From Antitrichia curtipendula (Eukaryota; Streptophyta; Bryopsida; Hypnales; Leucodontaceae), in contig OX579637.1 in NCBI GenBank assembly GCA_951230915.1, positions 29,760,001 through 29,824,000 on the forward strand: 64,000 nucleotides of DNA, given 5' to 3'. The notes under the pieces were generated by a model. It saw only the letters and a list, made by a program, of their open reading frames with translations, was not told the origin of the DNA and ran no database searches. Positions 1 through 64,000 of the stretch are shown here, piece after piece. Made by a program: the position numbers and the translations under genes. Every line of letters starts with the position of its first letter. The first letter of the stretch is position 1.

Positions 1-1688
1 TTTCACCAAACCAAAGTAGAAAATGATTTGTCTACTACACATGGAAATGAGGTAAATAATTGTAAAAATATTAATTGTTTCTTTTTTAGACTATAATAAT
101 TTTGGATGATCAACTTCATAGGCTCAAAATCTATTTTTGGCCTTTTAAGTTCATGAAAAGATGAATAAATGATTTCCTACCCCATCTAACACTTTGTATT
201 TTATTATAAAATACATTGAGTACTTTTTAGCTTTAAAAAATGATAGTGAATAGATTGTCTTCACTTTGTATGCATTTTTTAAAAATAATAGGAAATTAGA
301 ACTCACCAAATTGGATTATACTAAATTTTCAGAACTTTGTATATGCGTCAATTTCTGTAATTTTGACGCTTGACATTATTAGCATATTGTTTGGAGCAAC
401 TATAAAACATGTGGAACTAGACTATTTATTTTAGTATTCTTAATTATGCAAAATTGAACTTTGTTTTCTTAAATCCTTCAAAAAATAGAAGTAAAATAAA
501 TATTTGGCATATTAATTTGTTCATGTAGAAAAGATATTTTCCTCATCCATATTATTTCTTTTCTTGTAGACAAATTATGTTTGCTCCCTTTTTCTATTTG
601 ACTACGTTCTCTAACTGAATTTCTATAACTAAATATATAAATACTTTCCATACTAAATTTTTGAAAGAAATGAATATGCAACAAATATGTTTTTTAGTTT
701 GCAAAATAATTAATTGACATTTGTTTCACTAAAGCAAGAATTGGCTATTGAAAATGTAATAAAGATTCATTGTATTCAATGATCATTGAGGGCCAAATCC
801 ATATATATTCAAGGAACCATATTATGAATTTATGATATTGACAATGCTTTCATGCAAAATTGAAACTAACAAAGATGCTATTTTTTGAAGTTTATAGTTA
901 TGAAGATTGAAGATTTGAACTCAAAAAATTTGATTGTGATAAGATTGATTTTTATTTTATTTTTCAAGATTTTGTGCAAAGATGTCCATTGCAATGTTCA
1001 CTTTCTTTCTTTCTTCTTCAAGGCTCTTACTAATGAGCCTAAGATGCACTTCTTATGTTGTGGTTTGTAGAAAAAAATTTGCATTATAATTTCATTCCAA
1101 AATATTCTACAACACATCTTGAGAAGTTGTAAGCTAATTGGGCTTATACATAATATATGATATGCCCTTTAACTTCTTATTTATTGTATGTTCAAATAGT
1201 TAACTTTTACATGTGAAAAAGAAATTAAAATTTTGGAAGACCTTAGGTTAATTTGGCAATTATAGATACACACATAATCAAATATTGTAATATTTCAAGT
1301 TTGAATTTGTAAGTGATATAAATGTATTTTATTTGGTTGTTGTATTGTCTAACTTGTTGAGTTGAAATTTGTACGCTCATAATTCAAAAAGAATTTATAC
1401 AACTTATGAAAGTATTGCCTTCATATTAAACTTGTACACAAATTCCTAACAGATCTTAAAATGCCTTGAGCATTTAGGCATAAAAGGAAGGTGAAGGTCA
1501 AACGTATTTCACACATTGCGGCTTCATTTTAGATAACCTATGAAGAGTTAGGGCTTAGGATTGAGGGTATAGGGTTTAGGATGGAGGATTTAAATGTTTG
1601 AAAAAATAACTTGCATTGTAGGTTCATACAATAAATTTACATTGGATGCTTCTAATTGAATGATATACAGTTTAGAAACATTAACCTT
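1..1688. other. AT-rich stretch without a recognisable gene
   Basis: No frame here looks like a conserved protein; open frames are short and of low complexity. A degenerate plant telomere-like run (TTAGGGCTTAGG, TATAGGGTTTAGG) lies near 1546-1585. Nothing else is supported. Confidence 0.6.
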
Positions 1689-1699
1689 CTATTGGAAGC

Positions 1700-1925
1700 T
1701 ACAGTGGACAACTAGGCGGACGGACAACATGTCGGTGATCAACCCTGTCGAAATAGGCAAGCGTCCGTTTTCCACTCGCACGGATGGAGCAAACGAGTAG
1801 ATAGAGGACAACGGGGCAGACAAGGCAGACAAGTGGTTAAGGACGGACAAAGTGGATGGGCCGAACACGGCAGATGAGCGGACAGGACGGATGGGCCTTG
1901 TAACGGTAGGAATCCTTCTATATAG
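1700..1925. repeat. GC-rich degenerate minisatellite, GGACGG type
   Basis: A sharp GC-rich island in AT-rich DNA, made of irregularly spaced GGACGGACAA, GGCAGACAAG and GCGGACGG words. The phrase GGCAGACAAGGCAGACA recurs near 3423, so it is shared with the array at 3356-3570. It has no convincing reading frame. By analogy with the arrays at the transposon ends it may be subterminal or promoter sequence of a transposon; that is inference. Confidence 0.55.
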
Positions 1926-1964
1926 TGAAGGAAAACAAATTTTGGAGCACCAAGGGTCACCCAA

Positions 1965-2821
1965 TCATTTCAATTGCGAGTGACATAGCCAAGTGGGATC
2001 TTAGTTCTCTCTTTGTGGTCACGGATTCAACTCTTACCTAGTAAATTGTTATTCATGTTCAAAATTGAAGAATGATTGCACCTGCTTCTAATCAATAGCT
2101 ACAAAGTTCAAGCCAATTTGAGGCTTCAACTTAGCTTAAGCATTATAGGTGTTTATGAGATATTTTATTTGGGCCTCAAGCTTTTTATGTTGTAGTTCGG
2201 GCCTTGCACATTTGTAGTTGTTTTAACCATGGCTATTTTCATGCATAGTTTAGGCAATTCATGGATGGAAAGGGACATAGTGATTTATTTGATATGGATG
2301 AGGTCATAGAGAATAACATTTCAAAAAAATAAAATAACCTTAGAATTAACCCATGAATAAAATATATTTGGCAAGGAAAAAATACTACATAATTAGTCAT
2401 TAAAAAGTTGTTTAATAGAAGTAGGTTTATTAATAAAAGAGAAAAAAATTGTTAACCCCTAAAGGGCCAAACACCGTTTTTTGACAACATAGCCATTTTA
2501 ATTAATGAAATGAAAGTTAGGAGGAGTTTTAGTTTGAGGGTAGTTATATAGTCTCTACTCTAAATAATCTTTGAAGTCCTTAATTTAACTCAATTTTCAA
2601 TATTTCTGAAAAAAAATAAAAATGTTGGGTGTAGATTGTTTATTACAACACTAGAATCGTTGGAATTGTCATTTTTCAATTCCATATTTAAATTCTTAAC
2701 AATTTAGTGTTTTGAACATTCTTTGCTTCTTTCTACTTACTATTTTTTCCTGTATGTTTTACAATTCCAAATGATTTTAGAAAATTTTCAAGCATGTAGT
2801 CAAGTTGCCTTGAAGAATGGA
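1965..2821. other. AT-rich intergenic sequence
   Basis: No gene, clear repeat or RNA was recognised in this stretch. Confidence 0.5.
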
Positions 2822-3335
2822 TCTAAAGAGTAACCACCATTTTGGACTTTTTTTCATACCAATATGACCTTGTGAAGTGCAGCTGCCCAGATTTTCGTAG
2901 GAATAAAAAAAGGATTTTCTTCAATTCAAACGCTAATATCTTGCAATCCACACGATGGAAATTTCTGAAATTTTTTCCGCAACTTCTTAAGCTAGTGTAT
3001 AACAAGATCCTATGTTTATATTTTTCCAAAAATGTTTTTTTTCTAAAATTTTGTACTTCTATTAGATATAGCAGTTTTTTGGAGCGATTTGGGTGAAAAC
3101 ATAGTCTCTGACCTTTAAGGATTAATAACTCTAAGATGGAATTGAAATACAATGATTCCAATGGTGACATTGTTTGAACAAACAAACCTAACCTTGTCTA
3201 ATAACAATTTTAGAAAAATATTAAAAATTGAGTTCACAAATGAATCCTATAAGTTGTTTTTTGAAGAAGATGCTTAGATTGCTCAAAAAACTAAGATTGT
3301 CTATAACTTTCTGATCATTAGTCCAAATTGAAAAA
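2822..3335. repeat. Dispersed noncoding repeat, copy 1 (partly inverted)
   Basis: The left half (about 2825-3060) is the reverse complement of sequence at 14.1-14.2 and 14.7-14.95 kb, sharing blocks such as CAGCTGCACTTCAC and GGATTGCAAGATATTAGC. The right half (about 3115-3335) matches 15.17-15.35 and 41.94-42.15 kb in direct orientation, with blocks ATTCCAATGGTGA and GAATCCTATAAGTT. It seems noncoding. Both strands are open for 80-120 codons, but that is a by-product of AT-rich composition, since the same sequence is not open in the other copies. Confidence 0.65.
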
Positions 3336-3355
3336 GTAAAGGCATGAATTGTAAA

Positions 3356-3570
3356 GGAAGTCGGCGGTCGACACTATCGGACGAGCAAGCGTTTGCTCGC
3401 CGCCCGCGCGGACGGGCAATCAAGGCAGACAAGGCAGACGGGGTGTCGTCCGTTCGCCACCAAAGTGGACCTTGGCGGTCCGTGTGGCGGATAGTACATC
3501 TGGGGCTGCTTCATGCGGACCGGTGCAAGTCTTGCAACAGACGAGGCTAGGATTGGTGCCGGACAGCTCT
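3356..3570. repeat. GC-rich array upstream of the RING-type gene at 3.8 kb
   Basis: A GC-rich stretch with words such as GGCGGTCGACAC, GCGCGGACGGGC and GGCGGTCCGTGTGGCGG. It ends about 230 bp before the putative start codon at 3800. Other gene starts in the window also have a GC-rich array just upstream, which suggests a promoter or transposase-binding role (inference). Confidence 0.5.
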
Positions 3571-3799
3571 ATGGGGAGAGTGCCTCTTCATTTCTCTTCA
3601 CTTCTTCTCTTCTTCGGGCCCAAGTTGGATTTGCTACTATTGCTTTATGTGCCAGTTGTTCCTACATGGTGAAGAATTGGGGTCTTTGAGCTTTTGTTTC
3701 TAGTTCACATTAATAGATTCACTGATGCACACATATTTAATGGTACTTTGATGTAATAAGTAATTGATTTCAAGTGCTTTTAAATTCCAGTTGGCAATC

Positions 3800-6700
3800 A
3801 TGAGTGGTTCAGGTGTTGTGAGTAGTGATGGGATGACTTCAAGAGGTGAAAAGAAAGGAAAGGCTAAAGCAAAGAGGGGCACACATGGTCTTCACTTTGA
3901 GGTTTTAGATGATCCAAATATCAAGGCGTTGAATAGGTGGAAGAGGGAGGAAGTAGAATATTGGACCTCTAGAATGTGCAAGTTGTATGTTAAAATGTAC
4001 CACATTGACAAGTTGTGGCCTTGGGAATGCCATGTGAGCTACATACGGGATTATTGTTGTAAGCCATGGACGTGCAAAGACAAACATTTTGTTCATTGGT
4101 CAAAGGAGGTGTGGAAGGCCCTATTTGGGGACAAGGCAAGGAGTAAAGGGTATATAAACTATAGCGTGGCGTCCATGGTATATGCAAAAGTCATATTGGC
4201 CCACAAGGTGGATTAGAGTATATTTCCAACAACAATGCAATGTCTCCTACTGATTGGGATAAATCAAAGCCATATTCTAGATTTGTACATTTCAAAGGCA
4301 AAACTAGAAAAAATATTAGACAATACTACAACGTGTACATCAAAGGTTTTGGAGGGCACAAGTGATGCACTACAATTGGGCTACACGCAACCGCCAACAA
4401 AAGCATGCAATGCCTCCTAGGAAGATGTGGAGGGAGAGGTGTTAAAATGTACTACATTAACTGCTCCAATGTGTTTGATAGCCACACTAAATGTACCAAG
4501 CATGGGTGAATGAAGCATTGTTCCAAATAAGGAGAACGTTGTGAAGGAACGTGGGGCAGCTTTGAGGACAAAATAAGACATGGTTGAGGAACAAGTCGCA
4601 AAAGCCAATGCGACAATTGATACTCTCATTGAAAGCAATGCTTTGGGTAGTCTGATGTATACACCTCCAAATGTAGACTTGCCAATGGAGCAAAGTCCAA
4701 TAATTAGCCAAGAAGACCTTCAATTTATGCCACATAAAAAAGGTTCACTATTTGATAACACGACAATAATTCTTAGCAATGAACGTAAATTGACTCAAAG
4801 AAAGTATCCACATTTGTCAGCAATAAGCCCGTTGTAATGAGAATTTTTTTGTATGATGTCGACAAACGAGGTACTAGAGAAGCTGCTGGAGTATTCTGTT
4901 TGGTGGAACCAAGTTGATGACGAGTTGAAAGGAGTCAAATTACCGGAACACAATAATGAGCGTAGTAGCTCTATACCTCCATCCTCAAAAATGATGGTAT
5001 TCACTTTGTGCGAACTGCTTATTAATTGTCATGTTTGACTAAACTTATAGTTGACATTTGTCTACACTTTATGGAAATGGAAGAAAGATTAGTCAATGTA
5101 ACACCTCAATTGTTGCATGGCGCCTTAGCATTTGAAGGGTTCACCTCAGGCTTACAACCATTTTTTGAAGAAAGGGTGGGCCATCTAAAAGAGTTGCATG
5201 CCCTCGAAGAAGAAAACTATAAATTGCAAATGAAATGTAAGAAAAACGATTAGAAGTTGGTGGGATTGGAGAAGGGTGTTGATACTTGGCATGAAATGTA
5301 TTTAAACAACTTACGTAAAATTACAAGATTGGAGGAAAAAATTGCAATTTAGGAAGCACCTCTGTCTATTACAACCGATAAAAACGTCCCATCTGTAGAA
5401 TACAATAAAGAGAGTGAAGACAAACTCTCTCTTCCTTTTGAAAAAGCCACAACAATAGAGAAGCCCGTCATGATCAATGTGGATGAAGTTGAGGACATTA
5501 GCAAACATGAAGTGGCAGCACAAACATCCATCAATAGTCTTACATTTGTGGATGCTTCCATGCAAACTGAAGGCCGTGAGTTTGACGAGGTGAAGCATAA
5601 ATTAGAGGAGGCAATTCATAGAAAGGTGCTTCTTCAATCGGAGTTGGAACGTTTGCAACAAAGTTTCGACATACAGAAGTACATGCCTCATAGTGGCTTG
5701 GAGTCTTGATGGTTGGCATGGATACAACTCCAAGATAGTAGTATCTCGAGCAATGGTAGTGCTTCAAAAATTGGCAATGAAATTGGATGAAGAATGCGAT
5801 GCTACTGAGACCTCTTTGGAGAGGTTCAAAAGCGTGTTCAGTCAACATCCGCATGGGTAGTATACAGAAACTACATGTTGGGAAGATATGGATGCCATGT
5901 TTGAGTAGTTGAACCACACAAAGAAGGATGAAGGTACGCACATCAATTGGACCTTGGAAGCAGTGGAAGGATGGGTATTTCATAATACACGCTCAATACA
6001 CATCAAGAAGAATGAGAAGATAACAGTACATGCTTGTGATCTAGCTCTGGGAATTTTGAAGGTTTTTTGCAGCCTTTGTTAAGGTCCCTCTGGCATTGAA
6101 GAAGCCCTAACCATGGGCCAGTGTCACCACACTTTCCATTTGACATGCATTATAAAATCATTACTCATTTGTTTGGTTTGTGTTGAGTGTCGTTTTCCAT
6201 TGAGTCCTAGGTTCTACGAAATGCTTGGGATTTTGGAAGGTATGCCCCCCTGGCCACAAATACAATTGATGGACCCTTCCACTTGATCAAGGGCCATACG
6301 GATCCCAGAATTACATACATTAGGGTAAACTTTTGATTTGGGATTCAAAAAAATAAAAGCATGAGCTATACAAGCAGTTGAACAACTGGTGGATTCTTTC
6401 ATGTGGTTGACCATGAATAGAAAGGTGAAGTTGTGGGCTCGGGGTATTGAGGATGATGAGAATTGTGAATTGTTTTGTCGCCACATGGAAGGACATGAGA
6501 GTGTGCGCCACAAAAATACTTCCAGTTTTCTAAAAAAAGAAGTGCAGAAAGGACCAAAGGGCAATTGGGTAGAAGTGGAGCATGGTCAAGAGTTCAACAA
6601 ACAGTACAGGGGGTACGATCATGCTTTAGTAGGCAGGGCCCTATTTTTGTCAAAATTAGAAGAAGTTTATGAAGTTTGTGTTCTTTTGGAAATTGATGGG

Positions 6701-7066
6701 CAAACAAACATAGGGCAGTCATTTGTGGAGGTAGAAATGGCATTTGATAGGAGGATGAGCGATATCACAAGGCAGTGGAGGGCATTCCTATTGTGTGGAG
6801 CTCAACCAAACATTCTGCAATTAAAGATGATGACAAAACGGTCAACGAGATGGTAAATTGAGTGGATGCTGCTTTGAAAGCTTTGAAGGTAACGGAAGTT
6901 GATTTGTTGCCCAAGCGAAAGCAACAAAGAAAGCTTGAAGAGTAGGATGAATATTTTCTAGAAATAAAACAAAAATTTTACATGGTTGATATAAAAAGTC
7001 AACTCTTGGGTAAAGAAGGTCCGTCTCATGTTGGAAGAGGATAGTGGTGATTTCAGTGAAAAACAA
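3800..7066 (+). pseudogene. RING-finger / coiled-coil transposon cargo gene (copy RING-1), decayed
   Basis: I do not recognise the family by name. The start chosen is the ATG at 3800 (MSGSGVVSSDGM), followed by a basic stretch (GKAKAKRGTHGLHFEVL) that resembles the start of the copy at 52.5 kb. Residues about 40-135 form an N-terminal domain with W, W, C..YV..HIDK and CK...F signposts and a tail close to ASMVYAKVILAHKVDW. Long coiled coils follow (about 4580-5700). A RING-like motif lies at about 6065-6195: CSLC, then CHHTFHLTC, then CVEC, giving C-x2-C ... C-x-H-x3-H-x2-C ... C-x2-C. A C-terminal tail runs on to about 7066. More than ten in-frame stops and several frameshifts break the frame, so it cannot be translated now. 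RING domains commonly act in ubiquitin ligases; whether this one did is inference. Confidence 0.7.
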
Positions 7067-7079
7067 GAAAAGAGATGGA

Positions 7080-7812
7080 CCTTGTTTCTATTAAAATATA
7101 ACTGTATGTACTGATAAAATATTTTGATTCATTTGTATATTGTGTATTGTTAATTTATTGTACACAAATAATGTTTTGATTTATCTTTCATATATAAATT
7201 AATGTAAAAATGGCTTATTTTCAACTTTTCATTTGTTTGAAATATGTATGTTTCTCTACCTCTCTTTAAAATTATGCACGCACACATGCATTTGTAGTTA
7301 CTTATTTCATGAATTATAGTTTTGTATCTTATGATTCCCCGTCCACCTCATTTGCCCATTTGCATCATCCGCCTCGTCCGGTCGATTGTATGCACCTAAA
7401 TTTGAATTCAAAATTTTATTACAACAGTCAGTGCCAGCTACATGGCTCTGAAGACTATAAGTGTGAGAAACAAGGCATTTGCAAACACTCTTAGAAAACT
7501 GAACGCTAAGATCTCCAAAGGCTAGAAGCTGCAATTTTTGTGTCCCTTGCTTGGTAATGTATAGACCAATGGATGGGGGGGCCTTGATTTCCAAGGCTTT
7601 GTGCACGTAGTGCTTTTCATATTGTGGACATTGTTTATGCGGTCTTGCAATTTTTCATTGGTTATTTAATTAAGCAAATTTGTAACTGGGTACTATATGT
7701 GGAAATTTCACTTTTTGGTATGATGTGATATCATTTGATAAGGTGAAGTGTAAGGCTTGTCACCTAGAGTTTATAAAAAAGGACAGCCATATGTTAAACC
7801 ACCTATGTTACA
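7080..7812. other. Gap between genes with a weak GC-rich patch
   Basis: Mostly AT-rich. A short GC-rich patch at about 7335-7392 (CCCCGTCCACC, CCGCCTCGTCCGG) recalls the GGACGG-type arrays in reverse orientation. No gene is supported. Confidence 0.4.
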
Positions 7813-8990
7813 TTGATTCATCAGGATATTTTATTGGAAACAAATGATATTGTTGAAAAGATAACAGAGCCAAATGGAGCGACGGTGGTGGATGAAGGGA
7901 TTGTAAAACAGATGAAGATGTTTAAATTTTCAAGTCTCCATCCACAGCACTTGAGCCAATGGAAGAAAATGACAAACACAAATGATAAGGGAGAATGTGA
8001 TGTGGAGGCCGAAATAAATGCAGGCAACGCAAGTCTCCAGTCAATTGTTGTATTGGCGGGCCAAAACAGTGGCTCACATGAGGAACAAAGTGTAGAAGTC
8101 AAAAAGAGTGGTAGTTCAAGTTTGGTGGAGAATGACAAGGGCAAGAATCTACTGAAGCCAACTCTTTCATGTGGACTATTGAAGACCACTAGCACAACAT
8201 TGGATGGTTCAAGATGCTCAGGGCTTGGAAAACGACTTGTGAATGATTCAAAGGAAATGTAGTTTTGCATCAATGTGTCTAAATCCATTTTATCATCTAT
8301 CGATGATGATAGGGTTGAGACATTGGCTTCAATGGTAGCTCAAAAAAAATCTCTATGCAAGCAGCGGAGCACCATGACAAACCATCAAATCGTCAAGTGA
8401 TACACCAACATTTGTGACTGTAGCGACACTAGTCGTTCACGGATAGCCCGAAGTACTGAAATTCGAGATGAAAGAATGTAGTTAGGCCAAAAATAAAAAT
8501 AAAATACAACATTTTGCAGTCACCCCACCCAAGAAGCAAAATGTGGATATATCCTCTTTTGATGTAGGTTTGCCTTTTTCATAGAAGAAAATAAAAAGTC
8601 CCTTTCCTTTAGGAAAACAATGCAAAGTCTCTACTAGGAGTAAAAGAAGAATCCTAAACCAAGAAGATCACCCACTTTACAACAAGTAATGGAAGAAGGA
8701 GCGACAATTGAATTTAGTGAATCATCCTCATCGAAAGATATGGAAGACACTTCCGACAAATCCAACAATGAAGATGGTGGATGGAGAATTAGAGGTGAGA
8801 GTATCAAAGCTAAGATGAAAGGAAATAGTGATTACCAGCTGTAGGGATTGAAGAAATGTAAGCTTGAGTGCTTTAGTGCTTTTTTTGTACAAAGTTACAT
8901 GATAAATGAACATCTTTTCAGCCCTGGGGAGTATGCCAAAGTTGGAAGTACGAAGATGATTTCTCTGATTGTTTTCACAATTACACATAT
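7813..8990 (+). pseudogene. Unrecognised acidic, serine-rich open segments
   Basis: A 149-codon frame (7813-8262) is rich in K, E, S and N with no recognised motif. Further on, at about 8690-8830, is a Ser/Asp/Glu-rich segment (EFSESSSSKDMEDTSDKSN). The two are separated by stops. The 149-codon frame is also open on the other strand, so chance is possible. If real, it is likely a disordered part of a transposon gene. Confidence is low. Confidence 0.25.
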
Positions 8991-9310
8991 TGGTAGATTT
9001 TGAATATCTTTTTTGGTGTGGATCTTTTGGTCTTGAAAATTTTCAAACATATAATCAATATATAGATGGTCTTATGCTATATGTTTTGTGAGACAATTTT
9101 TTTTTCTCATTTTTTGGAAGGATGTCAAAGTTGGCAATATTGAAATTTTTTTGAAGACTACAGATGTTGGTAGATTTTGAATATCTTTTTCTAACTAAAT
9201 CTTTTGGCCTTGAAATTTGGCTAACACATAACTAACATGAAGATAAGCCTTTGTTAAAGTTTCATGGTGAAAGATTAATTTCTTAGCCCTCAAGAGGCTA
9301 TCAGAGTTGG
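8900..9310. repeat. Two to three degenerate tandem units, period about 176 bp
   Basis: The phrase TTGGTAGATTTTGAATATCT occurs near 8991 and again near 9167. The segments before it (AGTATGCCAAAGTTGG, then GATGTCAAAGTTGGCAAT, then CTATCAGAGTTGGCATT) also repeat. A third partial unit leads into the plastid-derived insert at about 9301 and may resume after 9650. Confidence 0.55.
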
Positions 9311-9648
9311 CATTTAGGATTTTTTTCTATTTGTAACTTTTTTTTTTCCTTTGTTCCGATCGAATTTTCTCGACGGGCTATAACAATTGCGCCTATTAAA
9401 GCGACCAGAAGAACTATAGAAAGAAGTTCGAATGGCAATAAAAATTGGGTCAATAAAAGATAACCAATACGTTGAACATTTTTTGTAAAATCAATTTCTA
9501 ATACATTTTTTGATTCTGTAATTAGAGTAATATTAAACCATGGTGTATTCAAAATTACAATAACTAGTAATGAAAACAGACTTAAACAAATTAAAAAGGT
9601 AAATTTATCGCCTATAGTCCAAGAGGGGCATGTGAAACTTCCTTTCAT
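9301..9648 (-). pseudogene. ndhG: Plastid ndhG fragment in nuclear DNA (NUPT)
   Basis: The minus-strand frame encodes the C-terminal half of NdhG, a membrane subunit of the plastid NAD(P)H dehydrogenase-like complex. Signposts are SWTIGDKFTFLICLSLFSLL, the NTPWFN segment, and the highly conserved LLPFELLSIVLLVALIGA followed by IVIARRE. Full NdhG is about 175-200 residues; only about the last 95-115 are here, and no other plastid gene flanks it. The frame is uninterrupted, unlike the decayed neighbours, so the transfer may be fairly young or the piece well preserved. It is surrounded by nuclear tandem repeat sequence and is not expected to be expressed. Confidence 0.85.
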
Positions 9649-9781
9649 GAGAATGTCAAAATGTCATTTGCAATGTTACCGCACTTACCCACTATTGCCA
9701 CTAATTCACTATGTAAATATATAACTGATTTTTTGAAGACTTCAAATTGCTAGCAATTATTAGAACCGCAAAATTGTTTAC

Positions 9782-9842
9782 CTACCATCCGCCTATTTGC
9801 AAGCCCGTCCGCCAAGCCACCAGGCTGGACATGAGGGTCTGA
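9782..9842. repeat. Short GC-rich patch (CCCGTCCGCC type)
   Basis: CCATCCGCC, GCCCGTCCGCCAAGCC and CCAGGCTGGAC stand out from the AT-rich background and match the GGACGG-type arrays in reverse. The patch lies just upstream of the C5 methyltransferase remnant. Confidence 0.4.
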
Positions 9843-9859
9843 AAAATGAAAGGAGTTGG

Positions 9860-10770
9860 TGAAGGGAGTAGATCAACAACTTTGGTAGCCATAGTCCACA
9901 TTGTCACCTCTACAACAGCTTGTGGATCTTCCTGATGATCCTAACAACATAGTTCTTGTATAACTGTTTGCTGGACTTGGTATTAGTTTGGCAACAATGT
10001 TAGAGGTTGGATTGTCCATACAAAGTTATACATATGTAGACAACAATATTGTGGTGAGCAAAGTTGTTCAATACCATTTGGAGCAGCTAAGGATACGATA
10101 TCCAAAGCAACCACCAGCAAATGCTATTCAAGGATGTATGTCTCGAGTTCCTTCAAACATTTCTTTGATTAGAGAGGAAGATCTTTTAAGGTTAGGCAAA
10201 GTGGACCTTGTAATGGCTGGATGGCCTTGCCAAGGGCATTCTTAGGTTGGTTCTTGCCAAGGATTCTAAGACCCACGCTCAAATTTGTTTTGGGAGCTCT
10301 TGTAATTGCTGCATTGGTGGGAACGTAGACAAGTTACAAGTCTGGCTTATATTCTTGAAAATGTGCCTCCATTGGGTGATGTTGAAGCCCGAGTTTACAA
10401 AGATGCAAAGATAGTATGTCAGCACCTTGAAAAGCCAGTTGCAATAGATGCTGCAGCTCTTTGTTCTTATGTCCATTGTTTACGGTGGAAGTGAACCAAT
10501 TTGGCTCATATGCTAAGGACTTCAATGGCATTACATCACATCAATTGTCTAGAGGGAAGACACCTTGATGACATTTTCAAAGAGGGGCAATCTGCTCAAG
10601 CAATGGTACAAGAAGATCAACCACCATTGGCTACAATCAATCGTGTAAGGATGACACGATTGGCATTTTTGATGTTGATGAGCTCTCAAAGAATTCACTT
10701 AGAGTATCCATTAGAAACCATGTGCAAACAAAATTTTGGACTTCTTATATACTTTTTGAATTTGAAATAA
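9860..10770 (+). pseudogene. C5-type DNA (cytosine-5) methyltransferase, decayed
   Basis: Three hallmark motifs are in order. Motif I is LFAGLGISLATMLEVGL at about 9965-10015, after an in-frame stop. Motif IV is VDLVMAGWPCQGHS at about 10201-10245 and carries the catalytic-type Pro-Cys-Gln. Motif VI is YILENVPPLGD at about 10348-10383. Downstream segments (IDAAALCSYVHCLRWK; HLDDIFKEGQSAQ) fit the middle of such enzymes. In-frame stops occur before motif I, after GHS, after CQGF and after LRWK, and the target-recognition and last motifs are missing or unrecognisable. Active relatives transfer methyl from S-adenosylmethionine to C5 of cytosine in DNA. The PCQGHS form differs from the DRM/DNMT3 type and from the usual PPCQGFS of maintenance enzymes. 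C5 enzymes carried by retrotransposons are known in some eukaryotes; the carrier here is not proven. Confidence 0.8.
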
Positions 10771-11315
10771 ATAAAAAAATAAAAATATATGAATAGATTT
10801 TTCTACTTTGAAAGTTTATGTTTTGAAATATTGGTATTTTTATTTGTTAATAATAATTAGTTACAAATTTTTGAAGTAAAAAGATACACTGTAGAACCAA
10901 AAAATAACTTTCACACTCCTATATTATATAAGAAAAAATTGTCTAAGAAATGAACAAAAAACTCTTAAAAATAACCCTTTATTGAAAGTTCATTTTGAGT
11001 TGAATATTGACTCAATGGTCATCTAAATGTGTTCTCTATAATTATTTGAATTGAAAAACATGCCATTCTAGTTCATTTTCAACTTCTTTTAGAAATCATT
11101 TCATATTTTATTTGAGTTGAAAATTTTGGCAATAGAAACCTATAGTCATTATTAAACAATGCTCAAAATTTTAGGTTAAAAATATAGTTTATTAGAAACC
11201 ACTTGTTTGCATATGGTTTATTGCAGTAGAACTAATTGCAACCCCCAAAGATGAGTTATCCTCGATCTTTTGCTTCTTGCAATGCCGGACCGGGCTTGGT
11301 ATTGGATAATACTTT
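10771..11315. other. AT-rich spacer
   Basis: No gene recognised. The last 90 bases (about 11225-11315) are less AT-rich and abut the terminus of the LTR-like fragment at 11316. Confidence 0.45.
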
Positions 11316-12843
11316 TGTCATACACGCAGTCTAGGCGTAAGTATCTTTAACACAAAAATGTGGGAAGATGACACAAGTTATCGTCCCAGGGAATTCTAGT
11401 ATGTTGTGTCAAGTTTCAGGTATCCAGTGTCACTTCCCAAACCCCCAAGCAATCCGTACAATCTATTGCTTATCTTCTAGAAACTAGTATTATCCAAATT
11501 CTAATCCGGATTCGTCATTTTCCGGATTTTGGTTCCAACTATCCAAGTAACTAGTTTTAGATACTCCTGTTTTACCCTCAAGGGGTCCACTATTGATCTT
11601 TCCGAGGGGTAGGGACTCACCACTCTTGATTCTCACACTCTCTATTTTTATCAACGAAACCAAAACCCACCATCAAAGAACTGTTTTGTAATAGCAAAAG
11701 AAGAAATTTGTACCCTTACAACCTCCCGGATGGCCTATCCGGAAAGTAGGTCACACAAGGCCATGTTAGGTCCCCTTTACAACAACAATGGATCAAGACT
11801 TTCTGGAACTAAGTGCTAACTTCCTAGCTGTTGACTGCTCCGGAGGTTGGCAGACCTTCCGATGGCTGGATATATTCCTTTGGTGGTTGCTTATCTCCGC
11901 ACGAAATCCTCCTTGGACTTCCGGACTTGCATCTACACCCTTTACGGGCTTCCACCGGATCACCGTTCCGTCAATTTAAAGGCACCAGACATAGCTCCTC
12001 ACTTCACTAGTCTAAGCTCTTCCATAAATATGTACTTAGACTAATCCGTCGGTCAAGGAATCCAGACTCCCCTTTGCACACCCCTCACTTACAAACCAAC
12101 ACACAAGTAAAAACATAAAGACAATATGCAAAAAATGATCAAATTGATCTTCTGGATGCTTTAATTAAATGGCAAGAAAAAGGAATGACAGGCCAACATG
12201 TCGGCCTGTCCATAAAAACCAACAAAAAGCGGCCAAACCGCCTAACACAAAATCCGGCCAATGGGTCAACTAAACATCCGGTCAACGGTCCACCTAACCG
12301 TTCTGGGCAAATCGGAAAGCCGTTAACATCCTAAAAGTCTGGAACTTTGGGCCCCACATCCGGATTACCCGTTTCAAAAAGTACTAACCGGAGAAAATCC
12401 TAACAAAACTAGTAAACCTAAGTAGTTATTTCTAGGATTTCTTTGCTGAAGTTCCGGCCCTTGTTGCTACAACAATCGTCTTCCGGGCAGGCTTCTTTGG
12501 CGGAGTCTTCTTGGTTGTGGACCGGGTCCGAATTGGGGGCAGATTCGACTCCGTTTCTGTCACCAATTGGAATTGGGATTCGGCGGACTCCTCTTCCGTC
12601 TCTTCAATCTTTGTCGATTCTTCAATTGTTGTGTTCTTCCGTCATGTCGTCTTGGTCTCCGTGAGATTGATGAAGTTGCTCGCCGGATTTGCAGGGGGAG
12701 GCATTGGTTGCATATGACTGAACCTCTCCGGAACGGTCCGGGCTAGGTTCAGCACAATTGTCGTGACAACGGATCCGACTTGATTCTGGCCATGCGGAAG
12801 AGGGGGAAACAGGTTCACCACCGGCTATCTTCTGAAAGACTCG
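11316..12843 (-). mobile_element. LTR-like element, 3' fragment (CCGG-rich family)
   Basis: Starts with TGTCATACACGCAGTCTAGG and aligns along its length with 46887-47990: GGTGTAAG..CTTTAACAC, CGTCCCAGGGA, CCTGTTTTACC..CAGGGGGTCC-like, and GGATGGCCTATCCGG blocks occur in the same order. On the minus strand about 12440-12840 gives the lysine/proline-rich C-terminus of the family's gag-like protein (KKTPPKKPARKTI-type). The 5' part is missing, and the fragment joins cargo-gene sequence abruptly at about 12843. The outward end agrees with the terminus of the intact copy at 46887. Confidence 0.7.
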
Positions 12844-13700
12844 TCTGGAACTGTGGACACGCTTGCAGGAATTTGAAGCTGACAAGTTGTAAGAAGAGAT
12901 TGAAATAGAGGAAGAGCTAGATTTACCCTTTACAAATGAACATGGGTTGGCAAAAATGCCGCCAAGGAAAGAGGACGTTGAGTTTGCACCTCGTAAAACA
13001 CAAAGTTGCAAAGAAATTCAAAAGTTTTGTAAAAGGTGACTAGAAGTGCTTCTTCAAGAGGTAGTAGAGAAAATTGAAGAACGTAAGCTTCTGAAAAAGT
13101 AGACTATATCAAATGTTGATGCCAAGTACATTGCGGGTCTATAAAAAATATTGAAATTGAGGAGATGCATTTGTCCGTGTTAAAAAAAGATATAATGGAC
13201 TTGGAAGCATTTTTCCTCCAATTTTATAGTTGCTTTGGTGGAGGATGTACCTCTATTAACAACAAACAGTCTCAGGAACGTCTTGCCAAAATAGTGACAA
13301 AGGTTAAAATGGAAGTAGATATGTTAGATATGCTAGACATGAAAAAAAGAAGTCTACAAGAGGCACGATCCTGATTAAATGAATTGACAGGAATACTAGA
13401 CCTAGCCTTATTAGATCATGCCATTGAATTGGATACCTTGGATGTGACCAAAGAGCATAAGAAGTTTGAAGTTGAAGTTGCTAAGCTGAAAAGAAAGTTA
13501 GCTGATTCTCTTATACGAAAACACTTGTTTATTGAAGACCATGGAAGACATGACTGCTTTATTTCATCTGTAGAGGTTGTTTAAGAAAGCTTGGCTGGTG
13601 AACAAATGGGGTGGACATGAACCTAAGCCACATTTTAAGCGAGAAGAACAAGGACAAAGTTTCAACTTGAATCTAAGAAGAAGAAATAAGAAGAGAAGGG
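12844..13700 (+). pseudogene. Coiled-coil cargo gene remnant, relative of the gene at 36.5-38.1 kb
   Basis: The segment DLEAFFLQFYSCFGGG at about 13200-13250 matches DLEAFYLEFFGGPDRG in the copy at about 36.98-37.03 kb (minus strand). Flanking Lys/Glu-rich helices (NIEIEEMHLSVLKKDIM before; LDMLDMKKRSLQEA and VEVAKLKRKLADS after) indicate coiled coil. The N-terminal domain is absent, probably removed where the LTR-like fragment joins at 12843. Stops and frameshifts are present. Function unknown. Confidence 0.6.
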
Positions 13701-13924
13701 CAAGATGGTTGTTACTTGATTTGGATATGTAGCGATTGTTGTAGGATTATAAATTTCTTTATATATATATGTATATATATAAAAAGGATTCTATGCATTT
13801 TTAATATTACCGAGTTGGAATACAAGTGAATTGCATGTGCTTCATATTTGAACATTAATATACATGAATATGAATTTGCAGTTTTGAATATAGCAGTCAC
13901 TTGCATAAATTGAATCCCTTAATT

Positions 13925-15440
13925 CCTAAATGATTTGGACTATTTTTCCACCAAAAGTGCTCTAAAAGTGCAATGTCTAGGACAAGTATCAAATTTTAGA
14001 AAAACTCACTTTTAGAGACATGTAACTATAGGATCTTGTAGTATGCTTTGTATGAAAAGATGTGAAAAATTTTCAAATTTTTTTGCCTTGGAGATTGCAA
14101 GATATTAGTATTTGTAGTGACAACTATCCTTTTGGAGGCCCAACAAAAAACCAAGCAGCTGTACTTCAAAAGGTCACATTTGTATAGAAAAATGGCCCAA
14201 ATGATGGTTACTCTTTGGATTTCTTCTTTTGCAGAAGTTGGCTGTATGGTTGCAAAATGTCAAATCATTTAGAATTGCACAACATATAGGAAAAATATAA
14301 TAATTACAAATTAGAGAATGACTTAAAATGCTAAATTGATAACAATTTATTTATGGAATTAAAAAATGCAAATCCTGATGGTTTTAATGCTGTAAAAAGC
14401 AATATAAACCTATAATTTTTATTTTTTCCAAAATTACTTAAAATATGAGTAAAATAAACGACTTCAAAGTTTGTTAAACATTAGAGGTCGATTCCAGAGC
14501 TTCTTGTATAGTACTTCAATCTAGAACTCCCCATGACTTTAATCTCATTAATCAAAATAGAATGATTCAAAATTGTGCACGTAAATATAAATCTAGATAA
14601 TGAATTTATAATATCAAAAAAAAAAAGGGATTTTAATAACTTTATTTTGGTTGCTTGGGTTGCCCCCCAAGCAATGAAAAGTACATATCATCCCTAAATC
14701 TTTTAACCATGTAGTTGAAAGTTATGAAAATTATTAGGCCTTAATCCATAAAGGATCAAGGCCTTTTGATTTTCCTCTAAAAAGTCAAAAGTGCCATTTC
14801 TATAGTAAGGATTAAAAATTTGATAATTGTTTTTTTGCACATCTAACAATAGGATCTTACACCTTACTGGTATGAGTATATGAGTAAAAAATTTCAGAAA
14901 TTTTGACCTTATAGATTGCACAATAAGTACATTTGGAGTGAAAGAACAAGTTTTCTAGCACATTGCAAGACTAGATTATTTGACTTTGAACCTTCCTAAC
15001 TTTAATTTTGTGTACTACAAAGTTTTGAGCTTCAAATTTTTATTGTGGGGAATTGAGTTGAGAGTTTGGAAAAAAGAAGGAATTTCAAAAAACATAGTTT
15101 TTATTCTTTAAACAATTATTAAGTAGAAGTACTTATGAAATAGAAGGAAAATATAAATTATTAATATCTCTAAAAAGAATCAAATTGTACTAATCCCAAT
15201 GGTGAGCTTGTTTTAGGAAGCAAAGTAAACCATGTGGACCTTTTTTTGGGAAAAAATTGAAAAATGACATTCATAAATGAATCCTAAAAGTTAATTTTTC
15301 AAGTGATTCCCCGAAAACAAGATTGTCTATAACGTTCTCATAATAAATCCAAATGGAATGAAACAAAGCATTCCATGTAGACAAAAAATTAATCTACAAG
15401 GCTAAAAAATAAAAACAAAAAGATTCAAATTTTAAAAATT
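13925..15440. repeat. Dispersed noncoding repeat, copies 2 and 3 in tandem
   Basis: Two partial copies follow one another (about 13925-14630 and 14640-15440). Shared blocks are AAAAGTGCCATTTCT, TAGGATCTTGTA or TAGGATCTTACA, GGATTGCAAGATATTAG and CCAATGGTGAG. The same blocks appear at 2.8-3.3, 19.2-20.1 and 41.2-42.7 kb. The repeat lies between the cargo remnant and the transposase, as it lies between genes in the 31-53 kb element. No coding capacity is evident. Confidence 0.65.
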
Positions 15441-15479
15441 AATTTTTTAACTCCAATCTACAATTGAAAAAAATTATCA

Positions 15480-15770
15480 ACTACTACCGGCAAGGTTTGG
15501 ACCCACGGGTGCCTCACTTCTAAATTGCTTGGTACCTACTATCGCCTACATTGGGATCTGCGATCGCTCTTAGAAGCCTCAGTGGCCAATGTTTGACCCG
15601 TGGTCACCCATGTTTTCAGCTATTCTTGCCCCTGTATTGACCCACAGTTGCTTTGGTTATGTACTCCATAGACTGGTAGTTGCACCCTTTGCAAACCTGC
15701 TGTCGCCGCACAGCCGTAGTCGCCCATTGGGTGACCGCGGGTCTAAAGAGTGCAGAACTATAAGGGGGGG
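15480..15770. repeat. GC-rich array upstream of the 16-19 kb transposase
   Basis: Degenerate units related to GGCGACCGCGGGTCC, present in both orientations: TTTGGACCCACGGGTG, GACCCGTGGTCACCC, CCGTAGTCGCCCATTGGGTG and ACCGCGGGTC. It lies about 450 bp before the first recognisable transposase codons and matches the array type at the ends of the giant hAT element. Confidence 0.65.
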
Positions 15771-16239
15771 GGGCAAGATTAGCTTATACCTTGATCCATC
15801 AATGACATTCTTGCCTTACATCCTCGAAAGAGGCTTCATGCAAATGTTTTGGTGCTTCGAGGGGCAATAAGCTTGCTTTCAAGGGTTCATAGAACCACTG
15901 TTGGTAAGTGACCTTGTCATTACTTATTTTTATTGAGTTGATGAAACACTGAAGAATTTCTATTGTGACCTCTATTATAATTTACAAATGAATAAGATGG
16001 CTAGCCACGGTGGTCAGAGGACCGCAAGTGAAAACGATACTTGTAGGAGTCCAAAGGATTGGGAGTCATGGCTAATAACTTGCCTTGTTGAGGATAGGTC
16101 CCCCCATCTTTGAAAATGCATCTTCTATGGATGGAGCATTGGATTTGTACGTAAGAGGGCTTTTAGTCACTTTGGATTTGGTAGATCCTCCACTTTGGAT
16201 TAGTGTAAAAGAATCCCTCCAAACATTATTCAGAAATTT

Positions 16240-18930
16240 ATGAATTGTAAGGGGGTCATTCCAAAGAATATGAGCTATGAAGAGACATACAAAACTGCGG
16301 TTGTAAAGGATGAAATATGTGAGCCCAAACTTGCCGATGACTTTGTACTTCAACCTTTCATAGTCGTGGAGGTGGAAGGGCACACCAAATCCAGCCTCCA
16401 ATTTGATAGATTCCACTCCCGAGTCAACCGAGAGGGTGTGGAACAGGTCTTCCATTCCCCGCTAAAGAAGCATTGACAAGACCATGGATGTAGGCTACAA
16501 ATAGGATTTGGACATCTATGGGCTTCTTTCTTTTATAAGGCCAACATTGCATTCAACATAGTGAGACATCTCGCCTTCACAAAAGCAATGACTAAAACTG
16601 CGGCAGCTGGATTCAATTACAAACCACCATAGTACAACATGTTGCAAACAAAAATGATAGATTTGAAGAAGCATGCCGTTGATCAAGTAGTCTCTAAACG
16701 GACGAGTGTCTCGATTGGCATGTACGAAGCAACTATGTTTTTGGATGGATGGTTTGATATCAATACCTGTCCATTGATGAATATGATGCTTGTTTGTCTT
16801 GGTGGGGATGTTTTCTTGAGATTGGTAGATAGCATTGGACATAAAAATGACATTGCGTATACAACGGAGACAATGCAAGCGTGCATTGAGAAGGTTGGCC
16901 CTGAAAACATCACCCAACTATGTACAGATAATGTTGCAGTCATGACGGGCGCACTTACAAGGTTGACAAAAAGATACCTTCACATGTATGCACAAAGCTG
17001 TGCAACGCACGTTTTGGATTTATGACGAGACTTGTTCAATCAAAAAAATGGAGGTGAAGTTCAAAGGCAAGCTATAATGCAAGAACAGACATAAATTCGG
17101 AAAGATTTTGGGTCAAATGCGCTAATTTTTTGCACATGGTACAACATATGCTCCTTGCTCTTTGACATTTTGATGGAAAAATACCAGGAATGTCTAAAGC
17201 CTAGGTAATCATGAAGGCCTTGAAGGATCACATGTATTCCCTCAGGGAGGCTCCTTTTTTCCTAAACCTTGTATTAGCAACCAAGTACAAGTGACAATTT
17301 GATGCTCATTGGAAAATAATGCTCACAGGCTTGTACTATGCGGCAGCTTTTCTAAATCCATTTCTAGCAAATGTAGCAGCTATTCGCAACAATGGTGTGG
17401 CAAGGCGAGCATCGAATCGATTCATACGAAAATTGAGTTTGCCATAGAATGTATCAGTAATTCAAGCAATGATTGAGCTAATTCAATCTGAAGAGAAGTC
17501 TGGTCCATTTGACCCTTTATAAGAGACTTCCAATGTCACACAATGTATACTGCTACCTCATTAGAGGTGGAATTGAGTGGGTGGAAATGCTCTCCCAAAG
17601 ATTGCAAAGAGTGTTTTAAGCTTGACTTAGTCTTTGTCTTCATGTGAAAGAAACTAGAGCATGTATTCCTTCATGCATAGTAAGGTGCATAACCGCCTAG
17701 CTACAAAGAAGGCAAAGACATTGCTATACATCTATACAAACAGCAAGCTTGCATGTGAAACACATAGACACAATCCAAGGTTTTTCTACAAAAAGTACCT
17801 TGCAAACAAACATTTTTGGAAGAAAATGAACAACCCTTGGATCCTTATTCTAAAGATGATGAGGTTCCTAGTTTTCTTTGGGAAGAAGAGAACTGTCACG
17901 AAGAAGAGGACCGACCACTTGACAATGATTGGGATGTATTGATTTCCCCCCCCCCACCAGAATAGACCCCCCCAAGACGGCGTTATAAAAGCACGTATGT
18001 AGAGGACGATAAAGGGAATAATTCAGATGAGCGTAGACGTAGACGTGATTATGCTCGCGTCTTTGCTAGGAAAGCCATTCATGTAGTGAATTCACCACTA
18101 TTGAAGGAAAAACTCTCGATGACAACAATCAAAGGCACTACTATTCTAGTGGAGGCAGAAGGTAGGCAGACGAGATTTCCCTAAACCAAAACCTTTGTCA
18201 CCTAGCATGCCAACGATTCTATATAGTGCTGCACGAGTAATTGTAGAAGGTAAAAGGGAAGAAGAGGCACCAAATGTCAATGAGGTAGTGTTTGCAGGAG
18301 TTCCAATTCATGCTGTATTAAATGCATCAACCACTTCCACAATCAAAGTAATGGATGACGATTCAAACGTGCCATTACTGGGTGTTATGAATCAAAATCA
18401 TAATCAAACCTTGAATCAAGGAGTGATGACAAACATGGCTACAATGTACATGTCTACTCCAACCTCTCCGAAGAGGCTTCCAACGTATGAAGGTCCACTA
18501 CCTACCATTGATGAAGAAGTTCGAGGCTCAGCTCCACAATCTACACAACCTTTATCGATGCCTACCCTTTATAGATCATCATTAGGAAAACATGAGTGTC
18601 ATGAATAAGGAAATAAGCGCATCAGAAAGCCTCACTAGGCTTCTAAACGTTCACATCGGGTTGTGCAATGGAGGCAGAGTGCTCTATTCAAAACCTTGGT
18701 GAATAAAGTGGAAGAAGGTGACACTTTGCACCCAACATACATAGAACTACTAATGCACTAAGGCTCACAAAAAGACTAGTGCAAACTGAACGCGCATCAG
18801 GTATTGATATCCAAGTGTGGAACCTGAACTTGGAGGTAAAACATGAAGTACAACCCAAACATGGACTAAGAGAGGATGATGAAAACGAGAGCAATGGTGG
18901 CAGCTTGTTGCATTTGAAACCATTGTGAAG
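16240..18930 (+). pseudogene. hAT/DUF659-type transposase, decayed (copy 1)
   Basis: The start is not certain; recognisable sequence begins near NMSYEETYKTAVV (16250). The DUF659-like core lies at 16639-17025, with FLDGWFDINTCPLMNMMLVC and LCTDNVAVMTGALTRL. Its two aspartates are candidates for the first two catalytic acids. A stretch of roughly 95 residues present in the 34 kb copy is missing after THVLDL. The hAT dimerisation region follows at about 17590-17760 (SSCERN, HSKVHNRLATKKAKTLLYIY). A C-terminal extension (18000-18930) is shared with the other copy. A long C run (17947 on) marks a break. Stops and frameshifts rule out an active enzyme. Active relatives cut and paste DNA and leave 8-bp target duplications. 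Confidence 0.8.
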
Positions 18931-19234
18931 GTAGATATAGTCTAATATAATAATATCTTAAAAATGAAAAATTTTATAGTCACTCCTTAGTCATGTTCTA
19001 GTAAGACACATATGGGCCAATGTCTTTAATTGTTTTTATTTTTTGCAAGTATTGGGGTAGTGGCCATAGGGAGGTTATAGAATTTCATTGGAAGTGCAAT
19101 TTCATGGGGTTTCCCCCAAACACTTGCATGTATAATTTCTTATTTTTATGAATTTAATTATTGCTACTAAGTTTTTATTATTCTTATTATCATTGGTGAC
19201 TAGTATAAGATTAAAGTGTGTCATTAGAACAAGA

Positions 19235-20130
19235 GTATGTTGCTTTAAATCCTAAAGGTTTTGACTATGTTTTCACCAAAAATGCTCCAAAAGTGCCATT
19301 TCTAGTACAAGTACCAAATTTTTGAAAAAAAACGTTTTTGGACACATGTAACTAGAGGATCTTTTAGTATGTTTTTTATGAGAAGATGTGGAAAATTTCA
19401 GAAATTCCACCGGGTGGATTGCAAGGTATTAGCATTTGAAGTGACAAAACTCTTTTTTTTGTTCTTGCAAAGAAACGGGCAGCTACACTTCACAAGCTCA
19501 TAATTGTATGGAAAAATGTCAATTTCAATGGCTGAAATGTTGTAATAAAAAATGTACACCTACTGTATTTATTTTTTTCCAAAAACATTTAAAGCTGAAT
19601 GAAATAAAGGACTTCAAAGTTTGTCTTCGAGTAGAGATTCCATAACTACCTGCAAACTACCCCAAACTAGAACTTTTCGTAACTTTTGATTCATTGTTCA
19701 AAGTGGAATGATTTAAAGCTTTCCACGTAGATATAAATCTATAGAACGAATTTCAATTTAAAAAAAATATAGAAAGTAATTTTTATAGAAGATTTATTTG
19801 TTGCTTGGATTGCTTGCCAAGCAATGAAAACTACATATTATGCAATAATTTTAAACTATGTAGTTAAAAGTTATGAAAACTGTTGGGCCTAAAAGCTACT
19901 TTTTGAAAAAGTGTTGAGTAAAAATTTCAAAGAACCAAAATAAAAACTCCATTTGTAGTGAGTTGCCCCAAATCGACATATTGTCACAAAGTGCAATGCA
20001 AGACTCTACCGGTTAATTTTTCTCAAGGTATGATTTTTCAGCATTTCAAAGTTTGTATAATAGTATCAATAACGGACCACTCTAAAATTTTTGTAGTACG
20101 CTCTTGTGGGCTCTAAAAAAGCATTTGTGT
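19235..20130. repeat. Dispersed noncoding repeat, copy 4
   Basis: Blocks CAAAAGTGCCATTTCTAG, AGAGGATCTTTTAGTATG, GGATTGCAAGGTATTAGCAT and CAGCTACACTTCACAAG align with copies 2, 3 and 5. It separates the transposase remnant from the right-end array. Noncoding. Confidence 0.6.
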
Positions 20131-20164
20131 TCTGTTTTTATTAAAGATTGAATATGCCAAACTG

Positions 20165-20667
20165 TCTTGCAGCCTGAACCCGTAGTCCCCTGATAGAGCT
20201 AAATGCGAAGTTGCCCACCTCACTTACAGTTGCCATAATAACCTTACCCGCAATTGCCCGTGGACCCGAGGTTGCCTACCTAGAATTCTAACCCGCGCTT
20301 GCCCAAACCAGGAGCTAGAAGTGCCCTAATCAGCAATCGCCTTGCAAAATTATCCGCGGTTGCCTCATGACCAGCGCTTGCCCTGGACTTCCAACCCGCA
20401 CTTGCCAGAAAATCTAGACTTGTAGTCATCCTACCCTAAATCGCATGTGCCACTACCCGCAGTTGCCCAAGTTGACGTGGTTTTGATAGTCCAAAAGGTC
20501 ACCACGTAGGTCAAATTTGTTTTATCATAGGATGAAACAATTTGAAACCCTAATTTATGTTCAACGCATATGGACGAGCTTATTCAACACATTGTCCATT
20601 AGACTTGTGACGTCGCCCATCCAACACGTCACCAAAACCCAAATATGTGTCCAACAAGACAACCTTG
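20165..20667. mobile_element. hAT element terminus, transposase-side type (right end)
   Basis: A GC-rich array (about 20165-20475) of units such as ACCCGCAATTGCCCGTGG and CCCGAGGTTGCC is followed by about 190 bp that aligns with the reverse complement of 31173-31375 (blocks TTGACGTGGTT, AAACCCTAA, CACCAAAACCCAAA). It ends ...AAGACAACCTTG at 20667, so the inward-reading terminus is CAAGGTTGTCTTGTTGGACA. The next 8 bases are CCTATTCA. I did not find a matching target duplication with an opposite end, so the left partner is lost or outside recognition. Confidence 0.75.
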
Positions 20668-20679
20668 CCTATTCATGCA

Positions 20680-22740
20680 TTATTTGTCATATTGATTTAA
20701 AAATTATTAATAAAATTAATTATTTTAAAATAAATTTTCCTTTAGTTTTTGGCTATTTTCCAAAACTATTTGTAATCATGAATCATTTGTTGAGTTGTTT
20801 TTTAGAGTTCAAAATAAAGGATTGAGACTTAAATCATAACTTTCCTATTTATATGTTGCAATTCTCCAAGATTTTTTTTTTTGAATTATGAATTACTTTA
20901 ATATATGAATTAAAACAAAGGGTGGAGATTTAAATAAGTCCTTTTCTATTTAATGTTTTTGCAATTTTTTAAAACTCCTTCAAATCATGAATTATTTATC
21001 ACTTTAATTTTATAAAAAATAAATTCATTGTACTTATTTAAGAAAGAATATTTTTGTTTTTTATTTATTTTTATATTCATCCTAATCAAGTATTATTTGT
21101 TAACATAAATTAAAAATTAAAAATATTGAATGGACGTTCAAGTAAAAATCTTTCTGTTAATTTTTGTTGCAATTTTTAAATTGTTTGCACTACTAATGAA
21201 TTATTTTTTTCTTTAATCCTACAAATAAAAAATTATGGCTGAAAATTTAAATATGAACTTTTCCATTTGTTTTTGAAGATTTAAGAATATCTCATTCTAA
21301 TCAGTTATTATTTTCTACAATAAATTAAAAACTTAAAACATCAAACGAACATTTCTCTGAGAATTTTTTTCTTTATTATTTGCAATTCACATGAGTCTTT
21401 TTAATAATTGATTATTTGTCGCTTTGATTTTACCAAAAAGCAGAATGGATGGAGATCTAAGTAAATAATCTTCTATTCATTTTTTGACAGTCTCAAAAGT
21501 CGCATTCTACTTGAGTACTATTTGCCATATTGATTTGAATTTCAAATCATGGAGATTTATATAAGAACTTTTAAAAAATAATTTAGAATTCTTTAAGATT
21601 TTTTATCATGAATTATTTTTTATATTTTATAAATAAAAAATATTAGATGAGGATTTAAGTAAGAATTTTTTTCTATTAAATTAATAAACTTTTGCAATTC
21701 TCAAAGAATCTTCTTAATTTTGGATTATGTGTCATATTCATCTTTATTTTAAAATTTTTAAAAAGTAGATATTTAAGTAAGAACTTTTTATTTTATTTTA
21801 TTATCCTCCAAGACTCCATATTATGAATTATTTTTTACTTTGATTCTATAAAAATAAAAATAAAAGTGAAGATTTAAGTTAGAAACTTCTCCAACTTAAT
21901 TTTTCCACTTTTCAAAGCACTTTTTGAGTTTTGAATTATTTGTTAAGCTAATATCAAAATAAAAAATAAAAGGTTGAAATTTATATAAAAGTTTATCCAT
22001 TTATATTTTGCAAATGTTGAGGACAACATTCAATAGCATGCATTATCACTGCCTTAGCTCTACACTTCATTGTAGAGAATATTCTACATCCATCTACGTG
22101 GATGAGTAAAGTCTCAATGTTAATGTTATGAGCCATGAAAGAAAGTTAGTAAGAATGAAGACTATTCATTGTCATGGGGATCATCCTACTCATGTTTTTT
22201 TTTGTCATTTTTATCTAAAATAAAAATAAAAAAAGTACAGATATTTGAGTAAATACTTTGCAATTTTTTTTTGCAATTATTCAAGATTCATTTTAATTAA
22301 GAATGATTTTTTACTTTAATATTATAGATAATATAATAAAAAATAAAGACTTAAATTAAGAACTTTTTATTTATTATTAACAATTGTTATAGAATAATCC
22401 TATTTACATATTATTTGTCACTTAGATTTAAAATTATAAAACAAAGGGTAGAAATTTAAGTGATCTTCTCTATTTAATTTTGACAATTTTCCAAAAGTCA
22501 CCCTAATATTGAATAAACTTTCACTTGATTTTACTGATTAAAAAATAATAGATAGCAATTTAAGTAAGAATTTGATTTCCATTTATTTTTTGGATTCTCA
22601 AAGGCTCATCCTAATCATTTACTATTTGTCCTGTTGATATTTAAAATAAAAAATAAGGATAGAAATTTTAATAAATATATTGTTTAAATTTTAATATGTA
22701 AAGATGCATTCTAAATATTTAGTATTTGTCAAATTGACTA
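20680..22740. repeat. Degenerate AT-rich tandem satellite, period about 105-110 bp
   Basis: Units contain, in order, ATGAATTATTTGTCAC-, TTTGATTTTATAAAAAATAAA-, GAGATTTAAGTAAGAACTTTT- and TTTTTGCAATTTTTCAA-like words. The ATTTAAGTAAGAA landmark recurs near 20938, 21648, 21768, 21880, 22340, 22450 and 22557, with variants between. I estimate 15-18 copies. The array is interrupted at about 22020-22200 by unrelated sequence. No coding potential. Confidence 0.7.
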
Positions 22741-23470
22741 ATGTGGCCTATGCCATTGCCACAACTAGAATAGAGGAATAAAATATTTTTCAAATATTTT
22801 TCATTCATTAAGACTTTTGAAATTCAATAATTTTCACATTCTAGTTTGAAAGGTTGCATTCTTGGTACAAATTAAAAAGCTTTATGCATGAAGCTTTGTT
22901 TTGTAGCGTTTAAATTTTAAAAATCATAATTTTCACATTGTAGGTTCAAATGCTACAAACCTGGCACAATTAAAAAGCTTTCTAAACATTGGATATGTCA
23001 CGTAAAAAACATGATTTACTCAAATTAAAAGATGATTTAATTCAATTTTTGAATCCATATAAACTTTGAAATTTAACAACTTTCACACTTTAGGACCAAA
23101 AGCCACAAAACAAAGTTCATGCACCTCTACTTGCAAAGAACTTTCCAAAGTTACCTAATACGTTGCCTAACATCTCATGGTTTCTTGGATCTTAGCGTAT
23201 CAAACAAAAAACAAAGAACATAATTTATGCCTTAAAAAGGTCCTTAAGATCCCTCTATACAACCTATATTTAGCCTTATAACTCTTCATTTGTGGTTTAA
23301 TTTATAAATTATTATATATTGTTACTCATACTAATAAGATCATTAGTGTTCTTTGTTTAGAAAGTCTTTGGGCAATGTTTGTATACAATATACTATATGG
23401 CTACATAGGGTTAGAAAGAACATTATCTTTTATTTTTTACAATTTTTGATTTTTTGAAAGGACTTTTTCT
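22741..23470. other. AT-rich spacer
   Basis: No gene recognised. A short internal duplication of words like AAATTTTAACATTTTCACATT...AGGTT...GCTACAAA is seen near 22830-23110. Nothing more is supported. Confidence 0.4.
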
Positions 23471-23479
23471 TCATATAGG

Positions 23480-24042
23480 TGCCCATTCTCCTTTGCATAT
23501 GCCCTTGTAAGCATACGTTATATCAACAAGTCCTCTTTTCTACATACGTAGTTGCCCTTTATCCATCCATAGTTGCTTTTTGTGCATAATTGTCTTCTGC
23601 CAACCTACAATCACCTTGGCCCCTTTACCATCCACGGTCATCTCTTGAACGGCTGAGATGAACACCAGCCGTTGCCACTTGAAACTCGCCCTTGCCTTTT
23701 AGAAACCCATAGTTGCTTTGAATACTTGGAGACCCGAACTCACTCTTCACACCTTTATTTGCCCCTTAACATTTATAGTTGTCTTTGGAGATCCACACTA
23801 TCTCCTTCATACCCTCTTCACATTTTGGTCGTCCTTCGAGACCCGCACTAGCTCTTTCACTCGTCTTTACTAGATCTACATGTGTCCCTTGAATTTGCCA
23901 TAAGGATGCATCCAAGTGGCTTTGATAAATGGGGTATCTTTTGGTAAAGTCAAAGATAAATTTGACTTTTTGTGATATTGCACGTTTTCTACTAGACATT
24001 GCGTGACGTTTGTTTGACATCATGTCTCCTAGAACAATCCTG
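23480..24042. mobile_element. hAT element terminus, cargo-side type
   Basis: A decayed array (about 23530-23880; CATAGTTGCC, GAGACCCGCACTAGCTC-like words) is followed by sequence that aligns with 53060-53227: GTCAAAGATAAATTTGACTT, CTACTAGACATTGCGTGACG, TGTTTGACATCATGTC. It ends AGAACAATCCTG at 24042, so the inward-reading terminus is CAGGATTGTTCTAGGAGACA. It matches the right end of the 31-53 kb element, and the body should lie to the left. The next 8 bases are ATTTGACA; no matching partner was found. Confidence 0.7.
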
Positions 24043-25940
24043 ATTTGACATCTTGTTTTCTAACATTTTAAACAAGAATTGCACATTTTTTGTATACTTA
24101 AACTCTTGAATTAATCAAGCTTACTAAATGTAAATAGACTTGCATTTCTATACATTGCTTGATTCTTGGCAATTGGTATGAAAAAAAACTTCCCATCTCA
24201 ATATTTGTTGGTGTGATTTCCCTCACTAAGTCAAAGTCATTTGAAACACGTTCAAAAATCTCTATCATTGTTGTAATTTGAATTCCATTTATCATTGACT
24301 TTAACAAATACTATTTCAAGGAGCTTCCACTCCATTTTTCAAAGTCTCAAAATGACCAAAAATCAAGCCTTACTAGATCATTCTAGAACTCAAACCTATG
24401 ATTCAAAAATCTTATGACATTTTCACAGTGAGTGGCATCCGAGCACAAAGCCATATTGTCATCCAATTCTTGTTTAGTGGCCTAATCAACATCAAGTTGT
24501 AGAATGTATGATGGACAAACATTGATAAAAAAAAATAGGCTTTGTCACAAGTAGCCACTAAATATGTGGCATTATAGGAAAAAAAAGTATTCACTAAAGA
24601 ATACAAATTTACTAGAAGACTCTCTTTTGTGTGAACGGAGAAGCCTACTACATATAAAACACTTTCCATTCCTCAATATGATTTTTGGATTCTATTAGAA
24701 ATAACAAATATTTTATTTAGAATAATAACATATATCAACCTCCATGGTTTTGTAAGATGCACTAAAAAAACTAGCCATGGCTTCCGTTTGGTAAAACATT
24801 CTTTGTTGCCTTTATTGCTTTTTCCTTTGCCCTCCCTCTCAAAATATCCTCCCGCTGAGAAGGTCTATTTGGCCCACATCCATTATTGAATGCACCGCAT
24901 GCCTCCAATGAGAGTGACTTGCTCTCTTTTGCCTTATGTTTTTGCGTGCTCCTAGGCATCTCGGATTGACAAACAGTTTTTGAAAGTTGAAGAGGCGACT
25001 TTGTCTACAATTTGTAGACAATTTGTAGACAATTTGTAGACATTGTTTATGTACACATGCCCACTTCCCAATCGACTAAAACTGTCTTATTACCGACAGT
25101 CACATAGGACCTTAGATGTCATAGATCTGCTTCTCATAGACTAGGAGGGTAGAGACCCACTATCAACAAGACAAGGACATTGGTCATCAGTTAAAGAGTG
25201 CAATTGAGCACTTTTTTATTTATCCACCGACGTGGAAGCAATTCTTTAACTTTTGCATAGAGTTTCGTATGCGGTGTTGCCTTAGTACGCTGACTTTGAG
25301 AATACAAATGCTCACGCCCTGGTGTAAGAATCAAATGTTTCAATGAAGATGGCGATCAAATTGGTATCCTAAGTGGGCCTTGGCTTAGAGGGTTGTTGAC
25401 AACACCTTCCTCCACATTGCCACTGGAATAATCTATAGCCGTTGATGTCACACCGTAGCTGAGTATATTACGTAGGGCCACAAATGAAGAGAGGGCAAAC
25501 AACTTCTTCCAACTGAATCTGATCCCCTAGACAATGATGCTTCAGATCTAGAATGTAGGCTTCTCATTAGCCACTCTTCTGGGCGCATCAAGTGAAAATT
25601 AGATCCTCCCACCTAAAATGAAAGGAAAAAAACACAACGGCACAACCGTTATCCTCAACTTGTAGATAAAAGATGAAAAAGAAGCCACGAAAAAAACATA
25701 CGTCTGTCAATTTTCAAATGGAGACCAAAAGAATAATTACATTTTGTATTCTTACAAAGTTTATATAAAAAAAAATATACTTCTGCTTCCTATAATGTTC
25801 TATGATCTAGGAGTTGTAAAATCAATTGCATAATTCAAGCCCTGAAATTCAAAATATACCCCTATATTCATTGTAGACTCCAACATCTTGTCTAGAATAT
25901 ACGAATGCAATCAAGAATTAGGACAAAGCGGGTTATGTCC
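24043..25940. other. Long stretch without a supported gene
   Basis: Short minus-strand frames exist but show no conserved motif. Near 25007-25040 an 11-bp unit (ACAATTTGTAG) is repeated three times. About 25040-25600 is less AT-rich and may hold eroded coding sequence, which I cannot identify. Confidence 0.35.
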
Positions 25941-25949
25941 TGTCTAATT

Positions 25950-28900
25950 ATTCTGTATGTATTCACTTAATTTCCTCGGCATACAATCCTTGTGCAATTG
26001 AAAAAAACACGGGGCAGGTGTTCCCATCAATAGGTCATTGTCACGTTGCCTTACACTCCATGGGGAGAAGAAAATAACATTCCCTCTCTCATTACAAATA
26101 CTCTTCTTGCAAGAATCATCAATTTGGTCCTTGGCCACCAAATTTTTGGCCTTCTTATCCATATCATCACCTGGACCTTTAGTTACCTCCACCTTGTTCA
26201 AGTCCTTTTCTTCCTCATAATCAACAAGTACTTCCTCAAAGGTACTTGTTTGACAGTTGGATTGTTGTACTCAAATATAGGCTTTTTTGTCGTCTCTAGA
26301 GCATGAGCGCAATCCTCCAAAGAATTATCCTCGTCTTGAGGATAAATTGAATCTTTTACAATAGACTTGCAAAGATCTTCTATAAAAGTATCACATCCAC
26401 CTCGTTCAACGATAGGCATAGAGACAGGAACGCAACCTCCAATCACTGGCTACAAGGGATTTTGTATGGAAGGAGTAACCTTCTCTTGTGCATCATCAGG
26501 GATCAAACTTTGAAGTAGCTATATTTTTTAATTTCTTCAGTTCACCCCTCAACTTCTCCATCTCTACATCTTTGCTCTGTGAGTTGGTATAAGCCTTCTC
26601 CAACTTCTCTATCTTCATGATCTTACCTCCTTTCCCCTTTTTCTTCTTTGACCTTTCAACCTTTCAAGAATGGAATGCATTATTAGAAATAAGGACAACA
26701 TTCACGCATAAAATTTTCTTGCATGACGGGTAATGTTAAAGCGGTTTCAAAATCTGAGGCATCAACACTAACATCAATGATGTCTAGGACTCTTATACAT
26801 CCAGAGTGACTTGATCACCACAGTGTCCTTAGGTTCTTTGAGGAAATTTGGACCATGAGCTTGGATCCCAAGCGTGAAACTTATGGTATTTACATTGTCA
26901 GCAAGGAAAAAGTTCAAGTCGACATCTTCTTCACTCGTGTGATCACAAGTGCCCCTTGACCCTTAGCTTCTATTTGATCCCAATTGATCAATCCCCTCTA
27001 GCTTTGCAATGGACTCCCTCTAAGAGGCAGATGACCACAAACTTTTGTCAGAATCGTCACTTGTACCACTAGAGCTACTCAACTCTTCATCTTCCTTTGT
27101 TGGGCTCTCCATGAATCTTATTGGAGGAGGTCGAGCATTTGCAAGCCATATACAGAAGGGCTTATATGGAGAATTCTCATGTAGAAAGTTGTTTAAGTCC
27201 AGTTTGTTGGACTTCTTTGCCAAATCATGATGTCCAAAACTTACTGTGACTACTATTGACAATCCCCCAATAGTTCAATCCACACATTTGCAAAAGAAAA
27301 CCATGCACTCAAATCAAGTTGAATCCGTTGAAAGCATTATTTACATCAATTTGACTTATTGTCAACTCGAGAATAATACAGACTATACAACAACAATAGA
27401 AACTCATTGTGTTTTAGAATGCTTCAATGCAAGCAAACCTTAATTAAACTACATAAGTCAAGGATAATTCTCTTCAAATCAAAGATAAATAGATACTTGC
27501 AAAACAAAATTTACCATTGCTTCTAGCATACACTTTGATCTATTGTAGATGCCCATGATGTTTTTTTCCTAGGGAGACAAAATTTTGGGATATCTCAATG
27601 TAGAATTCCATCCGTAGTTTAGTTATGTAAGTTTTCCACTTAGCCTCAATATTTTGGCTCGGGTCCTTGTGATAATTGAGAACGTCGGAAGTCTTATATT
27701 TTGACTTCATCTTGGTCTTCAAGACGTCCTTTGACAAGTTGTCCTTCTTTATAAGGAAAAAGAGAGACATTTTTGTGGCATTGCTTTAGTTACTAATGTT
27801 ATTGAGTCTCTATTCTTTCAAGGGAATGTAAGCGGAGATCTCACAGTCATACTTTTTCAAATTAGAGGCAATGAAGTGAGTGGCAATCTTAGTCTCCCAA
27901 TTATCTCCAAGTATCTAAAGCTACACTATTAGAATAGTCATTGTTGGCTGCACATTCTGGACCATCTTCTTATGAAATGGAATAAGAAGCAGGGGTTTCA
28001 TGGCAAATTGCTTGCCCTTTGGGGCCTCCCAAAGATCTGTAATCCCAAAGTTCCAGGCTCGCATATGGTACTTTAAAGTAGTATTTTGAATGAGCAATAT
28101 AGCGACTATGTTGTATTCCTAAATCTAGACCCCTCTGGAGTGATCAAGTAATCGATATTTCAATGCCAAAGATTTCTTAAGCATCAGAATTAGATAAAAA
28201 AACTTGACCAAGAAATCCTCTGCACTTTTGTCTCTCATTTCATTGTTGAGCCGCTTCTTGAAAAAATTTAAAGGTATATTGCTTATTAGGAAATCTTAAG
28301 TGGTTGAAGAGAATTTGTGCCGATGTTTCCATATTTCTCCAATACATGTGACAAACATTTCCTTCGCCATCTAGGAACATAAAAAAAGGCTTGATTGTTG
28401 TGAGATCATCAAAGATGACCTTTTTGCGTTTTTGACATTCAACACAATTGGCTGGTAAGTTGTCCAACACTAAGATCTTCATCTTGTTCATTGATATTTT
28501 CAAGTGCAGCAAGGTTCTTCTCGGCGTTTCTCCAAGAAAATGGGTGGCGTAAGCTCCGAAGTCTTCATCCATGAAGTGACCCATGTGCTTGAAGAATTTC
28601 CTTTTTAAAGAATAAATCTTCATGTTGAACATTTTTGAATCCTTGAATGGCCTAAAGGTCATTGGATCAATCAACCTGCCTTCGCCATGCTTATTCAAGA
28701 ACTCCTCCCATAATGCAAACAAATTGTATGATAACGTTATAATACTAATTTCAATTTTAATCTCAAAGAGTCCCAGCACGTGTCTACTGTCTTTTTCCGG
28801 ATTAATATTTCTAAAGCGCTTTACAATTAAGTCTACAAACGTTTGAAATGTCTAAGAAATACATAGTGAATCGCTACCACATTCAAACAGAAAGAACATT

Positions 28901-30303
28901 CATTATCTTTGACTTGAGGAGAATGATTAAAATATAATATTATATCTAGATTGTGGAGCCAATTACACATTTCTGATTTGATACTTATAATACTAGGGAA
29001 TTCAGTTTTATGTTCACCAATCATTTTCTTCAAGTCGAGGATAATTTGAAAGGGAACTATGTCATACCTCGTACTTGGTGAGATTGATGACGGCTTTGTT
29101 CTTTCTTTTGTTGGCCTCATTGGCCATATTGCAGAAGCACTTTGGATACATCCACACATAACGACCACTAACTATCTAATTTTTCCATGACAACTGTGCG
29201 TAGTTCATATAGTATGTTGTATTGTAGAACTCAGAGATTCTCATCAATTTAGATGGGTCTAAAGACTAGATGATGAATGACTCCCACTTAGAGAGCTTTT
29301 TTCTTCTTGCAACGCCGCAATTCTCAATTTGCAACTTTTGCAAAGCAATGATACTAAGTTGCCCATTTATTATCATAAACTTCCCAGACTTTATATTCTC
29401 CCATCTTTTGGGAGGTTTGCTGAGAAGATTTTTATTCCTGTCTATTAGGGTTAGGCGCACCTTCTACCTTTGAGTGCAATCTGCAATCTGCAATCATGAC
29501 AAGTTCTTTCTTAACATCTTCCATAATTTTAGGTTCCTACTTTCAAATGATGTATGTGTCCAATGCATAAAATCACTTATCAATCAATACTTCAAATGTT
29601 TTGTTGTCAAATAAATAGCACAACTTGTGGAGCTCCCAAAATATATATTGGGCCGTTGCAAGCATATCGTAATCCGTGATAGGCTGCACAATTGCTAAGA
29701 CAACTACATTCACATTAGTAAATGCAAATCCGGAGCTTCTAGCAGGCGTCAAGCATTAGCTACTTGATTTCATTTTTTGTTTGTTGCTCAGCTCCTCTAA
29801 TTCAGATTCTAATTCCTTTCTTTTTTGTTTGGCAAATTGGACATGGGCTTATTTGCTTCCATCATTGGGAGGAGGCATTGCACCTGATTAAGATTTTGGT
29901 GTGCTATCGTTTTTGCATTGAGCTCTATCTTTGTGTGACACTCCAATCAGTGGTATCTCGACAAAGCTCCATGATGTAATGGTTGAATGTAGAAAAATAG
30001 AGTCTATTTTTCTAGCTGTGACTTTTACATTTGCCAGATTCTAGTTCCAAAATCTAAATGTGCATATGACTTAAGGAGCATGGACGTAAGGAATTCGAGG
30101 AAGTTTTCCATATTAAATTGTCCACAAGGTTCTTCCACCTTGAATACAATGGAGTGTGTGAGGGAGCCATTTTCCATTGTCGTCAACAACTTGAAGCACA
30201 AGGTTGCTAGCATGCGAACCTGTGAGCGGGAAAAAGAAATCCAGAAAAATAAGATAAGGTACCCATGACCGTAAATGTACCTATGACTGTGGAGTGTTTT
30301 CAA
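25950..30303 (-). pseudogene. Multi-segment ParB-like gene remnant
   Basis: Several minus-strand segments appear to belong to one decayed gene. At about 29270-29460, PPKRWENIKSGKFMIINGQL then SIIALQKLQ resembles the ParB/sulfiredoxin-fold signature in which a Gly-Gln-His motif is usual; here His is replaced by Leu. It continues as ARRKKLSKWESF and SLDPSKL. At about 28240-28780 is a 179-codon frame including DFGAYATHFLGETPRR and KKVIFDDLTTIKPFFMFLDG. At about 27950-28080 is MRAWNFGITDLWEAPKGKQF. Acidic/Ser-rich and Lys/Glu coiled segments follow (27.0-27.25, 26.5-26.65, 25.95-26.45 kb). Stops separate the pieces; some gaps may be introns. ParB-fold proteins bind or cleave DNA; what this one did is unknown. 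Confidence 0.5.
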
Positions 30304-31164
30304 AGAATTCCACCTTACAAACTTTGAGTGACTTTCAAATGTAAGATAAAAACTTACTTGAACATTTATATTTGGTTTAGGAATTGTATGTAAATATTAT
30401 ACTTGTCCATGCAATACTTCTAGACAACATATATTTTTAGTGAAACACTTTGGTTGTTGAAATATCCATTCTAAGCAACATCCTACTTAATTTCATGAAT
30501 AGTCTTTGGTTTGGGCAAATATATATATGTTTTTAGACATAATTTTCTCCTATAAAGAGGCCTTACATAGTGTGAAAAAGATTGTCTTAGTATGACAATA
30601 TGGCACTAAAGTTATATTCAATTCGATACATAGGTCAAAGGTGGATGCAAATTTAATTTAATTTTCCCACATTCTATTTTTTGGTAAGAGATTTTATTTC
30701 CTGACAGTGGATTTATCCTTTTGACACTCTTATTTTAATCATGAAGACTATTGTGTTGGTGAAATTTTTTATTCACTCCCTATTTTATTGGGTAAAAAGT
30801 CCTTGCTTGATGTGAATAAGATTTTCTCGTTTACACCTAATTTTTTTTCTTGAGTCATATAGGTAGGTGTGAATTTATTTCTATTTTCATATTCCATTTT
30901 GAAGTAGGAGACATTGTTCTTTGAAAAATGATTTATCTTTATGTCACCCTATTTTTTGCCCATATAGACTGTCATGTTGATGTATTATTTTTATGACACC
31001 CCATTGTTTTCTATAAAAAACCTTTGCATGATGTGAGTATACATTTTGTGTTTACACCCAATGATTTTTCATTAGAACTCTTTGGTTAATATGACTATAA
31101 TTTGAGAATCACCTTGCTCTTTGTGGCATTACCATTTTTTATTATTAGGAGGGCTTAATTCATT
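30304..31164. other. AT-rich spacer left of the giant transposon
   Basis: No gene recognised. Repeated words of the type TTTACACC(C/T)AAT...TTT and GTTGATGTGAATA suggest short, very degenerate duplications at about 30540-31100. Confidence 0.4.
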
Positions 31165-31172
31165 TCCACAAC

Positions 31173-31630
31173 CAGGGTTGTCTAATCAGACAAGTTTTTG
31201 GGTTTCGGTGAAGTATTGGATGTGTCACATCGCATGTTGTATATGACAAGTGTCGTGTATGGGCGACAAATGCGTCACAAAATAATTTAGGGTTTTGATA
31301 TTTTTTACCCCATGGTAAATGGATTTGTCCTACTTGTCTGGTTGTCCGCAATGACGTGGAAAGATAGAACCACGTCAGCTTGGACGACTGCGGGTTCGGG
31401 CGCGTGCGAGTCGGGGGAAGGCGACCACGGGTCCAAACATCAGGGCGACTGCGGCTTCAGGAAGTGGGGCAACTGCAGGTCTGCATGGGCAACCGCGAGT
31501 GGGGGATTGATGGAGCGATTGCGTGTACCAAGTGTGTGGGTGACTGCGGCTACGAGTCAGGGGCGATTGTGGGTCCAAAGGCGACCGCGGGTCTAAGGGC
31601 GACCGTTGGTGGCCTCTACTATAATTGAAC
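31173..31630. repeat. Left terminus and GC-rich subterminal array of the giant hAT
   Basis: After the 20-bp terminal repeat and about 180 bp of terminus shared with 20470-20667 (reverse), an array runs at about 31378-31615. Its units are close to GGGCGACCGCGGGTCC, for example GGCGACCACGGGTCC, GGCGACTGCGGCTTC and GGCGACCGCGGGTC. Subterminal arrays of this kind in other plant DNA transposons bind transposase; that role here is inference. Confidence 0.8.
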
Positions 31631-32106
31631 ATGATATCTATTAAAATCTTTTTAAAATTACATGCTCAAAAAGCATTACATTGGCCGCTTATTCATAACG
31701 GCTTACACAATTTGCAATTTTGAATAATATACCTCAGGAAATGTAGAATCCAATTCCTCTCATTTGAATGAATGCACAAAATCCAATACAAGTCCACAAT
31801 AATTATTATAATTATATTAATAACTCATATATATATGGGTCAGGTCCGGGGAATACAAATGAAGTTGTAATTGCATTTCACTTCCTACTACCTTGTTATG
31901 GTCACCAATTCAATGCTTGTGAAAGTCTACACACTCCAAAAGAATTCAAGCCTTCCTATGTGTTTCTCAGCCTCACATACTTTAATATGAGGATGTACAA
32001 AAAATTCACACATAAACTATTAATCTATTGTAAACTTCAACTACAAATTTTTGCTACAAAAAATTTATGTTGAATCCTTACGATAGTACTATACTATCTC
32101 CACATC
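31631..32106. other. AT-rich sequence between left array and transposase tail
   Basis: No gene recognised. This would be the 3' flank of the minus-strand transposase gene. Confidence 0.4.
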
Positions 32107-35100
32107 TATTCACTAGGGTCAAAGTTGTCATCGTTCAACACTTCATCAACGTTGGGGTCTCTATCTTCATGTGACTTGTCCCTATTCTTGTTGTCGGTTG
32201 AGCTCTTGTTCTCGTCTTCTTCTCTTGGCACTGGTAGATTTTGTACCTCTCAATCTACCTCTGAATTCAGATTCCGCACTTCAGTATTTACACCGGCAAC
32301 GCCCTCTGTTTGCACCAGTCGTTTTGTGCGCCTCAACACGTTTGTGGTTCCATTAGTGTTGGGTGCACGGTGTCGCCCTCCTCCACTTGATTGACCAACA
32401 TTTTGATTGGAACATTCCGCCCCCACGCTGAACCGTTGGACAATCTGGTTTTGACGTTTAGGATTTCTATGGACCACCTCGTGAACCCTCCTAATACGCT
32501 TCCTTCCTCCAAAGTTGTGTCTACGCGTGCCCAATGATGATGCCCCTGGGCCTAATGTTGATGAAGGTTGAGTGGGTTGCGGAGCTGAGGCATGGACTTC
32601 CTCATCAATGGTCCGTGGTGGACCTCAATGCACCGGCGGCCTTGGCAAATGGGTTGGAGTAGACCTCGTGCCCATAGCCACGTTTTGACTTGCTCCTCGA
32701 TCTAAGGGCGCATTACAATTCAAATTCAAAATAGCTTGTAGAGGCACATCTGAATCGTACTCCACAGTTTCTATTATTCAGGTGGTACGCGCATTCACTG
32801 ATACAGGAATTGGGCACCCCTCACGTACAACCTCATCGATGTGTGCTGCCTCTTCTTCTCTTTCACTTTCCACAATAATTCATGCAGCGCTCTGGAGATT
32901 CATTGGCATGCTTGAAGACGGATGTGCTAGTATCAAAGATCTTGCAGGCTCTTCTGGTGCAAGCATTGGATTTTGTATGCTTTTGTTATTGTCATCAAAA
33001 GTTCTTTCCCTCAGTAGTAGTGAATATGCGGTTTGAGCTTCATCCCACGCAAAGACGCGGTTTCGTAATGGTATACGTAGGGGCTCCTCTTCACCAGAAT
33101 TGTTTTCATCATTGCCATTCGTAAAAGTCTGGCCATAATGTCGTCTGGGGAGGAGGTCAACAGCAGCGGGCATCATTCCAGCCCAAAGATTTTTGTGCAA
33201 GCGCTCTTCTTCCTCCATATGATTATTGGCAACCCAAGCAGATTTAGAAACCATGTCATCTTTGTCTCTTGAAGACAATGGCTCCTCGTTCTCTTCCTTG
33301 ATATCTCCATCCATTAGGTACTTATCATAGAAAAGGGCAGGATTGTGTCCACGTTTCTCACATTTGAGCTAGCTGTTGGCGTAAATATACACCAATGCCT
33401 CCGCCTTGGATGTGGCTAGGTGATTTTGCACTTTACTGTGTACAAACAAATACATGCTCCAATTCCTTTCACATGAAGATGCTGAGCATGTCAAAGATAA
33501 AAATCTCTTTGCAAGTTTCAGTAGAGCATTGCCACCCACATGGTTCTATCACTGATGGGCAGTAGTGTACCTTGAGTGATATCAGGAGCCTCCATCAAAG
33601 GGTCAAATGGGCCTGTCTTTTCTTTGAATTCCACAGGTTCACTCATTGCCTCCACAAGTGACACTCCCAATGGCTCGCTGAGTCTTCGTATGACTCAATT
33701 CAAGGCGGATTTGGCTTTGCCTTTGTTTTGAATGGTTGCTATATCAAGCAAATATGGATTCAATAGTGCACCTGCATAGTGCAAATTTGTCAGCATCAAT
33801 TTCCAATGAACATCAAACTGCTTCTCATACTTGTCTACAATCACGGGATCTAGAAAAAAAGGCTCATTCCTCAACGAATACATGTGCTCTTTCAAGCTCT
33901 GCATCACTATCAAATCTTTGGGCATTGCCGGGATCTTCCCATCGAGCACTTGAAGAGCAAGGAGCACAGGCTGTACCATGTGCAGAAAATTCTCACATTT
34001 CACCCAGAACGCTTTTGAAAGAATGTTTTGCCTTGCATGCACGGCTCGTCCTTGAACTACGTATCCGTTCTTCCGCTGAAACAAACTCATCTCAAAAGGC
34101 GCATACGTCTCATCTAAAATCACGTTGTGCAACGCTTGCTTGCAGTCCACAAGACAATCTACCATGAGGAAGTTGCAAGCGAACCACGTTAAGGCAGAGA
34201 GTCTCAACACCTTGTTCGTTGAATATTTCCGAAACAAAGCCAAAGGGAGTTGGTATTTTTTGATGTACGTGCAAATTTTCCTACAGTCCTCCACCAATTC
34301 AGTCACCTTCTTTTCCTTTCCCCAATCTTCCAAAAGTAAGTCCAAAATGTGTGCCGTACACCCTTATTTATACATGTGAGAGTACATTTCTTGCAACCTT
34401 GTCATGGCCCCTGTCATTACTGCGGCATTGTCCGTACACAGTTGAACAATGTTTGCTAGTCCAACCTGGTCTATATATTGTGCCATAATATTCGTGGTGT
34501 AGGCAATGTCCTTCCTCACCCCTGTGCTATCCACCGAGCCCAAAAAAACATCCCCAGCAGGACATACGAGCATCATATTCAACAAAAGACGAGTGTTGGT
34601 ATTACACCATCCATCTGAACAAATAGTTGCTCCATACTAGTCAATAGAGTTCTTCATCCACGCAGAGACCATGTTCTTTACAGCTGCCTTTTTCACATCT
34701 ATCATTTTCGTGCAAACTGCATTGTATGATGGCGGTTGATACACATATCCAGCTATAGCAGTTTCCCTCACTTTGTTTATAAACGCAGGATGTCGCACGA
34801 CGTTAATGCTATGTTGGCTTCATAAAAGAAGGAAGCTCACATCTTAACTAACTTCTATCTAAGGGCCAATTGTAATGCTTCATCCATACTTCTTTGACGG
34901 GAAATGGAAGGCACATTCCTCCTTCTCTCCACTATTGCTGGAGTAGAATCTACTGAATCTGGATTACGAGTCGATGGTTCATTCGTACGACTAGGGTCCC
35001 CGGACCCTTCAAAAACCACCTCTACTTCAGGTTCAACAAAGGGCACAACAATACCATCATCTGCATTGAGTACAATTGGCGCATCATACATTTCTTTGTA

Positions 35101-35290
35101 GCTCATGAACTTCGGAACAACCCCATACAGTTCCTAAATTTTTCCAATACGTTAATGGTCCTATGAACCTCTTAAAGCTAGGTTGTTGCCCTCCAAAGAA
35201 CCAAAATGTCCACAGGAAGCTTCTTTTGAAGATTCAAGACAAGAGTTTTATCACCGAAGAAGATGAGAGGCAACTGCTGTCCTTCAGGCT
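32107..35290 (-). pseudogene. hAT/DUF659-type transposase with C-terminal extension (copy 2)
   Basis: Order on the minus strand: N-terminal segment MSYKEMYDAPIVLNADDG (35106) with an acidic/Ser-Thr linker; DUF659-like core, NTRLLLNMMLVCPAGDVFLG and LCTDNAAVMTGAMTRL (about 34370-34640); an uninterrupted 216-codon middle segment (34345-33695) including TWFACNFLMVDCL; the dimerisation region (about 33370-33540; SASSCERNWS, VHSKVQNHLATSKAEALVY); then a Glu/Pro/Arg-rich C-terminal extension (33314 to 32107) not usual for hAT transposases. Frameshifts and stops lie between segments. It is the better preserved of the two copies. The gene is transcribed toward the left transposon end. Its likely substrate is the CARGGTTGT-type ends of this element. 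Confidence 0.85.
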
Positions 35291-35309
35291 TTATAGTCCA
35301 AGAAGGGTT

Positions 35310-35432
35310 GTGGGTGAAGGGCGACCACGGGTAGAGGGGCGACCGCGGGTACAGTAGGGCGACTTCAGGTGCCCACCAGGCGACTGCACGTCCTTTTGTG
35401 GGGCAACCGCGGCTCCAGTAGAATGCAACCAT
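35310..35432. repeat. GC-rich array upstream of transposase copy 2
   Basis: Four to five units in one orientation: GGGCGACCACGGGTAG, GGGCGACCGCGGGTAC, GGGCGACTTCAGGTGC, GGCGACTGCACGTCC, GGGCAACCGCGGCTCC. It lies about 200 bp upstream of the first recognisable transposase codons (minus strand), so it may be the promoter region as well as a protein-binding array. Confidence 0.75.
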
Positions 35433-36490
35433 GGTCCATGGGTAAGCATGTGTGCAAATTTATTTTCTTTCCATAGCCGCTTGTGGACATTAGGTGTCCA
35501 CTGGATGACTTCACCTATCAAAGTAGGATGGAAAAATGTTTTTTGATCTAATTTATTTTTTTGGAGGCCACTTTAGTACATTTGTAGTACATAGTATTTC
35601 AACTTACTGCATTATGGTGCTATTGACCTTTCTAGGGAAGAAGATGCTTAATCCACAAATCACCCTTAGAAGTGAATTTTGGGCATTTTTTGTATTTTTT
35701 TACTGATGTGAATTTCATGACTTCAAATGGCATTTCTTGATCTTGAATCTACCTAATGCTTGGTACACTTACTAGATACATTTTCTATTCCAATTGGATT
35801 ACTTGAAAAAATGCTAATTTTTATTATTTTATAGCAATATGAACTTTGGGCCTATAAGTATGGTTTGTTATATCTCTGATTTTAGCATGGCACGCCAACT
35901 TTGGTACACATGATGATGTTATTAATCATAATATACATGTATGGTGAAAATTTAAGATATTTTGAGTATATTCTGTATTGGATACGAAATTTCTTCATTA
36001 TTTCCAAAAAACTGCATAGTAATTTCAAATTCTAAAAAGAAAGACACATACACCATGTGTAACGGCAAAACAAAACATAACAGAATCACTTATGAGTTGG
36101 AAGATTACAATGTTTGATCATAACCATGTTCAAATTTTAAACCAATTTAATATCTTCCAATTTTTTTTTCTCGTATTCTATTTGAAGAAGTGGCCTCTTC
36201 AAAGATGGTCGGTTTTAAATGGCATAACATATTGAACTACAATCAATTTATGTGTAATGAAATTGTAGTCCAAAAATTTTATAACTTAAATTCTGATGTG
36301 ATTTTTCTCCAACCTCTAATGTACCAGAGCCCTATTTCCTAGAGCCTTATATCCAAGAGCCCTCAACAATAGAAAATCAAGAATTGAAATGGACAAATTT
36401 GCATTAAATCCTGAATATCAAATACATAATCCGCGGGTATATATACATGTTTACAAAAGCATATAGTCCTACAACAATTGCAACTAATCA
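35433..36490. other. AT-rich spacer inside the giant hAT
   Basis: No coding sequence recognised. It forms the 3' flank of the cargo gene at 36.5 kb. Confidence 0.45.
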
Positions 36491-36493
36491 AAA

Positions 36494-38060
36494 TCATGCA
36501 ATATTCTTCTTGCCCTTCTCTTCTCTTTTCTTTTTCTCAGATTCTAGCTTGACCATCACCTCGTTCTCTACCCTCTTCAGATATGCGATGTTACGTTGCC
36601 CAAAGGTCTTAAAGTAACCTTGCCTCCAAGCTTTTCTCCACGATTTGGATAAATCAATGTGTTGGTTCAGCTGACGCATGCTTCGTTGCAAATTCTCTTC
36701 CAACGAGAGACAAGTAGCTAACTTCTTCTAACTTCAAGTCGGCTACTTCCGCTTGCGGTGTCCCATATAGCTTATCTACATCTTGGGCATCGAATTTGAA
36801 GACACGATCAAGAGGGGCCCGATCCCCAATTTTGGTCAAGTGAATTATCCTTGACTGTCTTTCCTTCACATCTCTCTTTGCATTGATGTATCGATCTTCT
36901 TCCATCTTGCAATCTTCTATAATATTGGCAAGCCGAGCTTAGCTTCCTCACTGCCGCCAGCGCTAGGCCCTCTGTCTGGACCACCAAAAAATTCCAGGTA
37001 AAATGCCTCCAGGTCTGCTATCTCTCTAACTCGCACGTCCAAACGGGTTTGCCCACTTTCAATTTTTGCTTGGAGAGTGGACACATATTCACCATCCAAA
37101 GTTTCCACAGTCTTCTTTTTGTAATTTTGACATGCTTCTTCTATCCTTGCCAAATCTTCAAGAAGCTGATCAAGTTTCTCTTTGTAAAACTGTTTTTTGG
37201 CTTCAGTGGTATTTCGACGATATGAACCTTCAACGTGTTCTTCCATTGCCGGTACTTCTTCCACCCAAGGCAATGCCAACAAAGGCGGCACCTCCTCCTC
37301 CTTTGTTTCGATTTCTCCATCCAGTCTATTAAGTGCTTTTATTTGGATGCATGCGAACACATGTTCCAATACTTCATTGTTTTTGGAATGATGAACCTGT
37401 AGTGGGGTAACATTCAACGGCATTACTTTCATTGCATCTATGGAGGCTCCCGAGGTAAGTTCTTCATCCAAGCTTTCTTTGCTAGCTGAACTCGAGTGAG
37501 TTGACCCCACGTATTTTTCATCCGCCACCCTTGTTTGGATCAACTTCTTCTTTCCTAGCCCGTCCCACAGATTAGCGGAGGGACCTGCCCTCAAAATGGT
37601 TTTGGCTCTTGGAATGGTGATAAGCTTCAATGCCTTGACGGTGGTCCAATCTATTGTTCGCACCAAGACTAGCTCTGCATACACCATTTGACAAATGAAC
37701 AACGAGACCTCGCTCCTGACCACTGTTTGTGTGTTTTACAAATATCGATATACTTCGACACAGCGTTGCACAAATGCGCCATCCTTGCAGTAATGTAGAT
37801 TTGTAGTATTCATCTTTAGATGCAACTTGTGTCGATGAAGAAGGAAAAGCTTGTCAATATGGCACCACCCTACAAACTTCTTGCAAATCACCATCGTCCA
37901 ATCTCCTGTGATTCGATCCCAACCTTGAAATGCCACAACCTCCGGATTAAGAAGGATGCAGCGGTTCCTGGGTTGGCTTTTTCCTTTCTTCTTAATCTTT
38001 TTCGTGTTATCGTCTATCGTGGATGATTTAAACCTTGGGAATTCCACCAAAAAAAGGATA
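36494..38060 (-). pseudogene. Coiled-coil transposon cargo gene (RING-family paralogue lacking the RING)
   Basis: The N-terminal domain (about 38060-37680) has the same signposts as the other two family members: basic KKIKKKGKSQPRN, then FQGWDRITGDWTMVICKKFV, GWCHIDKL, N...YCKDGAFVQRC, VSLFICQMVYAELVL and IDWTTVKAL. Next come an open 268-codon segment (37723-36917), acidic and coiled-coil, ending near DLEAFYLEFFGGPDRG, and a basic C-terminal helix (SKSWRKAWRQGYFKTFGQ, 36703-36494). A few stops and frameshifts separate these; an intron near 37.73 kb is possible. No RING is seen. The start codon is not certain. Function unknown; the shared N-terminal domain suggests a common partner or target for all cargo proteins. 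Confidence 0.65.
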
Positions 38061-38214
38061 GTTCGGTGCCACAATTTTGTAGCGTGGATACAAGCCCCAG
38101 AATTCCAGAACACAAGCACGCATTCAGCCGCTCTAAAACGGATGAAAGACAGTGCGCACTGATGGAAAAAAGTGACAAGAATGTAAGGGAGCGACCTCTT
38201 AAATACCTGAAGTC

Positions 38215-38515
38215 GTCCTGGGGCGCGTACGGATCAGGGCGACCGCGGGTCCAGGGCGACTGCGGCTGTAGCACCTGATTGAGGCAACTGGGGCGACCGC
38301 GGATCCAAGAGAGAGGGAGAAATTGAAAATTCAAATTCTCGGAATCCGAGGCCTAGTTGACCGCGAGTGGAGCGACTGCGGGTCCGGGAGGGAGGGAAAA
38401 TTAAAGTTTCAAACTCCCAGAGTCCAAAGCATGGGCGACCTCGGGTCCAGGAAGGAGGGAAATTCAAGTTTGAAATTCATGGAATCCAAGGCACGGGGAC
38501 CACGGGTAGAGAGAT
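38215..38515. repeat. GC-rich array upstream of the 36.5-38.1 kb cargo gene
   Basis: Units GGGCGACCGCGGGTCC, GGGCGACTGCGGCTG, GGGCGACCGCGGATCC, GTTGACCGCGAGTGG, GCGACTGCGGGTCC and GGCGACCTCGGGTCC. In the second half they alternate with GGGAGGGAAAATT-AAGTTTCAAACT-type spacers, giving a longer period of about 65 bp. It lies about 150 bp upstream of the gene's first recognisable codons. Confidence 0.75.
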
Positions 38516-38917
38516 AAAAATCTTTCACTTCCTAAATCTGATTTTGGATGCTCATGGTACACTTTGAAATGAATTTTGAGAAAAACATGTCAACTACCAC
38601 AATTAAGAATTTAGTAAGGTTCTACCAGACTTTTAAGCTTTTTCTTCATCGAAATGTGGAAGATAGGCCATGTGGGGTCTAATGGATGGAGGTTTAGTGA
38701 ATCCATTCCTCATTTTCTTACCTTCTCCTCCACCATTCATTTTAGTCATGTACCATTTACTTCATTTTATTCAAAATTATATATAAGGGGAAAGGCCGTT
38801 GATTTGAAAAAAATTCACAATGAAAAATAGAACATGGATGTCACTTCTTCATAAAGAAGCAAAAGATGTGGGATTACATAACTCTAGGCATGACATACAA
38901 AATTAATAAACTTGGTA

Positions 38918-38949
38918 TTAGGATTTAGGATTTAGGGTTTAGGGTTTGG
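38918..38949 (+). repeat. Interstitial telomere-like repeat
   Basis: Four to five imperfect TTTAGGG units (GGATTTAGGATTTAGGGTTT then AGGGTTTGGG). This is the plant telomere type and supports a plant source. Confidence 0.7.
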
Positions 38950-39073
38950 GAAGACCTTTTACATTGCATCAAATTATAATTCACTAATGACATTGTATTA
39001 CTTTGCTATTCACTTGTACATGCCTTAGGCCTTTCAATTGGATGTTTAATGGACAACTGTCTTTTAGGGATTT

Positions 39074-39943
39074 ATGCTATCATTTTGTAATGCAATTTCA
39101 ACAAATGGATATTCTTTCCACAGTGACGATGACGACCTTCTCATGGAAGTCAAGAACAAGGCTTTGGGTTTGGAAATGGATAGGAAGGGAAAAATGAAGG
39201 TTGACGAGCCCATCACAGTATCCCACATTGATGTGCAAGACATGGAAGATGCAGGGCCTATGGAAGTGGAACATGTTGTCCTAGAGTGGAACCGCAGCGC
39301 TGATGGAAGAGATTTGGAAGACAACATGGAGTTGTTGAGTGTTAAGGCGGCAAGTGTAAGATCTGCTTTGCATGAGAAGATGAACGAAATCCGTCAATTA
39401 AATGAGAATGAACTCTCAGTACAAGTGGGTCCCGTTGTCGTAGATGATTTGAAGAAGCAATTGGAGGGACTAACGAAAAGCATCAAAGAAAACGACAAGT
39501 ACTTGAAGGATTTGAAAAAACATCCCGATTTTTATTTCAGGCAGCTTGAAAGTGGAAAGCTGCACTACATTGACGAGTATGTGGTATGGAAATCAAAGCG
39601 CGATCTCCTGGACCGTGAACATTGGATTTACGAGAATGAAAGGCGAGACCTCGATGTAGCAATAAAGAAAAAAAAAGAAGAATATTGCATCGCCGCTGTT
39701 GAACATGAGCCAAGTACCATTGCTGAAGAAGTGGCAAAGCTTTGTTCATTAGTGAAGCTACATACCATGAATGCAATGGCGGTACAAGAATCGCTATGTC
39801 ATTTGGAATCTGAATTTTGTTTTCACAAGGAATGGCGGAAGTTTCAGGTGAATACCATAGGAAAAACAGAAGTAGAGGTGGACGCAATGGGGTTGGGTCC
39901 CATTGAAAGCGACTTTTTTTTTAGCACTTCGTGGTACTCATAG
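39074..39943 (+). CDS. Uninterrupted 289-codon coiled-coil protein
   Basis: Unlike its neighbours this frame is open for 289 codons. It is Lys/Glu-rich with heptad-like stretches (DDLKKQLEGLTKSIKENDKY; RRDLDVAIKKKKEEY) and an acidic N-terminal part (SDDDD, MEDAGPMEVEHV). The ATG at 39074 may not be the true start: TTCTTTCCACAG just before GTGACGATGACG (about 39120) looks like a splice acceptor, so this may be an internal or terminal exon. It lies between the telomere-like repeat and an AT-rich spacer, on the strand opposite the other cargo genes. No domain recognised. It could be a third cargo gene or part of a neighbouring gene inverted by rearrangement. Confidence 0.55.
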   Translation: MLSFCNAISTNGYSFHSDDDDLLMEVKNKALGLEMDRKGKMKVDEPITVSHIDVQDMEDAGPMEVEHVVLEWNRSADGRDLEDNMELLSVKAASVRSALHEKMNEIRQLNENELSVQVGPVVVDDLKKQLEGLTKSIKENDKYLKDLKKHPDFYFRQLESGKLHYIDEYVVWKSKRDLLDREHWIYENERRDLDVAIKKKKEEYCIAAVEHEPSTIAEEVAKLCSLVKLHTMNAMAVQESLCHLESEFCFHKEWRKFQVNTIGKTEVEVDAMGLGPIESDFFFSTSWYS

Positions 39944-39959
39944 GAGCAGAGTGGAAATT

Positions 39960-41220
39960 TTACATTTTGCCCACCCCTGTTTTGGATGTCAGACTATCAG
40001 TTACCTTGAGTAAATAAATAAATATAATATTTTTTCATTCAAAAGTGTTTATATTTCTTTTTTATGGTGTGTAAATGAAAACTTCTTAATTGGCTTGTTG
40101 CCCCATATGGGGGTGAAGACATTTTATGAGAATTGTAGAGCTCTAAACTTCACAGGATCTATGAAACTTGAGTTATAATGTTTGTGTTAATAAATTTTGA
40201 TAACAAAATGAAGATAACTTTTATAGATATGAATTGTAATCTTTGAAGGACTATGGAGCCTAGTTTGGTCTTTTTGATAATTCTTTCATGCTGCATTGAT
40301 ACAATAATTTGAAATTTTGGCATGAATATTATAGGAATGATGGCACCCCTTATAGTGTAGCTGTGAAAGCTTGTTTCATGTCTCCAAAAATATTGCAAAC
40401 GTTAGAGCAGATTTTCAAGGATTTGCTGTGAAATTGGAGAGCAAATAAAAATATTAGCAAAAAATATTAATTAATTATTTTTAGATTGTTTACATTGATA
40501 GCTTGGTACGGATTGAAGAAAATTTGAACTGCGGAATTCCAAATGACACCGATGAAAGTTAAAATAAGGAGTTTTATTTTGCGGACCTTGAAGGAAGGAA
40601 AAGCTTATGAATTGGTCTAACTTGTCTTTTGCTCTTTTATTTGAAAATTTCCAAATTAAAAAATAAATAATGATAACCCATAAAAGAACGTTAGTCTCTT
40701 GATGGATAAAAAGGATTCTGTGCAAAACTCCAAATACATGTGCTTTCAATCTTGTAAATATATCTTAGAACTTTCTTGAAGAATATCTAAACGTATCATC
40801 TTCTTAGTAATATATTTCTTTAATTTGAATAAGTCCTAAAGAAGTAACACTATGCCAACGAATTTAAAAACAAATGAGACTAGACACTAATAGAGCAATA
40901 GATATTGACCTGAATTTTTTTTCTTGTTTCAAATAGATTTTCTCATACATTATATTCTTTGCTACATGAAAAGTTTTGATTAATTCTATTTTGATATTAA
41001 ATGATGTGAAAGATATGGAGGATCTTGGTTTTTGGACAATCATTTTTTTGCTTGCTACCTTAGGAATTAGTGAGTTTTAATTCTATCTTGCTAATATAAG
41101 TATTAAAAATAAATTTCAAGCTCGTATGCACTTCAACTTAAAAATAATTTAAAGAATTTTTTTTTATTTTCCTACATGCTGCTCTAAATTCAGTTCTTTA
41201 TTATTTGGATTCAATCCTTA
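39960..41220. other. AT-rich spacer
   Basis: Nothing recognised apart from low-complexity AT sequence. Confidence 0.45.
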
Positions 41221-41224
41221 TAAC

Positions 41225-42690
41225 TTAGTATTGCTAGAAAACGTAAGTTAAGCGCTGAAGTCCAAAGGCCTTATTTTCAAAAAGACCACTCAAAACTACC
41301 ATTTCTATTGCAAGGTGGCGAAGGTGTTGACAACTTTAATTTTTTTTCCCGGCATATCTAAGTAATCATACCGTAGGATCTTTTACTAGACTAGTATATA
41401 AATGTGTAGAAGAAATTGAAAAATGTTTTATCATGTTCATTGTAAGATATTTGCATTTAAAGTGAAGTAAACGATTTTTTTTATACCTTGCTTGAATATA
41501 TTTTTTGGCTTTGAATCATCTTAACCCCTAAAGTCCCAAGGCCATTTTCTGGCCAGAAACCACTAAAAACTGTCATTTCTGCTGCGTTCATCCAAGAAAA
41601 CAAAAAAAAAATTTAAAAAAGAATTTAACCATAAGATCTTGTACTTCACTTGTCTAAGATCATGTGATAAAAATTTCATCAAATTTGACCGTACGGATTG
41701 GAAGATATCAGCATTCAAAGTTGGAAAGTAAGTGTTTTTGAATGCTTTTTTTCCAATTTCAGCTGACTTCGGTCGCCATTTCGAACAAAGTTTTACTCTA
41801 CAGACTTCGAGTTTAAAATTTTTTGTATTGAAGAATTGTGTTGAGAACTTAGAAAAAAATTTCAAAAAATAAACACTTGATTTTCATTCTTTAAAAAATT
41901 GTTAAGTAGCTGTAGGTCCAAGATTGAATAAAAAACTAAATCATTAATAGCTCCAAGGTGGTATTGAAACACAATAATTCCAATGGTGAGATTGTTCTAG
42001 TAAAAAAGAACAACCTTGTCTAATATTTTTTTTTCAAAATTTTGAAAATTGCATTCAAAAATGAATCCTATAAGTTATTTTTCCAAAAAAATGCTTAGAT
42101 TGCCCGAAAAATAGGATTGTCCATAACTTTTTCAATACTTGTCCAAATAGAATGAATCAAAGCTTCACACGTATATAGAAATTTAATATTTTAGGAAAAA
42201 AAAATTTTAAAATTTATTTTGACTTTTTGTGATTTTTTTGGTGCTGCCCGCCGAGTTTGGTTTGGGGCTTTTTGTGGTATAACTTTTGCTCCCGGGCACC
42301 AATTGAAATAAAAAGTATATTCCCACGAAGATAATCAGTTTTTCTTTCTTCAAAAAAAGTTTCAAAAAATCAGAACAAAAATTCAGCCCGTAGGTTCCTG
42401 CCCAAAATCCCATTTGTCCCTCGAGGGGACAATGGGACTTTAGGGATTTACTTAGAATTTGGGCAATACTGATTTTGAATCCACTATTTTTATATGTTGA
42501 AGAATTGAGTTAAGAGTTTATTAAATTAAAAAAAAAAAAAAATCCTTCATTTCCACTTGTTAAGAAGCTGTTTAGTAGAAGTAAGTTCAAGATTGAAGGA
42601 AGAACTAATGTGTTAAAAGCTCTATGATGGAATTGAAATATACTAATTTCATTGGTGAAATTGTTCTAGCAAGAGATTTGTGGCTCAATT
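41225..42690. repeat. Dispersed noncoding repeat, copy 5 (with partial tandem)
   Basis: Blocks TGTCATTTCTGCTG, TAAGATCTTGTACTT, GGATTGGAAGATATCAGCAT, ATTCCAATGGTGAGATTG and GAATCCTATAAGTTA align with copies 1-4. A second partial copy continues at 42430-42690. Noncoding. Confidence 0.65.
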
Positions 42691-43211
42691 TTTTTATATG
42701 TATTGTGAACCCATATTCCTACTTATTCATTGAATTGCAGAAGTTACAAGACGTATGTGTTTTTTTCTAGAAATGTTGGACGACATTACTTCACCTTCAA
42801 TACAAGGTAGAGAAGTCTACAATTTCAATTTTAGGCACATTGAACTGGCAATTGGCCAGGATGATGAATCTAAAATTTTTGAACAATGTACTTGAATAAG
42901 TGAAGCAGAAAATAGTTTGGGTTGGATTTGTTTAGAATTAAATATTGATGAAGATTTCCAAATTTTGTAAGAATGGCCTCATTTTTAAACAAGAAAGGGA
43001 AGGTAGTATATATTGAAAATCAAAACAATTCAAAATTGCAGTACATAAGTATGAAACGAAGCCACAGAAGTGGAATCAAGGAAGAAAAACAAAACTACTA
43101 AACACTACTCGCTATTGCTAGTGTAGATATAGTATGACCATATGCTAGGAGCCTTATAGCACGTATACTATTATGCAAAAAGATGTTGACGTAAACAAAG
43201 AACAAAAATGT

Positions 43212-44045
43212 TTAGATGATAATATTTGTGTCGTTTTGAGAACCACTTCCTTCGCTACGTTTGTAGGTGGATGACATCCCAAAACCAAGCTCACACTTGG
43301 CACAAGTTCGTGAAGCTGGTCCGTCCGCCTTCAAAATGGATTCCAAGACGTTGGAGTTCTTTAGAGCTTCAAGGGTCTTTGTGGTCTTTGGAGAGTGTTC
43401 TTCCAACAGATAGACAAGGGCTTGAGTTTGGTAATAAGGCCCGTATATAGAGTCTAAGTAAGACATGCTGTCCAATTCATCCATGGAGGCCGTTGCATCT
43501 TGATTGGCCACCCTCAGTCTTTGAAAATTCCAATAGTATCGTTGTGGATGAGGACCCCAATTGAAGGTTCCGGAGCTCTTATTGAAATATCCACCAAGGC
43601 ACTAGTAGAAGAATGCCATCCTCCCTTTGCCTTGTGGCCTTTTTCCCATCAGCTTGACTCCAACTCTGACAATTTCTTCCGGATCTGTTTCCCAATTCAA
43701 TTGGGAACTAGCAACTCCCTTTTCCAAATCATTGTTTTGCTTGTTTCCAGCTCTAGAGCAAGTCTCGGCCCCACATTCTGGTGTCTTTTGTCCTATCATT
43801 GTTGTGTTCCCAAGAAGGAGGCATGTAAGTTGTCAAGTTGAATATGGTGTACAAACGATCATGGAATTGTGCTGAAGTGCTGAACACAGAACGCAACGAC
43901 GTCTAATCAAACATTGCGTGATGAGACATTTACCGGTTCGGTCCCACCATTCCGGTACACATGTGTATAGGATCCAAGTGCCCAGCCACCTTCGGGGCCA
44001 AATTGCTCTAGACATATGGGACATTTGATGTGGTCCAAAACAAAG
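43212..44045 (-). pseudogene. RING-finger cargo gene RING-2, C-terminal part
   Basis: Continues the gene interrupted at 44046/50825. The RING-like domain lies at about 44027-43883: LDHIKCPICLEQFGPEGGWA, then THVY, a 28-nt foreign insertion, then CLI and RRRCVLC. The insertion (43929-43956) falls where His-x2-Cys ligands should be and destroys that part of the finger. Downstream frames (43799-43602 and 43511-43212) encode an unrecognised tail ending near CAKCELGFGMSS. Frameshifts and stops are present. It is homologous to the RING-1 gene at 3.8-7.1 kb. Confidence 0.7.
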
Positions 44046-44299
44046 TGTCGCAACCAAAATTTTTGATTTTCTTTTGCTTATCTGGAAGATGGAATGAAAA
44101 CTATCAATTAGAAACCAAAGAGAACGAAAAATAAACAAGGGCATTAAATTAAAGGAGTAAGTTGGATCTGATCCGGTTTATGTATCAGTACCCAGGAATG
44201 GATCAGTATCCAGAATGGTAGAGGATTGGATTAGGGTTAGACCGGAATGGTGGGACCGAACCGGTAAAAGTCATCATGACTACTTTTAGGTCATGAGAC

Positions 44300-44307
44300 T
44301 ATAAAAG
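44300..44307 (+). promoter_or_regulatory. TATA box of the outer LTR-like element
   Basis: TATAAAAG lies 289 bp before the ATG at 44589 and follows the 5' terminus by about 250 bp, as expected for a promoter in a long terminal repeat. Confidence 0.6.
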
Positions 44308-44588
44308 GGCAGGACCATTTCAGTTGCGTCTTTTTTCCAAACTCCGTGTGGCAAGAGTGTTTTCTTTGTGCTCCACGTTTTTAGCTCGGTGTATTGGGAG
44401 TGTGTGAGTGTGTGAGTGTGCAAAGAATGGGTGCATGTTAGAAGTGTGCTGCAGGGTAGGTTTCCGGGCGCGTACCAGCTTGTGTAGGTTTCCGGTTGAG
44501 ATCGGAGAGAGAAAGTGAGGACGGGACGTGTGGCTAGGAGTGGGTGAGGTAGAATCGGAAAGGATTCGGTCAGAACTAGTCTGTATCC

Positions 44589-46188
44589 ATGCCGCAGCTT
44601 AGGAAGCATAAAGTGGGGGCATCCACATTAGCCACAGTTTTGGTTAAATTCCGGAAGGTCGTTCCGGTCCAACCCGCAACGGAAGAGGAGACGCAGATGT
44701 TGAAGACGGATCTCACCCGGATGGGATGTCAGGGTCTGCTTGATAAACCTTGGGGGTTTAAAGATGAGCGGATGGTGAGAGAAATCCAAAGGAAGTTGTC
44801 AAACCAGTTTGACAACACGCTTAGATGTGTTCCGGCCAATTGGACGGAAGAGATATGGAGAGAGGTGTACAAGTTCCGGTTAGGAGGTCACGGGATGGCT
44901 AACCAGAAAGACGAGTACATCCGGGGCAAGTTCCTGGGAGCAGTCAACCCCAAGGATGGATACGCGGTGGAGGACTGCATGGAAAATCGGCACCGGAAGC
45001 TACTCCAGTTCTTGATTCTGATCCTGCATCCGTAGAAGCCGACAATGGTGACGATAACCCTCGGCAACACTATTTTCGATGCTCTGAGCGAGGGCCGAAA
45101 GGCGGATTAGGCTCGGATCATGTTCAATCTGGTGTCCCAGCTCACTACTAGGGTCGGAAGAAGTAAGCCGACACCTGTACGAGCATCACCAACTCTTGTT
45201 GAACTCGGAATAGAAGGAGTGGAAGACTCAGCAAACCCTCCTGAAATACGAAGAGTCGGAATCGGACAATGAAGACGAAGAGGGAACCGGATCCGAGATT
45301 GAAGAAGAGGAAGAAGAGGAAAAGACGGAAGGGCCGCGTAAGCGGCATAAGACGACATCTCCGACCGGAAGAGGATTGCCACACGGGGACAAGTCCACTC
45401 CGGAGAAGACACCGAAAGCGGATAAGCCAGGTCTCTCGAAGGAGGATCCCATGGATCCGATCGAGAAACTAGTCGAAATCCTCTCTGACATCTAAAGAGA
45501 TTGGGAGGCCAAGAGAAGGATCCTCTCGAGGATCGGAAAGATGGTGCATGCTGCTCCGGACAGCAAATTACCGGCAAAGGTGGTAGATTGCATCACTAAT
45601 TCGACTAAGATCCGGAAACAGTTGGCATAGATCTGCCGACTTCAAGAAGAAGTCGACATGCTGAAGGTAGAAGTGTCAACCTTCAAAGAAGACATGGCCG
45701 CCATCTGAGAGATGGCGGATGAGACACAGAAAGTGGCGGAAGCAATGAAGACCACTTTTGGTGAAACCGGAACCGCGGCGGTCAAGGCAAAGCTGTTCGA
45801 TGAGAAGGCCTTGGAGGATAAGAAGCTATCCGGTTCATGGATAGTTCGGATCCTGACAGACTTTTTCGATCAGATTGAGAAGTCGATGGTTAAGGCGCGA
45901 GAGGCGGCAAATCGGATGGAGGAGTGCGCACAGAAGTTGACCGGATCCATGAGGATCCACCTGTCGGACATCTCCATGCCAGAGTTGTTTCCGAACGGGA
46001 CAGAAAGGATCAGACTCCTCAGTCAAGGAAGAGTCAGCCTTCCCAGACCGCGCCAATCAACTTGGATTCGTGTCCCGGATCCGATCTGCCCAATCCTACA
46101 ACCGGGGAGCGGAATAGGAACTTGGAGGATGTCTTTGATCAACTGGAGGCAGAGCCCAACAGTCCTTTGTTGGGGTGCAGAATAGCCA
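44589..46188 (+). pseudogene. Gag-like protein of the outer LTR-like element, decayed
   Basis: The ATG at 44589 opens 148 codons that align with the copy at 49885: MGCQGLLDKPWGF against LGCAGLIDWPWNL, ANWTEEIWREVYKFR against KGWTEDVWAEVYSFR, and NPKDGYAVEDC against HAKEGYAISDC. A TAG replaces the expected Glu codon after ILHP (about 45033). Beyond further stops are a Glu-rich linker, a basic PRKRHK patch, coiled coil (about 45640-45980) and a C-terminal part to about 46188, for a full protein of about 530 residues. No zinc knuckle, protease or reverse transcriptase was found. Confidence 0.7.
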
Positions 46189-46886
46189 TGTAAAGTAAAG
46201 TTAGTTTTTGTAGTATAAAACGGGAACGGATCCAGATTTCTAATCCGATCTGGTAGTGTTAGGACGGATCGGAAGATAGGATCCAAAAAAAAAATGACTT
46301 TTACAAACACATTTATCTTTTGTATTTTTGGAAAGTTTACAATTGTATATAAATCAGTCCCTGTGCTAGGGACTGGGAGTCTTTCTTCTGCAATTTTCTT
46401 GTATTTCTTATTTGCTCTCTTGTTGTATGTTTCTCCCAAGTGCGGTAGGATTGTATGTGAGGGAGTTAGGGAGGCGCGAGCAAATGTGTTGGGAATTTCT
46501 CCCCTTGGTGGTTTTTTTTGGTCCTAAGTGCATGTGAGCGGATAGGATAGAGTTGGGAGTGAACTTCAGTGCCTTAGCGCGTCTAGAGTTTTAGATTCCG
46601 GGTGAGAAAGCCGTTGTTAGGCTAGGCGGATAGGGAGGGATTCCTTAGTCACGCTAGAACTCCTGGGTGGGAAATCCGGTTGAGTGTTTGATCTCCTGTG
46701 AGGTCTCGCCATCTTAGTGATAAATGAAAGGACTCGAGTTGATGCTAGAACGGACGGGTGCACTTGTAACCGCCTTAGCTTCGCACGGATTAGGATCGAC
46801 ATCAAGGTTGTAGTATGAGGGGATCGTATGGGGGGTCTTTGTGTGACCTGTAAACCGGATGATTATCCGGGTTGCTGTGAGGGACC

Positions 46887-49800
46887 TGTCGTACGTGTAA
46901 TCTAGGTGTAAGCACCTTTAACACACAATTGTGGTTAGATGACACGGAAAATCGTCCCAGGGACTCTACTATGTTGCTATGAATTTGGATTTAATCAGAT
47001 TATCTCTCAAACACCCCAAGGGAATCCAAAACCTCTCTTTCCCTCTTCCGGAACTCACTTCTTTCCGGATTCTAATCCAAATTCGTCCTCCTCCGGAATC
47101 CAGATACAATCACTCTTCGGTTTGTAATACCCCTGTTTTACCTTCAGGGGGTCCGCTTTTACTCTTTAAAGGGGCAGGGACTCCACCACTTATCAGTCAC
47201 ACACTCTAATACCTACAAAACAACCCAAGACACTCGACAGATCTAAATGTTGCTACGAAGTAGGTTCCCGTCTCCTCACGGCTTTCCGGATGGCCTATCC
47301 GGGAAGCAAGTCACACAGAATCCGGTTCCTCCTCTCCACTACAACGACAAATACACAATCATCCGATTTAGACACAAGAGAAAATCTACGAAAAAGTAGT
47401 TGGTGCTGCAGTTGGCAGATCTTTCGGTAAGTGGGGTTTTTCCCCTTGGCGGCCGCTTAACTCCGCACGGAACTAAGAGTAGTTCCGGAACCTCACCCTC
47501 TTCACTCCAATTGGATTACCGTTCTAGTAATTTAAAGATCCTAAATGCACAAGTCCCACAAATCCGATCTAACTCCTTCAAGGATCCTCTTCTAAGATCT
47601 AAATCAAAACAGCCATGAATCCGGATTCCTCCTTCCTGGTTCCTCACAACTCACAAAGCACACAAACACACCACCCAAGTCCTCAAAGAATACTTAGAAC
47701 ATGGAAAGTCCACTAAGTGGCTCGGATCAAAGTAAGGAAGGTGAAATGAAAACTGAAATTGCATAAGGATGGAATGAATGAGCAACAGACCTGCTCACCA
47801 TTTAAAAACCAAAACAAAAAGGAAAAAGACAACCGACAATCAAGCTAACCAACCACAGAAGCATCCGAGATATCCGGAATGCTAATGAAAGTTATCCCTA
47901 AAATTCTAGAAACGGGCCTACATACAGAAAATCCGTTCCGGAAAACCTTAAAGTCTAAATCTAACTTCTAAACCCTACTTTCTTCGGCTTCTTCAAGCTG
48001 CTCCTTGATTGCACTAGAGATGTCCTTGCCCTAGTCTTCGGCAGCGGTGGTGAGCTTTTCGGTCGCTCGCGTCTGGATCTTTCGCTTCTTCGGCGGTGAG
48101 TCTTCTTCCTCATCCGTCTCCGTTGCGGATTCCGTCTCAAAGTCCTCCTTCTCGGATTCAAGAATCTCCATCTCCCGGATTGGAGAATCCAAGTTGATCG
48201 ACTCATTGACAGGTGTCCTCCTGCATGTGGGCGAAGTCGTCCGGATGTGACTTTGCCGGATTCTCCACTGCTCCGATCCGGTTGAGCAGATTACCCCGGA
48301 CCTGCATCCCTTCTTCTGGTGTCTGCGTCTGAGCCGGTGTGGAAGTTCCTCCCTGCTCCGGAACTCTCTGCCCCTCCCTCTCACTCTGGCATGGAGAATA
48401 TGTCCTCGGAGCCAACCATTCACGTTGCACAAATGGCTTCAAGAGAGACTGCAATCCTCCTGGTTGTGACAGGACCGGAATCCCCACGACTGGCTTTGGT
48501 GGAGTCTGGAGATACGGATTGGTGGTGAGATCCGCTTCCGGAAAAGTCGAGAAATCCATCGCCCTGTCCGAATCAACTCTTGCCACCGGGGTTTGCATCT
48601 CCTGGAGTACCTTCTGCATCCGGGCCTCGAAATCCATAAGGATCATGACGACCTTGGATCCGGCCACGTGTCCCCCTGCTACCAATTGGGCATCATAGAG
48701 CCTCGCCTTGTTCACAACATCCGCCGACTACTCGACCAAGGTTTGGAGATTTCAGACCAGTTGCATGGCGTCCCTCTCGTTCCTTTGTGCCGCCTCGGAT
48801 TCCCCTTGAGCCTAGTTCCTCCGGCTTTCTGCCTCCTCCCGGCTCCTCTCCAAAATCCGGATCTATTCGTCCTTTTGACGGATGACTTCCGGATTTGGCC
48901 TCCGTCTAATTTCTTCAATGATTTCCGTGGGTGGCACGTTCAGCTTCGTCGCCACCTCTTCCATGAACTGGATGGCCCTATGGTGGAGGTTCCGGGCTTG
49001 ATGCATCCAATCAAATCTGATGTCGAAGAACTCTCTAAGAGGTGGCTTCTCCTCTTCCGGAACTGGGCTTGGTTCCCGTGGTTCCGTCTCAGGTTGCTTC
49101 CCCCGTGAACCCGGATCTGTCGACTTCCGCTTGGGCTTCTTCTGCTCCAAGGCTCCCTCTTCCGGATCTTCTTCCTCCTCAGGCATCGGCTCGTCCTTCT
49201 CCAGCTCATCCGTAAGGTCATACTTGACCAACTCCAATCCGGTGTTGTACACCAGCATCTCATCCGACGTCAATACGTCCCCGTGGTGGTAGATGTAGAA
49301 GAGGTAGGGGCTGATTGGGCTGTACCGGCTTTTGGACACGTGGTCTGCAAGCTTCGACACCACCTGTGCTATGATGCGTCCCCAGTGTACTACTCTCTCC
49401 TCCATCGCTCCGAAAAGAGTGTTGGCCATCGTAACCGTAACCCGGGTAGGTTTTTCCGGATACAGTATCGGGATGAGGAAATTCAACACCCGTTGATGGC
49501 GCTCATCCACGCAGTCACTGATTGCGTACCCTTCCTTCGCGTGAGGAGGATTCCGGAACTTCCCGGTTGCGTACTTATCCGCTCGAGAGGCGAACCCGTC
49601 TCCGAACTTCCGGAACGAGTAGACTTCCGCCCACACGTCCTCCGTCCACCCCTTGGGCTGCCCTCGCACCGTCAGCTCGTACTGGTTCAAAGTCCCGTTG
49701 ATCAGTTCCTGGATCAATTCTTCCCCTCTTAGATTCCACGGCCAATCAATCAATCCAGCACACCCTAATCTTTGGAGGTCCTGCTCCAGCTCCTGTCGAG

Positions 49801-50337
49801 CGGTGGGGTCTGTCGGTATGGACGGACTCACCATCCGGGCAACTACCGACGGTTTCGCAGATCGCAGCGCACTAGTTTCCGCCATCGCTGCATCGACCAA
49901 GTAACCCTAATCTAGCCTCACCTCTCTCTATCCGTAATCGCACTCTCACTAGACTTTCACTCAACTAGCTACGCGCGGACGAGTTTGGAAACTCAAAAGA
50001 TGAAGAGAGAAAGGCGGGTGGTGGCCCTTAAGTAGCAAAGACAGCACCGCCAATTCTCGGATTGGAACAGGATTATGTTTCCAATCCCGAGGCGCGTCCC
50101 CTAGCCTCGTAGGCCGGATCCCTAGTCCGTAGGTGCCTAGGTGGCGGCGTTCCGATCCATTTCCGGAAACCCTAATCTAGTCGGATCGGAAACTAGTTTC
50201 CGGATGAACGCTTATTCCAAACGTAAGCTCTTCCGGAAGATAATTACTATTCTTCAACCAAAAGAAGTTTAAAAACTTCTATCTATTCCATCTATTCTAC
50301 CCTATCTATACGGAAATTAGGTTTCTGTGTTGTGACA
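46887..50337 (-). mobile_element. Inner LTR-like element with perfect 5-bp target duplication
   Basis: It runs from TGTCGTACGT (46887) to GTGTTGTGACA (50337) and is flanked by GGACC at 46882-46886 and 50338-50342. It is 3,451 bp long and lies in reverse orientation inside the 3' part of the outer copy of the same family. On the minus strand the order is promoter region, gag-like frame (from 49885), then about 1.1 kb of 3' region. The 5' and 3' ends share only short inverted TGTC...GACA ends, so no internal pair of long repeats is visible. It is rich in CCGG and TCCGGA words. Confidence 0.85.
47961..49885 (-). pseudogene. Gag-like protein of the inner LTR-like element
   Basis: The start chosen is the ATG at 49885 (MAETSALRSAKPSVVARM). 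The first 340 codons are intact to 48863: a helical N-terminal domain (KGWTEDVWAEVYSFRKFGDG, DKYATGKFRNPPHAKEGYAI, RVLNFLIPILYPEKPTRVTV), then an acidic linker (PEEEEDPEEG), a basic KKPKRKS patch and a helical segment. After a stop and frameshifts the C-terminal part continues (48715-48203, then SINLDSPIREMEILESEKED and PPKKRKI near 48.1 kb). It resembles a retroelement capsid-like protein in context only; no CCHC zinc knuckle is present. The better-preserved N-terminal half fits a younger insertion. Confidence 0.7.
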
Positions 50338-50824
50338 GGACCAAACCGGATTCGTATTAGTCTAGGAAACTAGAGATTAGGAAAGTGGGTCTTCAGCCAC
50401 TATAAGTCATGCAAGGTGTGGTGGGCCTACCACTCTCAAAAGCAAGCGGCGAACCCTCTGATGGCTAAACAGAGGTAAAACGAAACCGGATAGGAGAGAA
50501 AATAGTTATAAGTTGTTTAGAGCGGATTGATCTAGACAGATACCAGGACCGGAAGTGATATGATCCTGGGCTTGTGTTGGATTTGACAAACGGAAGACTA
50601 GTTGAAGTTGGAAGATAGAGGGAATCCGGTCATTATTTTTCTTGGTGTTGGTGTTTCCGGTTTTAGGAAGAGAACCGAAAAAGAAAGGATTTTGCTACTG
50701 ACTTTGCTTAGTTGCTTAATAAGGTTAGATACTTCACAGAATCTTGTGGGTTTGATCTTTAGAATCACTTAGTTATACTCTATTGTGAGTATAATGGCGA
50801 ATTTACCTATCCTGTGCTGCGACA

Positions 50825-52504
50825 CAGAGGGTGCAAGATGTGGCCATAGTAGCTTTTTTTCCTCCACTTCGATATGGCTGGACATTTATTTTTTGTGGTC
50901 CCAACCATTTTTTGTCCAATCAATGTCGGTCTTTTTTGCCAAGTCCATGTTAACGGGGAACATGTCCTCCATCAATGCCCATGACGTGAGACTGCATTCT
51001 CGTTTAGGGTCTTGTGCAACGAAGTTTCTTGAAATTTTCTCCAATTCCTTTGCAACTTGTTGTGATTTGTCTACTGAGAGGATGCACACGACCTTCCAAT
51101 GATAGTATGTGGCCCCAACTGTGACAACCGCTCTCAAAGCATTCTGTTTTCTTTTTCGAGGTTCAATCTTCTCTGCAACTGTACGGAATGAGAAATCGCA
51201 GGAAACGAGAGTGAATCTTGGGTCTCCTGGAGATCATTTGTGGTAGTATCTTCCATGATTGCTGTAAAAAGCGCATTTGGAATCATTGGAGAATGCTTGG
51301 CACGCTTGGCAAGAGGAGAATGGTGAAGCAAATCATCGGTGAGGTGGCCTACAACCTTGTCCAAATGATGTGAATCAGGCTCAAGAAAGGCATCATCCAT
51401 GTCCGACAAAGTAAAAGTGTCTTGCACTTTGTCTCTGAGGCATTGCAGTTCTATAGATTGTTGAGAGAGGAGACCATTTTTGTGTTCGAACTCAGTTTGC
51501 AACTTCCTGACATTGCTTTGCAACAAAGCAATGTTATTGTCTTTGGTCTTTAGGAGGTCGAGAGCCTTAGCTAGAGTCATAGTATTGTCAGTTCGACTCA
51601 CTATAGATTGAAGGATGGAAGCACGGACATTTGTTTCCATGGGCATGTCATCGTTTGGACCGAATTCGAAGACATTGTTGGCATCTTGTACTGGCAACGG
51701 TGGGTCTGGATCCGTTGCTGAAGTTGATCTTGGCCCAATTTGCGTAATTGAACGTTGTACCTTTAGAAGTTTTTTCGCTCTCTAACCTTGTGACGTTGAA
51801 CGGTCTTTGTCATTTTCAATCTGAACTTTGGTGGGGCCGACAGTGTCTTCTTTGTCTTGTACTATCTTTAGCGTTTGCGTATCGTCAAAATCAGGATCTT
51901 CTTTGGAATCATCACTGTGAACTTCAGTAGCTACTCTGTTTTTAGGAGCACTTTGAATATGCCCAAGTCCCCTGTCTGGAAAAGCCATAACACCTCTTGG
52001 TATTAATCCACTTGTTGGACGTGCCACGTAAGTAGTTTTCCTTGATTGTGCTCCAATTGACTTCCTTTTTTAGGGCCACCTCAACATATGCTCCTCTACC
52101 AATGAAGAGAGGTACTTCATTCCTATCCACGTTGCGGGGTTTATACAGAACCTGCCACAATTCTATACACCTTTGTGTGAAGTCTGCATTTTTGCAATGC
52201 TTCAGATTTGCCTTGTTAGTGTGACGGTTGTGATAATGGCGCCACGCCGAAAACATCTTGCTAATGTGACACCATTCTACGTAGTCTTCGCAGGTCTGCA
52301 TTGTCCATGGCTCTGGCTCTTCATTCCACCTTTTAAAAGCAAGGTGGTTTTCACTATGCAACACATGTAACCGCTTTCGATGAATGGTGCCCCTACGCTT
52401 CCGAGTCTTGTCTTTGGCAGCCTTCCTGAGGCAACTCGGTCACCCGGAGTGCGCGTTGTCAGAGGGAGAAGAAGTGCTCCATCGTTGTTGCCTCCAGTAG
52501 CCAT
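50825..52504 (-). pseudogene. RING-finger cargo gene RING-2, N-terminal part
   Basis: The ATG at 52504 (MATGGNNDG) lies about 220 bp downstream of a GC-rich array. A basic stretch (AKDKTRKRRGTIHRKRLHV, in another frame) leads to the N-terminal domain: LAFKRWNEEPEPWTMQTCED, YVEWCHISKMF, CKNADFTQRCIELW, VPLFIGRGAYVEVALKKEV and NWSTIKENYL. An uninterrupted 187-codon segment (51697-51134) follows, with a clear coiled coil (ALDLLKTKDNNIALLQSNVR), then a segment matching RING-1 (SWALMEDMFPVNMDLAKKTD) down to the insertion at 50825. A few frameshifts are present. The RING itself lies beyond the insertion, at 43.9-44.0 kb. Confidence 0.7.
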
Positions 52505-52724
52505 GGGATCTCTGTGCGTTGAGAGCTTGCAATAACACAAGCTCGGATGAATGAAGTAAGAAGTAAATATTCAACACAAGGTTCACGCATGTAGTCACTA
52601 AAGGATACAAAGCAAAGAGCCAAAGTGGAGAATGAAGGTGAAAAAAAACATATGGGTGCATGGATAAATAGGTGGGCGAGCACGGGTGTAGTTTTTTTAA
52701 GGGCATGTGTGCATGCATTGTGGG

Positions 52725-53227
52725 CAACTTCGGATCTAGCTTAGGCGACTTTGGGTCCAGTTTGGGCGACTTCGCATCAAAAGGGGCGACCGTGGGTCCA
52801 AGAGGGGGCAACCGCGGGTCTTAGCGTCCACCCGAAGTCTCCTCAGCCACGGTCTCCCTTACCCGCATTCTCCCATACTCATGGTCTCCTACCCGAGGTC
52901 GCCTACATCCGTGTTCTCCTACCCGTAGTCGCCTACACTCGTGTTCTCATGTTCGCGCTTGCCCCTACCTGAGGTCGCCCTTACATGAAGTCGCCCCTAC
53001 CCGCGCTCGCTGTGTACCCGCAGACGCCCGTCCTCGTCACACCCGCATGCGCCCCTAAATGTGCCACGCGGACACCACATGGCATCCACGTGGCTTAGGT
53101 AAAAAGGAGGTAATTTTTTGAAAAGTCAAAGGTAAATTTGACTTTATGTGACGTTGCGGAGGGTCTACTAGACGTTGCGTGATGTTTGTCTGTCGCGATG
53201 TCGCCAGGTCTGGCAGAACAACCTTGT
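52725..53227. repeat. Right terminus and GC-rich subterminal arrays of the giant hAT
   Basis: Two head-to-head arrays meet near 52825. The left one reads GGCGACTTTGGGTCC and GGGCGACCGTGGGTCC; the right one (about 52835-53060) reads ACCCGAGGTCGCCTAC and ACCCGTAGTCGCC. Beyond is about 165 bp shared with 23880-24042, ending CAGAACAACCTTG at 53227. The arrays lie upstream of the RING-2 gene start and probably serve both as its promoter region and as the terminus. Confidence 0.8.
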
Positions 53228-53235
53228 CCACAACC

Positions 53236-53706
53236 TAATTTTTGGGATAAGACACTTCGGTTGGTGGCTTAAATTATAGAGTCTTTTCCAAACCTATTAA
53301 ATTCAATACGATAATTTATTTGGGGTGATTTCATTTAGCAATTTACTTGAGAATTTACTCATATTTTTCTACAACAAACCAATTTGGGTGTTGTGAATTT
53401 GTTGATAACTTTTGAACCCAAAATTCTGGGATAAGAATGTTTGCTTGATGTGAATTTAATTTTGTTGTTCAAGCCATTTTAGTATTTTCTTCACACTTCT
53501 GATGGCGTACATTTATTTCATTTTTGCTAACCTTTCTGTAAGATTTCAGACATAATAGATTCTACTTGATTGCAAGGCAAAACCAAGAATGTAAGAGAGT
53601 CATACAAATGCAATACACAACATGTAGCCATAAAACACAAAAATCCAATTATAATGAAAATCAAAACATTATGGTTTGACTCATAAGATACGTCGATCTT
53701 ATGAGT
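53236..53706. other. AT-rich spacer right of the giant transposon
   Basis: No gene recognised between the target duplication and the stop codon of the next gene at 53707. Confidence 0.5.
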
Positions 53707-56700
53707 CTAAGTTGCCGTAGACTCCTTTGCAGAATCCTTTTCACTAGAAGAATCAAAAGTCTCTCTACCCTCGGATGCGGATCCATCTATGAACTGCAAG
53801 ATATTTAGAGCATACAAAGGGTTACGTCGTTTTGGCTTAGAAGTACCAAAGTCAGCAAATGCTAATGCCAGTTGCTCTGCATAGACTAGAAGATCAAATG
53901 ACTTCTCCGGACTCAAGATAAGTCTTCGTCTTTTCTTCACGGCATTCATTACCATCAATCCCTTGTTCCTGCAAACACAAATGAGGGAATGTCAAATTCA
54001 TGAAACCTTACAAGTACCATGCAAACCAATAATTCAAAAATAGAGAACCTTACTTACTAGTTCTATCTTGCCGAACAAACTTCCGCACCTTCACAGTCAT
54101 AGCATCTAGATCCTGTGAATCTACAACAGGTGGCGCTCCGGTAAATACAGCTGCCGCAATAGGAACGACAGACTTCTTCATATGCTCAAGGATGCTTGCA
54201 AAAATCTTCTTATTTGCTTCCAATGCTACAATGTTCCGCCCTGTTGCACGACATGCCGTAATAGAGGCTCCTAAAAAAAACAGAAATGAAATCACTACCT
54301 CAATGATTTTAGGGTACGACATACAGATGGAATACACACATGTTCACATCAAAAGTTGACCTTTAGCGTGATGACTTGTTGATCAAAAGTTGACCAATCA
54401 CGCTTAAGGTCAACCTTACCATTGTTGCTAAGCGCTTAAAAAAAAATTTGGATTTCCCTCTCCCACCAAGGTCTTTCACCAAAAGAGAGATGCCGAACTT
54501 CAAAGTCTACAAGTATTAAAAGAGCATACACATTGAAATATTGAATAAAAAAACAAAATAAAAAGTGCATATTACACGGTGAAGCTTTCAAAAATTCATA
54601 CTATGCTCGTTTGGTCTATGGCCAAAGTCAAATGTACTCGATTCATGCCCGTCCACTCTTTCTTTAATATTATAGGATATTCAAATATAGTCCTGCAATG
54701 GTGCTTTTGGCATCCACGCTCCACAAATGGAATACCACAATGCAGCTATGGTCCTGCAAATGTTATTCTGCAAAGAAAAATGCTTCATTGATCATGTAGT
54801 ACTCTAGGTCCGAGTTCCAAGAAGGCACGTGAGTATCTAAAGACGACACCCCCACCACGGGCAAATTCTCATGGCAGTCAAAGAGCATGAGGTCAAATCC
54901 AAAATACTGATTCACCACTCCATCATACACCCTGTTTTTCCCTACCTCCATCTTCAAATACAAATTGTCAGTTGATAAGTTCTTGTTACAAGGAAGGTAT
55001 AACTATGTATTTTTAAAATCAAAGGGGAAGATTGAAAAAATATGTACTTTACCTTCTTAAAAAATCCATAACTTTGGTGTAGCAATTGGAGTCCTGCGTT
55101 ATTTTATTTTCAACAACCACTTCAGTGGAGACGTTGAGCACCAACTGCTCCAAAGTCACGTTGTCATTGTTGCCAATGTCAATTACTTCTATTCCTTGTG
55201 TCACAACATCTTCGGTGAACTCCGGCAACACGGCCTTCCGCTTCATGCTAGTGTAAACTCCACCTTCCACCTGCGAGCTTTGATCCACCGCTGATGATGT
55301 TATAACAATGTCTCCATCTTTGTCCTTTTTCTTTCCTTTTGACTTGGCCTTCTCCTTTTCCTTCTCTACCAACTTGGCCATATGCTCTGCCTCCTTCTTC
55401 TCTTTGTTGTCTAGAGCCAGTTGGAGCCAAGCTGCTTTTTTCCTATCATTGTTTTCCCTCCTCGCAATGGCCCTCTCTCTTTGCCTATCATTGAGCCCTG
55501 TGAACTCGTCCACATCCATGTCAGTAGTCCCAAGTCCGTCCAAAGACAACTGCAATTGTACCTCTGATGGATGTGTGTAGGCAATGGGGCATCAATGTAC
55601 CATCCACTGCCACTGAGGTGAGCCGTGGTGTATGTCCGTAGTTGGTTTGGTGTACACATGCAGTCTGCGGAAGTACAGTCAAGAAAATTTGAGAGAAATG
55701 GAGGCAAATCATTTTTCTCAATTGCCCCTTTTGCCTCTAGCTCATGCTTGAAGTATCTGCCAAACAAAAAATACAATGTCTATTAGAGATCAATAACAAC
55801 ATGCCAAGAAATCCCATTTCAAATTCATATAGTACTACATGAATATAGAACTTTTAATAATCCAAAACAAATTGAAATAAAAAGAATTTTGTTTAAGTAC
55901 TATTTGGTAACAAAATTAGGGGGCCCAGCAAGTACCACTCCAAGCATTGTTGAATCCAAAAGTGGTCTTATAAGTACCTCAACTACACTCTATTCATAAA
56001 CCTCCCCTATATTTCCAATAATTAATTCAAAACAAATACACCCAACAAATAAAAAGATAGTGTATAAATCAAAATATTCACATACTATAAATCAAATTTT
56101 CATAAAGTAATGGATACATACCGGAAAAGAACCCTTTGCATTGCCTGCTTCCCACCTTCGTAAGTCATAAAGTTGTCATTTTTCTTGAGGTAGTTAGTTC
56201 TTCTAAGGTGAGCCATGAAGCCTTGATCCTAGATATTCTTCCTGTAACCCTCTAGAAAATCCGACAAGGTCTCGGGTTGCATTAGAGTGTCCATGTTGAT
56301 ATTCATATTGTCCTTCTTCACCACTTTCTCGAAGTATTCCACTGCTATGTCTTCAATCTGTAATAACCACAAATTAATCCATTTCCAAAAATATATATTG
56401 TGCTACAAGAATTTATCCCCATGCATACTTTTATTTATTTCAAACTTTAAGGTTCTTACACTCATACCAGAATCAAATGAAACAGTTATCCCAGCATACC
56501 ACACGCATCTGTTCAAGAGTGGGCCTAATAGTGTCTCTGATACGGGCCTTGGTGGAAGCTGTCTAGCATCACGTGACGGCATGGAGAAATTCCACCACTT
56601 CAAGAACTTAGTCTTGTCGAAAGGTGTGGTGTTGCAAGTGGCCACCATTTGAAGTTTTTCAAAAGTCATCTCGGGGACCTCATTTGCACTCCAATGTTTC

Positions 56701-58168
56701 TCCACCTAAACCCTTAGTATCCACAATATAAATTCTAATTTGAAATCCATCCAAAATTATTGCCATGATGCCATCCAATGAAAATGTATGTATGAAGCAT
56801 ACCTTTGCCAAAAAATCAAGCTTAAGAGCCAAATTGGCTACTGTGACCAACTTCGTCATCTTCATGTTCAATTTTCTTGTCTTTTCTTTTGCTCCAGCTC
56901 TCATGGCATGTGTCAGTTCCTTGGGAGTCTTCTCTTTTTCTGGTGTGATCTTATTGTATCTTTAAACTGCAGCATCCATTGCTTGGAATATCTCTTGCTA
57001 CACAAATTCAATGTGAAGAAGATATTTAAGTAATTAGCATTCCAAAAGTGAAAATCAAATAGTGAAAGATTATTAAAATCATAGTCAGAATGTTGTGGAT
57101 TAACAAAATTTAAATAGAAACTAAAATGAATTAGATGGAAATGATTTAAACAATTTTTCACCCGAAAAAGAAAAGATGTGAAGACCTCAAGAGGCATAGA
57201 GTACCAAGTCCTCTTTGATTTTGGTGCCCTACAATGTTTGAGCTCCAAGGGCCTCAGCATCTCGTTGAGATGCTCGATGGGAAGAAGTCCATACTTTTGA
57301 ACGCGGTAAAAGTATGGACCAAATTGGTTTTCACATGGGAGTCCTCTGTAGATCAGCAATTGATTGATACCATCATTTTTAATGGTTTGAACGCCTGATA
57401 TAACATTTAAAAATCAAAATCATATTGAAAGCCTCTATACAGAGTTTGAATGAGAAACTCACTTGTTAATGTCATGCATCACATGCATGACCAACTCTGT
57501 CTTCCCCTTGGTATCCAAAATAATTGAGTCCACTACACAATGCTAGTTCCAATCCTTCAAGTGTTTCCTAGTGATATAACTCATCCAAGAAAGGAGCCTA
57601 TGATTACCGTCACAAACAAAGAACTTTAGGTTTTTTAGGAACCTCAACTCGGGCACAACTTGAACCTCGGCGTTGAAGATATCATTCCTCTTTTTCCACA
57701 ATGGATCCCACCTTTCCGTCTCTTCCATAGTGAATGTTGAACCCTCTCCAACTTCATTTGTTGTTGTCACTTAAAAAACCGCGGCTCCATCTCGGTATCC
57801 CCATTGAACTCCTGCTCAAGCAACTTGAGGTCACAAGCAAGCATTGGCCTTACCATAGGCGTGGCTACCATTTGACAGAGTGGAATGCGCAATCGAAAGA
57901 GATTCTTGGGCTTCATCCTCAAAGACACAATGGTCTTCACCGAATCCACCTTGTGATATGACCGCAATTCATCCTCATCCAAATCTTTATCTTCTTTCTC
58001 CGACATATCTACTGCCACCTCCTCTTCTGCAAACTCCCCTTCATCTTCACCTCCAATGTCTAGCTGAGGGGTGTCATCATTGACTTGGGTCTCCAATATG
58101 GTCTTGTCATGTGACATAATTGAAAGAGATGCATCCATCTTCCAGTACAAGAATGAATAAATGAACAA
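53707..58168 (-). pseudogene. ParB-like / amino-type DNA methyltransferase gene with introns
   Basis: At least nine exons can be placed by GT-AG borders: about 58168-57463, 57394-57172, 56997-56803, 56705-56468, 56357-56122, 55756-55053, about 54990-54580, 54270-54058, 53968-53707 (TAG at 53709-53707). The first holds an acidic segment and a ParB-like FFVCDGNHRLLSWM, then VVDSIILDTKGKTELVMHVM. The seventh has FDLMLFDCHENLP, where an Asp-Pro-Pro-Tyr-type motif IV is expected, then SCIVVFHLW. The eighth has GASITACRATGRNIVALEAN, a typical motif I region of N6-adenine/N4-cytosine methyltransferases. The order IV then I is that of beta-class enzymes. At least four in-frame stops and one frameshift (about 55.57 kb) are present. 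Active relatives methylate exocyclic amino groups of DNA bases; which base is unknown. Confidence 0.7.
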
Positions 58169-58371
58169 TCATAGACTTGAAATATCATAATCAAACTTAT
58201 AAATGAAATGCATGTATGGAAGTTTTATATCAATTACTGGAGGACTTCAAATGGAATAACATGGTAGTACTTAACCATTTATACAGTTCAGTGCAGAGAA
58301 AACAATAAATTGTATTAGACATGCAAGGATCTACATCACTATGTGCACAAAATGATTCCAAGTGCTTGGAA

Positions 58372-58920
58372 TCAATCAACATCAACATCCACCTCTGAGT
58401 TGGAACTAAGGTGAATTAAGACAACCTCTTGTCTACGTTGAATTTTGCTACAATCAAAGTGACAAAAGTCCTTTATTGTTGGACCATCTATAGAGATGGA
58501 AACCTCACTCTCTGAAGTGTACTCTGTTTCAGAACTCTCAAGAGACATAAATCTAATCGGCCTATTCCTATCCATCTAGAGGAGTCTAGCCAAACGTGCA
58601 CGATGTCTGCTTGTGTTGGTATCACTCATGCAACTCAATGCTGAGCTCTCAAAGGCATCCATTGCTCAATCTGCAGCATCCATGACATCATCAAAACTTA
58701 TCAAGTCCTCCTTGATGGCTTCGTCCTCTTTTGCGTCAAAAGAGACGTCTATGGATGCATTTGCTAGTGTAAATGTCTCAGAAGGTCCTCCTTGAGGAAC
58801 TACAAGGTCCTCAGATTCTACAATGGGTGTTGATGAGTCCCTCGAGGTCCTTCCTGTTGTCCAATCAATACATTCAACAAGGTCTTGGTTAACTCTATGA
58901 TTCAAAGTAAATAAAAGCAA
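58372..58920 (-). pseudogene. Acidic exon-like segment upstream of the ParB/methyltransferase gene
   Basis: Two linked minus-strand frames (58920-58666 and 58575-58372), separated by single stops, are rich in Asp, Glu and Ser (ETEYTSESEVSISIDGP; DAKEDEAIKEDLISFDDVMD). No domain recognised. It may be an N-terminal exon of the ParB/methyltransferase gene or a separate small gene. Confidence 0.35.
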
Positions 58921-58929
58921 AGAGACTTT

Positions 58930-60270
58930 AGTCTTGGAGATTGCAATTTTCAGAAGCCTTCCACAATTTCTTGGCTATTCAAAATCCAAATGAAGTGAAA
59001 AGATAATATGAATAGAACTTAAAAGCAATAAGAACAACTCAAAAATCAATTCTATAAAAGTCAATAAAATATATTGCCAAAGATTATCATTAGGGTCATA
59101 AAGAATACCATTAACTAAAGCCCACTTCTCTTGTAGAGATACTTTTAGGTTCCCTTTAAACCTTAGGCAAATTTGACTAAGATTCATGAAGAACCTGAAG
59201 GTATCTCTACAAGTGGGCTTCAAATCTATAGAGAGTAAGTACCTTTCTACATTTTAGGATTTGAAAATTCAATCAAAACTTTGCTTGAAACAAAAAATTG
59301 AAAAAGCTCTGAAGACCTACCAAAGTGAAGAACTTAACATCTTTTGAGAATGAAGGACCAATAATTTCTTCTTAATATCACCTAATAGATAATTTCTAAA
59401 AAAACATTTTCAAATTTCAAGCATCTAAGGAAATAAAAAAAAACATATCTATACCTTAGCAAATCTCTAACATAAAAAAAGGGATGGTCCTAGTTTAAAA
59501 AAGATCCTACAATGTCTATGATGGGTAGGTTCCTGCATGTTCCAAAATAGAAGCTCCAATGATGTTCACTTCTATAAAATCTAGGAATCAAAATCTTAGA
59601 GAAAATAAATTCAAATGTAGATCTACCACTTTCTAAAATTACCATATAGGAAGATTTTTGAAATCTTCTCAAAACAAAGATCTCATTAATAAGATCAAAT
59701 TGTCCAAATTCAAAATATAAAAAAAAGACCACAAATGTGGAGGGTCGACCAGAGCCTGCTTTTTGGACCATCGGATCCGACTGTCAATATCCTTGATTTA
59801 GCTTCACCCCCACGCTAATAGTATAATTTAGTCTATACGTATTGCCCAAAATATTGTATCCAAAACCGTCTCTAATACCCTCACTAAAACATGACCCCGC
59901 TGCACTCTCATACCAAAAGAGGAGAACCAGCAGTTGGATTGGCAAAACAAAGTAGTTCCATCCAAAGAATTTTGTTGTGGTCATCAAAAAAGTCAAGCCA
60001 CATCTGAACCAGGAATAACCTCAAAAACACTTTGCATTGGACATGGAAATCCATAGTAAACACTCCTAGTCATAATCTTTCGGCTTCCAGCTCAAGGAAC
60101 AGAGGAGCATAGAGTAACTCTTCAAAATGGTGACATCCAAAGGCAGTGAGGCAAAGTAATTAAGTTTTGTTGGAGTATAACAGAAGTCAAGTGGATTGAT
60201 ATTCGTTGTCCAAAAATTTCCGTAAGCAACCAACAACGTTGCCTAGTATCACAACAATAGGGGGTCCCGT
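58930..60270. other. AT-rich stretch with one hairpin
   Basis: No gene recognised. The stretch contains the hairpin at 59120-59218. It may be a long intron or intergenic. Confidence 0.4.
59120..59218. repeat. Near-perfect hairpin
   Basis: The arm GCCCACTTCTCTTGTAGAGA (continuing to about 59152) pairs with the arm GTATCTCTACAAGTGGGC (59201-59218, extended on the left from 59191). About 28 base pairs form with a 5-base bulge and two mismatches, around a loop of about 38 bases. It could be a small RNA precursor or an inverted-repeat relic; there is no evidence of expression. Confidence 0.6.
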
Positions 60271-60307
60271 TGGATGGAGCCAAAGGACTATTGGATCCGA
60301 CGGTGGA

Positions 60308-60475
60308 ATTGGAGAACTTCCTTGGACCTCTCCAAAACTAAAAGACTGTGTTGCTTAAACCTCAAACTATGCGGCTTGGACCTCAGATGGGATTGGAGAA
60401 CTCCGTTGGACCTCTGCAAAACTAAAAGATTGTGCAGCTTCGACCTCAGACTGTGCGGCTTGAAGATCGGTGAAA
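60308..60475. repeat. 84-bp tandem duplication
   Basis: Two copies of an 84-bp unit start ATTGGAGAACT (60308 and 60392) and share GGACCTCT.CAAAACTAAAAG. The period is a multiple of three and both strands stay open through it, but no known protein was recognised. Confidence 0.6.
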
Positions 60476-60519
60476 CCTCTGAGATCAGGAATGTGTACAA
60501 CTCCTTTTACAATGTGAGA

Positions 60520-61140
60520 TCAGGTAATCGTTTGAGATTCACAGTGTAGAATTTGATGTCCGTTGATTTTAAATGAGGAACCCTTCCCACTTGTCATTAG
60601 GAGAATTTGCAAAGTAGTATGAGTCCACCACAACTCCAATGACAATTCAAAAAGCCAATCGCAACCACAAGCAAGATAATTCAAGAATGATAGAAAATTC
60701 ACCTCTAGAGCTGTACGACCGGTGTCCTCTATATTAGCATCCTCCTGAGCCCGGCTCTTTGTAGTGCGTTCCATCGTCCCTTACTATAAGACACGAATTC
60801 AAAATTACTAGATGGTTGTTGAAATTTGCAAAGTGACGTTGTAAAACACAAGTCTTTGAGCATCAGGGGCTTCTTCCAAAATGAAGAGAAGGGTCTGCAA
60901 TAAGTGGACCAAGTTGTGGCATCAATGTCTACATCAGCACGCGGCGAGACTGCCTCGTTAGAAATAGCTCGTGAAGTCCTCATTCATCGAGGTACCCTGC
61001 AACATGCAAAGAGTCCTAGTGCATTTTTGACGTGCTGTGTTTTGGTGTTCTGTCTGCGCGGCTTCCTAACTGATTTAGTCGCCTCGGATGAATCTGCGCG
61101 GCTTTAGGACATAATAAGTCGCCTTGGATGAAAGTGCACA
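60520..61140 (-). other. Possible 5' end of the ParB/methyltransferase locus
   Basis: Minus-strand frames at 60983-60729 and 60774-60520 are open but unrecognised. A weak GC-rich patch (CTGCGCGGCTT repeated, GTCGCCTCGGATGAA repeated) lies upstream at about 61050-61130, recalling the arrays that precede other transposon genes here. The link to the methyltransferase gene is a guess from position. Confidence 0.3.
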
Positions 61141-61860
61141 ATTTTGGATGGACATGCCATTACATGGATGTAGGGACCAAAGGTTGAGGAGCATCATTCT
61201 AGTAGCTGTGGATGATCGTTCTAGTGCGCGTGGAAACCATGGAATTTGACTCACTTAGACTACAAGTAGTTACTACAAGCCAAATATAATTGAAAGAAAA
61301 TAAAGTACTATATAAGATTTATCCTTTCATCCCCTAATATAAAGACTTAGTTATTGCAATTTTGTCCTACAAGGAATAATTCATTGTTATTACGCGGCCA
61401 TAAAATTTATATGTCAATATTAAAGAGCATGGCTACAATTAAAAAGCATGTCTACAGGTGCACTTGGAAAGAACAAAATAAACATTTTGCGCCATTCAAA
61501 TCCCATTTCAGAAGACAATTAATGGTGCAAATCATTTACAGTGTTGCTTCTTAGTGTAGCTGTGGTTATGTTTTAAAGTGTAAGAGTCTTGTATAATTTG
61601 AATACATCACCTAAACCAACGTAGTCAATTTCTAGGAACTGGCACTAACAAGAAACGCTTGTTGTTGTAGACCAGAATATGAAGATGAGTCTAGTTACCT
61701 AGAAAAATGGAGGAACGAGTTAGTATTGGTAAAATTTTATGTTTTAGAAAAGTGTAAACTAGGAATCTTATCAAAATTAACGTTCCCTTACAATAGGAGT
61801 AGTGGTAGATAGATAATTAGGTTAAGAGGAAGTTAAGGTTTCCTGTTCTTATTGGAAACT
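61141..61860. other. AT-rich spacer
   Basis: No gene recognised. Confidence 0.4.
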
Positions 61861-61864
61861 AGAA

Positions 61865-63832
61865 CTAGATTGGCATCCGGGAAACCAGCCAAGGATCATT
61901 TGACATACCAAAACCAGATGCTAACACATACCGGAGGATACATGAAGACCTACTAGAAGCTAACAAGGCAATCCGAACGCTCAACGACTCTATCGAAAAT
62001 TCAGGGATAGTCGTTGAATGGTTGGAATCTTCCACGATCATTACGGAAATGGCTATCCTAAACGGATGGAGGAGGATTTTGGGGAGAAGACTAAGGGTCG
62101 AAACCACCACTCACCATTTTCACTTAGGAGTTGTTAGTATCCTTCAAGCATGCATTGTTTCCTGGTAGCGCTTAAGAAAGTTAGGAAGAGAGAGATTGAG
62201 TTTCTGGATCCGGTCAAGGTGTAGAGGACTGGCGCTAGTTAAAAGGTTTCCATAGCTTTGTATTTTGGAGGGATTGTGTGAGTTTTTGATCCAAGAAAAG
62301 AGGCAAAACCCAAGAAAGTAATGGTGAAGGCAGAAGAGAGCGGAGCTGCACAAATCAAGGTCAAGACCATCAGCCCAATTATTTTGAATCCGGTCGAGGC
62401 GAAGAGGAAATAGCCACTAAAGAAAGGATCCGCCAAGCTTGAGGAACCTTCCCCGAAGCGGCTTAGGAAATAGATAGGAAGATTCTTAGAAAGTAAGTTG
62501 GGAAGGATCATAGGAAATTGGATGAAAATCATTGTTGGAAGTAGGTAGAAAGCTACTAGTGAGGTGCTTTTCAACTAAATGCACCTGGACTTCCTCTTTC
62601 CAAGAATTTCGGATCTGAGATTCACATTTTGCGGAACGGCAGGGTTGGTAGGAAAGTCAACTTAGAAGGATAAGGAATGACACATGTCATTCCCTGGTCC
62701 TTTGCTTTTGTTCTTTAGGACCTTTTAAGATTCTTTGAGGTTTGAGATTTAGGGGTTGGAAGTTAGTTTCAACTCTGAGCAGTTTCATATTCTTGTTTTC
62801 ACATTCCATCTTGCAAAGAAAGCTGGGATTTCAACTCCATGAGTACTGGTCTGAGAATTCTAAGTCTTGTGTGAAGGGTTAGGCGGTGCATTGACCATTG
62901 CTAGTTTTGGTGGCTTGGTGGTGGAAAACTTGAAAAGAGAAGTTACCCCCGAATTCTGTCTGGATTTGGTTTCAAGAGTATTAGGATCCGGTTGATAAAT
63001 CTTTGTGTACTAGGAGGAAATTCTGATTATTGAAGTTTCTTGAGTGTCTTCTAAATGGGATAGCCTTTCTTAGGTTGGGTAAGTTCTTCAGGTGGGAGAA
63101 CAAGCGCTAGCGAACGTTAGATGAGGTACTGTTGAATCCAGGAAAGAGGAACAGGAAGATAATTAGGATCTTTTAATTATCAAGGTACCAGGTCTAGCTC
63201 TTGGGGTTTAGTCCAGATAGGTTTGTCGTTGTAGTAAAGGAGGATTGTGGAGGTTTTCTGAGTGACCTACTAGTGGGGAGTGATGTCTAGATCAGCTGTG
63301 AGGAAGAATCCGCATCTGGAAATTGTTTGTGTGTGTGTTTTGTGCTTTCTTTAAGTGAAACTTCAGTAATTTTAATCTATTGAAGGGTAGGGTATACATT
63401 CCCTTCCTAAAACCAAAGAACGGACCCCTCGGTTATAGAGGTTACACTATTTCATTGGATAATTTGCTTCCTGAATCCGGATCCGGGAAAGGTATAGGAT
63501 CATGACACTCCTTCCGGTTCCGCATTCAGTTAAGTAGGACACTAAGTTACAGACTACTATTGGAAAGAATATATACATGTTCTAAGTGGTCGGGGGTATG
63601 GTTATTGGTATGAATTGAGAGAAAGAAGGTTTAGGGCATACGGAGGAGGAAGTGCAATTCTTAGTTTTTAGTTCCGGAATCCTTTGCCTTGGGTTTGGTT
63701 TTCCGGATCCTATTCTGATAATTTTGAGGAAACTACGAGTAAAATCTTGTGGGAACGATACATGAGTCATCCTAGGTGTTTTATCAGTTAAAACGCATAA
63801 AGGTAGGATTTATGCTTCCTTGTGCTACGACA
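61865..63832 (+). mobile_element. LTR-like element, 5'-truncated copy
   Basis: The plus strand first gives a coiled segment of the gag-like protein (IHEDLLEANKAIRTLNDSIE), then, after stops, a Lys/Pro-rich C-terminus (KKGSAKLEEPSPKRLRK, about 62415-62470). The following 1.3 kb is the family's 3' region (GAACGGACCCCTCGG, GAATCCGGATCCGGG). It ends TTGTGCTACGACA at 63832, which aligns with the 3' end of the outer element at 50824 (CTGTGCTGCGACA). The 5' half is missing or too diverged to see. Confidence 0.6.
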
Positions 63833-64000
63833 CTTGAGGCTACACAAAATTCCTTTAAGGAAATACTTGCAAAGAAGGAACTAGGTTTCTTAAGGTGAAG
63901 GAATTTTTACATGTAGTAATGCCTACCAATGTGTGGAAGCAATATCTGAACGCCTATTCTCAAAGGTCAGAAAAGACATGCAGCATGGGCTATGAAGTAC

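Follow-up and report, generated by a model that had tools for sequence, protein, structure and literature searches.

A decayed copy of a giant, multi-gene hAT transposon family in the moss Antitrichia curtipendula

The hAT elements are textbook examples of small transposons, usually with a single gene and normally only a few kilobases long, and Ac encodes only its transposase. VANDAL elements, whose anti-silencing VANC proteins bind the motif array and remove methylation, are MULEs, with a MULE transposase and a 9-bp target-site duplication (TSD), and En/Spm belongs to the CACTA superfamily, its accessory protein TnpA binding subterminal motifs. Ac measures 4.6 kb and has 11-bp terminal inverted repeats (TIRs) (PMC3260210), and the motif arrays of VANDAL elements are described as highly dense, in one orientation, located in non-coding regions and often composed of tandem repeats (PMC5735166). 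The giant KDZ, EnSpm and Sola-1 elements of Ectocarpus are generally >10 kb and some of them have accessory genes; hAT elements represent only 0.05% of that genome (PMC12477816). ToxhAT, a gene-carrying class II element of 14 kb once called a hAT and now named ToxTA, has a TA duplication and 74-bp TIRs and was reassigned to Tc1/mariner by its authors (PMC12506042). Finally, Pack-MULEs are presented as gene fragments between transposon ends, mobilised by transposase in trans (PMC6431247). No giant hAT was found in the literature that we searched, apart from ToxhAT, since reassigned.

We analysed a window of 64,000 nucleotides of the A. curtipendula genome (GCA_951230915.1, contig OX579637.1, positions 29,760,001 to 29,824,000 of the forward strand; coordinates below are those of the window), which contains an element of 22,054 bp (31173-53226). 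Our main reading, to which we give a probability of about 0.82, is that this element is a decayed member of a family of giant hAT transposons, which would transpose as whole units and would be regulated by their own accessory (acc) proteins. Like Ac/Ds among plant hAT elements, this family has a hAT transposase, short CAGGG-type ends, an 8-bp duplication, subterminal repeats and short derivatives of the kind moved in trans; unlike Ac, it reaches 22-25 kb, has four genes in addition to the transposase gene and carries motif arrays close to its genes. Such a multi-gene size is unusual for a hAT-type element. The 8-bp duplication and the hAT transposase also separate it from VANDAL, and it does not qualify as a MULE. 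The Ectocarpus giants are comparable in size class and accessory genes and differ by superfamily, whereas ToxTA, which is likewise gene-carrying, differs by its TA duplication, its 74-bp TIRs and its Tc1/mariner affiliation. Unlike Pack-MULEs, the moss family has full-length genes alongside the transposase and is thus not of the Pack type.

The limits of the element are precisely defined. The sequence TCCACAAC is found at 31165..31172, directly 5' of CAGGGTTG (which starts at 31173), and again at 53227..53234, directly 3' of CAACCTTG (last base 53226). The exact 8-bp duplication announced in a preliminary description of this DNA is therefore present at both ends; the right limit given there, 53235, lies one base too far, the last TSD base being 53234. 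The TIRs are CAGGGTTGT on the left (31173..31181, + strand), where genome matches start or lie a few bases off, and ACAACCTTG on the right (53218..53226, - strand), and the two 20-bp ends are identical at 13 of 20 positions, as the preliminary description stated. When the left end was compared with the genome, all 39 matches started at query bases 1-10, most commonly at base 9 (15/39), which corresponds to 31173; this count leaves aside the window's own match and a single piece of 81 bp. For the right end, 38 of 39 matches ended at query bases 513-535, with base 527 (position 53226) as the commonest (22/39); here the window's own match and six additional short pieces were left out. Because the matches to both ends start or stop at the element boundary, TCCACAAC is flanking DNA and not part of the repeat; the opposite result would have been one of the two outcomes contradicting the earlier proposal.

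The duplication recurs in other copies. Among the 14 copies for which both ends were read, the flanks are identical at 8/8 positions in 6, at 7/8 in 5 and at ≤5/8 in 3, and the family thus has the 8-bp TSD of the hAT superfamily. The first 12 of these gave 8/8 in 6, 7/8 in 3, 5/8 in one and 2/8 in two, and two further giant copies, chosen by predicted position, both gave 7/8. By comparison, 132 mismatched pairings of left and right ends contained no case of 8/8 and one of 7/8, which rules out a chance origin of the duplication. In the 12 copies, the CAGGG-type TIR appears as CAGGGTTGT on the left in 10 and as ACAACCCTG on the right in 9. A search of the fetched sequences with 10 joined sites gave no match spanning an empty site.

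Four giant copies with both ends were found, of 22.1, 22.5, 24.6 and 24.7 kb, with flanks identical at 8/8 once and at 7/8 three times. The other outcome that would have contradicted the earlier proposal, namely that the two ends never occur together, is therefore not what the genome contains. The fullest copy read, C9, has the gene order hAT(-), acc1(-), kinase(+), acc2(+), acc3(-) and aligns collinearly with almost all of the window element, whose retroelements it lacks. For 55 of 100 scored hAT transposase matches, one of the 84 acc2 places follows downstream at no more than 40 kb and has the orientation expected, with 3 pairs in other arrangements, whereas random placement gave a mean of 0.5 and a maximum of 3 (200 trials with approximate contig sizes). 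Of the 19 acc2 places for which a right end was scored, 12 lie 6,044-6,069 bp from it. We conclude that the giant hAT lineage is genuine, has many copies and carries several genes. Short two-ended forms without the extra genes make up 10 of the 20 fetched left-end copies; a block without a long frame (38512..39106 in the window) is kept in 9 of these 10 and inverted in 7. An older hAT relative is also present in the window, and hAT and acc1 adjoin there too.

The transposase gene of the window copy (32109..35153, - strand) is broken by stops; the first 82 query residues are unmatched, beside a deletion of ∼0.3 kb at 35153-35156. Full-length transposase frames exist among the genome copies. In C9, where the transposase was read as two pieces of one frame, Pfam searches detected DUF659 (1.7e-30) and the hAT dimerisation domain Dimer_Tnp_hAT (1.2e-7), so that a multi-gene hAT of about 22 kb with a hAT-type transposase, as first described, is borne out by these domains and by the four giant copies. 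The N-terminal 421-aa piece gave no zf-BED match at E ≤ 0.1, and a Cys/His-containing N-terminus is visible.

The genes acc1-3 are three paralogues with a common N-terminal domain without Pfam match; their proteins have a basic N-terminus and predicted long helices. In the window, acc1 (36551..38010, - strand, start estimated) retains the shared domain and has four frameshifting gaps relative to C9, only the C-terminal 275 codons of acc2 remain (39104..39943, + strand), and acc3 is in two parts, an N-terminal and middle part (50825..52504, - strand, start codon read by eye) and a C-terminal part with a RING finger (43425..44043, - strand). The spacing of this finger, C-x2-C-x14-C-x-H-x2-H-x2-C-x10-C-x2-C as read by eye, follows the RING-H2 rule, and its Pfam match to zf-RING_11 (about 6e-6) is slightly under the curated cut-off. 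The putative kinase matches Pkinase (PF00069, 3.6e-12, above cut-off), and the catalytic motifs of protein kinases, HxD, N and DFG, are visible in its frame; it was read in three copies (C9, C2 and C6), all of which have one or more stops in the expected frame. Near-complete kinase and acc3 frames and full-length acc2 frames were found; in 32 of the 84 acc2 places, a count made by eye without the last row (a second piece of one copy), the frame has no interruption over 503 residues or more. For ten frames of the window itself, Pfam gave no match at 1e-3, and the structure models obtained for acc2 and acc3 have low confidence, with mean pLDDT values of 51.7 and 42.1, respectively.

The dN/dS ratios were 0.28-0.52 for two hAT domain segments, 0.32-0.53 for the kinase, 0.34-0.65 for acc1 and 0.59-0.70 for acc3; single values are noisy, as ratios of 0.49 and 1.15 were obtained for a control block that has no long frame. 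With 0.79 and 1.04 for acc2 and 0.48-1.22 for the transposase tail, no within-family selection is evident in these two regions.

In C9, a single 15-bp motif forms arrays in each subterminus and upstream of each of the five genes, there at distances of 172-478 bp. All 83 motif matches fall in seven clusters, compared with a mean of 1.45 and a maximum of 5 matches in 20 shuffles, and the position of five of the seven clusters upstream of the five genes was equalled by none of 20,000 random placements. One array of 24 motifs has no known gene adjoining. The window copy retains a left subterminal array of 10 copies of a GGGCGACYKCGGGTC-like motif reading inward (31382..31611, + strand), five motifs upstream of the transposase gene (35319..35415, + strand), eight upstream of acc1 (38204..38508, seven on the + strand) and a right array (52674..53054) with six motifs on the + strand, upstream of acc3, followed by eight on the - strand, inward from the right end. 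Subterminal arrays were thus rightly noted inside both ends, where the outermost motifs read inward. The arrays at 35.3 and 38.2 kb were considered as ends of nested elements, and this was rejected, because in the other scanned copies, too, these clusters lie upstream of the hAT gene and of acc1. The preliminary description spoke of cargo genes; the extra genes do exist, but the word is probably wrong, because they have the element's motif array upstream and acc2 is linked to the transposase. They look like genes of the element rather than accidental cargo.

The window copy is dead. About 6.4 kb (6.0-6.5 kb in comparison with C9 and C2) are missing at 39104..39106, including the kinase gene, the front of acc2 and motif arrays, and acc3 is split by nested retroelement sequence (44053..50823) absent from C9. 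The length of 15.3 kb before the retroelements, proposed earlier, is correct for this copy (22,054 bp minus ∼6.77 kb), but a fuller element is larger.

Several other explanations were weighed. An ordinary hAT could have captured host genes that ride along without a role, in the manner of Pack-type elements; the kinase and RING are host-like domains, the acc2 dN/dS is near 1 and half of the 20 left-end copies do without the extra genes. Nevertheless, we regard such passive capture as unlikely given the motif arrays upstream of all five C9 genes, the way in which many copies preserve the order of hAT, acc2 and the right end and the distances between them, the dN/dS below 1 of the kinase and acc1, the many open acc2 frames, the relatives of acc2 and acc3 in other sequence sets and the older relative with hAT next to acc1. 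That the acc genes and the kinase came from another mobile element with its own regulation, inserted once in an ancestral hAT, would account for three paralogues of one family without Pfam match and for genes on both strands; it is quite unlikely, given that one motif occurs at both subtermini and with the transposase gene as well as with the acc genes, and that no acc2 relative was found in the viral collection searched.

A chance 8-bp match around unrelated hAT ends, or around adjacent short elements enclosing host or other DNA, might be suspected in a window with retroelements and a second, older hAT, where the arrays at 35.3 and 38.2 kb resemble further element ends at first sight. This is contradicted by C9, which is collinear end to end without the retroelements, by the flanks of the four giant copies, all at 7/8 or 8/8 against 0/132 mismatched pairings at 8/8, and by the internal arrays, which sit upstream of genes; it is extremely improbable.

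Under the giant-family reading, the transposase would cut and paste the whole unit, and the acc proteins would bind the arrays and jointly control the promoters and ends of the element, a regulatory role inferred by analogy with VANC and TnpA. As in VANDAL/VANC of Arabidopsis, we are dealing with a multi-gene plant transposon with motif arrays, to which the acc proteins are proposed to bind; as for En/Spm TnpA, the acc proteins are candidate binders of subterminal motifs, although En/Spm is CACTA and not hAT. The RING finger of acc3 and the kinase might in turn target the transposase or, in the host, chromatin or silencing factors. Short two-ended derivatives in which the arrays are retained would be moved in trans. 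More tentatively, and with somewhat less than even odds, the family could be a self-regulating multi-gene hAT replicon in which one motif serves as landing site at the ends for transposase or accessory protein and as promoter element of five genes, read by a new DNA-binding family that, with a RING ubiquitin ligase and a kinase, defeats host silencing. Since the same array is found at every gene, a coordination of expression and mobility by the accessory proteins, or an anti-silencing function, is directly testable.

A many-copy hAT of 22-25 kb with five genes, including its own kinase and RING protein, means that this superfamily can take the giant-transposon route, and the common domain of acc1-3 may represent a new family of transposon regulators. 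A viral origin of the acc genes was considered and set aside, no acc2 relative being present in a viral contig collection that may omit records near this genome. Relatives of acc2 and acc3 in other sequence sets have 29-66% identity; one pair of them (P0002 and P0009) has the same longest contig figure, 4,937 bp.

The element ends are true repeat boundaries in the genome. In the window, the element extends from 31173 to 53226 (22,054 bp) and is directly flanked on both sides by the target-site duplication TCCACAAC (31165-31172 and 53227-53234). This agrees with the exact 8-bp duplication of the preliminary description, whose extent of 31165..53235 stands at its left coordinate and runs one base too far at the right; a recount of the two 20-bp ends also gave its 13 identical positions out of 20. 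When the termini were used as queries against the genome (400 Mb, 303 contigs, the window being on contig C5), the matches broke off at the two boundaries. The left end gave 41 matches (best 40 of 298 first-look candidates scored), and among the matches listed, once the window's own match and a fragment of 81 bp are set aside, all 39 start at query bases 1-10, most commonly at base 9 (15/39), the first base past the duplication (31173). The right end gave 46 matches (best 40 of 373 candidates scored); after removal of the window's own match and six additional short fragments, 38 of the 39 listed stop at query bases 513-535, most commonly at base 527 (22/39), corresponding to 53226. Both commonest positions lie just inside the duplication, which is not part of the repeat.

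Twenty left-end copies were retrieved, each with ∼9.5 kb of inward sequence. Ten of them contained a right end within this distance, making them two-ended elements 3.0 to 6.5 kb long, an eleventh (L025) reached its right end once more sequence was fetched, and no right end was found in the ∼9.5 kb of each of the other nine, three of which were read 10 kb further. Among these 11 copies and the window copy, six have identical 8-bp flanks (8/8), three differ at a single position (7/8), one agrees at 5/8 and two at 2/8. Of 132 mismatched flank pairings, a single one reached 7/8 and no pairing reached 8/8. The eleventh copy, E25 (contig C9; pieces L025, L030, L033 and L034), is 24,711 bp long, has CAAGGTTGT and ACAACCCTG as its two ends and is flanked by CACCCACC / CACCTACC. 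It is collinear with the window element nearly throughout (mostly 86-93% identity, one piece 78%), lacks the retroelement sequence that the window has at 44053-50823, and holds ∼6.4 kb at the point matching window 39105, where the copy E09 on C2 holds ∼6.0 kb. Two further full copies, selected since a right end and a transposase stood at the expected spacing, are found on C3 (24,613 bp, flanks CATACGAT / CATACAAT) and C6 (22,487 bp, flanks CGTATAAT / CGTATAGT), both with 7/8 flanks; their left ends lie 3 bp and 2 bp, respectively, from the position predicted by hand from the transposase match.

The preliminary description had placed a hAT-type transposase and at least two further genes inside the element, and E25 indeed carries five genes. 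These are the transposase (minus strand; DUF659 1.7e-30, Dimer_Tnp_hAT 1.2e-7), a protein kinase gene (plus strand; Pkinase 5.5e-11 for the E25 fragment and 3.6e-12 for the C6 copy; top PDB match IRE1 kinase, 4e-4) and three paralogous genes, acc1 (minus), acc2 (plus; a 512-aa frame from stop to stop) and acc3 (minus; with a RING-H2 finger), which share an N-terminal domain around W-C-H-I that had no match in Pfam. Protein searches of other sequence sets gave seven relatives of acc3 and ten of acc2, the acc2 search scoring only the 7,993 candidates that shared most words. The same longest contig entry (4,937 bp) was obtained for P0002, an acc3 relative, and P0009, an acc2 relative, which is suggestive of acc3-acc2 linkage. 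In the window copy, the transposase contains stops and has lost its N-terminus, acc2 lacks its front part, the kinase is absent and acc3 is interrupted by retroelement sequence. The retroelement sequence nested at 44053-50823 contains gag-like frames in opposing directions (44580-46185, plus; 48031-49906, minus). E25 is not intact either: its transposase is broken by one stop and one frame change, its kinase by two stops and its acc3 by one frame change. In none of the three copies read (C9, C2 and C6) is the expected kinase frame free of stops.

The transposase gene and acc2 also occur together at many places in the genome. For 55 of the 100 transposase matches scored (best 100 of 1,338 first-look candidates), an acc2 place (84 from 1,835 candidates, i.e. 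85 rows minus one second piece) follows downstream, oriented as expected and no more than 40 kb away, at 4.5 to 36.9 kb (median 11.5 kb; 10.5 kb in E25), and other arrangements account for three pairs; random placement (200 trials, approximate contig sizes) averaged 0.5 pairs and never exceeded 3. A right end (40 scored) lies within 60 kb in the expected orientation for 23/100 transposase matches, against four pairs otherwise, and within 40 kb for 19/84 acc2 places, 12 of them at 6,044-6,069 bp; an insertion of ∼1.6 kb contributes to the 7.8 kb measured in E25. Since both lists are the best of larger candidate sets, a missing partner carries no meaning. By eye, acc2 is unbroken for at least 503 residues in 32/84 places, and 5/100 transposase rows are free of stops with an open frame of >1,000 aa, two of them at just 60-62% identity. 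The family thus appears to have been active until recently, and there are also older sister lineages.

Selection was assessed with E25 as reference unless stated. The dN/dS values support constraint on the two hAT domain segments (0.32-0.52 and 0.28-0.41), acc1 (0.34, 0.42 and 0.42; window copy 0.65; fifth copy 0.42) and the kinase (0.53 for E25 against E09; 0.32 and 0.44 with the C6 copy as reference), and indicate weak constraint on acc3 (0.59, 0.62, 0.70). The transposase C-terminal tail gave 0.48-1.22, and values of 0.49 and 1.15 were obtained for a control block that contains no long frame. No constraint on acc2 was seen inside the family (0.79, 1.04); it is nonetheless conserved in other sequence sets at 29-48% identity.

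E25 contains 83 copies of the motif GGGCGACYKCGGGTC (up to three mismatches), all inside seven clusters, compared with a mean of 1.45 and a maximum of 5 in 20 block shuffles. Each of the five genes has its own cluster upstream, 172-478 bp from the gene start (read directly for hAT, acc2 and acc3, estimated from other copies for kinase and acc1), an arrangement obtained for all five genes in 0/20,000 random placements. The motifs face away from the gene in 7/7 cases for hAT, 8/9 for acc1, 8/9 for the kinase, 5/6 for acc2 and 8/14 for acc3, whose cluster includes the adjoining right terminal array. Three of the five gene arrays are left in the window copy. The two remaining E25 clusters are at the left end and at 9873-10729, the latter comprising 24 motifs and adjoining no recognised gene. 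This array (L030 9272-10000 plus L025 1-128) consists partly of tandem repeats of ∼114 bp, and a similar cluster of 14 to 24 motifs was seen in all four long copies scanned.

Taken with the ends and duplications, the transposase domains suggest that the element would be moved by its hAT transposase through cut-and-paste. Beyond the 14-kb ToxhAT, we found no giant multi-gene hAT in titles and abstract beginnings, a scope excluding most subscription papers and all preprints. ToxhAT has been moved to Tc1/mariner by its own authors (PMC12506042). The word hAT has zero occurrences in a 2019 review of giant transposons (PMC6431247), and giant DNA transposons with accessory genes have been described in other superfamilies (PMC12477816).

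An older, diverged relative (∼65-76% nucleotide identity) lies on the opposite strand at window 13150-20667, with its left end at 20667 (CAAGGTTGTCTTG), hAT frame pieces at 15982-18895 and acc1 at 13150-13779; no matching right end was found in the window. Right-end-like sequence is present at 23700-24042 (terminus at 24042, motif copies at 23704-23840), and no partner for it was found in the window. A plus-strand frame at 3902-4213, beside a G+C-rich stretch, resembles the N-terminal domain of the acc proteins (36% with acc2) and may be part of the older relative or a separate gene. Among the matches listed, the top eight right ends, including that of the window, are all on C5, and the C5 transposase copies tend towards lower similarity among the 100 scored, suggesting a C5-specific subfamily; C5 might have low recombination and perhaps be a sex chromosome.
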